The notes under the pieces are model-generated. The model searched no databases, was not told where the DNA came from, and worked only from the letters and a program-made list of their open reading frames with translations. Shown here piece by piece: positions 1 through 64,000 of a stretch of 64,000 bases of DNA. The stretch covers positions 310,001 to 374,000 of the forward strand of contig JAPTJF010000008.1 of NCBI GenBank assembly GCA_029339195.1, given 5' to 3'. The position numbers were made by a program, and so were the translations under genes. The stretch's first letter is position 1. Every line of letters starts with the position of its first letter. This DNA comes from Micractinium sp. NFX-FRZ (Eukaryota; Chlorophyta; Trebouxiophyceae; Chlorellales; Chlorellaceae).

Positions 1-111
1 TGCCCGCACCCCCCAGTGGTAGCACCTCGCACTGCCCCGTTTGCACCACACTCTCAGGTGGGTGCCGTGATGCCGCCCTCTCTTAGACCCTCCCCTTCCC
101 CCACCTGTTGC

Positions 112-141
112 CCCGCACACCTGTGGATCTGCCTCATCTGC
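112..141 (+). repeat. Intronic copy of the zf-UBP exon start
   Basis: This 30 bp stretch matches 211-240 at 29 of 30 positions. The single difference changes the acceptor CAG of the real exon to CAC. It sits in the intron just upstream of the exon it copies. Confidence 0.85.
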
Positions 142-217
142 AAGCGCAGTGGCTGTGCCTGCACCACCCCACCCTCACACCGTCCCCCCTCCTCCTGCCT
201 GCCTGCCTGCCCCGCAG

Positions 218-2812
218 ACCTGTGGATCTGCCTCATCTGCGGGCACGTGGGGTGCGGGCGGTACCGCGGCTCGCATGCCGCGGAGCACTGGCAGTCGAGC
301 GGGCACGGGTATGCTCTGGAGCTGGAGACGCAGGTGTGTGCGTGGCCCGGCATGTCCAAGAATTTGTGTGTTTACAATCAACAAGGCTGCAGCCCGGGAG
401 GGACAGCGTGAGCGTTGCGACTCATTGGACTGTCATCACATCCTCATGACTCAACTTGTGCAAGTCTGCTTTCCTGCTGTCCATGAGACTGCCAGCATCC
501 CTTGTGGAGCTACTGGATTGGCGCCCACGTGCACCTGGTAGCCCATGCTACTCACTTTCAAACATACCGTCCCCATGCCTACTTACGTGCGTGCCCGCAG
601 CGCGTGTGGGACTATGTGAACGACAGCTACGTGCACCGCCTGATCCAGAGCAAGACGGACGGCAAGCTGGTGGAGGTGGGCGGGGGGCGGGGGTGTATTC
701 TGTTTTGGGTGGCCTGCGCTTGGGGTGGCAACCGGTGTGGATGGCCTGCGCTGGGGGTGCATCTGGTGTGGGTGCGGCTGGGGGTGCATGTCTGCTATCT
801 GGTCTGGGCAGATGGGCAGGCCACGAGTTGGCAAGCCTTCCAGGGTGCCCAAAGTGCTGACAGGCTGCCGCGCAGCATGACAGGTAGGCATTCTGGAAGG
901 TGGGCTGCGGCGCAAGGGCAAGCAAGCACCGCTGTGGAAGTGTGAATTCAGCCGCGGCAGTGCCTGATGTTTCGTCCCTGTGAATCGGCCCACATGCAGC
1001 AGCACATAAGGTCTCAGCCTCTGCTACGCACATCCGCTTCCTCCCCCCGCAGGTGCCCTCTCCCGCGCAGCACAACCAGGCGGGGTGCAGCGGGCGGCCC
1101 CTCAGCAGAGCGGCGCCCTCAGGTGCCGCCTGGTTGGGCAACTGCTGCCTGCCTGCCCCGGCTGTTTCAAGAGTTGCCTGGGAGGATGCGTTGCAAGTAC
1201 TGCAGTTCTTGTTGCCATGAAACAAGTTGAAGAGTGCACCAGGAGTGTGTTGCGTTGCCCGCCAAGAGAGCCATCCAGGCAGTGCTGCGTGGTTGTGATG
1301 TCATCGCACTGATGCGCACGTCCGTTTCTTCTTGTCTGTACTGCAGAGTGCGGCAGCGAGCAGTGCTACCTTGACCCGGAGATGGAAGAGGCGATGGTGC
1401 TCAGGTGGGTTCCACGCGTAGCAGTCACCGTAACGCTTATCCAAACGTGGGTTGCTGTGGGGTGGGGCTGGCGCTGTTGCGGTGCGCACTAAATCAATGT
1501 GTCTTCTCCTTGTCTCAGACGTCAAATCAACACACTCTATGCCTTACCTCACCAATGGCTGACTGGCCATGCTGTGCTGTGCTGCCATGCTGTGCTGTGC
1601 TGTGCTGTGCCCTGCAGCAAGCTGGACGCGCTAGCAACAGAGTACAACCACCTTCTAGTGACACAGTTGGAGAGCCAGCGGTCTTATTTTGAAGGCCTGC
1701 TGGTGCGGCAGCGCACAGAGGCCGAGGCAGAGATGGAGGCGGCAAGCAGCACGGCTGGGCAGGCGCGCGATGCGGCGGCGCAGGCGCAGGCGGCAGCAGC
1801 GGAGGCGGAGCGGCGGCGGCGGCAGTTGGAAAGCAAGCTGGTAAGCAAGCAGAAAGTAGGTGCCAGGAAGGAGGTGGCTGAGCATGTGAAAAGCTGACGC
1901 ACATGTGTCGCCGCCTCTGTGTGGCTTTGCTGGCCAGGCTGAGAGGAGCCTCAGTTTTGCTTGAGGCATGAAACAAACATGAATCAATACATCCATTGAA
2001 AGAAACTCGTCACGCAAAATCTCCTCGCTGCCTGCAGGCCGACACCAACGGGCGGCTGGCTAAGGCGGAGGAGGAGCGGCAGTTCTTGAAGCAGCTGAAC
2101 GACACGCTACTAGCCAACCAAAAAGACTTCCAGGTACTGATAGCCATGGCACATTGTGGGGCGGCCTGCCCCGCCCCAGCCTCCCTTCCGCACACACGCA
2201 CACATGCGCACACTGGCACTCAACCCACGTGCCCCTACAAAATGTGCGCGCCCCTTTTGCAGGTGCGGCTCAAGGCAGCCGAGGAGGAGTTGAATCGCAC
2301 CTCGGCAGAGAAGGATGCGGCACTGCGGGAGCTGCAGGAGCAGGTGGGGGCGGCTGGCTGGGGCATCGGGCAGGCGGGCAGGCGTTGTGACCTAGAGCCC
2401 TGTGCGCTGCATGTGCTTCCCTGAGCTCTGTGCCTTGCTTGTGCCGACATGTCAGCACCACCAGCGGGAGCGATCTTGCAAGCGTGGGGATGCCGCTTTC
2501 AAGGGATGCCAACTGCAGGAGCAGGACATGATGGTGTTCTCGCAGGCGCAGCCAATTTTAAAAAAGTGCTCTGACTTGCGGTCAACAAGGCATCATGTCC
2601 CTCTCTTTATTAGCTACTTATCTCTTCCTCTATTTGCCTCTGTCATTTACATGCAGGTGCGGGACCTGATGGTGTTCCTGGAGGCGCGGCAGACGATAGA
2701 GCAGGCGGGGGCGGGCGGCGAGCTGGCAGGTGCCACGGTGCTGCCCGTCCCCGCGGCGGAGCTTGCCGGCGGGCAGGAGCATCGCGGCAGCAGGCGGGGG
2801 AAGAAGCGGTAA
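218..2812 (+). CDS. BRAP2-like E3 ubiquitin ligase, 3' part (zf-UBP plus coiled coil)
   Basis: Exons 218-333, 601-675, 1053-1122, 1347-1404, 1618-1840, 2038-2133, 2263-2343 and 2657-2812 join in frame to TAA at 2810-2812; upstream exons lie outside the window. The first exon encodes a UBP-type zinc finger ([20 protein letters not shown], followed by [10 protein letters not shown]). The next carries [15 protein letters not shown] and the remaining exons a long Glu/Arg/Ala-rich coiled coil ([20 protein letters not shown] onward). The C terminus is basic (RRGKKR). This order of zf-UBP, a short acidic insert ending near DPEMEEAM, and coiled coil is the C-terminal half of BRAP2/IMP (Arabidopsis BRIZ1/2), cytoplasmic RING ligases whose RRM-like and RING parts would lie upstream. 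The family assignment is firm; substrates cannot be inferred. Confidence 0.85.
2522..2553 (+). repeat. Decayed intronic copy of the last BRAP2-like exon start
   Basis: The copy reads ACATGATGGTGTTCT where the real exon at 2657 onward reads ACCTGATGGTGTTCC. Similarity extends about 30 bp with several mismatches. It lies about 130 bp upstream in the same intron and on the same strand. Confidence 0.7.
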
Positions 2813-2849
2813 CCAAGGGCCCTCGCTCATGTTTTGCACACTCCCCTCT

Positions 2850-2854
2850 TGTAA
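2850..2854 (+). terminator. TGTAA poly(A) signal of the BRAP2-like gene
   Basis: TGTAA, the chlorophyte polyadenylation signal, lies 38 bp after the stop codon. Confidence 0.6.
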
Positions 2855-3059
2855 TTCCCAAGCAGCAGGCTACAGGGGAGATACTCAGGACGGGCAGGGG
2901 AGGGGCAGGTTGATTGCCAGCAGGGCGGGCGCCATGGCCCGGCTGGCGGCGTCAGATGGGAGGGTGGCTGCGTCCCTGGGCTGCGCTTGCAGCCGAAGCG
3001 CGGAACCCAACAAGAGACCGCCAAGCAGCTACTATCAGCAGCACTTCTGAGAGGGACAA

Positions 3060-4398
3060 ATGTCGCAGCCGGACTTGGAGCTCAGTATGCTCAGCTCGGC
3101 TCAATCAGAGGCGACGTCTGAAGACGGATGCTCAGTATGCAGGATCTGTTGGGACGGTCAGGACGCAAAGCCAGGTAAGGCGCGGCGCGCGCAAGCCTCG
3201 CACCCCTCGGGGACTGCTTGCAGCCTTTTTGTGCACCCTTCCACGCGCTCACTAGCCATGCGAAGGGGCGAGGAGCTGAGGGGAGCGCATGCGGCGGTCA
3301 GTCCTCCTACCGCCGCCGCTGTTTGTCACCGCCCCCGCCCCCCGCCACTACGAGGCCACCTCTCTACAGCCCCCTCCTAGCCTCACCTGGCACTCTGTGC
3401 TGCTTTCAGGCCCCACCCAAAGCTCGTGCATGGTACCCTTCCCCCATATCCACAATGCACTGGCGTGCCCCACCGTCTGCCCACGCAGGGGGGCGCATCT
3501 CTCGGCCCTGCAGCTGCACCACGGGCGTGCACGACCGCTGCCTCATGCAGTGGCTGCTGTCGGAGAGCGGGCGGGCGGACCTGGAAGCCTGCGAGCTGTG
3601 TGTAGCACGCTGGGAGGGGCATGTCACAGGTTGGTGGGGCACTTGTGGGCTCCTGTGTGCGGGGGATGCCCGCAGGGGAGGAGTTGAGTTGCACTTGAGA
3701 GCCCGGCGCCGGCAGTGGTGGGACCTGGGAGCGGCACTGTACCGGCAAGTGTGGGGGGAACCAAGTGGGCGGGTGGGCATGGTGGTGAGCAGGCAGCTCA
3801 ACGAGAAGGCTGCAGTGGTGGCGGGGGCAGGGAGGGGGTGCATCACACTGCTGGCTGAACAGCTCCCGCCCTTCCACACATTGCTGTGCAGTGTCGATCG
3901 GCGATCTTCTGGAATCTGTGGCCGCGTGGAAGCGCTCGCAGCCTGACACGTCTGACCTGGCAGCCGCGCTGCAGCAGCTGCGGCAGCGCAACGAGCAGCT
4001 GCAGCAGCTGCTGGAGCAGGCGGCGGATGCGGAGGCGGAGCGGCGGCGAGAGTACGGACGCATGAAGCGCATTGCGGCCGCCGACCGACGGGTGAGCTGC
4101 TGGCTCCCCGTGGACTTGAAATGTATTTGATCGATTGATTGATTGCAGCTGGGCACACAAGGCATGTGGTACTGGTGCCGCCTGTGGCCTGTAAGGTTTG
4201 CAGAGGCAGCTGCTGAGCATCCAAGCATGCCCCCAATGCTCGTGCCCGCTCGCCTCCCCTGTGCAGGCCATCCTAGGGAGGCTGGAGGAGGAGCGCGCCT
4301 GGCGGCGGTCCAACCTGCGCTGGCTGCCGCAGCTGCTGCTGGCGGCGGCGGGCGCCTTCCTGGCGGGCTGGCAGCGCGGTGCCGCTGCACGGAGGTGA
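3060..4398 (+). CDS. Membrane-anchored RING-CH (MARCH-type) E3 ligase-like protein
   Basis: Exons 3060-3174, 3489-3629, 3892-4091 and 4267-4398 give 195 aa and keep phase at each junction. The N terminus holds a RING-CH arrangement: C27-x2-C30, C46-x-C48, H53-x2-C56, C73-x2-C76. The spacing between C48 and H53 is four residues, where seven is usual in RING-CH proteins, so the loop is short or the finger non-canonical. Residues about 100-150 form a Gln/Leu/Glu-rich coiled coil. The last 25 residues contain one hydrophobic segment (LPQLLLAAAGAFLAGW) flanked by Arg, which suggests a tail anchor. RING-CH proteins transfer ubiquitin at membranes. The target and compartment are unknown. Confidence 0.78.
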
Positions 4399-5036
4399 CG
4401 GAGGGCCGCCGGCGGCCCTGCTGCTCAGAGTTGTTTTGAGCTTACAGCCGTTGAGGCATGTAGCCGAGGCTCGCTGCCGCCGTGCAGTCGTGTATGATTA
4501 TGTATTGATTTTGTCGTGTCCTCCATCCCCCGAATTTTATGAAGTTTCCCCCGCTTTTCAAACTGTATCGCGCCGCTGCCTATCACACAGCTGCCCCCTG
4601 AAGTTTGTGTGCTTGTGCGCTGCACCCCCAACCATGACTGCTCACCGACTGCTCACCTCGCTGCTCACCTGATTGCTTTTAACTTTAACTGACCTGCTCT
4701 GTCCTCCCACCACCCCTACTTGCACCCATCCATACCGGCATGAGAGCCTGGACTTCTTTCCTGGCACGCCCCAAATGTGTGCCTCATGCACGATACTGTG
4801 CTGCGGAGGTTGGCCCCGGAATGGCCGCCCGCCGGTTCCTACGGCCGCCACTGGCCCCCTACCTTCCACAGCCTGCCAAGAACTTTGTGTCCTTTACATG
4901 ATTTGAATAAACTTAACAAGCCATAGCCTGCAAGTTGCGCGGTGCCTGTAATGGGGACAGGGGGCAGGTACATGGCGGCTACCGGGGGCCGCAAGCGGGG
5001 CAGGCCAGCACTGGTGTCGAGCGGGGCAGACTCTGA
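4399..5036. other. Convergent 3' intergenic region
   Basis: This stretch lies between the stop codons of the RING-CH gene (+) and RPA2 (-) and should hold both 3' UTRs. No coding exon is convincing on either strand. A minus-strand TGTAA is at 4894-4898, about 140 bp past the RPA2 stop. Confidence 0.6.
4894..4898 (-). terminator. TGTAA poly(A) signal for RPA2
   Basis: The plus strand reads TTACA, that is TGTAA on the minus strand, downstream of the RPA2 stop. Confidence 0.5.
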
Positions 5037-7375
5037 TCAGGTCCTGCGGGCGCGCCTGGCCTGCGGTGTCTCAGGTGGCGGCACCGCCCCGCCCCTGCCC
5101 AGCGCCTGCCGCTGCGCCGCCTGCCCCTGCGCCGCCTGCCCCTGCAGCGCCGCCGCGCGGCGCTTCCCTGGCGCAGCCGGCTCTTGCGTCCCAGGGCCCA
5201 TGGATGCTGCCCCTGCCATTGCCCCCCCCTCTCCCTTCCCGCCTGCCAGGGGGATCCCTGCGGCGGCTGCGGCGGCTGCGGCGGCTGCGGCCTGCTGCTG
5301 CTTGTGCAGCTCTGTGATGTGCCTGTGCTGGAAGATGCACTCCAGAAAGTGGAAAGTCACCTGCAGGAACACACACATGTGCAAGCATGGGGGGGGGGGG
5401 GGGGGGTGCAGCGGGTGGAGTGCAAGCGTGATGTCTGTGCGAGAGAAGTGCGGTTGGGTGGAAACGGAGGCTGCCTGTGCTGTGTGATGCACACTCTAGG
5501 ATAGATAGGAAGTGCGAGGTGTCCTGCGGTGTGGTGAGGTCCGGGGCGGGAGAAAGGGGGGCAGGGGAAGGGGCGGTGCGGTGTGCGGGCGGTGGTTCAT
5601 GTGCGGTGGGGGGCCTGAAGTGCGCAGTCATCCTCCTTGGTTCTACAGTAGAAGTAACTTCACCACAGAGTGGTCTGGGGCTTGGTTGATTCCTCCTCCG
5701 CGTCCAGCACCCGCACCACGAATGCATCACACGCCCACCGCCGACACCCACTTGCCTATCCACACCATCAAGCAGCAGCAGCAGCAGCCCTCGTAAGCTT
5801 CCCCTCCCCTGCCCCATGAGTCATGCTGGCTCCGTGGACCCTAAACGTGAATGGTCGATTGATTCACAAATGTAATCTGAGATATAAACAGCAGCCATCC
5901 ACTCCTTGCCTCATTGTAGTCTGGGGGCTGCGTTGATCCCTCCCCTGCCTCCAGCGGCCGCAGCACGAAGGCATCATACACGTACTGCCTGTCCAGGTCG
6001 GGCAGGCGCAGCACCATGACGCGCACGTACTGCCCCTCCCGTACCGCCTGTGCCCGGTCGTGCAGGGAGTCGTATTCTGGAGGGGGCAGGCAGGGGATGG
6101 AGAGGGGAGGAAAGGGGAGGGGAGGGGCAGGCACACAGTCGCGCTGCTTGGCAGAGGGCGGGAAGCAGAGCAGGGACGTGCTGTCGTGGAGGGCTGCACG
6201 CTCTGGGGGCAAGCAAGGTGAGGGAGGGGAGGGAGGGAGAGGGCGGGCTGACGCATGAAATGCGTCCCCCGCCCACCCCCAGCCACCCACCCACCCACCC
6301 AGCAGCCTGCGCACGGTCATCTGGCCGGTGCCGTCATCCAGCCGCATGTAGAAGATGTCCCTGCCTTCGGAGAACCACGCCTTCGCCACTTTGCCCACCA
6401 GCGTGAACTGTGGGTAACAGGGTGAGGCAGTTGGCAGCGGGACAAGGAAGAGAGTTCATGCGACAGCTGTCTTCAAAGGAGCCATGCCCTCACAACTCTG
6501 CCCACCAGCGTGGAACTGCAGGGGAGGCGGTAAGGGCTTGCCCCGACCACAACTGCGGCGCAGCACGCACAGCGTGCATGCCTCGCCGACAGAACCGACA
6601 GCGAGCCGTTCGATGGCTCGCTGCCCCCGAAACACAGACGAAAGCACAATGTGTTATGTAGCAAGAGTTGCAGCACGGCATGCACAGCGTGCAGAGCGCA
6701 CCTTGTCGGCGGCCAGGCCGTCCACGTGGATCATGTTGGCGCTTGGCTCCGCCTGCTCCGCCTCGCACAGCTGGCGCACTGTCACGGCCCGCAGCCCCGA
6801 CTTGGCTTCACCCTGGTCGAGAGAGAGCAACAAGGAATCAGGCCAGGCAAGAGGGGGAGCACACAGCAAGCGATTCAGTATTTAAACTAATCAAGGACAT
6901 GTCTGCACCGCCCGAGCAGCCGTCACAGTGAACCAGCAATCCACGGGAGCAGGCAGCACCCAGTACAGCTGTGAGCCTCGCCTGCGTGGCATTCTGGGTC
7001 AAGGAGCAGGCATGCTCCCTGCACAGTATCACATTGGAGCACAGCAAGCATGGAATTCTTGAGTAGCGTTGATTCGGGGCACCTGGCACGAGGGAAAAGA
7101 CTGGACGGCATGACGCAGGCAGGGCCGTCATCTTGTAACATGGCGCACTCGAGGCGGGGCGGGGAAGGGCCCCGCCGCGACCACTCCCACGGCCTGGGTG
7201 GTCATAAGATGAAGCGGCCTCCACGCAGCTGCGCAGCCCCCACCCCTTGGCCCCAGCACAGGGGGAAAGCAAGGCAGCCTAGCCAGGAGAACATGGCAGC
7301 ATCTGGGTTGGGCGCTCACTGAGCCTGGGTTGTAATGAAGCCGCCGCCCAGCAGCTGCGAAGCTCCCGTCTCCAT
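5037..7375 (-). CDS. RPA2: Replication protein A 32 kDa subunit
   Basis: Exons in coding order are 7375-7320, 6812-6702, 6407-6299, 6076-5910 and 5360-5037. The N terminus is Gly-rich (ASQLLGGGFITTQA). It is followed by LRAVTVRQL and the OB-fold (FTLVGKVAKAWF, IFYMRLDDGTGQMTVRR, GQYVRVMVLRLP, YVYDAFVLRPL), then VTFHFLECIFQH as in plant RPA2. This is the single-strand DNA-binding subunit of the RPA trimer, used in replication and repair. The intron after DYNE has a GC donor (GAG|GCAAGG), supported by both phase and homology. The junction from exon 1 to exon 2 does not match in phase with a GT donor, so a micro-exon or unusual donor may be missing. The last exon is Ala/Gln-rich and stops without the usual C-terminal winged helix. 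Confidence 0.85.
5389..5406. repeat. 18-bp G homopolymer in an RPA2 intron
   Basis: Eighteen consecutive G on the plus strand read as a C tract about 30 nt upstream of the RPA2 acceptor on the minus strand. It may act as a pyrimidine tract and is prone to sequencing error. Confidence 0.85.
5663..5733 (-). repeat. Decayed copy of the RPA2 OB-fold exon end
   Basis: On the minus strand this reads DAFVVRVLDAEEESTKP before a stop. The real exon (5910-5983) reads DAFVLRPLEAGEGSTQP. The copy lies about 180 bp downstream inside the following GC-AG intron. Differences are mostly conservative, so it decayed slowly or was once coding. Confidence 0.85.
6487..6512 (-). repeat. Copy of an RPA2 exon-3 acceptor edge
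   Basis: TGCCCACCAGCGTG is shared with the exon 3 edge at 6391-6404, followed by a CTGCAG-type acceptor remnant. It lies in the intron upstream of the exon. Confidence 0.6.
7192..7241 (-). repeat. Decayed copy of the RPA2 exon-1 end
   Basis: About 50 bp resemble 7323-7367 (GCCTGGGT, ATGAAGC and CAGCTGCG are shared in order). On the minus strand the copy contains a stop. It lies in the first intron, about 130 bp past the exon. Confidence 0.75.
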
Positions 7376-8173
7376 GCCCCCCGAGCAAGGTGCCTCTTCA
7401 ATGCCTGCCAGGAACACCAGATCCAGGGGGTGGGTGGGGCAGCGCAGGAGGGGCACGGGACTTGGGGGCGGCAGGGCATGGGCGGCGCGGGGTGCTGGGT
7501 GAGGCAGATGAGCGGGCACCACCCGCTGCCTGCTGGTCGGTCGGGCCGGCGGCCGCGGCAGCAGCAGACAACCCTAGGCAGCTAGCGTCTCACGGTGCGC
7601 CTGGCAGCCTTCCAAGGCAGCGCTGGTCCTTCAGACTCGACGCACCCATGCGCTGAGCGTGCGAGCGTGGTAGAGAGCGGGCAGACCGTGGGGCAGCAGG
7701 CTACCGGCTGGGAGGAGGCAGCGACTCTACAGCAGAAGGCGAAGGAACCAGCTGTCTCCCCCCCCCCCCCGAGGCAATAGATCTCTGGCGGCGGCGCACC
7801 GGCTTGCCTTCCTGCCCCTGTAGACACTCTTGACGTTGGCTGCGCCAGCTGGCACTGTGTGCCTAGGCTCTTGTCCTGTCCTGTGCGCTACCGGCCCACT
7901 CTTGCGCCTCCCAGCTTTTGGTGCAAGCAGCACACATGGCGGGTCAGACAGTGACACTGAGGCGGCCTTCCCGGCATGGCAGCCGTGCTGGTACTGTTGA
8001 ATTTGCAGCGCACTGCACGCAGCGCCCAGGTATGTGAACGAAATGAGCGCCTGATAACGAAATGCAAAGACACAAAGCACGCAGTGTTATGGAGTTGGGT
8101 TCGAGCTTGCCGGGCTGGCTGACAGCAGTTCTGTGCTTGATCGGGAAGAGGGTGGGTGCAGCAGCCACGTTAT
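7376..8173. other. Intergenic region between the SET gene and RPA2
   Basis: This is presumed to hold the SET gene 3' UTR and the RPA2 promoter. No coding exon is convincing. The reading frame of RPA2 exon 1 stays open a little upstream past a possible acceptor near 7406, so a further short 5' exon is possible. Confidence 0.5.
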
Positions 8174-11100
8174 TTACGCAATGCCGTCCTCGAAGAAGCC
8201 GTCCCAGGTTGACTTGCCGTTGTCGTCCAGCAGTCCCAGCCGCTTCAGCCGCCGCTCCGCGTAGTACTCCATGCCCGACAGCCTGCAAACAACAACACAA
8301 ACACGTGTGCTGATCTGGGTTGTGGTTTGGCCTGTTTTGCCCTCCAAGCAGAGCAGTCGCACGCCCATCCGCCGCCACCCACCCAAACACACCCAGTCCT
8401 CAAACATCATCGCAGCGCGGCATCCCCTCTCCCCCACTTCCCCTCTATTGGCTCCCCTCTGAGGCAAAGCACGCATCGCAGCATCGCCACTTCCGTTGTT
8501 GTGTCACTGGCCCGCAGAACCCACGGAACCCACCTGCCGATGCGGTGCTCGAAGACGCGCAGCGCAACATGTCCTCTCCTTCTCTCCCTCCCTTCCCAGC
8601 CTCACTGCGACCGCACCTTTGCTTTCACTGGCCCGCACAACCCACCCACACCCACCTGCCGATGCGGTGCTCGAACCCGTTTAACCCTGCAAGCAAAGCA
8701 GTCGCCCACCCATCTTGCTAGCACCCACCAACCTACACCCACCTGCCGATGCGGTCCTCGAAGAAACGCAGCGTGGCGTCCAGCGCCTCCTTCTCCCCCA
8801 GCCGCACGCGCACCGCCTGCTGCAGCCGGCTGCCCGGCGCCAGGCTGCTGCTGCAGAGCGTGGCGGGGCGCGGGGGCAGGGGGCGGCGGCACACAGCACC
8901 GGTCAGCGTGCCAGGTCAGCAATACAGCTGTAGCTGTACGGTGTTGCATGCACCACATGCACCCTTCCTCTCACGTCCTTCACAGAAGGTAAGTGCATCA
9001 CCATGAAACAGCAGGCATGATGACTCACCCTGCCAGAATGGCCAGGTCCTCGTCAATCGAGGTGGGGTAGGCCGCCAGCGCAGCGCCGCACCCGTCGATG
9101 ATTTGCTGCACATGGGGGCAAGCCAGCGACAGCGGCCGCGTCAGGCAATGCATACGGCACAGCAGTGCACGGAGGCATTGAACGCCGGCACCAGTCAGCA
9201 ATCATCAGCTTGCTGCCGAGTTTGGGGGAGGCATCGGCTGCACTGCTTTGGACGTCTGTAGAGGAGGCCGCCAGCAGGCCGGCAAGAGGCAGGGCAGACA
9301 GCGGTCGAGAGCACCGCCCTGCACGCCTGGCAGCTGCTCCACTCGTCCTACTGAATGCTGCTCCACTAGATGCACCCCATGCAACCACCCTCTCGCCCGC
9401 GCTCTCCACAACAGCACAGCACCGCGGCACTACCAAAAACAAAGACAGCGCACCTGGTAGCAGCCGCGCTCGTTGTCCTCGGTCACCGGCAGCTGCATGT
9501 GCTCCCACACCTCGTTGCGGAAGATGGACTCCAGCAGGAAGGTGTCTGCGCCTGCAGGCACAGCACAGTTGGAAGCACATGTGACGATGCAATCGGAGTG
9601 TGGGCAGCTGCACGTGCTCCACACCCACAGCTTGTTAAAGGACAGTATTGGACTCAAGCAGGAAGGTGTCTGCGCCTGCAGGCACAGCACAGCAGGCACA
9701 ACACAGCAGGCACATTAGCACTGAGCGTGTGACACCAGGTGGCATGGTGGATTTGTCGCTGCTGGTTCTGACTCCAGCAACAAGACTGCGGGCACACGCA
9801 GCCCCACACCGGCGGCAGGCCAGCCACCTCTGCGGGTCTGCAGCGCGCACGGCCCCGCTTGCCTTCTTCCCAGTGCACCTTGCAACTTGAGCGGGCATAG
9901 CGCGCGCAGCAGCTGGCATGCAGGGCGCAGCATCCGCCGCCGGCCAAGCCCCCGCCAACACATCCCGCCCCCGCCCCTACCTTGCAGGTTGAGCAGGCGC
10001 AGCGTGGGCAGCAGCTGCGCGTCGGGCGTCGCGTCCGCGCGCAGCACAAACTCGTTGGCCTGCTGCAGCCCGTTGAGCTCCAGCACGTCCAGCTTATCGT
10101 CGTGGTTGCGGTCCTCCCCCCGCAGCTCCAGGGTGAGGGCAAAGCCGGCCTGCGCAGGGCGGCAAGAACGAATAATGGCGTATGAGCAACGAGAGGGAAG
10201 GAGCAACTGCCAAGCACGCCCGGCTTGCGGTCGTGGTTGGGGTCCTTCCCCCCGCAGCTCCAGGGCGAGGGCAAAGCCGGCCTGCAGGGGTAGCATGCAG
10301 ATAGATCAAGGTCAACTGAGCAAACGCAGGGAGTACAGAACCCTCAAGCACGACTAAACTGGTGGGTCAGAGTTGAGGTCCTGCACACGGACTCAGGCAA
10401 AGGCGGGCTGTGGAGGGCGCAACGAAGGTAGCAAGGAGGGCAGCTGACGGCACAGCATGCGCAGCGCGCGTAGCAGGCTATCTAGCCCGGCATGCCAGCC
10501 CTCCCTCTTGCTGCCCCCCCCCCCCCACACACACACACTCCGCCACCCCACCGCCGCCTGCCCCACCCATCTCCCCACTCTTCGCACCCGGTTGACCAGC
10601 GGGTCCAGCACTCCATGATCCACCAGCAGCTGCCCATCTGCAAGCAGTACAAGATGGGACAGGGATCAGACGCTTCACAAAGAGGTGACAGGGTGCGCAT
10701 GCCTGGATTGACAGGTGGGTGCGGCATGCACCGCTTTGCCACCAGCAGCAGCCCATCTGCAAGCAGCAACAACAGCGAGCCAACGGAAGCTAAGCTAGAT
10801 GCCAACCACGCAGCCCAGGCTGGCTTGCCTGCCTTGCTGGGGGCGGAATCTGCGCATGAAGACAGGCAGGCCCTGGTACCAACAAGCAGGCGCCCAATAA
10901 GAGGATCGGCGCCCTGCTTACCAGTCTTGTCAGCCCCAAAGTCCATCACAATCGGCTCGCCAGCTGACATGGCGTCTGACGCCTCCATGACCACAGCAGG
11001 CGTGCCGCCCGCGCCAAACAGCCCGCCCGCCTGCTTGATCTGCCAGCCGGCGCTGCGGCCGCCGCGCTGGTGCTGCGTCTGCGGGGCAGGGCAGGGGGCG

Positions 11101-13115
11101 CGGCGCGGGGGCGCAGCGGGCGCAGCGTGGGCATGGTGAGGAGTGGTGCACGCTGCGCCCTTCCGCCGCAGGCATGCATGCAAATGGCAGCGCGTGCACC
11201 AGCTGACCATCCAAGGATGCAGGCAGGCAGGCACGCCACACCGGCTGCAGGCATTCTTGCGATCTAAGCAGCCTGGCCACAGAGCGTGCCGACGCCTGGC
11301 AGGCGCGCGCCGGTCTGCCAGCGTCGCAAACGTGCGATGCTGCCGCATGCCGTGCGCATGTGGCGCACCATGTGCAATGAAGTGCAGCAATAGCTGCCTC
11401 AGAAGGAGCTCACCATGTCTGCCAGCGGCACCAGCGCAATGTTAGCGCCGTCCAGCGGGGGGTGGGCGCGGGAGCGCACGGTGCACGCCGCCCACAGGAA
11501 GGCCTCAAAAGTGAATACTGCACGGGGGGGGCAGCCACCGCGAAAAGGTGAGCCGACCTGCCAGGCTGGGCTGCCCAGAGGAAGAGTGAGGGCTGCGGGA
11601 CCGGCACCACGAAGGCATGCAGGCAGGCTGGGGCACGTCGACCAGCCACAACCCGCAACATCGAGGCTGTCCTGGGTGCAGCGCCAGGGCTCTTGGGTGC
11701 GCAAGCTCACAGAGGCCAGAGCCGATGGCAGTAGGATACCTGTGCACCTCATGCCAGCCTGGTCTGGTCAGTCACACAGCTTTCCACAGCGAGGCATGAT
11801 GTGACCCACGCTCCGCCCGCCTACCTGACGGGTCAAAGGTCTGGCGGTTGGGGCCAAACAGCTCTGCCTGCAGCTGCTCGTACCGCTGCTGGAAGTAGGC
11901 CCTGCAGCGCAGCAAGCAATGAAACAACACACAGCCGCTATTCAGCACGCAGCACGTAGCACGGGCAGCTGCTTGTAGCGCCGGTGGAATTACGGCCTAG
12001 AGCAGAGGGTAAGCAAGGGCGCAGCACAGGCAGCAGGATTGGCAAGAGATCGTCGGCGCAAGCTCCCGCGCCGCTGCTGGAAGTAGGCGTGCAGCAAGCA
12101 GCACAGCGCACCACGGCGCAGCACAGGCAGCAGCACGATGGGTGCACAGGGACACGTCAGCAGCTGGGTGCTCCTCTGCCCCTCCCGTCCCCTGCCTATG
12201 ACTGCCTACAAACTTTGGCGCACCGTGCCCCTGCACCCATGGCCCCCAAGCCACCTGCCCGCACCTGTAGCCCTGCACCGTGCCCAGCAGCTGCGAGCCT
12301 TGCAGCACCTCTAAGTCTGCCTCCCCCCACTGCACCGGGCTGCCGCTGTCGGCGGGCAGGGCGGCCAGGTAGGGGGCCCACCGGCTGGCGGCGCCCTTGG
12401 CCCGCTCATGCAGCAGTAGCAGGGCGATGGACAGCCAGGGGTCCAGCCTGCATGCAGGTCAGCGGTGTGCGTTGCGCTGCGTTGCGTTGCATGGCGTGGT
12501 AAGGTAGTGGGTGCTGCGGGGTTGCAGCGTGGGTGGCGAACTGAGGGCAGCGCCGACGGGAGGAGCGCAGCTGCGTGCAGGAGCTGCTGCAGGCTGCCAC
12601 CATGCTGGCATGTGCACAGAGCAGCCGAGCATAGGTGGTGCAGGTGCTGCAGCATGCTGCAGAGCTGTGCACCATGCCAAGAAGTCTCTCCCCGGCACCT
12701 GCCCGGCACATGCAGACCGCCTGCCGCACGGGTTGTCACACACGGCACATGGAACGCACCCGGCCAGGTGCTGCCCAATATCCGACTCTGCCGCTGTCTG
12801 TGCTGTGATCCAGGTGGCCTCAGGGATGGCGAACAGCTGCTCCCCCTTGTTCACCGCACGGCTGCACACCAGGCCGCCGCCAGCGGCGGGCGCCGCCGCC
12901 TGCTTGGCCACGTCCACCCCCGCCGCCGCCAGCCAGGAGCTCACGCCCTCCAGCTGCTGCGCCGTGGCTGCGGCCACCCGGAATTGTAGAGCATCCTGCC
13001 GGCGACCAGCCGCTGGGCGAGCTTGGCGCTGCGGCGCGATGGGGCGAGGTGTGCGAGGCTTGGCAGCGGGGCCCGAATGGGCGGCCTGCGGCCGACCCTG
13101 AATGGTCAGCATCAT
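8174..13115 (-). CDS. Plastid-type SET-domain protein (Rubisco LSMT / pTAC14 superfamily)
   Basis: Eleven exons join in phase to 495 aa: 13115-12760, 12447-12265, 11901-11825, 11517-11414, 11078-10922, 10637-10588, 10149-9981, 9551-9454, 9105-9029, 8850-8743 and 8282-8174. The N terminus is Ala/Arg-rich, like a transit peptide. The body follows the Rubisco/aldolase lysine methyltransferase family: RAVNKGEQLFAIPEATWI, FTFEAFLWAACTVRSRA, LVPLADM, then the LSMT C-terminal domain (DDKLDVLELNGLQQAN, LLPTLRLLNLQGADTFLLES, EYYAERRLKRLGLL). The core NHS motif is replaced by T241-Q-H. The DYG motif that carries the catalytic Tyr is D299-H-G. A non-catalytic scaffold like some plastid nucleoid SET proteins is therefore possible. 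Membership of the superfamily is firm; the subfamily is inference. Confidence 0.85.
8531..8560 (-). repeat. Copy 1 of a SET-gene exon/donor edge
   Basis: CACCTGCCGATGCGGT matches the exon end and donor at 8740-8755. The flank CACTGGCCCGCA upstream is shared with copy 2, so the repeated unit is roughly 120 bp. Located in the following intron. Confidence 0.85.
8651..8677 (-). repeat. Copy 2 of the same SET-gene exon/donor edge
   Basis: CACCTGCCGATGCGGTGCTC is shared exactly with copy 1. The real edge differs in one base of this stretch (GGTCCTC). Three near-identical potential donors therefore lie within 220 bp. Confidence 0.85.
9604..9693 (-). repeat. Decayed copy of a SET-gene exon head and acceptor
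   Basis: This stretch aligns with 9488-9568. GGAAGGTGTCTGCGCCTGCA and the following GGCACAGCACAG are identical, while the inner part has indels. Minus-strand reading starts ADTFLLES, as in the real exon, then stops. Confidence 0.88.
10216..10290 (-). repeat. Decayed copy of a SET-gene exon head and acceptor
   Basis: This stretch aligns with 10083-10157. CCCGCAGCTCCAGGG and GAGGGCAAAGCCGGCCTGC are shared. The minus strand reads AGFALALELRGE where the real exon reads AGFALTLELRGE, then goes out of frame. Confidence 0.88.
10738..10768 (-). repeat. Copy of a SET-gene mini-exon acceptor edge
   Basis: GCCCATCTGCAAGCAG is shared with 10632-10647, where the 50-bp exon starts. The copy is about 110 bp upstream in the intron. 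Confidence 0.65.
12066..12098 (-). repeat. Copy of a SET-gene exon head
   Basis: CCGCTGCTGGAAGTAGGC is shared with 11883-11900, at the head of the real exon. It lies 180 bp upstream in the intron. Confidence 0.75.
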
Positions 13116-13379
13116 CGCTTGATTGCAATGTAATTGAGCTGTGAGGCTTGCGCGCCTGTCCTGTTCACAGGGGGTGCCCATCGAATCGCTGCCAGCCTGT
13201 ACCACTTGCTGCCTCACTTCTTTGGGCGCTTCCTCGCATTTTGCCGCATGCTCAGAGACTGCACATTCGCATCGAAACACCCGCCTGCTTGAAACGTCGC
13301 TCCCTGTTCTCACTTGGGATCACCGAGACCTCCTGGAGTGCCTCAGCGGCCGCTGGCGGGCGGCAGCGGCCCCGCCGCA
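13116..13379. promoter_or_regulatory. Bidirectional promoter region, SET gene / TFIIE alpha
   Basis: Only 264 bp separate the divergent start codons at 13115 (-) and 13380 (+). The interval must hold both promoters and 5' UTRs. I see no clear TATA box. Confidence 0.6.
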
Positions 13380-16300
13380 ATGAGTGCACCTCCAGCTCCC
13401 GCACAGCGCCCCCTGACGGGCGACTCTGGCTACAAGCGCTTGGTCCGCCTCCTGGCCCGCGCGTTTTACGCCGGGGAGTGCCCGCCCAAGGAACCGGAGC
13501 CCGACGATCTGCCGGCAGGCGCACGGACAGTCCGCAGAGACAAGGTGGGTACACCAGGGCGGCGGCCGCCATATGGCGGGCACGTGGGCTGCGTCTTTGC
13601 CCCCACTTGGTGTTGCTGGCCCGCAGCCCACACCTGACGCCTCCCTGTGCCGTGCAGAACGACTACATTGGCTTGGGCGTGCTGCTGCTGGATCTGCTAG
13701 CAGCGGCACATGGCTACGTCAAAGACGTGGCCATCACCGGCCAGCTGGGCGTGTCTGGCAAGGTGGCCAACCGAGCTCTGCGCTACCTGCAGGCTGAGGG
13801 ACTGCTGATGTCAGGTGGGAGGGTGGATGTGGGTGGGTGCTGGGCACGGGAGGCAGGGGATGCGCAGGCGCAGCAAGGCAATCCAGCCCAACCCTGGCTG
13901 CTCATGAAGCCTGCTCTTTCACTGGCCTTGCGCCTGCCCTCCCTCACCTGTCCCTCCTCCCTTGCCTGCTTTGCTTGTTGTGCAGAGGTGGCGAGGATCA
14001 ATGTGCGCAGGCAGCACCACGGGCTAGCGAGCTTTCCTGAAACCCGGCTTTCATTTTCCTGCCTGTGTGCTGTGCAGAGGTGACCAAGACCAAGGTGCGG
14101 AGGCAGAATGTGGAGCAGCCAGACGACCCGGAGCTGGAGCAGCGCATGAGCCAGATGACAAACACCTGGTGGTAAGAATGCACAACTCATCTTACCTGTT
14201 ATTGAGCGCCCAGCTCAGCATGCTGCTGCTGGCGCTGCTGCTGCTGGTACATTGTCAGCTGCCGTCGCTGCCACTGCTGCCACCGCCACTGGTGCTGCTG
14301 CTGCTACCGCTGCTGCTGCGCTCCACTGCCTGCCGCCTTCCCAGCCCGCTGTGTTGTGCCGGCAGCCCAGGCTGCTTCTGTTCACCCAACCTCTGCAGCT
14401 GCTTCGTCTGCTGCTACTATATGTAAACATGCGCTTGTGCGTGTTCTGCACCTGTCGCATACGCCGTCGATCCGCACCCTGCGCTGCCCGATTTCGTTCA
14501 ACAACCTGCCTCACGCAGTCCATGTGTGCATTCCCCACGCCTCCTCCAGGTGCGTGTCCTACCCCGCGCTCATGGACTCGCTGCAGCTGCGCCTGCACCG
14601 CATGCGGGAGGTGCTGCGCAAGCACATGGGGGACGGGGACGACGTGCTGGTGAGGCAGGGGGGCTTGCATTGGGGATGTTCTCAGGGTGAGGGGCTTTGC
14701 TTTGCAAGGATGGGTCGGCTCTGGCGGGAGCACATGGGGGATGGGGATGATGATGTGCCGCTGAGGTGGGGGGCCTTTGCAGTGGGCGAGCTTGCGGTGT
14801 GGTGGAAATGGTCTTGCACTCAGTGAGGGTGGTTGCAGCGATGGGTCAGGCTTGGCAGCACCAGCGCATGGGTGCTGCACGAGCACAATTGGGGGTGACA
14901 TGCTGGTGGGTGGGGGTGGCGGTCCCTGAGGGAGCCATGTAGGTGCATTGGGGTCTGCAGGGAGGGCGGGTGCATGCGCTCGGGCCCGAAGGACGCACTG
15001 GGGGCATGCTTGGGCACACCTTGGGCCTGTAGGGGAGGCAGTGAGTGCGTGGCCACCCACCCTCTCTCACCCCTGCCTCCTGGGCTGCCCCATGCGCTGC
15101 TGCACCACCGCAGGACTACCTGTGCCGGCGGTGCGGGGCCACCTACACGTCCCTAGATGCCATCCGCCTGCTGGATCCCATGACCGGGGCCTTCCACTGT
15201 GAGGAGTGCCGCGCTGAGCTGGACGCCAACGTGGACGCAGCAGGCTTGGCGGGCGCGGCGGGCACGGCGGCGGCGGGGCCCGCGGCCAGCCGGCAGCAGC
15301 TGCAGCAGTACGCCAAGCGCATGCTGGAGAAGATGGAGCAGCAGCTGAGGCCTGTCCTAGGTGGGTGGGTGGGTGGGTGGATGAGGAGGCAGAGCAACAG
15401 GTATCCGGCTAGGTGGGCGGGGGGGTGGGTGGATGTAACAGAAGAGCTGCCAAGGCACATCCTGGGTGACGTCGCCGACTTATGCTGCTGCCCGCTGCTG
15501 CCTGCTTGCTCGCTTGCCGCCTGTTTGCCGTCTGCTTGCCTGCGCGTGCTGGGCAGATGTAGCGGCAGCTGACGCATGCGGCGGCTGCGTGACTGGGTGT
15601 GAAACGTCAGGCAGGCGCTGTGGCCCATGCTAGCTGCATGTGCTGCTCGCTTGTGCTTGCTGCTGCCTGCTTGCTGTCGCTCGCCTGCCCGCCGGTGTGC
15701 ATGCGTGCATGCAGCCAGTGGCTGGCCTCAACCTAGCAGCAGACAGTCGGAAGGAAGCAGGAGCGGGCGGTGCTTCCTCGTTCTCCCTCCTGCACCCTTG
15801 CAGTCCCACTGTGTCTGCCCCGGCCTCAGGAATGTGTCTCTGAAAGCCTGCCTGCTGCAGATCAGTTGGAACGGCTCAAAGACGTGCCGCCGCCAGATTT
15901 TGGATCCCTGCGGGTAAGCCTCGGCCTGCGGGCATCTTGCCTTGCTGTAGCCTGTTGCAGGCAGGCGTGTTTGGCAGGCGCGTTTTGCAGGGGTGTGTCT
16001 GCAGGCGTGTTTGGCAGGCGCTGTGTGCTGTGACTGTGCCTCAGCAGGAGCATGACGGCCGCTCAGCAAAGCGTGGTGCCGACCTCACCCTGCTACCCTG
16101 ACCTGCCCCACAGGACTGGCACCAGAAGCAGCACGACTTGCAGCGGCGGCGGCAAGAGCAGGCGGCCAGGGCGCGGCAGAAAATGGCTGGGCGGGGGCTA
16201 GCGCAGGTGGGTGGCTGGACTTTGCTCACCTTCCACAGCGGGTTTGAAGGCAGCGAGGGGTGCACACGCATGCGGGGTGGCGGGATGGGCACTATGCTGC

Positions 16301-17881
16301 TGTGGGGAATATCCAGCGCTACTAGTAGGAGGTGTGCGCTGCAGCACCAGCATTGGCCAGCGGTGCGCTACGTGGGCTCTGCTTTGTGCGCCCCACACAC
16401 CTTTACTCTGAACCCACTTTGTTTGATCGCACATGGGCGACGACCAGGCGCTGCGCTCTGCGCTGTGCTCATGCTATGCCGTGCTGTGCTCGTGCTGTGC
16501 GCGCAGGAGCACATGGACGACGACCAGGTGCTAGACTGGCTGGCCCAGGCGGAGGTGAATGTGGAGCTTGGGCCTGGTGGCGCGGCAGCAGCAGCGGCGG
16601 CAGCGCCCGGCAAGGAGCTGCCTTCCTGGTTCAAGGGGAATGCAGGTGTGCGGGGCAGGGGCAGGGGCAGGGGTGGGGCGTGAAGCTGGCTGGGCTGCAG
16701 TAAGCATCGTAGGAGAGCCCTTGGGAAGCAGGGCGGGAGAGCATGCTGCCGCCTGCCACTGTGCCTGGTTGCACGTGCATCTGGGGCATACTCGCTGCAT
16801 GCTGCGCTGCTGCGCGACCCAGGTAGTGTGCTGCCGGGCGTGTGCCAGTTGGGAGCAGCTTTCACGCAGCTGGGTCGCCTGTGTGTGCAGCTGCCTGCCA
16901 GCCAGCCAGCCTGCTGCAGCTCGAGCGCTGCACTGGCAGGGTGTGGCGGCACCCCACGCTGCCGGAATGCTTTCACTCACCCTGTGCAGACTCGGAGAGT
17001 GTGGGCCTGGCAGCGTCGCAGGACGTGCCCGGCGGCGAGGCGGAGCAGCAGCAGCAGCAGGCGGGAGGGGGAGGGGGCGAGGAGGAGGAGCAGCGGCGGC
17101 TTCAGGAGGCCTTCCTGGCGCAGTACCTTCAGCAGGTGCAGGCAGCTGCGCGGCAGGTGCAGGCGGACGATGGGAGCGACGACAAGCTGCTGGGACCAGG
17201 CAAGCTGGAGCATTGTGCAGGGGTTCATGTCCTGGGCTCGGAGTCGCTCTGCCCAGAGTTGTTTGTGTGTGTATGTTGCCTAGGCTGCACCCAGCCTCCT
17301 GGTGCTCAGTGCTGGCGCAGGATGTGTCTTGATGGATGCACCGGATCTTGCGCTGAGGACGGGTGGCATGCCTCCCCAGGATGCCCCTTCTGACTGCTGC
17401 CGCCGACTGCCGCAGCTCCAGCTCTGCTGCAGCCGCGTCGTGTGTGCACGCTGCTCACAGTCCCCCTTGCTCCGTGACCCCCGCCCCACTGCCTGCCCCA
17501 TGGTGCACGCTACCGTCCTCCCCCAGCTGATACAAATCACGTCTCTTGTATGCCTCTAAGGCCCCCTCACTGTCCTGCCCCCTTGCTCCAGCAGACGCCA
17601 AGCGCGTCAAGACGGAGAACGGGTATGCGGGCATCAAGGAGGAGGAGGCGGGTGCTGCTGCTCTGGGTGTGAAGCCAGAGCCAGATGTCAAGCCAGATCC
17701 AGGCAGTGCGCATCCGGAGCAGCGAGCGGCGGCGGCAGCAGGCGCGGCAGCAGCGGCAGGGGAGGACGTGATGTGGGAGGATGTGAAGGAGGATGAGCAG
17801 CAGCAGCAGCAGCAGTGGGCGGCGCCGCCGGACGATGGCGGGGCGGAGCCCGACGAGGCGGACGAGTGGGAGGACATCTGA
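13380..17881 (+). CDS. Transcription initiation factor IIE subunit alpha
   Basis: Ten exons join in phase to about 515 aa: 13380-13544, 13658-13814, 14078-14171, 14550-14649, 15114-15360, 15861-15913, 16114-16206, 16507-16645, 16990-17199 and 17592-17881. An N-terminal winged helix (KNDYIGLGVLLLDLL, LGVSGKVANRALRYL) precedes a zinc ribbon C176-x2-C179-x21-C201-x2-C204 (YLCRRCGATYTSLDAIRLL, FHCEEC). Next come a basic helical stretch, DDQVLDWLAQAEVNVELGPG, and an acidic Gln/Glu-rich tail ending DEADEWEDI. TFIIE alpha recruits TFIIH to the RNA polymerase II preinitiation complex. The ninth intron has a GC donor (CAG|GCAAGC at 17200). The tail contains several SUMO consensus motifs. The final acceptor may lie 3 nt later. 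Confidence 0.92.
13979..14017 (+). repeat. Copy of the TFIIE alpha exon-3 head
   Basis: TGTGCAGAGGTG and the following GTGCGCAGGCAG mirror 14071-14106 (TGTGCAGAGGTGAC, GTGCGGAGGCAG). The translated head is EVARINVRRQ versus EVTKTKVRRQ in the real exon. It keeps an acceptor and lies 92 bp upstream. Confidence 0.8.
16431..16455 (+). repeat. Copy of the TFIIE alpha exon-8 head
   Basis: ACATGGGCGACGACCAGGCG mirrors ACATGGACGACGACCAGGTG at 16511-16530. The copy lies 79 bp upstream in the intron and lacks a CAG acceptor. Confidence 0.7.
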
Positions 17882-17923
17882 TATAATCTGGGGCACAACA
17901 CGCCCAGTCCAGCACCCCAAAAG

Positions 17924-17928
17924 TGTAA
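17924..17928 (+). terminator. TGTAA poly(A) signal of TFIIE alpha
   Basis: TGTAA lies 43 bp past the stop codon. Confidence 0.65.
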
Positions 17929-18454
17929 CTGGCCCAAGCAATACGGCCACATCAGATGGGGCAGGCACGCCAAGCAACGCGGGCACAGCAGACGTGCCTG
18001 CCGCCAGCGGCCGCCTGGAGGGTGGGTGGGTGGGTGGGGGGTGGAGATCGAAACAGCGTCAGTTTATCTTGCAAGATCACTTTTACAACTGACTTGGGCC
18101 TGTTGTGAGTTGGGCCCGTAGGCCAACCCTTGGCCAGCTCGGCTTGAGCTTGTTGAAAGTGACGTGAAACTTGCGCGCCCCTTAGACACTTCTGCAATTA
18201 ATTTTTCATTGACCAGAGCCGCAGGCTATTAGCCAAGGCCTTGCTGGGGAGAGAGGACTGCGCTCGGGACAGTTCTCGCGGGCGCAGCCCTCTGCCGCCC
18301 CTCCAACAGCCCAGCTGCTCGACACTGGCCGTCAGCCGCCCGGCAGCAGAGCCGCCCGGCAGCAAGACCGAATTCGATCAGTGGGTTGAACACGTTTGAG
18401 CACCCAGGGGCTCCCAGGCCCTCGCCCTGGGTTGACCCCTAGGCGTGGGTTGCC
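17929..18454. other. Intergenic region upstream of the zinc-finger gene
   Basis: About 500 bp hold the TFIIE alpha 3' end and the promoter and 5' UTR of the next gene. I see no gene, RNA or clear promoter motif. Confidence 0.5.
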
Positions 18455-21400
18455 ATGACGGAGGCCGGGACCGTCGATCAGCCTCAGGAAGGCGGCAGCA
18501 AGCCACCCTCCTCTGAAAAGCTGCCCCGCGCTCACAAGCGCTGCGTCAACAAGGACTGCAGGGAGATTCTGAGCCTGGCCACCAAGGTGAGCGCCGCGAG
18601 GGGGCCGGGGTAAAGAGCAGTTGCCGACCCGCTAACCCGCTCGCCCGCCTGCCCGCCTGCCGCCCACGCTTGCACCAATGTTGGCACATGCATTCCCTTC
18701 ATGCCTGCCATGCCTGCAGTACTGTAAGAAGTGCAACGCGGTGCAGTTTGAGCGGCGGATCCCCCAAAAGCAGGTCGGGTGCAGTGCTGCTGGTGGCTGG
18801 CTGTCGGGGCACAAATTAGCCCGTGCAGCTCCCCCAGTGGAGCGGCTGCAATGCTCAACTCTCGTGTTGCCGCTGCCCCTGCCCCTGCTGCTACCGCATG
18901 TGCTGCCGCATTTTAACCATGGCGTGCAAATGAGACCTGGGTACATGAGTCTCACAGCTGCAGTCGCCGCTGAACGCTGCTGCTGCTGCCGTCAGGTGTG
19001 TCCGCCGTGCTCAACGTGCACTTTGCTGCTGCTGCCTGCTGTGCACTGCAGGATAAGCACAGCGGCAAGAAGCGCAAGTTAGCTGAGAGCGGCGGCGGCG
19101 GTGGCAGCACGTCTCCCAGTGAGGAGGAGGAGCAGGAGGATGGGGAGGAGGATGGGGAGGGAGAGGAGGAGGAAGAGGAGCGGGAGGAGGAGGAGGATGA
19201 GGAGGACGAGGAGGAGAGCACCCAGCCCAGCGCCGCGCACGCCAGCATCCAGCAGGTGAGAAATGAGGGCTGCAGGCTGTGGACACTGCCACTCCTGCGG
19301 TTGGCTACCCAGCGCATCGTGTGCCACTTGCACAAGCGCCCACTCGGCTCCCCACACTGCTCTGTCGCTCCCCGCTGCTGCTAGCTTCCCCACGCCGTTG
19401 TTGCCTGCCTGCAGTGCTTTGTGGTGCTGCCATGCTGCCACTTTCTTGCTGCTCCTGGCACCGTGCTATCTGCATATGCACCGATGCATCGGCGCCTCCT
19501 GGATGAACCTGCACGCAGGGCACCCATCCTACGCCCGCTACGAGTTTCCTCCCCCCGCCCGCTGCTGTATGAGTGATGCTATTCCGCCGCCTCTGTGTCT
19601 GTGCCCGCCCCCGTCCTTTGACTCCCCTGGGCGCAAGTCCCGCGCGGGTACTTGCATACTGCATTGCAGGCGTGTGATCAGGAGTGTTTTGACTGCTGTA
19701 CCCACCCACCACTTGCTCCCCTGCTGGGCGCCTGCAGGCCACCAACTTCATGCGCTCGGGGCGCGCAATCAGAAGGCCTAACAACCGCAGTGCAGGCAGA
19801 CATAATGTTTACGACTGTATGCCGCACTGCCGTGTGCGCGTGCAGGCCACCAACTATGCCATCCAGCAGGAGCACGAGGCGTGGGACCAGGATGCGTTTG
19901 ACTGCGGGCGGGGGCCGGACAAGCCGATGGTGGAGCAGGTGGCGGGGTCGCGCATGTATTTCCAGGTACGTGGGCATGATGGCAGTGGAGTGTAGAGCCT
20001 TGATGCTTGTGTGTGCCCTTGTCGATGGAGCGAGGATGCAGGTGTACTTGCTGTGAGGAGTAGGGGCACAAGTGGGCAACCTGGCAGGTGCGCAATGTGC
20101 CTGTTCAGAGCGGCCATAGGGCCTTGCTGCGACTTGCGTCGCGCTCGCCTTACAACTTGCCATTTCTCATGGTGTGACCAGCTTCATGCGTCCTGTCTAC
20201 CCGCAGGCCACCATCGTGCGTGAGAGTAAGAACGAGATTCGCCTGCTCTTCCCAAGTGAGCCTCACATCATCGTGTTGGGTGCTGCAGCCGTCACGGGCA
20301 TGGGCAGCATGCCATGTGCTACATTCATGTGACCAGAGTGCACAGAGTGCAGAACTGGCCGTACCAACCCTGGGCCCGCACTGCAGCACACGCAATTCTG
20401 CATTGACAAGCAGCGCCGCTGGTTGCTTGTGGCAGCTCTGTGCTTCTGCATGATCAGTCAATGTAGGAACCAACAAATTTGCCTTGGTTTTACCTGTGCA
20501 GAGACCAAAAACACGAGGGAGAGCATAGAGTGGGTGGACAAGCGCAGCAGCCGCATCTGGCGCGGGCGCATGGAGAGCCGATACTGGCGCTACATCAAGG
20601 GATCAGGTGGGCGGCATGGGATGGGTGCTGGGCAGGAGGAGGGTGCCAGATGCAGAAGTTGCTGCGGAAGTTGCTGGTTGCTAGCCTCGCCAGGGGTGGA
20701 TGTAGGCTGCTGCAGCTGGTGCTGGGCAGTGGCGGCCTTGTCAGGGGTAGGTGCAGGCTGCTGCAGCTGGTGCTGGGCAGTGGCAGTTTGCCAGGGGTAG
20801 GCATAGGCTGCTGCAGCTGGTGCCGGGCAGTAGCAGGCGTGCCGCGTGCACACAGTAGTGGCAGCGTGCTGATACCCGTATTTGTGCCTTGGCTCACCAT
20901 GCGCGCAGATGGCGGCTGGGAGCCCAAGCTGATGGGAGAGAGCACTGCAGCAGGCAGCTTTCGGCGACGAGGCAGCGGGCGGTCGCGCGGCAGCGCGGGC
21001 GTGACGCGCAGCCGCGGCACAAAGCACAGCACAGGTGTGTAGGTCTGAGCGTGAATGTGCGCAGTGCATGTGGGTGCGTCTTAACGGGCAGAAATCGGGA
21101 GCACGGTGCAGTAGCATGCGAGCCATGCCCTACGCCAGCGCGTGCCAGCCCACCGCTGATGCTGGGTGCCATCACGCTCGTACGGCTGCCCGCTGTGTGC
21201 TGTCGCTGGTGTGGACGCCAGCACTTCGACAATGCTGCCGCTGCTTGCCGGGCTGCTTCATCTTGTAGCCATCTTATGCGTGCCTACCTTGCTCTCATTG
21301 CTGTGCCCCCTTGAGCAGAGGAGGGCACAGAGTCGGCAGATCACCGGAAGGCTGCCGCTGCCGCACTAGACACCGCAGCGTCACCCAAGCCACGGGGCCT

Positions 21401-23194
21401 GAAGAAGGCACGAGGGGCACGCAAGCAGCAGCAGGAGCGCGAGCGTGAGAGAGACAGCAGCAGCGGCAGCAGCGACGGGGAGCATGCAGCACACCGCCCT
21501 CATGCCCATGCCCACGCCAGCGATGGGGAGCATGAGGATGAGCAGCAGGGCAGCGGGGCGGTGGGCAGCAGCGAGCGTGGCCACCCGCGCGCACGGCGCG
21601 GCAGCGGCGGCAGTGTGGACGCCGCGGGCGGGGGGGACCCTTTGGAGGTCTGGTTCAAGCAGCATTACACGCTGCTGAAAGCCAGCGGCCTTCTAGGCTC
21701 CGGCTTTGCGCCAGCAAGCGCCGAGACGGGGCGGCCATGGGCCAATGGCAGCAGCGCGCGGCGGCGACCCTCGCAACAGCAGCAGCACGGCAGGGGCAAG
21801 CAGCAGCAGCAGCAGCACCGCGGCGGTGCCGTACAGCACAGTCGCGACCAGCGGCGGCAGGAGCGGCATGCAGCAGCGCAATCCTCAGAGGTATGCTCTC
21901 TGTTGCTTCCCGTGCTGCTGTGTCGCGTGCTGCAGCCTCTTGTGCTGCTGCTTCTCGTGCAGCTGCTTATGTCTTGTGCTGCTGCGTCTGGTGCAGCTGC
22001 TTGTGTTATGTGCTGCTGCTGCAAGTGCTGTTGCTTGACCTGCGACATGTACGGCCTGCGTCTTGTGCTGCTGCCTCACGTGTCTGGGTGGCTCTTGTGC
22101 TGCTGCCTGTTGTGCTGCTGGCGTGGTGGCCACCAGGCATGCTGCCTGGCCTGTACTGCCGCCAGCTATGCAGCAGCAGTGGCCTGCTGCCCCGCACTCT
22201 GCGTGCCCCGCCTCAGCCCGGAGGCTGCCTCCCACCGCCTCCCCATCGCATGGCCTTCCCACACCCCATGTGGCGGGCCGCCGCCTGCCCGAATGCTGTG
22301 CATGCTGGTGCCCTGCTGAAGCTCTCCTTGTTGCCCCTGTTCCCAGCCTTCCTCAGCACCCCTGCTGATGCCCCTCCGCACCTGCCCGGGGTGACAGAGC
22401 AGAGAGACCATGGATGCAGCAGCAAGGCTGTCACTCACCTCTGATCATGCCTGTGAATCCCCATCGCCTGCAGGGCGAGAGCTCGGAAGACGAGGGGCCT
22501 GCTGCAGCGGGCGGCGGCAGCGGCGGACCCAAGGGTCCACCTGTCAAGGGGGGCCGTGAGCTCAAGCGTCTCCAGATGTGGGCGTGGGAGCGGCGTGGGC
22601 GGGAGAGCAGCTCTGATGATGATGAGGAGGAGGAGTCAGGTGGGGTGATTGAGGGGTTCTGGGGCGGTATGTGTTGGGGCTTCTGCCGGGTGCTGCTTGA
22701 TGCTGATCGGGGGTTGGGGCGAGCAGTTAAGAGGACGTGGCGTGGCGTTGTGCAAGCTCATGCGCCCGCCCCAACACACGCAACACGCGACAGCAGGCGG
22801 CGGGGGCTGGCGGGCCTGGCTCCTTGTTGCCGCCTGCCGTGGACAGCCCTGATGGGGGGTCGGCCAGCGCCCGGCTCCTGTCCTGCTGCCGCCTCCGCTG
22901 CGCGCTCCCCACCCTGCGTGTCCCTCCCTAGAGTGCCCTGCATGTTCATAGCAATAGCAAAGTGCACCTGAATGTTCTTTGCTAACCGCTCTGCTCTGCG
23001 CTATGCCTTGGGCTGCTGTGCTCTGCAGACGACAGCCAAGAAGATTCAGAGGATGAGGGGTCAGCTGAGAAGGAGGCTCCGGGCCCCCCCAGCAAGCAGC
23101 CGGCTGAGGAGAAGCCTGCGGCAGCAGCAGCAGCCGGGGGAGCAGCAGGCGCAGCCAAGCGGGGCTCTGAGGCCGCTGCCGCCGCTGCGCAGCC

Positions 23195-23227
<33 letters not shown>

Positions 23228-24047
23228 GCCGCAGCAGCAGGCGCAGCGGCAGCAGCAGGGGGCCGCAGAGCCGGGCGTCCCCTCGCCACCAGCCGCCAAA
23301 TTGGCTGACGCCCGCTCCACTCCTGGCAGCGGAGAGGTCAAGCAGGCACGCGGCAAGCCCGCAGCGGGCGGCGGCCGTGCGGAGCAGCAGCCGGCAGCGG
23401 CGGTAGCGGCACCGGCTGCACCCGCGCAGCCACCGGCGCAGCCCAAGCCGCGGCCAGCGCCCAAGCCGCTGGTAGTGCTAGAAGAGTGTGACGTGTTTGG
23501 AAGGGTGGACACGATACGTCGCCAGCAGTCGGGCATGCCTCTGCCGCCCGTCAGCCCGCGTGCAGGCGCGGCCTCAGGCTTTGGCAAGGCCCTGGCAGCA
23601 GCGGCAGCCAGCGGCAGCGGTCCATCACCGCCCATGCCGCAGCAGCAGGGGCTGCCAAAGGTGCCTAGCGATGCCTCAGCCAGGGCAGGCACAGCAGGCG
23701 CAGCTGGTGCAGCAGCGGCAGCACCCGCCGGCGAGCAGCAGGCGCAGGCAGCCAACGGCGGCAGCGCGCCGCCCGCAGCAGCGCCGGCAGCAGCGCCAGC
23801 AGCAGGGCCGGACGCTGTCAAGCCGTCGGCGCCGCTCAGCCCGCTGAAGCGCAAAATGCTAGAGCGCAGCGGAGCGGCAGCGGGAGGGGCCACCAGCCCG
23901 GGAGCAGCAGGGGGAGGCGAGCCTGTTGCCAAGCGGCAGCAGTTGGAGGCAGGCGGCAGCGGGGTGGTGGCGGCGGGGCGGGGGAGCAGCCCTGAGCCCC
24001 GCTCGCCAAACAAGCGCGCGGGTCAGGCTGCTGCACGCGCGCAATAG
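18455..24047 (+). CDS. Acidic, low-complexity nuclear-type protein with a C4 zinc finger
   Basis: Ten exons join in phase to 848 aa: 18455-18586, 18720-18773, 19052-19255, 19846-19965, 20207-20255, 20502-20606, 20909-21034, 21319-21890, 22474-22639 and 23029-24047. I do not recognise the family. Residues 30-49 form a putative zinc finger C-x4-C-x10-C-x2-C (CVNKDC, YCKKC) followed by FERR. Then comes a run of about 45 Glu/Asp, a folded-looking block (ATNYAIQQEHEAWDQDAF, IVRESKNEIRLLFP, RIWRGRMESRYWRYIKG), and long Ser/Arg, Gln, Ala and Pro-rich stretches. PLEVWFKQHYTLLKASGLLG is the only later conserved-looking segment. Near the end KPLVVLEECDVFGRVDTIRR and PLSPLKRKMLER look like conserved short motifs. 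The composition suggests a nuclear protein. Confidence 0.75.
19734..19762 (+). repeat. Copy of the exon-4 head of the zinc-finger gene
   Basis: TGCAGGCCACCAACT is identical to 19841-19855, including the acceptor. It lies 107 bp upstream in the intron. Use of the copy would read ATNFMRSGRA and then reach a stop (TAA at 19781). Confidence 0.75.
20694..20835 (+). repeat. About 51-bp minisatellite, three copies, in an intron
   Basis: The core GGCTGCTGCAGCTGGTGCTG recurs at 20705, 20756 and, with one change, 20807. Spacers resemble each other (CAGGGGTAGG). No coding role is seen. Confidence 0.85.
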
Positions 24048-24095
24048 GTCAGGCATTTTCCTTCGCTTGCCTGTGGACCATGATCCACGCACTCA

Positions 24096-24100
24096 TGTAA
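24096..24100 (+). terminator. TGTAA poly(A) signal of the zinc-finger gene
   Basis: TGTAA lies 49 bp past the stop codon. Confidence 0.6.
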
Positions 24101-24344
24101 GCGCCATACACTCCAAGGGGGCAAGCGAGCGGCAGTGAGGTGCCGCGCCCATGTGGCGGCACCTCTGACTGCACGACCTGGAGCCCGCACGGCTGTTTTG
24201 CAAGCCGCACACGATCCATCACAACAGTCTGCGACAGCCAGAACTGTCCGACCGCCATAGGTGACGGCGCACAGCCTTCCACTCTCGTCAGTCCCCCCGG
24301 CACCTGGTTTTCCCTCGCGCCACACTCTATCACATCTCACAGCA

Positions 24345-26114
24345 ATGCGTCGCAAAAAGCAGAAGCACACCCGCCGCACCCTGCGCTTCTACCGCATAAA
24401 CTTTGGCTTCCGCCCGCCCTACAAAGTGCTGCTGGACGGCAACTTCGTGCACGCGCTGGATTCCATGAAGTGAGCGCGCCGGGCCGCCGGCAGCGCCGGC
24501 ATGCGGCCATGCATGCTGGCGGCGGCAGTGGCGGTGGCGGCTGCCAGGCATCGGCAGCCATACGGCTCCTTCTGCACATCATGGCATGTGGCCATGGCCG
24601 GCAGGGCAAAAGGGATGACCTTCGGTTCGTGCAGGCTTATTACTGCCTGTCGCGCATCACCGCAGCCTGTCACGACGCCGCCGCTGGCTCTCGCCTGCCC
24701 CCTGACGCACCCACACCCCCCTTGCAGAAAGGGGGAGAGCAAGGACTTGATTGCCCGGCTGCTGGGCGAGCCAGTGAAGTGCTACACCACGCACTGTGTG
24801 CAGCACGAGCTGAAGAAGCTGGGGAAGGAGGTGGCGGGTGAGTGCCACGTGTCGTGTGCGCGCTGCACGAGTGAGGAGCATGCTGCTGGCCCGCGTTTGA
24901 GAGGATCCTGCCGCTTACCAATCGTGCTGCGCAGCCTGCCATGGCACTGCTGTCACCAGCTGCTGAGCAAAGACAGCCCTAGGCACGCACAGAGCAGCCC
25001 TGCACATGCATGGTGCAGTTGGGGCCACACCCGAATGAATGAAGCCTCCCCTCCCTGCCGCCTGCAGGCGCGCGGCAGCTGCTGAAGCGGTACCCGCTGC
25101 ACAAGTGCGGGCACGAGGAGCGCTGCTCTGCCGCCGAATGCCTTCTGGCGCAGCTAGGTGAGCAGCTGATTGGCAACTAGGAGGCAGCTAGGAGGCAGCT
25201 GGGTGGCGACTGGGAGGCAGCTAGGATGAAGCTGGGTGGCGACCGCTGATGCACATGTTGGCAACGGCGTGCAGGCCTGCAACGCATGCAGGCCTGTGCG
25301 CGCATGTGACAGCGTCTGCCGCAGCCCCGGCCCACTTTGTTTGTTTCGTCCACCGCACCGTCACACGCCCACACTGCGCTCCGTGCAGGCACCAAGAACG
25401 ACGAGCACTTCTTTGTCGCCACGCAAGACAAGGCGCTGCAGCGGCAGTGCATGGGCGTCCCCGGCGGCGCCGTGCTCTTTGCCTCTGTCAACGGCGTGCA
25501 CCTAGAGGCGCCATCGGCCATGCAGAAGCAGGCGGTGGCGCAGGTGGGCACGGCTTTAGGGCTTGATTCATTTGGCAGGGTGCATGTGCCGGCTGCGGTG
25601 GGTATGAAAAAGCACGGAGCAATGCCTTGACATCAGCAGACGGCATGTGGATGAGCGGTTTGAATGCCGGGTGGGTCGGCAGCGCACGCATCTCCCTTCC
25701 TCCTCTGTGCTCTGCCCCCTTCTGTTCTGGCCCCGCTCCCTTGAACCCACTGAATCTTTTGAGTCTCCTTTCTCTGGTGCCACAAAGCAGGAGGAGCAGC
25801 GGCATATGCTGCCCAGCCAGGCGGAGCTGCAGGCGCCGGCGCTGCAAGAGGTGCCTGAAGCTGAGCAGGCACAGCAGGCACAGCAGCGCGACCGGCCCCA
25901 GATGCGGCGCAAGCGGGCCAAGGGGCCCAACCCACTGGCGGCCCTTCCCAAAAAGAAGAAGGCAGCAGGGGCTGCAGCAGGGGCAGGAGCGGGGGGCGGG
26001 CAGCCAGCAGCCCACGCTGGCGGCAGCGGCGGCGGCGAGGAGCAAGGGGGCAAGCGGAAGCGGCAGCGGCGGCGGGGCGGCAAGGGCGGCGGCGATGGCG
26101 GGGCCAGCGACTAG
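24345..26114 (+). CDS. UTP23: rRNA-processing protein UTP23 (PIN-like domain)
   Basis: Exons 24345-24469, 24728-24837, 25068-25157, 25389-25543 and 25791-26114 give 267 aa in phase. The start RRKKQKHTRRTLRFYRINFG and PPYKVLLDGNFVHALDSM are hallmarks of UTP23. So are KCYTTHCVQHELKKLG, YPLHKCGHEE with the C-x-C zinc ligands, and the PIN-like core TKNDEHFFVATQDKALQRQ. The C-terminal third is basic and low complexity (KKKK, KRKRQRRRGGKGG), fitting nucleolar location and RNA binding. UTP23 is a component of the SSU processome, needed for early 18S rRNA cleavages and snoRNA release. Its gene is convergent with the plastid-protein gene that follows. Confidence 0.93.
25151..25243 (+). repeat. Degenerate GGCAGCTAGGA-type repeats after the UTP23 exon-3 donor
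   Basis: GCAGCTAGG recurs several times just downstream of the exon edge GCGCAGCTAG|GTGAGC. GCTGGGTGGCGAC appears twice. The array seems to have grown from the donor edge. Confidence 0.65.
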
Positions 26115-26215
26115 CGGCATACTGAGGAGAATTGCGTGCATTGAGCAAGGTTTGCCTGGGCCAACCTCCCATCTCTGCCACGCCGAGCTTGGCCTCCCCC
26201 ACAGCCTGTTGCAGT

Positions 26216-26220
26216 TTACA
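26216..26220 (-). terminator. TGTAA poly(A) signal of the plastid-targeted gene
   Basis: The plus strand reads TTACA, TGTAA on the minus strand, 160 bp past the stop at 26380. Confidence 0.5.
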
Positions 26221-26238
26221 CACCCACAGGAAGCACAT

Positions 26239-26243
26239 TGTAA
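26239..26243 (+). terminator. TGTAA poly(A) signal of UTP23
   Basis: TGTAA lies 125 bp past the UTP23 stop. It is 19 bp from the opposing signal, so the two transcripts probably overlap at their 3' ends. Confidence 0.55.
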
Positions 26244-26379
26244 TTGAGTGCTTGAGCAGATCAGATCAGAGTGGGACGAGACTAGCAAGTGCTGAGCGGG
26301 TGCTGGTGCCCGGGTGTGCAGAGCCTACACAGCGGCACCACCGCCGCTGCCGCCGTCGCTGCCACTGCCGCCGGCGTGT

Positions 26380-29300
26380 TCAGCCTCCCCCAAGCAGCCC
26401 CCCAAGCTTGGCTTGCAGGCGCTGCCAGCGGGAGGGCGGCGCCTCCAGCGGGGGCAGCGGCTTGAGGGTGACGTAGCCCGGGTGGTGCAGCATCCAGCAG
26501 TCGAGGCAGTCCAGCAGAGCGCCCAGCTGGCGCTGACTCAGCGCCACCTCGCCTGCTGCGCCCGCCGCTGTCGCCCCTGTTGCACCGGCCGCCGCCGCCT
26601 CCTCCGCCTTGCCCTCCTGCGCCTGCCCAAGCGGGGGCAGCAGCACTCGAAGGCGGTACGCGGCTGGCTCTACCGCCGCGTCGCCGCCGCCGCCGCCGCC
26701 GGCCTGCCGCCGCCGCCGGCCCCACCCGCTGCGCGGGCTGCTGCAGCGCTGCAAGCGGATGCGCCAGTCTTCATCCGAGGGCGCCCATACGTCAGGGTTC
26801 ACGCCGCCCGTCACCAGGAGGTTCAAAATCCGGATCAGCACTGACAGCTCAACCTCGCTGCCCCCAAACTCAAAACAGCTGCTGCCGCTGCCGCTGCTGC
26901 TGCTGCTGCTGCCGGTACTGCTGCCGGTGCCGCTGCTGCTGGTAGTGCCGCTGCTGCTGGCATCCGTGCCTGCCCCTGCCGCCGCCTCAGCTGCTGCCGC
27001 CGGCAATGCTGCAGACGCCATGCCCCCTTCTCCCTGGTGGCTGCCGGCGTTGGGAAAGGCGCAAGTGAACGAGTAGGGGGTGCGCCCCTGCTGCGCGGGG
27101 TGTGGCACCCGTATGCTCTTGAAGGCTGCCACCTCCAAAAGGTGCCCCAGCATCGGCTCGGGCGTGTGGGCGGCATCTTGGAGGTCTGGGCAGAGCGCAC
27201 AGAAGGTGCCAAAGCTGGCGGTGTCCATCTGCGGGGGGTGGCAGAAGGGAGGGGAGGGGAGGAGGGCAGAGGAGGGGTGGGCGGCAGGTGGATGTAAGCC
27301 GACGGTGGCATGCACGGCGCACTGCCCCTGTGCCCCACCCCCTCACTCGCCTGCACAGCCAGCTGCTTTGCGTGTGCCCCGTGACCTGTGCCCACAGGTC
27401 CCATAGCAGAACCCCCCAAACCTCACAGCTTCCTGCCCTGCCACACCGCCCCCCCCCCAAAGCCACCCAGCAAACACTGGCCCCCCTCGCCCGCACCCCC
27501 CGCCGTGTGCGCACCTCCCACCCCCACCCCCTGCACGCTTGGCCACACGCGCGCTGCTTCCTAGGACCGGCAGGCAGCACACGGCTCGAACCGTTTGCTC
27601 ACCGCTTTCACCAGCTGCCTGCCCTGGGGGCTCTCCACCTCGATGACCAGCTCCACACTCATGGGCAGCCCATCCGGAGTGACGGCGTTCACGCCAAAGC
27701 TTGCGACCACGCCAGCCGGGAAGCCCTCCCGCCTCCGCCGCTCCAGCACCAGATCCACGCCGGAGCTGAACCCCAGCTGCGCCTGCTGCGCCTGCTGCGC
27801 CTGCTGCGCCGCCGCTGGTAGCACCTCGTTCGAGGCAGCCCCGCCGGCGCCGACCGTGCTCGCGCCCGTGCCAGTGCCAGCGCCCGCGCCCTCGCCTGCC
27901 GCCGCCGCCTGCTGCCTCTGCCAGCCGATGGCCGCGCTGCGCAGGCGCCGCATCCAACCCCCCCACTCTGGCAGGCGGGCCATCTCTGTGGGCAGGTCGA
28001 ACGGCCGGTCCAACCGGAACTTGAATGTGAAGTCGTGGCCGGGGCCGGTGTAGCGCTGGCTGCCGGGGGCGGGGGCAGCGGCTGCTGCGGTGCTGCTGCC
28101 TGTTTGGGTGGCCCCAGGTGGGCCGCTGCTGGGATCGCTGCTGCTGCTGCCACCGCCGCCATCGGTTGCAGCAGCGGGTGCGATGCCGCTGGTACTGCCG
28201 CTGCTGTCGCTGCCGCTGCCGCTGCTGCTTGCCCCCGGCGGGGCAGTGGAGGTGGCAGCAGTGGGGGTGGCAGCCAGCGGTTTGTGGGGAGGTATGAGCT
28301 GCTCAGACTGCAGCTGGATTGCCCGTGCAACCATCTCTTCCTCGATCTGCTTGCACTGCATGCCAGGGATACACACACACATGCACGCATGTGGGGCGAG
28401 ATGCTTGTGATTTCCATTGCGTGCGACACTTCCCCACCAACAGTGTTGCAAGGCATAGGGCAGAGATGCAAATCGGGGGGGTTCTTCAGGGCTGCCCTTG
28501 CCCCACCCCTCCACACATGCAAGAGTGGTCCAGCATGATGCGCCGCACGACACAAACTGGGCGCGCTCTCGGCTGCCCTCCCAACTGGCCGCCCTGCAAA
28601 CAGGCAACAGTATGCCCATCGCAACCACCCACAGGCCGTGCGTGCACCCATGCGTGGCGTGCGTGAAACCGGTGCATAGCGATGCAGAGCCCGCTCACCT
28701 CCTCCGGCGCCACCTGGCTGCACAGCGCATGCAGCTGCCCAAACCCCAGCATCACCATGCCAGCGTCCCGCCGTCCCGCCAGCCGCAGCCGGTCGAACTT
28801 CGACAGCACTGCAACGCAGGTCGGTGGGGCTGGTAAGGGCTTGTGCACGACTCCATGCAGTGCGTAGGGGGCAGGAGGGTGGGAGGAGACGGCAGGCGGC
28901 TGGATTGACGCCAGCGGCCGCGCCACGGCCACCGATGGCAGGGGGCGCGGCGCACAGGCGGGGCAACTGCGTTGTCACATGCATCCAGGACACTCACTAT
29001 TGGGGTCTAGCACGCCGGGCAGCTTGTCACGCGCGCTGTGCACCACAGCATTGAGTGCTGCCTCGCGCTGCCTGAGATTCAGGAACGCCGCCGCCAGCAC
29101 GGCCGCCCTCTGCGCCTCCACGCCTGCACGGCAGCCATTGGGCATGCGCTTCGGGACGTCAGCTCACACAGCAAAGCGGGCAGGCGGTAGGTGCGCCAAT
29201 GATTCAGCAGCCTTGAGCATCCGTTCATAACCCACGGAGCACAAACAGAGAGTGCTCGGCCGCAGTGGCAACCCTGCCGCTGCGCGCTCACCGCTCAAGC

Positions 29301-29634
29301 TGCCCCGCACGTGAAGGGCGCAGAAGTTCTCCACAGTGAAAAAGTAGTTCACAGAGACTCGCAAATTCTCCCAGTCCATCTTGTCATTCGGTTCCTGCTG
29401 CTGCTGCTCCTGAGGCTGCTGTGAAGGCGTCGGCGGCGCCTGCTGAGCGGCAGAGGTGGCGGCAGCCGTCGGTGGCGTGCTGCCCGCCGCTGCTTGCAGC
29501 CGCGAGGCGCGCCGTGTAGCCGCCCTCTGTAAAGCGAGCGCAGAAGGGCACCGCACAGTCGTGCCTGCTGGCCGTGTGCCATTGGGCGGCGCTGCAGCGG
29601 GCCTGGCTGTCAGCGAGCAGGAGCATAATGCCAT
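26380..29634 (-). CDS. Unrecognised protein with a plastid-type transit peptide
   Basis: Five exons join in phase to 726 aa: 29634-29292, 29123-28998, 28808-28699, 28355-27603 and 27228-26380. The first ~50 residues (MALCSCSLTARPAAAPPNG, then Arg/Ser/Ala-rich without acidic residues) look like a chloroplast transit peptide. I do not recognise the mature protein. Conserved-looking blocks are DWENLRVSVNYFFTVENFCA, FLNLRQREAALNAVVHSARD, LSKFDRLRLAGRRDAGMVML, YTGPGHDFTFKFRLDRPFDL and FGTFCALCPDLQDAAH. These are separated by Gly/Ser and Ala/Gln low-complexity inserts, and the third exon is Cys-poor and helical. The start at 29634 is chosen because the transit-like segment begins there; the frame is open further upstream. 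Confidence 0.7.
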
Positions 29635-31077
29635 GTTGAGGCTGTCAATTAGACATGCCGCATGCCGAACGGCGAATTGGTGGGCTGCTGGTGGTCCCTG
29701 CTGTGTCTGCCGCAGCAGGCCGCCCTTCCGGTGACGCCGCCGGGAGGTGGCACGGACGCTGAGCTCATCTGCAGTCGATATATTGCTCGTGCCATGAAAA
29801 CAGTTTTGCTTTTTACACAATGACTTTTACTGGACGACCGCAGTGAGGTGCACCATGTGGCAGGACCGGCAAGCAACTGCATGCACAGATCGCCTAGGCG
29901 CGCCTGCCATGCAAGAAAGCCTTCATGCCGCCTGACTGCATCCACTATTTCCGCACGATTCAACAGTAATGAGGGAACGTGGGTTTCCACACCGCCGTTC
30001 TCATACTCCCTGCACTTTGCGGCGCACAGAAGGGTAGCGACAGCGCTCTCCGCCCTCCCGCCTCAGCGCGGCCCAGCAGGCTGCCCGGTGTCCATCTACG
30101 CCGCCACCCACACCCTCCTTCACACTTTCCTGCCGACTCTCACCGTCACGGCAATCCTGTGCCGCACCCAGACATGCTTGCCGCCCGGCGCGACCTTGCA
30201 TGCTGCCCAGGCGCAAAGCGGCTGCAGCCCCTTGCATATTTCACACAGGCTTCGCGCAGCGTCTTCACACCGGTGTTGGCGGCGCTGCAACTATGGCAGG
30301 TCGGAACGATGCAAGGAGGGGGCCCCCCTGCGTACCCATAAGCCACTTGCAGCGCTTGACCGAGGGTACTTATACCGAGTGCGGCCCAGCTGCATGCAAG
30401 CCGGGGAGAGTTGCGACTCCCTGTCATCCGAGTGGAGGCTAATCTTACGGATTGCCCCTTCATTGGCAGGCCCCCTCTACGCCTGCTACTGGTCTCGTCC
30501 TCAGTGAGATGGCAGTTGGCTTGAGTGCTTCCCTGATGGGAGGTGCAATTGTCAATAATGCGAGTGTTAACGCCTCAGGCAGGAAACTGAGCAAGGCACC
30601 ATTCCACTGTTGTCGGCATTGGGGATAGCGAGAACTAGGGAGTAGTGGGAATCAGGCAAGCCGGAGTTGAGGTGAAACGTTTTGTATCTGCTTGCCTGTT
30701 CTGAATGTGAAGTGATTGTTGCATGTCATTGAGGTCAGTTCAATCGTTGTTGTTGTGTATTGTTCGTATTGTGCATGGCCTGCCGGCGGCAGCTGGGGGA
30801 TGCAAGCTGGCTGAGGCCGTGTTGATTGTCGGTTCGTTATGCGTGTAACTTGTTTGGCGGTGCCAGCTGCTTTGTTGCCTCCAATTGAGAGCTGAACTGC
30901 TGCAGCCTTCAAGCCACTGCTGCTCCTGCTACTGCTCCCCTGTCACGCTCATGATGCGGCTGCCCTTGTACTGCTTTCAAGCTGTTGCAGCTCTCATACT
31001 GCTCTCATACTGTTGCTGCGCCTGCTGCTGCTCTAGATTGTTGGATGGCGAGAAGCTTCTACTATCAATTGTCGGGG
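29635..31077. other. Intergenic region (1.4 kb)
   Basis: The stretch lies between the plastid-protein start and the fasciclin-gene stop, both on the minus strand. A 219-codon plus-strand frame (29848-30507) has no recognisable protein. Near 30885-31050 there are short degenerate copies of the last fasciclin exon and CTGCTGC-rich repeats. Confidence 0.5.
30885..30925 (-). repeat. Partial copy of the last fasciclin-gene exon
   Basis: GAGCTGAACTGCTGCAGCCT resembles AGGCTGAACTGCTGCTGCCA at 31124-31143, and TTGCCTCCA precedes both. The copy lies just past the gene's stop codon. Confidence 0.55.
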
Positions 31078-34000
31078 TCAGGCCGTGCCGCCAGCAGAGA
31101 TGGCCAGCTGCTTGATTGCCTCCAGGCTGAACTGCTGCTGCCAGGCCTCCACCGCCAGCGTGCCCGCCGCCAGCTGGGCGGCCGCGGGCGCCACGCTGGC
31201 CTGCAGCAGTACACATAGAAAGCGTTTGCTGGGGGTCAAGTGGTCGGGTGGCGATGCGCGCGGCAGTCGTGTGTTGACTTGGGTCCCTCATGCAAGGCTA
31301 CCCTGCTGGTGCTGCGCTGAAATGGGAGGCAGTACACAAAAACCCTCCCACCAAACGACCGCCTCGGCACATGGCACAAAGCCTCGAGCATGCGCGCGAG
31401 GAGGGCAAAGCGAGGCAGGCCGAATGGTCAGCGAGGTACCCGTGGCCAGCTATTTGCCCACAGCACGCCCAAAGCATGAGTTCAGCGAGGCCTCACCTGG
31501 CACACGTTTGCCAGCCGTGCCAGCACCTGCACCATCTTGTCAGCCTCTGCCAGCTGGCTCTCCTGCGCTGTGGTCACGGCCTGCACAGGGGCAAACAACC
31601 GGGGCACCCAGGCATGAGTTGTGAGTACAGCTGAGCCTCAGATGGAGTGGCCCTGCCAGTGCGCCCCCACCCCTCCGTGGCACTGCGGGCAAGCAGGTGT
31701 GCTGCCGGCACACACCGCTGCCTCTTTAAATCTGCCTGGGCTCCATGCCTGCCCGGCGGTGCATCCCTCCTGGTGGAACGTTGACAGGCCATGACCCACA
31801 TACACACCCACACCCAAAACACACACGCGCACGCACCTGCTGCAGCAGGCTGTTGAGCAGCACAATCGTCTCGGTGGCTGCCTGCACAACTGCCGCCTTG
31901 TCGGTGGCAGGGGGCGCGGCGTCCGACACCTGGGCAGCCAGGGCAGCCTCAGCGCGGCTCAGCAGGCCCTGCACGCTGGCTGGGTCAGTCAGGTTGAAGG
32001 CGCTGCCTGCAGAGCACGGTGGGTAGAAGGCAGTGAGCACAGAGGGGCGGGCGAGAGAAGGAAAGGAGGACCAAGCTGGTTGGGTCGTTTCGGTCCGGTT
32101 CAACGCACTGCTTGCAAAGAGACAAACTGTGGACAGAGGGGCAGAGGAAGGAGAGACGGGCAGGGTGGTGTGAGGCGGCTGCGGCGGTTCAACCAGTCCG
32201 TTGTCTGGACATTTCTGGCCAGCTCCCGCTCATACACAGGTGTAAACCCTGCGCGGCTGCCAGTGTGTGCTGAGACATTTGTCATGGAGAAGGTCACCCT
32301 GCAGCAGGCACAGTTATGGCCACATATTAAATATCATGTGATCACACTTACCTGCCAGCAGGTCGGCGGCCAGTTGGTCGAAGAGAGCGGCGGCGCCCGC
32401 GGCAGGGGTGGCGCCGCTGCCGCCCACCAGGCCCGCGACCAGGGCGCCGCTGATGCTGCCTGTGCACACCACCTCCTGCAGGCGCACGTTTGAAGAAAAG
32501 CCACGAGTTTTTGAAATCTGTGGTCATGATCATTGATTGAAGGGGCAGGCGGGGGCGCGCCAACTGGTGGCGTGTTCTGCCGCGTGCTGGGCGTGCCTGC
32601 CAGCCTGCCTCGTTGCCTGCTGTCGCGCCCAGATCCCCTGCCCAGCCCATCATGCCCAGCTCACCGGGGTTGCCTGTCGTGCCCTGCCCTGCCCTGCCCT
32701 GCCCGCCCTGCCATGCTGTCATGCCCGCCCACCGGCCCGGCCACCCTGCCACGAATAGGAAGCGAGTGAGAACAAGAAACCAGGGGCGCACCGTGTTCTT
32801 AGCCACCAAATCGTAGGCGGCTTGGTCTGCCTTCAGGGCGGCCTCCAAAGGATCCCCATATGCCGTGCCCGCTGCACTCCCATCCTCCGCAATTCCAAAG
32901 GTGCCCCCCTGCTGCTGCCCCGCTGCGGCCTGCCCCGGCGCCGGCGCCGGCGCGCCCGCCAGCAGCTTGCGGCCACCGGCGGCTGCGGGCGCGGCAGCGG
33001 CCGCTGCCTGCTGCTGCTGCTGGGCCGTCGCGGCGGCGGCGATGATAGTGGTAAGCGGGGAGAGGGCTGCCAGGGTGGCACCCTCGGGCAGGGCGGTCAC
33101 TGGGGCCTCCAAGTTGAAGGGCGGAGGCAGCTGGGTGAGGCTGTCGGCGCAGCCGCTGGGCTGGCCCGCCGCCGGCAGGGTGAGGGTGGCCTGCATGGGG
33201 CGGGGGCGCGGCAAGCAAAGGAGGTGTGCTGGTGTGGTGATTCAAGGGGCTTGCACAGACGGAGTTGTGGGAAGGGAGGCTGACTACCTTTTTGCCCCCT
33301 GGTTTCGAGGATTTTGGTGGGAGCAGGATTTGATCAGGGCAGGGCCCTGGCCGGCAGGGAGTTGGGCAGGCACACCGCAGCGCACGCTGACAGAGCACCC
33401 TCCACACCGCCAGCCACATGCGAGGGCGCACGCCCACACCACAGTACAATCAAGCAGACGCACAGCAGCAGGCTTGAATCTATACTTGGGGAGGGCGACT
33501 CACCCCGAGCGCCGTGCAGTCGCCCCCGCACTCAAAGCTGAAGCGGCCGCTGCCGTCAGTTGTGGCCGTCTGGTTGGTGCTGCCCCCGACCAGCGTGACG
33601 CTGCAGTTGGCAAAGTAGCCCGTCCCAAGAGCCACGCCGTCCAGCTTGGTTGCCGCTGCCGGGGCGGCGGCGGGGGAGGGCGCCGCGGGGGCGGTTGCGG
33701 GGGCGGCGGCGGGGGAGGCGGCGGCGGGGGGCGGGGAGGCGGCGGGGGGTGGGAGGCCGCCAGAGGTGGTGGGGATGGCGTCCAGAGTGGCAGCAGGGAT
33801 CAGGAGCTGCGAAATGCATGGGGGAGAACGATGGGGGCAGGGTCAGGCAACAAAGATGATGGATGACCAATGGGGGCCATGGCGGCAAAGAGGAAAGCCT
33901 GGCCCCCCACCAGCACGTTGCGAGTTCTAGGTGCACCACACGTTTGAACCACGGGAGTCACCTCACCTTATCGATAATGTAGACCTGGCTGGCGCACACC

Positions 34001-37000
34001 GCCAGGTTGCCCTGCAGGCTGGCCGTGTTGCCCGGGTACTTGCCGCTCACGGTGGTCTGCACAGCTGGGAGAGGGATGGGAAGACTGGTTAGCAGGTTGT
34101 TGGTTACCAAGCTGCCTGAGCAGCAGGGGGCGGCAGCGGCTGCGCAGGGGTGGCACAAGAGTACGTGTAACAGCAGCCGGAGCCGCCGCAGCATGGGGCA
34201 AGCATGCGGCGGGCGGCGGCAGAGGCGCGAGCCACGCAGGGTGGTGGGCGGGCAGGCAGTCGCACGTTTCCGCCGGCGTTGCTGACGGCGAGCGTCAGGC
34301 TTCCATCATTGGTCTTGAGCGCAAGCCCGGTGGTCAACACGGTCTCTGCAGACCAGAATGCATTGCACGTGGGGAACCAGTGAGCAGCGAGACGACATCT
34401 CATCATTATACGCTTGCCGGGCCAGGCGGCAAGAGGACACAGCAGAGCGCACACCCACCCCACCGCACCCCATCCCACCCCACACCAACCCTGCCCCGCC
34501 CCCCAGTTCTCACGTTTGGCCAGCTCCTCGGGGGTGAGCGCCCCGGGGGCCACATGGTACAGCAGCACGGAGTTGAGGCGGTCCCCCAGGGCCAGGGCGT
34601 CGGTGATGCTGAGGTCTGCAGGCAATGGAAGGCAGAGTTACAGATAGAAGAAGAGATACAGTGAGGCGTTTGGTGTGGCAGGCAGAGCTGTGGCGGTCTC
34701 CCCCCCTGGGCTGGAGCGGCGGTGATGGCGAGGTTTGGCGGGGAGGGAAGGGTGGGGTTGGGAGGGATTTTGCAACCCAAGGGTGGGGTGGGGAGGGAAG
34801 GGCGGGGCGGGCTGGGTTCGCCCCGCCCCCTCCTCAGGCCACAAGCCCAGCCCCGCTCACAGCAAGGGAAGGCAAGTTCCAAGCGCACCCAGGAACGGCT
34901 ATTAGCTTTAAATCCACCCTACGCCCGCCCGCTTACTGAATGCGGTGAGGAAGGAGAAGAAAGCGGTGTCTGTGGGCGCAAAGAGGGTGTAGGGGTTGGC
35001 GGGGCTGGGCAGTACAGATGCGTACTGCTCCTGGCTCAGCATCGTCTTCAAGATGGTCATGCCGGCCTGCTCCCCGGCCACCTGTGCAAATGTCTTGTCG
35101 CAGGCGGGCTGCATGGTGGCAGGAGAGAGGGCAGGCAGGCAGGGAGGCAAGGGGGAGGGGCAGAGTTGGATATCGGAATGGCCAGTCTAGCTATCCTCCC
35201 CTGCCCCTTGCGTGGACACCTTAAGGGATGTGGGCTGCAGGGCAGTGCAGGGAAGAGCAGGAAGCAGGAAATGGGAACGCACTGGTGGGGATGGGCAGAG
35301 TGGGCGCACAGCGTGGCAGGGCTACACAGCTGGACAACAGCAGCAGGGGCGATGGTAGAGCGCGCCGCGGCAAAAGGGCGAGCGAGTGCAGGAGCCGGCG
35401 GCACTGCTGCGCACGCACGCACCGGCGCTGGTGTGCTAGGAGCGGGGCTGCTAGGCGCGGGGCTGCCGGGGGCCGGGCTGCTGGGTGCGGGGCTGCTGGG
35501 CGCGGGGCTGGGTGAGGGGCTGGGGGTGGGAGAGGTGGGGGCACCCCCAAACACGCCGTCTGGAATCGTCACTGTGACCACATCACTGCGGTGCAGCAAA
35601 GCAGAACAGGGGGGCAGGCAGGCAGCTGTCAAGATCGTGTAACCGTGAGTACAATGTTGCACCACAGGTGATGTGAGGTGGGCGCAGCGCCGCAAGCGAA
35701 AACCGCAGCGCAGCGCCAGTGCAGCGGCTGACCGCGCCGGGCAGGGTGCAAGGCCCCTGTGGGCAGCGCCCCTTGCAACAGCAGAGGGTGTGCTGTTCGT
35801 GGTTTCCTGGCTTAAGCACTTCCCCACAACGTGCATTATTCACAGCCACTCTAAACCACTCCTACAGTGCATAACACTCATTTCAGGTCGTATGCTGCCT
35901 TCAGAACCTGACGCACAACGTACACTTACTGAATAAAAAAACTAACAAGGAATCCAAGCTCACCTCAGGTCGTAGGCGGGCTTCAGCACCTCGTCCACAA
36001 CGTAGATCCAGCTGTTGCAGACCTGCGGGGCCCAGGCAGGCGGGGGAATCAACCAACAACACGCGGCGTGAGCGGAGGGCAACCGAGTGGCGGTGCGGGC
36101 ACTGAACCGGGTCTCACCTGCCTGGCCTCCCACATGGCACCGCAGGAACATGTGCAAGGTGGCTGTCGTGCTGCTCAGCTCGCCAGCTGCTGATGGAACA
36201 TGAAATGTGGCTGCACTGAACTTGCAAAACATGATGGGCGCACCTGCTTGACCTCCACATGTCCCGCCACCGTGTCGTCCCAAGGCCCCTGCAGCAGCAG
36301 CAACATTTGGACATGGCGTGTGCTGGTGCTGTAGGCAGGAGCGCGGCAGGGCAGCGAGGCATCGCCGGGGCGGCACGAGCTGGCTGCCGATGTTGCGCCC
36401 TGCGATGCGATGACGGCAGTGCCGCTGGGCCAGGCGGCTGCACCGGGGCTCGCCTTCCACCCAGATTGCTTGCACCCTCTGCCGGCACACACATGTAAAG
36501 TATACAATTCTGTGTACATGTGCATGTAACGCAGCATCGCGCCTCCTCCCCCTTACACCCCAAGCACAGTCTCCAACCTCCCTCCCAGCACGCAGTGTGC
36601 ATAAGCCTCCCAATGCAAGGAGCACAGTGTGCCAATGTGTAAAGTTGCACACAAGGCAGCCTCCCAATACGAGGAGCACAGTGTGTCAATATGCAAAGTT
36701 TTCAGAACAGGCAGCCTCCCAATGCGCGGAGCAAAGTGTCTCGATATGCAAAGTTTTCAAAACAGGCAGCCTCCCACCTGGAAGAGGAACTGCTCCCCAT
36801 CATACAGCCAGTGCTTCAGGTTGGCCTGCTGCCCCGTCAGCAGGCCGTACAGCGTGGGCACGCTGCCTGCAGCGCAGCGCGGCGCAGGGGCGGGGCAAGC
36901 AGCGGCGCGGTGTGACACAGCTTATGCGCCCGCACAGGCACACAGCCTGCACGCATGGCGCAGCGCGAGGGTCGGGGCTGAGCCTTGGCACGGCAAGCAG

Positions 37001-38460
37001 CGGTGCGCGGTGGCATGGTGTATGTGAGCCGGCAAGGGGCAAGCAGTGCGAGGCGCGTGTGCACGCCTGGGCCCCGCTGCGCGGCAGGCCAGCTGCTGCC
37101 GCCAGCTGCTGGCCGCTGAGCCGGTGCAGGCACGCTTGGCTACAACCCAACAGGGCGTCAGGCTGACAGCAATGCTAGCAGTACAATAACACCAACAAGC
37201 GCTGCACATGCATGCAGGCACAGGCGCAGGCGCACCCTCGGGGCCGCTGAGCATGTCTGGCGAGAGTGCTGTGGGGATGATATGGAAGGTCACCACCCCG
37301 GTGAGCTTGTCGCCCAGGCTGTCCAGCTGGCGCAGGAAGAGGCCTGCAGAGGGGGTGGGGTGGCACGCGCCACGGTGGGTAGGCAGGCAGGCAGGCTCAG
37401 GCTGTGCGGGGTGACAGAAAAACGGTCACCCTGGCCAAACACACCACCACCCATGGCCCTGCCTGCCACATTGATCACTGCTCGCCATTGCCCCAGGGAA
37501 CCCCCGCCACCCTGCCTCCCATTTGTGCAGTACATCTCTAGTTGTACTGCAGTTGTACTGCTCACCGTTGTCCCAGAGGAACCTCCACCAGGCGCCGTTG
37601 GAGGGCACCAGGATGGTCACGCCTGCAGGCAGGGCAGGCGGGGCAGCAGACAGACACAGCGGTAACTCGCAGCAGGCAGGCAACCAGCAAAAGAGGTGCC
37701 ATGACGGTGCCACCTGCAGCATGGGATGCCCGGCAATCGAGGTGCGCCTGGTCGGCACAGGCTCATCAAGACTGTGCAGCCATGCCCATGCAGCCAGCCC
37801 TCACTGAGACGGTTACTTGACCTCCCTCCAACCTCCCAGCCAGTGCTGCAGCAGCTGCACCACTGGCATGGCACTGCTGGGGTTGGGCAGCTTGCCGGGG
37901 CAGCTTGCCGACCTTTCCCGAGTCATCTCCAGCCCCTGCTTCATCAGCCAATTTAGCGTCTGTAACTTCAACTTCCCTCCACACTGCCTGCCTGCCTCTA
38001 CCCATCCCATCCCTGCTCAGAACCCCGGCAGCAGGGCCCCACCAATGCTGGGGTTGGGCAGCTTGTCTGCATATCCTGTCAGCTCTATGCCCTGCTTCAT
38101 CAGCCACGTGTCCCCACCACCCAGGGCGTCCATGAACGTCTCCGTGCACTCCTGCAGCCAGGGGGGAAGGAGCACAGGTAGTTGCAGTCAACAGGTGGCG
38201 GCAGGCGGGCGGCGGCAGGAACTGTCAATGCCTGGGCACGCTCACAGGCTTGCCGGCTGGTCTCCGCGCGGCCATCGGTCGGAGCGCACATGCTGTGGCG
38301 AAAGGCGCGTGCGTTGCGGTGTTTGCAAACAGGCCGCGGCCCGCGCTGGCACCACGTTGCTCGTGCTCACCTGGGCGCCGGCGTGCCTCAGCAGCGCCGC
38401 TGCTACCAGCAGCATCAGTGGTGCTGCAGCATGTTGCTTAGATCGCCTGAGCGCGCTCAT
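31078..38460 (-). CDS. Secreted protein with two fasciclin (FAS1) domains
   Basis: Eighteen exons join in phase to 788 aa, from ATG at 38460 to TGA at 31078-31080. They are 38460-38371, 38151-38043, 37622-37566, 37343-37236, 36866-36778, 36288-36244, 36022-35964, 35585-35423, 35108-34937, 34615-34514, 34345-34266, 34056-33967, 33806-33504, 33190-32792, 32475-32352, 32006-31837, 31580-31497 and 31200-31078. The first exon is a signal peptide (PLMLLVAAALLRHAGAQ). FAS1-1 spans about 31-186 (GVTILVPSNGAWWRFLWDNG, LTGVVTFHIIPTALS, WIYVVDEVLKPAYDL). A Pro/Ser linker follows, then FAS1-2 at about 241-395 (YTLFAPTDTAFFSFLTAF, LNSVLLYHVAPGAL, CASQVYIIDKLLIPA). Next are an Ala/Pro linker, a small beta-like segment with paired Cys, and an Ala-rich helical tail. 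FAS1 proteins mediate adhesion in the wall or matrix. Confidence 0.9.
35884..35932 (-). repeat. Copy of a fasciclin-gene exon end and donor
   Basis: TTCAGGTCGTATGCTGCCTT mirrors CTCAGGTCGTAGGCGGGCTT at 35964-35983, and similarity runs on to about 36010. The minus strand reads VLKAAYDL versus VLKPAYDL in the exon. The copy lies 80 bp downstream in the intron. Confidence 0.85.
36605..36780. repeat. 54-57 bp minisatellite ending on a fasciclin-gene splice donor
   Basis: GCCTCCCAAT starts units at 36605, 36659 and 36712. A fourth, partial unit at 36769 (GCAGCCTCCCACCTG) is the donor edge of the exon 36778-36866. The units share CACAGTGTG and AAAGTT. The array appears to be seeded by the exon edge. 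Confidence 0.85.
37866..37952 (-). repeat. Decayed copy of fasciclin exon 2
   Basis: CTGGGGTTGGGCAGCTTG and CCCTGCTTCATCAGCCA occur in the same order as in 38049-38106. The copy lies in the following intron, about 180 bp away. Confidence 0.82.
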
Positions 38461-39688
38461 TCTTCCGCAGGTGGGTCCTGTAGAAGTGCCGCGCCGCGTT
38501 CAAGAAGGGGTGGGGCAGCGGGCCTGCCTCCAGCCGCACCCAGTCAACAGTAAGTGTTCATGTGATGCTCACTCAGTGCAAGGAGTTGCATATAGCCGCG
38601 GGCCGCGGGCCTGCTGTGCCCGCTGCGCTGTCGTCATGAAGCGACCATGACCATGCCATGCAAGCGGCTGGCACCTTATCTGAGGTTCAAGGGCTGCAGG
38701 TGACTCCCTCTGAGCATGTTGGAACTTGGTGCTTGTGCTGCCACCCGCAGTGGTGGTGCTGCTGCTAGAACGCGTCATTGGCCCAGTGCCGCCTGGCCAA
38801 CCGCTGCACTGCACCTCTGTGCCCACCGCGCAACCACTTGGCAGGAGAAGCTGGTGCCCTTCAAAACACTTGTTGTTTTGCCCTTGGCATTAAGAGGAGG
38901 CCAGTGCTGCCGAGAAGGTTCCGTGCAGCGACCCAAATTGCCCCGCATCCACGCCCAAAGCCCGTCCACCCGCTCACCTGCCCTCCCACATGCCTGCTGG
39001 CCTGCCGGTTCGCACCTGCAACACTCACTGCTCTGGCTCCGTTTCCAGCTGCCCTGCCGAACGGAAGCTAATCCACTGGCTCGCCTAAAGTATCGCCAGT
39101 CCCACCTCAACCTATGGTCTCCTGCACGTGCGTGTGCCCGCCCCCCCGTCCCTGCAGGCAGTGGCAGCACTGGCGCCACTGGCCACTGCAGAGATGGGCC
39201 CTGCATAACGAGTCGTTTACTGCGGTTGGTAATTTCTAAACATCCCTGTGTCCAGTCTTTGAGATCAAAATTGATCACAGTTTGACGGTGGAAAGGCCTC
39301 ATGCAATGCCAGCTGGGTAGCGCAGACGCACCGCTGCCGTGGGCCCACCTCTGCACGCCTTTAGCAATCCTCTGCACGAGTTTTCCGCAAACATGTATGC
39401 CTGTGTATCATGTGTGATTGTAGCCTTTTGTTTTATAGAAAAAAATGCCTTAATACAGGAAGCAGGCCAGGAAGCCAAGGGCCAGGCGAGGGCTGTCCTG
39501 CTGCAGTACAGGCAGGCCAGTCGGGCGGGTGTGCAGACTGCGCGGGGTGCTCTGAGTTCCGTCTGCGGTGCTTCCAATCATGCATACGGCTCACAGCCCG
39601 CCCGATCCTGGCGGCTTCCGGTGAACAGGGTTGTCCGGCTCGGCCAGGCGTACGCGAGGGAGGCAAAGCCCTCAGTGAACGACGACTC
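38461..39688. promoter_or_regulatory. Divergent intergenic region, fasciclin gene / receptor kinase
   Basis: The 1.2 kb region separates two start codons pointing outward and must contain both promoters. No coding exon is convincing. An AT-richer patch is near 39400-39450. Confidence 0.5.
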
Positions 39689-42600
39689 ATGCGCTTCCGC
39701 TCGCTTGCGGTGCTGCCACGGGCGACCGCGCTTCTCACGCTGCTGGCCGCGGTGGCGGCGGTGGCGGCAGTGGGTGGGGCCGCGGCAGGTAAGGCCGAGC
39801 CCGACAGCTCCGTTTGGCTCACTCTGTTGTATCAGTGCTGCAGTTATCTAGGTGAAATAACCCTGTCCTTCTCTCCTGCCCTGACTGTAGCGCAAGATGT
39901 GTCGCCCAGCAGCGGCGTGCTGATGTGGGGTGAGTGAGAGCACAGGGCTTGCTTGGCCGCCCATTCCCGTGCGCCCCTGCTCACAGTTCAAACTCCCGTG
40001 CACTGCACCTGCCCAACTGCAGTCACCTGGGAAGCAGGAACCTGAACCCGTATTACCCCCTGTGTTCTTACATGCAGGGGCGTTGTATGACCGAGACCCC
40101 TCCACTCCCCCCACCTCCTCCATCCCCATCCCCCTGCCCGGCCAGCTGCCGCGCGTGGCGCAGCTTGCGGCCGGCATCCAGCACGCCTGCTTCCTCCTCA
40201 CCAATGGCTCGCTGGCCTGCATAGGTGCGCTGCACCCACCTGCCGCAAGCTCTGGGCGCAGGCGCGCCAGCGCCGCACTGCTGCTGCTGCTGCTGCTGCT
40301 GCGGTCGGCCACTCTCCATGCGGTCAGCGCATACATGCGGGCTGCGAGATGGCGGTCGGAAGGTTTGCAGCCTCCGCGCACAGAGCCCGTGCTGCGAAAG
40401 GAGGAGCCCTGGGCTTCTGACGCCAGCAGCTGCCCTCCGGGGCAGCACAATGAAAAATTAAAAGATTTTTTTGTGGCACCGCTACCGCCGCCATAGTGCA
40501 CTTCACACCTGCGCAGCTGCACCACACACACACACACACACACTTGTGCGGCCTGCTATGCCCGGCACCCTCACAGAAACACACATCACGGCGGTTTTTC
40601 GGCCGTTCTTTTGGCGCCCTATGCCCCCCCCCCACCACCACCACCACCACCACACGCTCGCTCCCGCCTGTGTGCACTCGTGCAGGGTCCAATGCCGACG
40701 GGCAGTGCGGCACCGGCCCTGGCTCGCCAGCCTGGCTGGAGGCGCCTGTGCTGCTGGCGGGTGGCCCTTACAAGGCGGTCACCGCGGGCTGGGCCTTCAC
40801 CTGTGCGCTGCTGATGGATGGGGCCGTCGAGTGCTTTGGTAAGGAGGGAGGGCGGGTGGTGGGCGCTGGGTGAGTGGGTGGGTGGGTGGGTGGGTGGGTG
40901 CGTCAGCCTGTTGTGCGGAACAGCCTGCCTGCTGATCATTCCTGTTGCTATGACCAGGCGTGTTGTTGAGCACAGCCGGCCTGCGGGTCGGCGCAGTGGT
41001 GTTGGTGAGAGAGTGAGGAGTGTGGGGCGGCCAGTGGTGGAGGCAAGGCTGCAGCGCTGCCTGCGGGGGCGCACTCGAGGCGTCCACGTTGCCCAAGCAT
41101 CAGTGCCACCTGTGCCAGCGCTGCCCCGGCCTGAGTGCCGGCATCACACAAGCCCCCAGGGGCAGGAGTACCATCCACCGCATGCTGCCACATGCCACTC
41201 CGTAACCGCTTGGCTGCAGGCCGTGATACGTAGGGTGAGCAGGGCCTGTGGGCAGCGCCCTTGTGGTACCAAAACCTCTGGCGTCAAGCGACCAAGCGAT
41301 TCACCACCCTGTTCTTGTGCAGGCAACAATGCGTATGGCGAGCTGGGCGACGGCACCACCCGGGCTGCCGCCTCCCCGGCACCCTCGGCGGCGGGCTACG
41401 CCTTCAGCCAGATCAGCGCCGGCGGCACCCATGTGTGCGGCATTGACAGCGCCACAGCGCGTGCCTTCTGCTGGGGGTGAGCGCCACGGCTTGCTTCCTT
41501 CCTCGCTTGGATTGAAGGGATCTGAGTTGGCGCCATTTTCTTGCTTTTACGGTGGCTTGGATTCAAAGAAAGAAGTGTGTACCATGGCCTGCTTCTTTGC
41601 AAGCACTTATTTAACATGTTGGGCTTGCCCCCTCTGGCTGCGCTCCGGGATGCGCTCTAGGGCTGCATCCACGTCTGCACTGCGCAGCGGCACACGTCGC
41701 CGCTGTGCACCTGCTTGAGCGGGCGAGCCTGTGCCTGCACGCTGCCAGATGCCCGGTCCGCCTGCCCCCTGCCTCCCTCCCTCTCCCACCCACTTGCAGG
41801 CGCTCTTCCCCACCCCTGGACATAGCCCCCAGGCTGGCCCCCACACCCTACCTCCTCTCCCTTCATTCGTTCTTTTTCTTGCCTATTCTGAAGGTCGAAC
41901 ATATATGGGGAGCTGGGAAACGGCGCCGTCATCACGCCGCCCAAAACCGACACCGACACCGTCCCGCCGGGGACGGCGGCCGGCAAGTCCACCACGCCCG
42001 TGCCGGTCGTTGGGGGGCTGCAGTTTGTGGAGATCACGGCAGGCATAGGCCACACCTGCGGCCGGACGGAGCAGAGCGGCACATGGTGTTGGGGAGGTGA
42101 GGTCGGGCGGGCCTGCGGGAGGGCGGTCGTGGGAGGGCTTGCTGGCTGGGGGGATGGCAGCAGGAGTTGGGCAGGCAGCGCTTGGCGGCCGGGTGGGGCA
42201 CAGAGCTCAGATGGGCTGCCAACTGGGCGGGGTGGGGGGCGAAAGGAGCGGGCAGGTGGTGGTAAGGGCTGGGCTGCTTGCTCTGCATGCTGTGATACTC
42301 TGCCTGGTATGCGCTGCTTGTATCAGCACCTGCTATGCAAGCTCCTGACTGTGTTGGCCCTGTTCCCAATCACCTTGTGAAGGGGACGTGCTGCTGCACC
42401 GGGCATGCACTCACCCTGGTAACCGCTACAAGTGTTCCCTCTGTGAACCTGCACTCACCGTTTGTGCCATGGTGCCCGCCTTGCCTCTCCCCTTTGCAGG
42501 CAACGACAGCGGGCAGCTGGGCAACCGCACATGGCAGCCAACCGTCAGCTCCGCCCCCGTGCTGGTTGCGGGGGGCCACGACTTTGTCGAAATCTCGGCG

Positions 42601-45600
42601 GGCTATGAGCACACCTGCGGCAGGATTGCTTCTGGGGAAGCTTGGTGCTGGGGGTGAGCGAGGGCACACTAGGGGGCCAGGGAGCGAGCCGGAGCATGGG
42701 CAGCAGCGGCTGCTGCGTGGGCAGGCAGGCGCAGCACAGCGTGCACAGCACTGCGTGGTACGGCATGCCGACGCCACCCGGCATGCCCTCTATAGTTTTA
42801 CGGGTGCCCCGTGCTCTCCAAGCATGGCATGCTCCCCACCGCCAACCCCCCACGCAGGCTGAACAAGCCCTACGGCCAGCTGGGCGTGCGGGCGACAGAG
42901 GCGACGCTGCAGGACCCTTCTTTCTTCTGGGATGCTGACTACAACTCCGCCGTGCCCGTGCCCGTGGCAGGCGACACCCGCTACTCGCGCATCAAAGCAG
43001 GTGGTGGGGCGCTGGCGATCGGGCCGGGAGGCGGGATGGCCGCTGGGGACGCTGTGTGCCCGTGCGCTGCAGGCTGTGCATGGGCATGTGTGCCGTGGAT
43101 GGTCACGTGGCACTATCAGCTGTCCTTGTTTGTGCCCAGGAGACCTGTCTGCCCAGCCCTCGTGTGTGCTGTGTGCCTAGCTCATCACCCGTGTGCCTTG
43201 CACCCCCTCAACCCCCCCAGGCTTTGGCTACACCTGCGGGGTGGCAGCCAACGGCACTGCGTACTGCTTCGGTATGTCCGTACAGCGGATGCCAGGGCGG
43301 CGCTTTGGGACGGTGCAGGACTGTGCATGCTGTGCATGCTCACTCGCCTGGGGTGGCACCTGGCACGCCTGTGGTGAACTGGGGACCCCCCCCACTACTC
43401 AACCACTCTCTCTGCCTCTCATATGCTCGCCATGGGTTCTCATCAACGCAGGCGGCAACACCAAGGGGGAGGGTGGCAACGGGGGCAGCGGCTTTGCGCT
43501 GCCGCCCACCCCGGTGTATGGAGGCTACCGCTTCTCCTCCATCGCCACATCGGTGTCTGCACGCGAAACGCCAGTCACCACATTCGGGCTCCTCCAGGCG
43601 CCGAGCTCAGAGCCGCCCCAGCCGTCGCCCGTCCCAGGCGGCGGCGGCGCAGCGGGCGTGGCTGCTGGCCCCGCTAGCGAGGAGCCAGTAGGGGCAGGGG
43701 CAACCCCGCCCCCGGAAGCCGGCAAGGCGTCGCCGCCGGTGGCCGCCATTGTTGGCGGCGTGGTTGGCGGGGCGGGTAAGGCGCTGTGCTGTGCTGTGCT
43801 GGCTGTGCTGCGCTGTGCTGCTCTTTGCTGTGCAGGGCTGGGCTGCGCCGCCAGCTTGCCACCAGCCGCCACAGTCCCTCGCACTCGCTGACTGTCGCCC
43901 ACCCGCGGTCCTCTTCCCCTGCCCATGCTGCAGCGTTTGCAGCGCTTGTAGCGGGGCTGATGCTGGGGCCAGGCAGGCGCGCCTGGAAAGCGCCTGCCCC
44001 GGTCATTGCTGCAAAACCAGTTGTCCCTCTCACGCCCCACACCGGCCCGTACACCCTCACTACGCTGGACAGCGCGTTCAGCAGCCAAACCTCGGCAACC
44101 AACCTGCTGCTTCCCGACAGCTATCTCACGGCTGCCTCTGAGCCGCGCAACCGGCATGGCCTGGCGGGCGCAGCGCCAGGCGCTGCCAACGGCGGCGCGT
44201 GGGGCAGCGACGGGCGGCAGGGGGGCCTCTCTGGGGTGTACGTGCCTCCTCCTGGCGCCACCTCACCTCAACTGCCACGTGGCAGCTCCGAAGAGCCCGA
44301 CTCCAGCGGGCCGCAGCTTGCCAGGTGCGCATCTCCGTGTGTGCGTGAGTGATGCGGCCCTGCTGCCGAGGCTTGGAGGGCTGTGTCAAGGCCGGGGCCC
44401 TGCGCGGAGGCTTTGGCTTGCTGGGGTACGGGCTTGCTTGCCTGCCTGCCTGCCTGCCTGCTCACTCACCTGCTCGCTCGCCTGCTTGCTTGTGCGCTGG
44501 CCGTGTCCGCAATGCCCCCAGTGCTCCCAGCCCGCCCCTCACCGCCCCCTCCCTCCTTTGCTATCCCCCTGTCCCGGCTGCAGCCACGGCTCTGCTGTCA
44601 CAGGAGGCCCAGATCCTGAGCTGTCAGAAATCATGGCCTACCTCGCTGCCGTGCGGCAGCGGCGCCTGGCCGGGCGCGCGTCCTTGGGGGGCGCGGGTGC
44701 CTCCTCACCTTCCAGAAGCCCGCTGGGCCCCAGCTCCGGCGGTCGCCCCTCTGCCAGCGGCGGGCTGTCGGGGGCTGTGCAGCAGTGGGAGTGCAGCTGG
44801 GAGGAGATACGGCTGATGGAGCCGGTGGGGCGGGGGTCGTTTGGCAAGGTGAGGCGGCGGCGGGGGGCGGTGGGAGGCGAGGCGGTGTGATGTGAGGTGA
44901 TGGGCAGGGTGGTGGGGTGATTGTCATGGGTGGGAAGGACTGAGGGTTTGAATGGGTGCGTGCTGGTGGGCAGCAGGGTTGTCAGGCTGGTAGCGGCGAT
45001 GGAGGTAGCGCAGCGGGGTGGAGGCCCCGAGCAGCCGCAGCAGCAGGTCGGTGGCAGCACCCGTGGACCGCCACTGCCTTGCTGCTGCTGGCCCGCTGCT
45101 GCTGCTGGCCCGCTGCTTCTGACGTGCTGCTGCTGCTGCCCCGCTCGTTCTTCTGGCCCGCTGCCTCCAACCCGCTCCTGTTTGCCCGCTGCTGCTGCCG
45201 CCCCTGCCCGCCCTGTGCAGGTGTACCGTGCCGAGTGGAGGGCGCACCAAGTGGCCTGCAAGATATTGATACAGCCGCGGGAGGGGCAGGGAGAGGAGGG
45301 GTGGGAGCTGTGCCTTAGGACGCTCAGGAAGCTGCAAGAGGTGGGGCTTTGGATTTTGACACTGGCAGGGCTAGTGTGGGAGGGGAGGGAAGAGGAGGGG
45401 GCTGCGCGGCTCTCGATGTGGGCACTGAGGAGGCTGTGGGAGGCGGGACCTGGGGAGTTGCATGTAGGGTGCGCTGTGCGCTGCGTGCCTGCTCCATCTG
45501 GGTGCGGTGCCACACACATGGCTGCTCCCTAGCACACAGCTTGTTTGCCGGCCGCTGGGGGATGCAAAGGTGGTGTGCTGCATCCATTTGTCGTTTTGCA

Positions 45601-48219
45601 TCTTGCTTTGCAAAAGACACACATCATGCTTCATGTTCTGTTGCTGCAGGAGGCGGAGGTGATGTGCCGCATCCGGAGCCCGCACTGCCTGAGCATCCTG
45701 GCGCTGTGCGCGCTGCCCCCCTGCATCATCACAGGCAAGTGGCGCGCTGTACTGCCTGCCCTGGCTCAGTGCTATACCGTCCGCTTGTCACAGCAGCATA
45801 CGCTCAGGCTTGAATCCCTCTCTGCCCTGTCTGTGCACCGCTTTTCTTTTCGTGCGAAGTGCTCTGCCGCCGCCTCCTCGCACCGAGCTGCCCCTGCAGG
45901 CCCCTCTCCATACACACACACAACACACATTGCCCTGCCCTGCCCTGCAACATGCGCGCCAGGCTGCTGCCGAGCCGTGCTGTGCGACCTGCCGACTTGC
46001 TGAAGGCTGCCACCCCCCTGCTGCTGCTCGCCCCCCTGCTGCTGCTCGCCCCCCTGCTGCTGCTCACCCCCCTGCTGCTGCTCACCCCTGATCCACGCCT
46101 GCAGACTACTGCAGCAACGGCGCCCTGTACGACCTGCTCAAGGCGTCCCACAGGAAGCCCGAGGTGGCGGCGCAGCTGACCTGGCCGCGGCGCCTGCAGT
46201 TTGCTCTGGACGCCGCAACAGGTGGGGAGGCGACAGCGCACCGCTGCTGTGTGGTTGTGTTCTCGACTGACGGTGTCCGCGAGGCAGCCAAGGGGCCAAG
46301 CGCGCCATGTTGGCTGCGTGTGCTGCGCGGGCGGGCTGAGCGGCAGCCCTGCGGCCACGGCGGCTTTGGGGCACACTGCTGTCACGCTTGTCACGCTTGT
46401 ATGTTTCGCTCCTGCCTGCCCCCTGCCGCAGGCCTGCACTACCTGCACACCAGCACTCCTGCCATCATCCACCGCGATGTGAAAAGTCCTAATCTGGTGA
46501 GCCTGCCTGCCCTGCCCAGAACCTGCCTGTTTGTCCTGCCCAGAGCCTGTTTGCCCTGCCTGGGTGCAGCGCGTGGGGCGGGGCATGCAGGACAGTGCCC
46601 AGGGGCGGCGCGGCTGCCCAGATCCCAAGGCCTGTCTCATGTGCATGCTGCAGCAGGTGACCAGGTACGTGGCAGGTCCTCTTTCACCCTCCCACGCGCG
46701 CGTGTCCCGGCCCCCCGCCTGCCTCACGCAGCTGGTGGACGAGCACTGGCGCTTGAGATTGGCACATCGAAAGCGCAACGTGGCCAACCCCTTGGCAGGC
46801 GCTCCACCCCTTCCTTCAGCCCCATGCATGCCACACATGACCTTCACGTCCCTGCCTGCCCCACCCCTGCCCTGCCGCAGCTGGTGGACGAGCACTGGCG
46901 CGTCAAGGTGTCCGACTTCAACCTGTCCAGGCTGGTGGAGGAGCAGCTGCAGCTGGGGCTGGCGTCGTCGGTGCACACGATCAACCCGATCTGGCAGGCG
47001 CCAGAGGTGCTGGCGGGGGAGGCAGCCCACGCATCCGCCGACGTCTACTCCTTTGGCCTGGGTGAGTGCAGGGCGCTGCCTGCCTGCCTGCCTGCCTGCC
47101 TGGGCTTGTTGCTGGCCTAACTTGCCCCCTGGCTGGCTTGTCGCCTGCCTGCCTGCCTAGTCTGCACAGGCTTGTCGTCTGCCCTTCCGCCCGCCTGCCT
47201 GCCTGCCTGCCCAGTCTGCCCAGGCTTGTCGTCTGCCCTTCCGCCCTCCCGCCCGCCACGTCTTGTTGCCCGCCTGTGCGCCTGCCTGCCTGGTGTGTGG
47301 GCGCGCTCAGTGGCCCCGGCTGCCGCTGCTGCGTGATGCCCAGCCAAGTGAGCGGCTTTCCACGAGATGCAGATGCTGAGGGCTGCATGTGCCTGTGGCC
47401 CCCACCTCCCACCCCCCTACTGATGGTGTGCAGTGATGTTTGAGCTGCTGACGTGGCGCTTGCCCTGGGGAGGCAGCACGCCCTTCCAGGTGTGCCCCAT
47501 GCCCCAGCTGAACCTGCAGCAGTCCTGGGTTGGTCGGCGAGGTGTGCAAACGCGTACAGTGGCCCAAGGGCAAAGCGCAGCGATGCTGGCCCCTCCCTGG
47601 GTGGCAGCGGCGGCGGGCAGGCCGGTGGGGGACTCTTCACCTCCCTTGTCGTGCTCACATCCCTCATCAGCAGCGGCACAACGGCGCTCCCGCTCCGACT
47701 GCCCATCCCTGCTGCTGTTCCGTTCGGGCTGCCCTGCCCTGCAGATCGCGCACCTGGTGCTGAATGGGCGGCGCCCACTGGTGCCGCCGCGCGAGGCACT
47801 GCCTGGGGCGGACACGCCGGGGTTCCAGGGGCTGGAGGCGTACTGCGACCTGATGAGGTGAGGGAGGTCAACTGTTGAAGCATGAAAGGGGACGATGCTG
47901 GTGGGGCCAGTGCCTGGGCTGTGCTCTCATAGGGGGCTGGTTGGGCAGCGCCCACACGCCGCATGCCTGCCCGCCTGCCTGCTGCCGGGCAGAAACTGCA
48001 TGGCGCGGCTCTGGCTGCAGCACGCGTGCTGAGGAGATGTGAGGTGCATGCACCTGCCCAGGCAGTGTGCACATGTACAGGTATCATGACGCATCCGAAC
48101 AACGCCCCCCGCCTGCTCGCAGGGAGTGCTGGGCGCAAGCGGCGGCAGACCGGCCGACGTTCGCCAGCATTGTCCCACGCTTGCGGCAGCTATTAAACCA
48201 CACCAGTGACGGAGCCTAG
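39689..48219 (+). CDS. Receptor-like kinase with RCC1-type ectodomain
   Basis: Twenty exons join in phase to 985 aa: 39689-39788, 39891-39929, 40078-40224, 40686-40838, 41323-41476, 41894-42096, 42500-42653, 42858-43000, 43221-43271, 43452-43775, 43934-44324, 44584-44848, 45221-45340, 45650-45734, 46105-46221, 46432-46496, 46881-47061, 47434-47489, 47745-47857 and 48123-48219. A signal peptide is followed by about seven RCC1-like blades, each with Cys pairs (YGELGDGTT, AGGTHVCGI, ARAFCWG, GHTCGRT). One membrane segment spans about 478-500 (AAIVGGVVGGAAFAALVAGL). The TKL-like kinase has GRGSFGK, VACK (K722), HRDVKSPN (829-836) and APEVL, with DFN (849-851) instead of DFG. The intron after 45734 has a GC donor. 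It probably senses an extracellular ligand, which is unknown. Confidence 0.9.
40522..40543. repeat. (CA)n microsatellite in a receptor-kinase intron
   Basis: About eleven CA units. A CCA trinucleotide run follows at about 40630-40652 in the same intron. Confidence 0.9.
46017..46088 (+). repeat. 18-bp tandem repeat just before a kinase exon
   Basis: CTGCTGCTGCTC followed by GCCCCC or ACCCCC is repeated four times, 16 bp upstream of the acceptor at 46104. It is C/T-rich and may serve as pyrimidine tract. Confidence 0.85.
46727..46757 (+). repeat. Copy of the kinase DFN-exon head
   Basis: CGCAGCTGGTGGACGAGCAC and the following TGGCGC match 46876-46901, including the acceptor. The head translates LVDEHWRLRLAH versus LVDEHWRVKVSD. 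It lies 149 bp upstream in the intron, and the sequence soon diverges. Confidence 0.88.
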
Positions 48220-48269
48220 GCTGTGTGTGCAACGGTGCAGATCTCGTCATTATTTAACAAGTCTATCCA

Positions 48270-48274
48270 TGTAA
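48270..48274 (+). terminator. TGTAA poly(A) signal of the receptor kinase
   Basis: TGTAA lies 51 bp past the stop codon. Confidence 0.65.
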
Positions 48275-49021
48275 CTGTTTGGCAAGAGCCGCCTCCTGAA
48301 AACGTTGCCGGGCCGAGGGTGCACACCTGTTTAAGCAGCAGCGCTGCTTGGCGCACTCAGGCAGAAGTTGCAGTTGGGTGCGTGCATCTATGATCTGTGT
48401 GCACAGCATGGCTCAAGCAGTTTGGGAAGAGGGGCTGGGGCAGTGCCCATGCCAAGGCACTCCCGTCGGGCCCCCTGCCCGCTTCAGTTGTGCTGCGCAG
48501 CTGCATGCAGGACGCACCGTGCCCTCTGGTTGTCGTGTGCATATCAGGCGCATGGAACACCCGTTGCTGGCCCCCCACCAATGGCGGGATCCCCAGCCTT
48601 GAGCGGCACATGCGGCGCTTGCAGCCGCTGGTGGCGGCCCAGTGTGCCGGCCCTCCCGCGGGCTGCCATGCAGCACAATGCCGTTACTCCAGGTGGCAAC
48701 GGCACCCTGCACTGGGTGGCAGGCGCTTGGCTTGCGGTTGGGTCCAGCAGCCAGCCGCGCTGCTCCTCAGCACATGCTGTCGGGCCGGCTGGGCCAGCCC
48801 AGCGGCGGCGACGGCGGCGCGGCGGGTAGCTGCAAGTCTGGCTGCGCAGCTGCAGGCACTGTGCTCTCTGGTATTCTTGTATATTATCAGGCTGTCCGGC
48901 AGCACCAGCGAGGACAACTGCAGCGGCTGATGTCCCGCGCCACGTACGCGCACGGTGATACGCCCAATGGGGTTGCACACCTGCGTTGGCTCATCTTTTC
49001 TCTTTTCCTGCTGCAGCATAG
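48275..49021. other. Intergenic region
   Basis: No convincing gene. A long plus-strand frame (48397-48930) has no recognisable motif and no homology I can name. The 3' end should contain the promoter of the next gene. Confidence 0.45.
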
Positions 49022-49962
49022 ATGATCCAACAGCATGTGGGTATGACAGCGGCCGCAGGGCCCAGAGTCCTGCTTTTCGCGGCGCTCCTCCTGCTCGCTT
49101 GCGGTGGGAGGGCAAGGACCCTCGGGGAGGACGCCGGGCCTAGCAGGTGCGCCTTGCACTGAAGACCGGCACGGAACCCCTACATGCCACACTGGGCATG
49201 TGCTTGGCCGCCCGCCTGCCGGCCCCGCCGACACCGCCCGCCGAGGGTTCGCTGGCCCTCAATTCACTTGTTGAGGGCACCCTGGCCCGCCTGCGAGGCT
49301 GCCGAAGCCATAATGGAGGCGACCCTGCACCGCCTGTGCCCCTCACCCTCTCCCCCTTTCGACCCTCCTTCCTGCAGCGATACCTCCGCCACCCCCGTCC
49401 CAGTGTACCCCCGTATAGACGGGCTGCCTGGATACGAGCTCCCCTCGAATGGCTGGCGGGCAAGTCGATTGCTCGTGCTTGGGGTTTGGGTTTGTGTCTG
49501 ATCCTGCACAGTCTGTGTGTCCTTTTCAGCCAGGCACATGCATTCTGGAGGGACGCTGCGCCAGGGGGTGGCCTTGCCTGCCCGCCCGCGGCGTGCATAG
49601 CGACCGCCAACCAAAGACGGGTACAGTGGGTGTTTTCGATCAACACAGGTAGAACCAAACGCTCACCTCCCCATTCCCGTGTCCCACGCCTCCGCCTGCC
49701 ACCGCAGATTGGCTGCAAGTGCATGCGGCGCTGCCGCTTCCAGCTCTCGTACACGCTGGGCAGAAACGTCGCACCTGGGCGCTGCGACAATGGCGCGCTG
49801 ATGACGGGCTCAACCTGCGTACGAAACATTGACCTCGCCTATAACACGTTTACAACCGGGGCGCTCCTCGGGTTGGGCACCTTTCAGGTCCGGGTCGTGC
49901 GGGGCGGCGCGCTCAGGTGGGACGTGCAGGCGCGGGGAAGCAACGTGAACTATTGGTGTTGA
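49022..49962 (+). CDS. Small secreted Cys-rich protein (unrecognised)
   Basis: Exons 49022-49146, 49378-49459, 49530-49625 and 49708-49962 keep phase and give 185 aa. A signal peptide begins at the second Met (49043): RVLLFAALLLLACGG. The mature part has clustered cysteines (CILEGRC, GCKCMRRC) and a C-terminal segment that looks beta-rich (LAYNTFTTGALLGLGTFQVR, ending NVNYWC). I do not recognise the family. The second intron uses a GC donor (CGG|GCAAGT). The third junction is chosen for phase; a GT two codons earlier would not keep the frame. Extracellular or wall location is inferred from the signal peptide only. Confidence 0.6.
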
Positions 49963-50149
49963 CCAGCGGCCTGCGCTTCATTTTCCCAGCCTTTAGAAGC
50001 GGCCTGCTAAACAAGTGTGCATGCATTGCTGCTGCCGGTTTTCCCTTCGCTGCAACTTGCCCAGGACGGCCGGCGTTGCGTTGCCGACCACCAAATAGCT
50101 GCGAGATATTCTGTCATTATTGATTCTTCATTGTATGTGCATCTGCAAG

Positions 50150-50154
50150 TGTAA
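50150..50154 (+). terminator. TGTAA poly(A) signal of the small secreted protein gene
   Basis: TGTAA lies 188 bp past the stop codon. It is further away than in the neighbouring genes. Confidence 0.45.
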
Positions 50155-50503
50155 CTCACAGTCAAAGTCGCTCTGGTTATGGCGGTTGCTTGGCTGAGCT
50201 GCGATGCAGAGCTCGGTCTGCCGGCACCTGCTGCCGGCGCTTTGCTTGCCGCCAGCGGGACGGCGGGCGGCGGCAGCTTGAATGTGGCAGGGTGTCGACA
50301 GGCCGCGATCATCTCCTTTTAGTCTCGAATCAATCGACTGCATCCTCACGGCTATTCTGGCCCTTCCGGCTCAGTCAGAGAGCGAGACTGGTGCCTCGCG
50401 CGCGATAGGCCCGGCTTCATAGAGCGACCAGCGAGATCAATACGTTCAGGGGCGGCAACGGCGCCAGCGGTGACAGGCCAGCGGCAGCGGTGGCGGCGGC
50501 AAG

Positions 50504-50762
50504 ATGGCGGCAGGCGGCGTCGCAGCGTCACGCTTAGCGAGGAGCGGAGGACCTGGCGCAAGGTGGGGTTGTGTGCTGCGGGGCTGCGCACGTGCGGCCT
50601 GCTGGCAGCCTGCGGCTGATTTTGTTCTTTTTGAACCTTCACAGTCTGCTGCGCCCGACAAGATGCACCCCTTGCGCCAGCCAAGGTGCGCCTGGTCCCA
50701 GCAGTGGGCCTGCCTGGCTGCATGGCGCCGCCCCAGCAGCCTGACGGTGCCAATGCCTCTAC

Positions 50763-50793
<31 letters not shown>

Positions 50794-52868
50794 GCATGCA
50801 GGACCACCCGTTTGGGTTTGTGGCAAAGCCCGCAACCAAGGAGGACGGCAGCACCGGTGAGGGCCGACCCAGAGCAGGCCTCGATGGCTATGGTGTGGGG
50901 GGCCTGTTGCACTGCGGCGCCTCAATGTGGGGACAGACGGCGGATGCAGGGTGCGGAAGCGGCTTGGATGCAGCTCTGCCTCGTTACCTTCTACCGTGCT
51001 TAGGCTCTCAGTTTGTAGGCGCCAGCGGTGCTGTCCCTACACCCCGCCCCCTGAGGCAGCTGTGCGCCCTCCCTCCCTCGGAAGAGTCCTTGCGACTGTG
51101 CGACCCTCTGCATGCACGCAACCTTCAACTCTCCCGCCCTCCCTCCCTGCCTTCTCCCCTCCCCTTGCAGACATGTTCGTCTGGAAGTGCCTGATCCCGG
51201 GAAAGGAGGGGACGCTGTGGGAGGGCGGCCTCTTCCCGCTCACCCTGGCCTTCACTGCAGGTGCTGCAGGCGGGGGGAGGGCGGCGGTACAGTAGGGGCC
51301 CGATGATGCAGGCTAGTAACAGTGTCAGCCACCTGGCTCAAGGCTGCTGCTTGGCAGCCTGGCAGGCAAGCCATTACAGGTCGCTCGGCAGGTTGCCCAC
51401 ATTCTGGCCCCACATGCACATTCAGTTGGCTTGCAGACTACTGCAACAAGCTGGCACGTGCTGCTTTGAAATAGGATGTTGCCCGTGATGCCCGAATGAA
51501 GCGGTTTGTTGTGCCCACTCTGTTGGTTGCCCTGCAGACTACCCAGGCAAGCCTCCTGAGGTCAAGTTCCCGCCAGGCTTCACCCACCCAAACGTCTTCC
51601 CACAAGGCAACGGTGCGCTTCTTTTTGTCTAGATCTCTCTGGCAGTGCCCCTGCTCGTCTTGTTGACGCCTTTCCACGGGGCAGCGTCGCCCCTGCCTGG
51701 CACATGCAACGGGTTGTTGCCCGCCCGCCTGCCTGCCCGCCTGCCTGCCTGCCTGCCCGCCTGCCTGCCTACATGCCTGTGCTGAAGTCAGCTGCCTGAT
51801 TGGTTGGGCGTGTGCCGCTTGTTGAAGCGTGGGTGAGGCTCCCGGTGGCTTGCCGTCTTACTCACGGACGCCCCCAACTCAATGCTCCCACGCCCCTGCC
51901 TGCAGTGTGCCTGTCCATCCTGAACCCCGAGAAGGGGTGGCGGGCCAGCATCACCGTGCGGCAGATACTGGTGGGAGTGCAGGTGCGCCATGGCTGCCTG
52001 CACTGTGGTGGTGCCGTCCTTCGGCAGCTGCAGGGTTTGCCCCCCCGCTGCCCGCCAGACATGCGACGCCTTCCCGCCTCGCCCAGGCCTCACATCCTGT
52101 CCATCCCCCGTATTGTGTCCTCCCCACCAGCCCTGCCTCGCCACAGCCCTGCCCTCCCACTTTCCTTCCCATCCCAGCGGCCTCTTGCGACGCCTGCTGT
52201 TCCATTACTGCTCTGCCTCCTCACCGCCTGCCCTGCCGTCCCTGCCCTGCCATCCCCGCTCTGCCTCCTCACCGCCTCCACTCCTTTCTTCCCCTTTTCC
52301 TCCGCTCCCTCAGGAGCTGCTGGACTCCCCCAACATTGACGACCCAGCAAACACGATTTACGAGACGTACAAGCGGCAGCGCAAGCAGTACGACGCGTGC
52401 GTGGGCGGGTGGTGGTTTTGTTCTGTGGGAGACGGCGCTGTGGTCGACTGTAGCTACGTTGGCTGTGGACGCTCGCTTACGAGCTCTTGGTGCTGTGGCT
52501 GCCTGTTGTATAGGGTTGTGCAGAAAGTGCGGCGTGTGAGCCCTGGCAGACTCTCTGTAGTTTGGTGGGTGCTGGGGAGCGTTGCTTGGGCTGGCAGCAC
52601 GTCGGTGCCGCGCACGCCACTGCTGTGACATGCGGTGTTCAACGCTTGCGCCACGCTCACGCTGCATACAAGAATAGGCCCAGCATGGGCCGGCTTAACT
52701 ACCTTGGAGGGCAGAGCATTGCCAGCATGCTCCCCCTGCAGAGGAGCTGCCGGCTCGTGTGGGGCGCGCTGCGGGTTGACCGGCCCATCTCTGGCCGCAC
52801 CGTTGCCACCCTGTCGCAGGCTTATCAAGGTGCAGACGGCAAAGTACGCGGCGGAGAAGCAGATATGA
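50504..52868 (+). CDS. SUMO-conjugating enzyme UBC9/SCE1, with an apparent frame break in exon 1
   Basis: Exons are 50504-50562, 50802-50856, 51171-51260, 51538-51612, 51906-51982, 52314-52396 and 52820-52868. Exons 2-7 are in phase and encode DHPFGFVAKPATKEDGST, FVWKCLIPGKEGTLWEGGLF, KPPEVKFPPGFTHPNVFPQG, the catalytic-Cys motif NVCLSIL, ITVRQILVGVQELLDSPN and IKVQTAKY. This is a complete SUMO E2 fold. SUMO E2 accepts SUMO from the SAE1/2 E1 and joins it to psi-K-x-E lysines. Exon 1 starts MAAGGVAASRLA in one frame, then EERRTWRK in the next, both matching the family N terminus. The 59-nt exon is one base short, so as read the ORF is broken. This may be a sequencing error or a real deletion. 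Confidence 0.88.
50765..50792. repeat. (CT)n(CA)n microsatellite before UBC9 exon 2
   Basis: A CT run passes into a CA run ending 9 bp before the acceptor at 50801. It forms part of the pyrimidine tract. Confidence 0.85.
52511..52540 (+). repeat. Decayed copy of the last UBC9 exon
   Basis: GTTGTGCAGAAAGTGCGGCG resembles AGGTGCAGACGGCAAAGTACGCGGCG around 52828-52853 and is preceded by an AG. It lies 310 bp upstream in the last intron. Confidence 0.5.
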
Positions 52869-53270
52869 TGAGGGCCAGCAGTCTGCAGCCTCCCACTTAG
52901 TGCCTCCCCAACACGACGTGTCAAGGGTGCCGTGGCCTTTGGGCCCGTGGCCCCATCAGCCCCTCACCTGCCACTCCCCGTCACTACACTTGTACCACCA
53001 CATGCGCTGTACCCTCTCTTGAATGACTTACACCCGATAATTTGTCTCACTGCAATGAATGCCTGCCGCCAGTGTTGGCATGCGCATCTGCGTCGGCGCC
53101 GCCGCCGCCAGCGAGGTACAGCCTCCCGAGTGCAAACTGACGTCAATCCTGGGAGGCCTGATTGCATTGAATAGTGTACTCTCCCAGCTCGCTATCCTCA
53201 GCAAGCGCCCCGCGGCCTCGGCAGCTGGCACCGCCCGCTTTCTGTTCGCAGCCAGCAGCAGCCCGCCGCG
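52869..53270. other. Intergenic region UBC9 to RanGAP
   Basis: About 400 bp hold the UBC9 3' UTR and the RanGAP promoter. No gene seen. Confidence 0.5.
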
Positions 53271-56200
53271 ATGACTGTGGAGGAGTGGGCACTGAGCGAT
53301 GCCCAGCGCCAGGAGACGGTGCAGCGGGTGGCCAACAACATTTCGGGCATGGCCTTCTTCAGGAACTCGCCCATCGCCGACGACGTGGTCACCGCAGCGG
53401 CGGCGGCCATTGAGAAGAAGGCCTACACGGTGGCACGCGTGGAGGCGCGCACCACCACCGGCGTCAGGTAGGCGGCGGCGGCGGCAGCACCCAGCTTGAC
53501 ACGTCGGCCCCTTTGCCTGCCCAGCTCGCCCACAAGCATCATGTCGCTGTGCAGCACAACACCTGCATGCTCTGCGCCACGCTGGTCTTGTTGCAACCAG
53601 TGCGGCAGCCCCGCCCACTCCAGCCATCCTCCTGGCCTTGGCACAGCACCCACGTCTCCACTGATACACTCCCCCGCGCCTCCTCTGACACGCCTCACAA
53701 CGAGACATTATACATAGAGCGTCTCTGGATCAGGATGGGCTTCACCGTGCAGGCCGTAACTTGAGACGCCGAAGGCGTACATCCGCAGTTGCAAGCACGC
53801 TTGCCCTGGGAGTAGTGCAGACTTCCCTTGCCCAGTGTGCCTCCTCCTGTTGTGCAGGCCTCACCACGAGACCCTGAAGGCCTACATCCGCAAGCTGAGC
53901 GCGCTTGCCCTCGAGGTGGTGCAGACAGGCGGCGCGCTGGAGGGAGCGGGGGGCGGCGGCAAGGCGCAGGGCGAGGTGCGCACAGCGGGCGGGGAGCCGT
54001 GCAGGCAATGGAACTGGAGCCAGCATTTGTTGTGTTGAGAGGAGCCCCACCCGGTCCACGGCAGCTGGCCCCTGCAGCAGCCTGTGCCTGGCAGCGCTGC
54101 CGCTACACCTGCTGCTGCCAGGCTGCTGTCCGCTCTTGCTGCTGCGCCACCATACGGCACAACAGCCACACGGCCCGCCGCTGCAGCTGGCCCCGACAGG
54201 CAGCAGCTCGCCCTTGGCCTGGCTGCTGCACTCAAACTGCAAGCAGTGAAGCAAGGCAGCAAGCAATGTCCCAAGACTGCGAGCAAGTGGGCCCCTACTG
54301 CCGCAGGAGGTGGACCTGACCGGGAGCCGTGAGTTTGTGACGCGTGAGAGCGCGGAGGAGCTGCTGGCGCCCATGCTGGCGCCCGGCGCCAAGATCAGCA
54401 AGGTGTGAGGATGACAGGAGGAAGGGAGAGCGTTGGGTGTCAGGGGAGGGAGAGAGCAGAGGGCACTAGGTCAGTACCAGGGTGGGCGTGGGAAGAGGGA
54501 GAGGATTGGGGAAGAGGAGAGAGGGGGTGGAGAGAGGAGCCGCTGGCGCCCATGCTGCGCACTGGGGTGAGAACCAGTGCTGCAGTGCGGTCTCAGTCAG
54601 CACCCAGAGCTCCGGAGACAATCCCGCTGTGTGCTGATGGAATCTTGCACCAATGCATCCCGCTGTATTGATGGCATTTCCAGATCCGGTTCAGCACCAA
54701 GAGCTTTGGCGTGGAGGCGGCCGAGGTGGCGGCCCGCGCCATCGAGAACATGGCTGGCTCGCTGGTGGACGCCGACATGAGTGACATCATTGCGGGGCGG
54801 CCGGGTGAGATGTAAAGCAGAGTGCGGATGATGCGTGCACGTGTTTGGCACCTGGCACGCTGCGCGTGGGAGAGGAGCCCCAACCATACATGCCCTCCCC
54901 GTGCTGTGCTCGCTGCGCTGCAGAGCACGAGGCGCTGGCCGCGCTGCGCATCATCAGCGCGGCGCTGGGCAAGGCGCGCCTGCGCCACCTCAACCTCAGC
55001 GACAACGCGCTGGGGGAGAAGGGCATCCGCGCTTGCGCTGCCGCCTTTGCCGAGCAGGTGCGCATGTCTACCAATCCATACTAGTTTGGTGCTCTTGAAC
55101 ACCTTCCTGCCCTGCCGCCGCCGGCCTGCCCCGCTCTGGGTGGACGGGATGTGAGTGTGCTCTTGCTGCTCTTGCCGAGCAGGTGTGTTTGCTGCTCACT
55201 GTGTCGCCTGGGCAAGGCACACCGCACCTCCCCTCTGCGGCACACTTTGACGGTCGACACCTGCCTGCCCTGGCCACCCCTTGCATTTGCTTCCCACCTG
55301 CCCCCTGCCTCCCATTACTCACATAGTGCAAGAGTAGGCCCTTGAACGCATGGCTTTCCTCAACGTGGGCTGCCCCTCCCGCCCACCTCTTCCACTTCCC
55401 CCATTCAATGCCACCCCCTGCTTCCCCCGCACATACTCACCCATGCACGCCACCCTTGAGCACACGGCTGTCCAAAATGCCGACTGCTACTCCCACACCA
55501 CTGTTCCAACCACCGTTCTGCCCGCTTCCCCCGCCTTGCCCCGGCGCAGGAGGCCCTTGAGAGCATTGCTTTCCAGAATGTGGGCTGCTCCGTGCACGGC
55601 TGCGCCGCGGTTGACGAGCTGATGGCCAACACGCAGCACCTGCGCCGCCTGCACCTCTACAACAACATGAGCGGCGACGAGGGGGCGGCCTCCATTGCGC
55701 GGTGGGTGCTCTGGGCGTGTGCCTCTGAGTGCGGCCCGCGTGGCGGTGTGGGCTGTGCAGTGCACTGGGTGCTGCTTATGTCACTGCCTCCCCCTGGCAA
55801 CCTGCTAGGTTACTGCCTCGCTAGGGTATCCCGCCCAGCTCTCCCCGTCCCTCCTCTCTCACGCACCATTTCGTTGCACCTGCCCTGCCCCTCTGCAACC
55901 CTGCCGCCCATAGTAAGGAACTCGTAACTCCACCCCCTCCCCCGCCCCACCCACCCCTGGCTCCCCCTCTCCTCCCTCCACCCCCGCAGGCTGCTGTCCC
56001 GCTGCCCCGCCATGGAGGACTTCAAGATGGTGTCCAGCCGGGTGGGCGCAGAGGGCGGCGTGGCGCTGGCTAAGGGCCTGGCGGCAGGTGGGGCGTGGGT
56101 GCACCCTGCTGTGGTTGGGCAGCGTGGGGGTCAGTGCACAGCGTGGGGCGCATGGCACAGGGCAAGGGCCTGGCGGCAGGTGGGGCGCGGGAGAGGGGGA

Positions 56201-57839
56201 CCAGATGGGGGAGCGGGGCGGGGAGGTGCAACGCTGCAGTTACGTGCTGCAATTGGAACAGTACCTATCAATCAATTCATTATCAATTGCAGTATGATGA
56301 CTGCAAGGCCAAAGCTCTCCCTACTCCCGCATCGTGTCTTACTGCCTACTGTGTACATCAACCACTGTGCTTCTTCCTCCTCCTTTGTTGCAGCTGTGGG
56401 GCTGGTGCGCCTGGACCTGCATGACAACCCCATCACCGCCGACTTTGCCGCTGACCTGGCGGCCGTGCTGGCGCGCCAGACCAAGCTGCGGGCCCTCATC
56501 CTGAACGACACATCTCTAGGGGACGACGGCGTGGCGACGGTGTGCGAGGCGCTGGCCCAGGGCGCCCCCGAGCTCGAGGTGGGCCGGGGAGGTTTCTTCA
56601 CAGCTGCTGGCGGTGTGTGGTTGGCTTGCCGCTGCATGCGGCTGGCTGCATGTTGGCACCCTGCTGCGTTTGTGGCGTGTGCCTGCTTCCCCCTGCCTCG
56701 CGCTGCAAATATGTATAGCTCTGACAGGGCCTGTACGATTATGGCGTAACATTCGACTGCTCCCTCCCACGGGACCTGCCGCACCAGAGCTCTCCAAGGT
56801 GATCCTGATGCGCATTTTCTGTTGTGAAAATCGTTGTCCTCGTTTCCAGGAGCTGGAGCTGGCCCTGAACGAGATCACGCCCGAGGGGGCGCGCGCCGTG
56901 GCTGCCTGCCTGGCCACCAAGCCCTGCCTACGCCGCCTCAACCTGCGGGAGAACGAGCTGGAGGACGAGGGCGCCGTGGTGGTGGCGCGGGTGAGCTTGT
57001 TCACCCTGTTGATTGGGCCTACTTAGCCAGTGGCATGCTGCACTCCCCCTTCGATTGTTGTTCCCCTCGTGCGTCGCACTGTGCAAGCCCTGGCCAGCCT
57101 GCTCGTCCTAGAGCACCTCTGACGCGCTGCTGCGGCCACTAGCCTCCCACTAAGTCTGAAGTATTCTTATCTACCGCATCATTGTCCCCCTGCAACAGGC
57201 CCTGGTTAGCCTGCGCTCCTTGGAGCACTTGGACGCGTGCGGCAACCAGCTGAAGCGGGGCGGCGCGTGCGCACTGGCCAAGGCATGCGCCCGCAAGGCC
57301 GGGCTGGCGCTGCTGGCGCTGGACGAGAACGAGATCAGCGAGGCGGGGCTGGACGCGCTGCGGGTGGGTGCTGTGCATCTGTACTGCTTCCTTTGACAAG
57401 GGAGAGGGCGGGGGTCAGTGAGGCGGGGGCTAGGAGCGCTGTGGGCTAATACCCATTCCCATGCTTATGTTCCTGAGGATACATACACACGCATGTCATC
57501 TGGATGTAACTGCCTTCTTGCGGGAGTGCCATGGCGATGGTTTTCAAGGCCCCGTGATGCGCTTGCCCCCCTCGATGCAGCACGGCCGGCCGGCCCGGCT
57601 GCTTGCTCGAAAGGGTGCCTGGCACATCAACGGCATGTGCATTTGTGTGCCTTGTACCCCTGCTTGCTTGCCTGCAGGAGATCATGGCCAAGATTGGCAA
57701 GCCCGAGGCCCTGGGCTCCCTTGACGAAAACATGGCCGACGATGATGAGGAGGATGAGGAAGCAGAGGATGACGGCATCGACATTGATGACGCAGCCGGG
57801 GATGACCTGGCGGCCGCCATGGGGGCAGCACGCATCTGA
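53271..57839 (+). CDS. RANGAP: Ran GTPase-activating protein (RanGAP)
   Basis: Eleven exons join in phase to 522 aa: 53271-53467, 53858-53975, 54307-54402, 54684-54804, 54924-55057, 55550-55701, 55990-56087, 56394-56578, 56850-56990, 57199-57363 and 57678-57839. The N terminus (EEWALSDAQRQETVQRVANN) resembles the plant WPP domain that targets RanGAP to the nuclear envelope, though WPP itself is W-A-L here. A short linker leads to leucine-rich repeats of the RanGAP type (LRHLNLSDNALGEKGIRACA, LRRLHLYNNMSGDEGAASIA, LRRLNLRENELEDEGAVVVA). The Asn pair in LYNNMSG fits the catalytic position of the family. The C terminus is the usual acidic tail (DDDEEDEEAEDD). RanGAP stimulates GTP hydrolysis by Ran and so sets transport direction. 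Confidence 0.93.
53757..53825 (+). repeat. Decayed copy of RanGAP exon 2
   Basis: GAGACGCCGAAGGCGTACAT and the following CCGCA mirror GAGACCCTGAAGGCCTACAT at 53869-53888. CGCTTGCCCT and GTGCAGAC follow in the same order with indels. It lies 109 bp upstream of the real exon. Confidence 0.9.
54534..54566 (+). repeat. Copy of the RanGAP exon-3 end
   Basis: CGCTGGCGCCCATGCTG matches TGCTGGCGCCCATGCTG at 54362-54378. It lies 170 bp downstream in the intron and is followed by a GTGAGA donor-like site. Confidence 0.75.
55336..55374 (+). repeat. Copy 1 of the RanGAP exon-6 head
   Basis: AGGCCCTTGAACGCATGGCT mirrors AGGCCCTTGAGAGCATTGCT at 55550-55569. GTGGGCTGC follows in both. Located in the preceding intron. 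Confidence 0.85.
55451..55490 (+). repeat. Copy 2 of the RanGAP exon-6 head
   Basis: CACCCTTGAGCACACGGCTG and the following TCCAAAATG resemble the same exon head more distantly. It lies between copy 1 and the real exon. Confidence 0.6.
56158..56190 (+). repeat. Copy of the RanGAP exon-7 end and donor
   Basis: AAGGGCCTGGCGGCAGGTGG matches 56072-56091 exactly, donor included. It lies 92 bp downstream, so two identical donors exist. Confidence 0.9.
57081..57137 (+). repeat. Decayed copy of the RanGAP exon-10 head
   Basis: GCCCTGGCCAGCCTGCTCGT, then AGAGCACCT and GACGCG, mirror 57199-57233 (GCCCTGGTTAGCCTGCGCTC, GAGCACTT, GACGCG). It lies 113 bp upstream and contains an in-frame stop. Confidence 0.88.
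57412..57448 (+). repeat. Copy of the RanGAP exon-10 end
   Basis: TCAGTGAGGCGGGGGCTAGG and the following AGCGCTG mirror TCAGCGAGGCGGGGCTGGAC at 57334-57353. It lies about 80 bp downstream in the last intron. Confidence 0.8.
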
Positions 57840-58720
57840 GGAGGAGGGCTGTAGTGGCTGCTGCCCTTGCTAGAGTGCTGTGCATGTGGGAGGTGCTGTA
57901 GCCCTTGCCCTCGCACACCTGAATGTATGTATGTATGGCAGCCAGCCGTGCGGGTGCCGGCTGGTGCATATGATATGAGGCTGCTTCTGTTCTGCCCAGC
58001 ATCTGCCTTGGGCTTGTGAAGTTGCTCATCTCTTGAAACTCTGAAGTCGAACAAGTGGACGAGAGGGACTGCGTGGCATGGAGGAGGAGGGTGCTGGCTG
58101 GGATGAACTGGCGGCACAGCCAGCGTCAGCGCAGAGCACTGTGGCGAGTGCACAGTCAGCGGTGGCACAAGTCATAGAAGGGAGCAGAGGGGCGCGGATG
58201 GGATGCGCGACACAGTCCGTGAGGGCAACTGCAGGGTGGGACAGTCAACAGACCCTCACCAGTGCAGACACAGTTGGTGAGGTTGGTGGGCGGGACGGGA
58301 GCAGCGCAAGTTCCTGCGGAGCACGTGGACCGCCAGGCAGGCGGCAAGGCGCAGGGTGCCTGCTGTTGCAGGGCTACTGCGCTGCTGCTGTTGTAGGGCT
58401 GCTGCTGTTGCAGGGCTGCTGATGCTGCTGTTGTAGGGCTGCTGCTGATGCAGGCGCCTACTGTAGTTGTTGGCTCACCCTGGCCTAGGACCACCGCCAG
58501 CAGCGAAAGAGCGAGGACGAGGGCTTTGGCCGGGTCATTTAGGAAGGGCCAGGAACAGGACAGGACACAGGATGACCGAAGGCAGACTCGCCATGAAGCG
58601 CTGTTGTGCGCCTGCAAGCAGGGAAGGCAGGAAGGCACCCCACAGCATGCCAGCCACGTGCAGTACCACCAAGTCCAATCCTGGCTCGTGACCATTTTGC
58701 GCTCCCCTCAACCAGCAAGC
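57840..58720. other. Intergenic region downstream of RanGAP
   Basis: No gene seen. The region holds a short ATGT repeat (57925-57940) and a CTGCTGTTG-type minisatellite (58375-58455), and should include the promoter of the next gene. Confidence 0.5.
58375..58455. repeat. GGGCTGCTGCTGTTG-type minisatellite
   Basis: GTAGGGCTGCTGCTG and CAGGGCTGCTG variants repeat about five times with irregular spacing. Confidence 0.8.
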
Positions 58721-60094
58721 ATGCCCCGCCTCTCCTCTGCCCTCCTCCTGTGCCTGCTGGCCTTCAGCTGTGCGCCTTGGGCCCTGGCCCAAGCTGACGA
58801 CGCTGCGTGCCTGACTGCCGCAGCCGCCCTTCTCCAGCCTACAGGGGCTGGACCCTGCGAGAAGGCGACCGATTCCCAGGCGCCTGCGTGCGATCCGTCA
58901 TGCAGCCAGGCGATCGCTGCCCTGCCGGCTGGGTGCACGCAGCGCGCAGTCAGCCTCGCTTGGTCGGCACCTGAGGACCAGGCAGGCGTCGACTATGCCG
59001 GCTATTTGTAAGTGCACCTGGGAGGTGTGGGGGGGACCGCTGCACATTTGTAAGAAGGTACATGAAGTGCTGGGAGGGTGTGAGCTCAAGGAGGTACTGC
59101 TGCTGCTGCTTTGAGGCCTGGCGCAGAGCAGAGAGGGACAGCCATGCACACGACTGCAGCTCCAGAACGGGCCCTCGCTTACCCTCGCTCACAATCCACA
59201 CTTAACCCACAGCCTGTTCTTAACCTGCGTTTCCACGTCTGCTGCACGTGGCCCTTTACATCTCCCATTCGACTCGACGCGCCTTGCAGGCTCCCTCCCC
59301 CTCCCATCCCCTCCCCCACGCCTTCTCCCCCTGGCCACCACATGCAGGGTGGACATCTTCCGCACATGCGGGGTCTACACCACGGCCACTGCCCTCCTAG
59401 ACCAGGAGTGCGCCGCCGTACTGGGCTCCATCTGGGAGACCGAGCCCTGCTACGAGTCTGTGGGCCAGGTGGGTGGCAGTGGCGTGTGCAGCAGGGGAAG
59501 CAGGCAGGACCGGAAGAGGGACAGAGAGTGTGTGCTGGTGGGTCGTGCTTGCGCCTGGCACACCCAGCCCTGCTCTGTGGGCTGGGCTTGTGGAAGCCCA
59601 TCCCCGCACCACTACTTGTAGCCAACTTGGCCAGCCAGCCGCGTCTCGTGTTCCCCTCCACCTCCAATGCCTGTTTCCACCTCTTCTTGTATCCCTACCA
59701 ATCAGTAGGGTCAGGCGTGTGCTGGCGAGTGCAAGATGATGGTGCAGGGCGTGCCCCAGGAGTGCCGCGCCAAGGGGGCCACCCTCACCGTGCCGCCCAC
59801 GGCTCAAGGGGACCTCCAGATCTCGCAGGACAACCTGTGAGTGATACAGTTGCAGGTTGCAGCCAGGGACTGGTGGGGCGGGGCGGGTGTTGCTGGGTTG
59901 GGTGGGTCAAGAAGGAGTGGGGGTGGGTGGCATGGTAGGCAGGGGCAGGAAGCTGAGCAGGCACTGCCCAGCAGGCGCAGCAGCTGCACCGGGCGCCATG
60001 CTGTCACACACAGTTCCCAATTTTCACACACGCACGCACACGCGCTCACTGCCCGCCCCTGTGCAGCGCCTCTCTGCTGGCAAGCTGCAAGTGA
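58721..60094 (+). CDS. Small secreted Cys-rich protein (unrecognised)
   Basis: Exons 58721-59007, 59348-59468, 59715-59836 and 60067-60094 join in phase to 185 aa. A signal peptide (LSSALLLCLLAFSCAPWALA) ends at A-L-A-Q. The mature protein has about twelve cysteines spread evenly (CEKATDSQAPACDPSC, FRTCGVYTT, CAGECKMMVQ, ending LLASCK). This points to several disulfides and an extracellular fold. I do not recognise the family. The last exon is only 28 bp. The third acceptor could be 59709 or 59715, both in phase. Confidence 0.68.
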
Positions 60095-60594
60095 GGGGGA
60101 GTGGTGAGGCAAGCGCCAGGCAGCAGCCGCCCTGTTGTTCCACAGCTAGCTGCCCCCCTGAAGCACCCCCAGCCAAGGTGCTGTGCCAGCAACCTGCCCT
60201 GCCTCTGCCTGCTTGCCCCACAAAGTGGAGCTTGCCGCGGCTGGCACCCATGCCGATCGCTGCCCAGCTTATGCACAGCATCACCGCTCACATTATGCAA
60301 TGACATTGTACAACAAAGCACCCCCTGCCTCCTCTCAAGGGTTCGGCCAACGTCGCCTCCCTATAAAGCTGCTCTGTTCAACACATGTTACATGCTCTTG
60401 GCAGCACGAACAGGCATGCAGCAGCAGCAGGCAGTGAGCGCGCCCCGGCAGCTGGGAACAGTCGGCGTGGCGTGGCCATCCACACCGTGCCTAGCACGTA
60501 CTTGAGCCTCGGTACTGCCAACTGGCTTGGCGCCAGCAACGCCCCCCTGGCTGGAAGCGATGCCTGTATCGCTGGCCGACGTGGTGCCCACTGC
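60095..60594. other. Convergent intergenic region
   Basis: The region lies between the stop of the small secreted protein (+) and that of cactin (-). A minus-strand TGTAA is at 60388-60392. No gene seen. Confidence 0.5.
60388..60392 (-). terminator. TGTAA poly(A) signal of cactin
   Basis: The plus strand reads TTACA, about 200 bp past the cactin stop. Confidence 0.45.
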
Positions 60595-63500
60595 TCAGCG
60601 CCTGTAGCGCTGGCGCTTGAAGTTGAAGTAGAGGTGCAGGATGCCGCGCTCAAACACGCACTTGAAGCCGCGCTTGTGGTTGTACTCCCTGCAGGGGCAA
60701 GGCAGGGCGGGGCAGCACGGAAGTTGTCAGGCAACGGGCCTGATGGCAGGGCCACACTTGAAGCCACGCTTGTGGCTGTACTCCCTGCGGGCCCGCAGGG
60801 GCAAGGCAGGGCGGGGCAGGGCGGGAGGCTTGGGTCACATTTGAAGCCGCGCTTGCGGTTGCACTCCTGGCAAGCCGCAAGGGGTCGTCCTCGGATGGGC
60901 GCACAGGCGGGCAGGCAGGTCACAGCCCACACCCATGGCCCTCCTCCACCCCGTCCACCAACAGAGGGTATACACCGCCTGTGCCCACGGCTCACCACTC
61001 CTTGTTGATGATTTTGAAGGCCAGGTCCTCGTAGGGCGGCCCCGCAGTGAAGCGCAGGATGCAGGTCTCGCCTGCAGCGGGGGCAAGAGGGGCGGGGAGG
61101 AGGGGCAGGGAGGGCAGCGGGCAGATGGGGACGTGAGGAGGGGGTGGCAGGGCAGGGCAGGGTGGGGGCACCAGGGAGCCGACCCCCCCCACTGCTGCAG
61201 CCCCGGCATCGCGCATGCGGAGGGGGCAAGGAGGGCAGCGGGCACGGGGTTCCGGGCGGCACGGATGGGGGTCATCCCGGGTCGCCTGCTCTTGCCCAAC
61301 CACATACCCCGCCTCCCACGACTCGCTGTCTCACGCTCAACCCCATCTGCGCACCGCGGTACAGCGCAGCGAAGCGCAGCGCAGCACAACACAGCAGCGC
61401 AGTTCGCGTCGGCAACACTTTCAACCCAGCAGGCACAGCAGGCGCAGCGCACCATCTGTCGAGGTGGGGTCCCGATCGATCTTGTATGTGGGGGCCACCG
61501 TCTTGTCCAGCAGCTCCGGGTAGAAGATGTTGAACTTGTAGCCCTGCAGAAGAAAGGGGGTGAATCAAATACAGACGGCAATCAATACATGGCTGCTTGA
61601 TAGGCGGAAGGCAGGCACCGCCGTGTGCAGCAGCCCTGGGGAAAAGATGTTGAACGTGCAGCCCTGCGGGAGGGGGGACCCGAATATTGATGAAGGGTTA
61701 ATGCTCAGGAAGAAGGGGCCACAGGCAAAAGAACGGTGAGGTGTGTGTGCACGCCCACCCACCTGCACCGTCTTGGGGGGCGGGTTGTCGCCGTCGTAGT
61801 GCGTCTGGTTGTACTTGTTCCACTCGTACCCCGTGTGCACGCGGTTGAAGTACTTGGGGCGACGGGGGCGGTACTTCTCGTGCCACCAGTAGACCTGTGT
61901 GGGGCAAGTAGTAGCAGAAGAAGATGAATGGAAGGAGATGAATGGAAGGAGATCAGCATGGGCCCCAAGCAGGGCGCAGATGCCCTCATCGCCCCTCTCC
62001 TCCCCTCTCCTCTCCTGTCCCCCCTCTGCACCCCTCTCCTCTCTCCCGCTCCTCTCCCCCCACCTGCGAGTCGCTGTCCAGCCACCCCATGCACAGCACG
62101 TCGCCCACCCCCCTTGCCCACCTTCCCACCCACCCACCCTCCCCCCACCTGCGAGTCGCTGTCCAGCTGGACCTCCCCGCCAAATGCCACGTCCCCTCAT
62201 CTCCCTTCCCACCCACCCACCCACTGCACTCCTCTCCCCTCCCCCACTCCTCTCCCCTCCCCCACTCCTCCCCCCCCCCCACCTGCGAGTCGCTGTCCAG
62301 CTGGACCTCCCCACCAAAGGGCGCGTCCCCAGAGGTGCCCAGGTCCCCCATCATGCGGTCCGCCACCTTCAGGAACTGGTCCTCGCCCGGAGCGGGCTCA
62401 GCAGGCGCCTGGGGGAGGGAAAGGGGGCAGAGGGGAAAAGTTGGGGGTTTTGCAGCGTGGGTAGAGCAAGCACACACAGTGCGGCCGCCAGCAGAGCAGA
62501 GTGCATGTGCTGCTTTGGCAGGGCACACCGGAGGCGACACCCAACGCAGGCAAGCGGGCAGGCAGTCCCATGCGTGCTGGCGGACTCACCGCCCCCGCCC
62601 CCGCGGCCGCCGCCGCCCCGCCAGGGCCGGCGCGTGCCCCGCGCCCGCCGCTGAGCGGCGCCGCCTCCGCCAGGAATCGGGTGGCCGAGCCGCCGCCGCC
62701 AAGCACGCGGTGCGCCTCTGCAGCAGAGCACAGGAAATGGGTGGGCACCAGGGGAGCATGAGCACAGGCGCGAGCGGTGGAAAGCACAGGCAAGAATGGC
62801 CAAGGACGGTCCAGCCCAGAGTGCGAGCAAATGCTTCATGGGAATGCGCTGGCTGCTTTGGAGGTCCGTGCAGACCGGCCAGGCCTCAGCGCGCACGCAC
62901 ACCATGCCAGGCGGCACACTGTCTCATGTACCGCCCCGGCAGCCTGGACGCACCTCCGGGGCGCGCCATGACGCGTCTGAAGATGCGGTCCGCCTCGGCC
63001 TGCTTGGGGCGCGCCGCCGCCTGCGCCGCCGACACCTCGCTGTACCGCAGCGCCTCCTTGTACTTGATCTGCAGCCAGGGCAGAGGATGGGCACAAACAG
63101 GGCATGGCGCAGCTGAGCGGGGCAGCAGTGAGTGCGGCGCAAGAGCAGGTGACGCCTTGTAGCAACGCAGCGCCTTCCTTGCACCTGTGCTGCATCCAAG
63201 GCCGGGTGGGGTGTCAAAGCATCCTTGCAAAACTGATACACGTCTTAAGCCGATGCAGGCACTCCAAGGAATCTGCCTGTGAGACTGTATACTCTCCTCC
63301 TTTTTATGTCTCAAACAACACCAGCTTGGAGCAACAGAAGCAGCAGCACCGCCACCACCACCGCCACCACCACTACCACCAATGGAGGCTGTGCCTCACC
63401 TGTGCCCGCATCAGCTCCAGCAGGCGCGCGTCCTCCTCCTCCGGGACCACATCCTGCCCAGCATACGCCGTGGGCGGCAGCGGCAGCGGGGAGTAGGCGC

Positions 63501-64000
63501 CCGGCTCGCGGTGCTGGCCTGCGGGCGGGCAAGCCAAGCGGGCGGGCAGGGTGGGATGGCAAGGCAAGGCACCGTGTTGGGGTTGGGCATGGGCAGGCTT
63601 TGATCAAGTTGCCACAGGTTGCTCATCAGTGCCAACACAGCGTTAAAACAAAGCTTTCGCACATGGGCCGAGCAGCAGCAGCAGCAGCCAGAGGCCCAGA
63701 GCGCGAGCATAACACCAACGGCACGAGTCAAGCCATCCGCCCATTGGCCCCTGCAGCCAACAACAACAGCAACAACGCTCGTCAGCCTTGCTCACCGTCG
63801 TGCTCGTCATCTGACAAATCCTCCCAGCTGCGCGGCTCGCCCCGCGCCGCCTCCAGCAGCCGGCTCTCCTCCGCCGCCGCCGCTGCCGCTGCAGCGTCCT
63901 CTGGCGCCCCAGCCCCTGCTGCTGCCGCCGCCGCTTCTGCTGGGGGCCTGGCCAGCGCCAGCAGCTCTGCATCCAACTCAGGCTCTGGTGCCCCCTCCTC
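60595..64000 (-). CDS. CACTIN: Cactin, C-terminal part (cut at window end)
   Basis: Exons in coding order are beyond 64000 to 63796, 63518-63400, 63068-62954, 62717-62590, 62408-62283, 61894-61763, 61543-61453, 61071-60996 and 60688-60595, all in phase. The C-terminal cactin domain is very well conserved: WWHEKYRPRRPKYFNRVHTG, EWNKYNQTHYDGDNPPPKTV, GYKFNIFYPELLDK, ILRFTAGPPYEDLAFKIINK, GFKCVFERGILHLYFNFKRQ and the end RYRR. Upstream are Glu/Ala-rich segments (SWEDLSDDEHDG, RLLELMRAQIKYKEALRYSE). Cactin is a nuclear spliceosome-associated protein required for accurate splicing. The gene itself has many short exons with repeated splice edges. The N-terminal half, including the mid domain, is outside the window. 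Confidence 0.94.
60756..60875 (-). repeat. Two copies of the last cactin exon head
   Basis: CACTTGAAGCC, CGCTTGTGGTTGTACTCCCT and GGGGCAAGGCAGGGCGGGGC at 60660-60713 recur at 60756-60815 with few changes. A shorter copy lies at 60839-60870. Both are upstream of the real exon in its intron, giving three potential acceptors. Confidence 0.9.
61617..61678 (-). repeat. Copy of a cactin exon head and acceptor
   Basis: AAGATGTTGAACGTGCAGCC and the following CTGCGGGAG mirror AAGATGTTGAACTTGTAGCC at 61524-61543. The minus strand reads GCTFNIFSPGLL versus GYKFNIFYPELL in the exon. It lies about 110 bp upstream of the exon. Confidence 0.9.
62068..62183 (-). repeat. Two copies of a cactin exon end and donor
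   Basis: CACCTGCGAGTCGCTGTCCA, the donor edge of the exon at 62283, recurs at 62070-62089 and 62147-62166. The second copy extends to AGCTGGACCTCCCCGCCAAA, almost as in the exon. All three carry the same donor. Confidence 0.92.

Follow-up and report, generated by a model that had tools for sequence, protein, structure and literature searches.

The window, a 64,000-nt stretch of Micractinium sp. NFX-FRZ (GCA_029339195.1, JAPTJF010000008.1 positions 310,001-374,000, forward strand), raises the question of whether introns lengthen by duplication of their own borders, and by what kind of mutation. A first-pass annotation had described short same-strand copies of exon edges, here called echoes, in the adjoining introns, and had ascribed them to tandem duplications spanning the splice junction. 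Intron lengthening without transposons is, to our knowledge, little documented, and no description of exon-edge copies as a general process was present among the literature matches listed (titles and abstract beginnings, with few subscription papers covered).

The sample comprised 338 kb from 33 places of the 66-Mb Chlorella-like genome; outside the window, it consisted of 20 stretches (one fixed position, other contigs), 5 further stretches, and the 7 of 8 kinase loci that were retained. Gene models were produced with a splice-aware HMM trained on the sampled sequence itself, which learnt AG/GTGAG-type donors and TGCAG/ acceptors (/ marks the junction) and yielded 631 introns with a median length of 245 bp. 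Locus L005, which overlaps L001, was excluded from the main counts, leaving 625 introns, and is still included in the control set of 508 donor and 512 acceptor edges and in the cross-intron comparison. The main search was gapped (score of at least 16, complexity filter on 20-bp cores) and covered 1250 edges. A second set (81 echoes, 90 alignments) was obtained with a complexity filter on the whole alignment, which discards long alignments and gave 90 edges compared with 95 for the core filter. In introns shorter than 150 bp, 9 of 88 of which contained echoes, the gene finder often took an echo for a small exon; these introns (9 of the 95 edges) were left out of the far-site distances and simulations, leaving n = 86.

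The adjoining intron contained a copy on the same strand for 95 of 1250 exon edges (~7.6%, about 1 in 13), compared with 2 for reversed introns, and 22 of 33 intron-containing places had at least one such edge. Within the window, echoes were present at 28 of 240 edges and involved 8 of 11 gene models; the annotation had counted at least ten of fifteen genes, whereas the models here total 11. When 40-bp edges were compared with their own intron (score of at least 15), matches were obtained for 27/508 donor and 33/512 acceptor edges, with 0 and 0 antisense matches for the same edges, 0/2032 and 0/2048 matches to length-matched other introns, and 5/423 (donor side) and 2/433 (acceptor side) matches for exon interior 40-80 bp in. 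Copies lay on the expected side, exon heads matching the upstream intron in 38/495 and the downstream intron in 1/495, and exon tails matching the downstream intron in 37/495 and the wrong-side intron in 1/495. Self-BLAST of the window at offsets of 50-300 bp returned 29 same-strand and 0 opposite-strand pairs. The excess at edges, the single strand and the placement of copies downstream of donors and upstream of acceptors, all claimed beforehand, were borne out, and the echoes are confirmed as real and as extending beyond the window. An artefact of the assembly, of low-complexity sequence or of gene prediction might be suspected from echoes called as small exons and from an N run adjoining a copy in the L009 stretch, but antisense matches, reversed introns, other introns and wrong-side introns all gave counts near zero, decay is graded, and a genome search found no second haplotype copy of the Rubisco-LSMT-like gene, making this explanation extremely improbable. 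The same search, aimed at dating, found no paralogous intron of this gene either (elsewhere only 36-48 bp matches). Echo frequency rises with intron length, from 3/107 at 150-200 bp to 25/68 at 400-1000 bp. Pairs internal to introns were present in 54 introns at a score of at least 16 and 14 at a score of at least 30, compared with 95 and 21 edges, and local duplication is therefore not restricted to edges; since reversal preserves internal pairs, the reversed-intron control is of no use for judging them.

The copy lies at a median offset of 115 bp (middle half 97-136) and its match reaches 16-72 bp into the exon (middle 90%), which roughly agrees with the 25-90 bp copies at 50-250 bp first reported. 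Identity of the exon part runs from below 0.75 to 1.0, indicating the graded decay that had been predicted. Mismatch rates by codon position were 0.138, 0.150 and 0.152, offsets modulo 3 left remainders 0, 1 and 2 in 33, 25 and 37 cases, and 28 of 90 alignments in the whole-alignment-filter set contained an indel, supporting a neutral decay that is indifferent to reading frame; coding or alternative-exon use of the echoes was rejected, as neither a codon-position nor a frame signal was seen. The claim that each copy carries its splice site holds usually: 13 of 95 matches (11 donor, 2 acceptor) end more than 3 bp before the junction, so that the site is absent from the copy, and two of the best-preserved copies (L018:6376+ and window 54403) end 24 bp before it. 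In junction-reaching echoes, the AG was intact in 28 of 41 acceptor copies and the GT/GC in 30 of 41 donor copies, providing the decoy splice sites that had been anticipated. These intact sites could also be read as functional decoy or alternative splice sites under selection, but the dinucleotides are preserved no better than adjacent positions (whole-alignment-filter set), and the blindness of mismatches to codon position and of offsets to frame makes such a function very unlikely.

The protein appears unaffected. At 10 echo-bearing edges compared with relatives' proteins (6 in the Rubisco-LSMT-like gene and 4 in the RanGAP-like gene), no echo was translated and 9 were cleanly colinear, so that for these two genes the exon-proximal site is in use, as proposed. 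The distance from the echo's splice site to the far end of the intron had a median of 224 bp (n = 86), compared with 234 bp for ordinary introns (KS p = 0.75). With the echo's site separated from the far end by the length of an ordinary intron, each event appears to lengthen the intron by ~115 bp at the junction, in line with the predicted growth from exon sequence and with the higher echo frequency of longer introns. The intron beside donor echoes has a G-over-C skew of 0.183, close to real donor flanks (0.177) and unlike distance-matched intron (-0.004), and at acceptor echoes the shift in flank composition towards that of real acceptor flanks is 62% complete. Together these data suggest that introns grow by duplication of their own borders with the protein unchanged.

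Plain tandem duplication across the junction, which fits strand, side, decay and intron length, does not account for the intron half of the unit, which is usually absent even beside well-preserved copies. In simulations of tandem duplications across the junction, of uniform age, 66-73% of the detected cases retained at least 20 matched intron bases, compared with 15% of the 86 observed; at an exon identity of at least 0.9, such a match was kept in 79-89% of simulated cases and in 4 of 29 observed. With intron parts evolving 3x faster, simulated retention fell to 28-29% overall and 43-48% at exon identity of at least 0.9, both still above the observed values. Only 4 of 95 matches span at least 80% of the offset, and the match rate drops from ~5.2% at exon edges to 1.0-1.7% in intron 5-48 bp away, a steeper fall than expected if uniform duplications decayed neutrally. 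Uniform neutral tandem duplication is thereby rejected, and the model first proposed is partly supported: most of it stands and its intron half does not fit. The missing part could be explained by gene conversion, by filler DNA or by copying tied to the junction.

One alternative places the event in an existing intron, where a break is repaired by a polymerase that copies into it 20-70 bp of the nearby exon edge, the intervening ~75 bp of intron being unaltered. It agrees with the sharp ends of the matches, with position-wise identity that reaches background by ~10 bp into the intron at donors and acceptors, with the lack of any match to either flank in the between-sequence of 9 of the 14 best-preserved echoes (both in the whole-alignment-filter set), with two exon-interior copies that have no splice site, and with a genome search that found no second copy of the queried between-sequences (simple repeats skipped). 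A short copy pasted in this way would, however, leave 166 bp of intron, which is rejected against the observed 224 bp (p = 6e-7), and it would bring no splice-like composition beside the echo, yet such composition is present; nor does it explain why, for 36% of 81 echoes and 8.6% of same-intron controls, intron homology extends beyond the splice consensus (whole-alignment-filter set). Templated insertion into an otherwise unchanged intron is thus not the main process, and as a general account we consider it quite unlikely, single cases being possible.

Gene conversion would instead start from old tandem duplications, in which the constrained exon repeatedly converts the exon part of the echo while the intron copies drift apart. 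High exon identity without intron homology would follow, as would the ordinary length of intron behind the echo, its splice-like flank and the uneven identity along a single unit at window 9525-9692. Conversion should extend as far as the exon copy, and the rapid fall-off of matches with exon depth (0-20, 20-40 and 40-60 bp) counts against it: 32/600, 16/568 and 1/523 on the acceptor side, and 30/589, 13/564 and 6/503 on the donor side. On balance this reading is unlikely, if worth keeping in view. A duplication tied to the splice junction itself, with copying that mostly ends ~10 nt into the intron at donors and acceptors alike, is a similarly minor possibility; that end point would imply a splicing- or transcription-linked step, such as DNA breakage or stalled polymerases at splice sites, and new intron ends would be built repeatedly outside old ones, giving stepwise intron growth. 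As a trigger, G-run or C-run barriers showed no excess at donor echoes (p = 0.74, 0.81), and acceptor echoes had slightly fewer C runs (p = 0.01).

The probable explanation is that short direct duplications of the junction, with a period of ~115 bp, leave the old junction as a decaying intronic echo. A local duplication at the junction would be tolerated since splicing continues at the exon-proximal site, possibly through exon definition, which would let the inner site win. The old junction would then be stranded ~115 bp inside an intron longer by about one period, with the same protein, and the echo would decay neutrally. The mutational step may be mainly tandem duplication in end-joining repair of staggered breaks, with the intron part of the unit subsequently lost by rapid turnover, by conversion of the echo from the exon or by the insertion of filler in repair.

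Internal gene duplication, attributed to Gao and Lynch 2009, reportedly duplicates segments within one gene in place, exon and intron included, often with a new intron as the result. The echo units likewise lie within one gene on one strand (29 against 0 opposite-strand pairs at 50-300 bp), but here an exon edge is doubled, the inner site is used and the intron becomes longer with no new intron, as judged by protein colinearity and intron length. Tandem genomic duplication of an exonic AGGT creates a new intron whose length equals the duplication (PMC3443670; Lehmann et al. 2010, PMC2891723; see also PMC4974935), and resembles the present case in the direct duplication beside splice sites, the unchanged mRNA and the conversion of one copy into intron; here, by contrast, the intron was already present and became longer, with the copied edge ~115 bp inside. 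Introners are described with target site duplications of 3-9 bp (PMC9860276); they share an insertion-like intron change flanked by direct repeats, but the repeats here are 20-70 bp of exon edge and no element common to the echo cases was found. Intron gain by either route would account for intronic sequence flanked by same-gene direct repeats. Against it, an intron equal to the duplicated unit should begin with downstream-exon sequence and end with upstream-exon sequence, whereas the far site lies at the ordinary distance (median 224 bp), exon-1-tail/exon-2-head matches numbered 7 against 9 in the control, and echoes generally do not begin at the opposite splice site. For the queried between-sequences, as noted, the genome search (simple repeats skipped) found no second copy, and no introner family was seen among the 40 listed of 81 cross-intron matches, which comprised five whole introns (overlapping pair L001/L005) and otherwise 21-95 bp; intron gain is accordingly highly improbable. 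Small tandem duplications from staggered-break repair (PMC8355091), which are complete head-to-tail units, are also short, local and direct, as are echoes at a median offset of 115 bp. Most units here appear homologous mainly in the exon part: 4/95 matches span at least 80% of the offset, and intron homology continues in 36% of 81 echoes, less than the simulations predict.

The ~7.6% of exon edges concerned form a readable record of growth, giving its direction, step size, degree of decay and decoy splice sites. Intron growth and the choice between near-identical splice sites become directly testable across Chlorella relatives, and the absent intron half sets a well-defined problem concerning the mutational step.

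Table. Exon-edge echoes and related copies in the window (window coordinates).
Feature	Span (strand)	Copy	Exon edge	Offset (bp)	Remarks
Acceptor-edge echo	109..240 (+)	109-141	208-240	99	97% over 33 bp; intron cut by window edge, excluded from the 28 counted edges
Acceptor-edge echo	2514..2690 (+)	2514-2552	2652-2690	138	Score 21.5
Donor-edge echo	5670..5979 (-)	5670-5732	5916-5979	247	Score 29
Acceptor-edge echo	6372..6518 (-)	6479-6518	6372-6410	108	
Donor-edge ladder	8504..8773 (-)	8625-8675, 8504-8564	8737-8773		Intron 8283-8742, Rubisco-LSMT-like gene; protein colinear with relatives
Acceptor-edge echo	9525..9692 (-)	9649-9692	9525-9568	124	43/44 identical; between-sequence matches exon interior in part
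Donor-edge echo	9877..10017 (-)	9877-9915	9979-10017	102	Shares intron with copy 9649-9692
Acceptor-edge echo	10082..10285 (-)	10213-10285	10082-10153	132	90% over 72 bp
Acceptor-edge echo	10620..10766 (-)	10739-10766	10620-10647	119	Intron adjoins doubtful 21-bp predicted exon
Acceptor-edge echo	11883..12103 (-)	12071-12103	11883-11914	189	
Acceptor-edge echo	13976..14106 (+)	13976-14014	14068-14106	92	
Acceptor-edge echo	46707..46901 (+)	46707-46752	46855-46901	148	25-bp intron part matches too
Acceptor-edge echo	53747..53926 (+)	53747-53822	53852-53926	105	RanGAP-like gene; protein colinear
Donor-exon copy	54355..54557 (+)	54534-54557	54355-54378		Exon part 24 bp short of junction; copy without splice site; protein colinear with P0068 and P0069
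Acceptor-edge echo	55333..55591 (+)	55333-55376	55548-55591	215	Protein colinear
Donor-edge echo	56058..56191 (+)	56150-56191	56058-56099	92	Protein colinear
Acceptor-edge echo	61496..61667 (-)	61616-61667	61496-61547	120	
Donor-edge ladder	62054..62330 (-)				Members 62283-62330, 62149-62196, 62054-62081

Besides the ladder at window 8504-8773, a copy ladder was seen outside the window at L011:6803-7279. In the ladder at 62054..62330, the gene finder called part of the middle copy a small exon, and the predicted protein repeats QLDSDS.

The 66-Mb genome (838 contigs) was sampled with 20 stretches of 10 kb, taken at one fixed position on contigs C1–C7 and C9–C21, and five more; together with the window, bases 310001–374000 of contig C8, and seven of eight kinase loci these gave 338 kb, or about 0.5% of the genome. 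The kinase loci make up 7 of the 33 sampled places and contain few introns. A self-trained exon-intron HMM, whose training converged and gave clear splice signals, predicted 631 introns, and 625 remained after one sampled locus (L005) was left out. The donor matrix trained on this sample implies that GC replaces GT at roughly 7–8% of donors, which is, to our knowledge, a high share compared with other eukaryotes. All gene models are our own predictions, protein-checked in two genes (LSMT-like and RanGAP-like).

Using a corrected filter, 95 of 1250 exon edges (52 donor, 43 acceptor; 88 introns) were found to have an echo, a decaying same-strand copy of the edge in the adjoining intron, at a score of at least 16, versus 2 with introns reversed. 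At a score of at least 15, 5–6% of exon edges matched their own adjoining intron, exon sequence 40–80 bp inside did so in ~1% or less, and neither the opposite strand nor the other introns searched gave any match. Local pairs 50–300 bp apart were likewise common on the same strand and absent on the opposite one. Exon heads recurred upstream and hardly ever downstream, and exon tails the reverse, so both the same-strand edge copies and the sidedness proposed in the first-pass annotation were borne out. Exon positions 0–20 were matched in 5.3% (acceptor) and 5.1% (donor) of cases, intron 5–48 bp from the junction in 1.0–1.7%, and mid-intron in 2.1%. The existence, frequency, strand, side and spacing of the copies are thus established for this sample; we infer that the process also holds generally across the clade. 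Pairs internal to introns occurred in 54 introns at a score of at least 16 and 14 at 30 or more, a class that the reversed control is unable to judge. Under a length-biased filter, their offsets favoured 25–75 bp (46/91), and those of exon-intron pairs 75–150 bp (82/123).

Echoes behave as neutral relics and decay without regard to frame, with mismatch rates of 0.138, 0.150 and 0.152 by codon position and offsets that ignore the reading frame (33, 25, 37). Splice dinucleotides survive in 58 of 82 junction-reaching echoes and are conserved to about the same degree as neighbouring positions. Exon-exon pairs were at control level (3 versus 5, score 16; a weak test), which is what removal of duplications within exons would produce.

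The protein is unchanged at echo-bearing edges in both checked genes, as had been claimed. The Rubisco-LSMT-like window protein is 71–76% identical to those of Micractinium tetrahymenae, Chlorella ohadii, C. sorokiniana and C. variabilis in the protein database, and could be aligned throughout with four relatives, one of them partial and the others full-length, except for gaps in the first 100 columns and a 2-residue insertion in one relative. A doubtful 21-bp exon (window 10829–10849, minus strand), which is probably false, coincides with or adjoins seven extra residues absent from the four relatives. None of the six echoes in this gene was translated, judged by alignment to relatives, and five of the six echo-bearing edges were cleanly colinear; the sixth is the acceptor of exon 10588–10637, whose intron adjoins the doubtful exon. 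For the RanGAP-like protein (86% identity to a database protein), all four echo-bearing edges were colinear with the relatives' proteins P0068 and P0069. P0070, another alga's gene model, has 39 extra residues exactly at junction 54402/54684, one of these edges, which looks like the annotation of a decoy or of a retained intron end. In the minus-strand gene at 60595–64000, presumably of the Cactin family, splice choice is uncertain: the gene finder kept two echoes as small exons, which puts repeats of QLDSDS and HKRGFK into the predicted protein.

Lengths and composition support intron growth by the full offset. Median length was 321 with an echo and 232 otherwise, in agreement with the claimed growth, and echoes occurred in 3/107 introns of 150–200 bp and 25/68 of 400–1000 bp; 9/88 introns below 150 bp had one, some being shortened because the finder had turned the echo into an exon. 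The echo splice site lay a median of 224 from the far splice site (95% interval 202–265), close to the 234 of ordinary introns (p = 0.75) and away from the 166 expected if copies were pasted into existing introns (p = 6e-7). Intron flanking the echo carried the base skew of real splice flanks, equalling it at donors and covering 62% of the distance to it at acceptors. The between-sequence, the DNA separating edge from echo, shared this skew at donors, best-preserved copies included (0.228, n = 14; real 0.151, mid-intron -0.019), and gave a lower 0.114 in the five best-preserved acceptor cases (real 0.246). Lengths and skew together speak more for a duplicated junction than for an inserted stray copy.

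Tandem duplication spanning the junction, as originally proposed, would account for this growth and flank skew; it must also copy the intron part of the unit, and the scarce intron homology does not fit. Some exists, since 36% of 81 echoes showed junction-anchored similarity above that of controls, for which the figure was 8.6%, but at least 20 bp of intron matched in only 15% of 86 echoes, and in 4/29 where the exon part was at least 90% identical. Simulated tandem duplications of uniform age gave 66–73% and 79–89%, respectively, and still 28–29% and 43–48% with intron parts evolving three times faster. At donors and acceptors alike, position-wise identity dropped from ~0.82 within exon sequence to ~0.38 at an intron depth of 10 bp. 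Nine of the 14 best-preserved echoes had a between-sequence related to neither flank. The exon beyond the copy gave one clear (p = 0) and one weak (p = 0.065) match in 13 comparisons, and the intron beyond the echo three at p < 0.05 in 12, a third copy accounting for one of these three. A genome search that passes over simple repeats and highly frequent words found no second copy of six LSMT-like and three other between-sequences. Exon-to-echo gene conversion, filler DNA from repair, or junction-tied copying could each explain the missing half. For the duplications themselves, break repair would be the source, and exon definition would select the inner splice site.

The ladder at the sampled locus L011, whose copies partly share their intron parts, represents repeated events at a single junction. 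Two window arrays differ from the spaced exon-edge copies.

Repeated-copy features in the window and at one sampled locus
Feature	Location	Strand	Unit	Details
Acceptor-edge ladder	L011:6803–7279	minus		four further copies, offsets 108, 220, 316 and 435 bp
Head-to-tail array	window 36604–36776		55 bp	within predicted intron
Head-to-tail array	window 20683–20843		51 bp	within predicted intron
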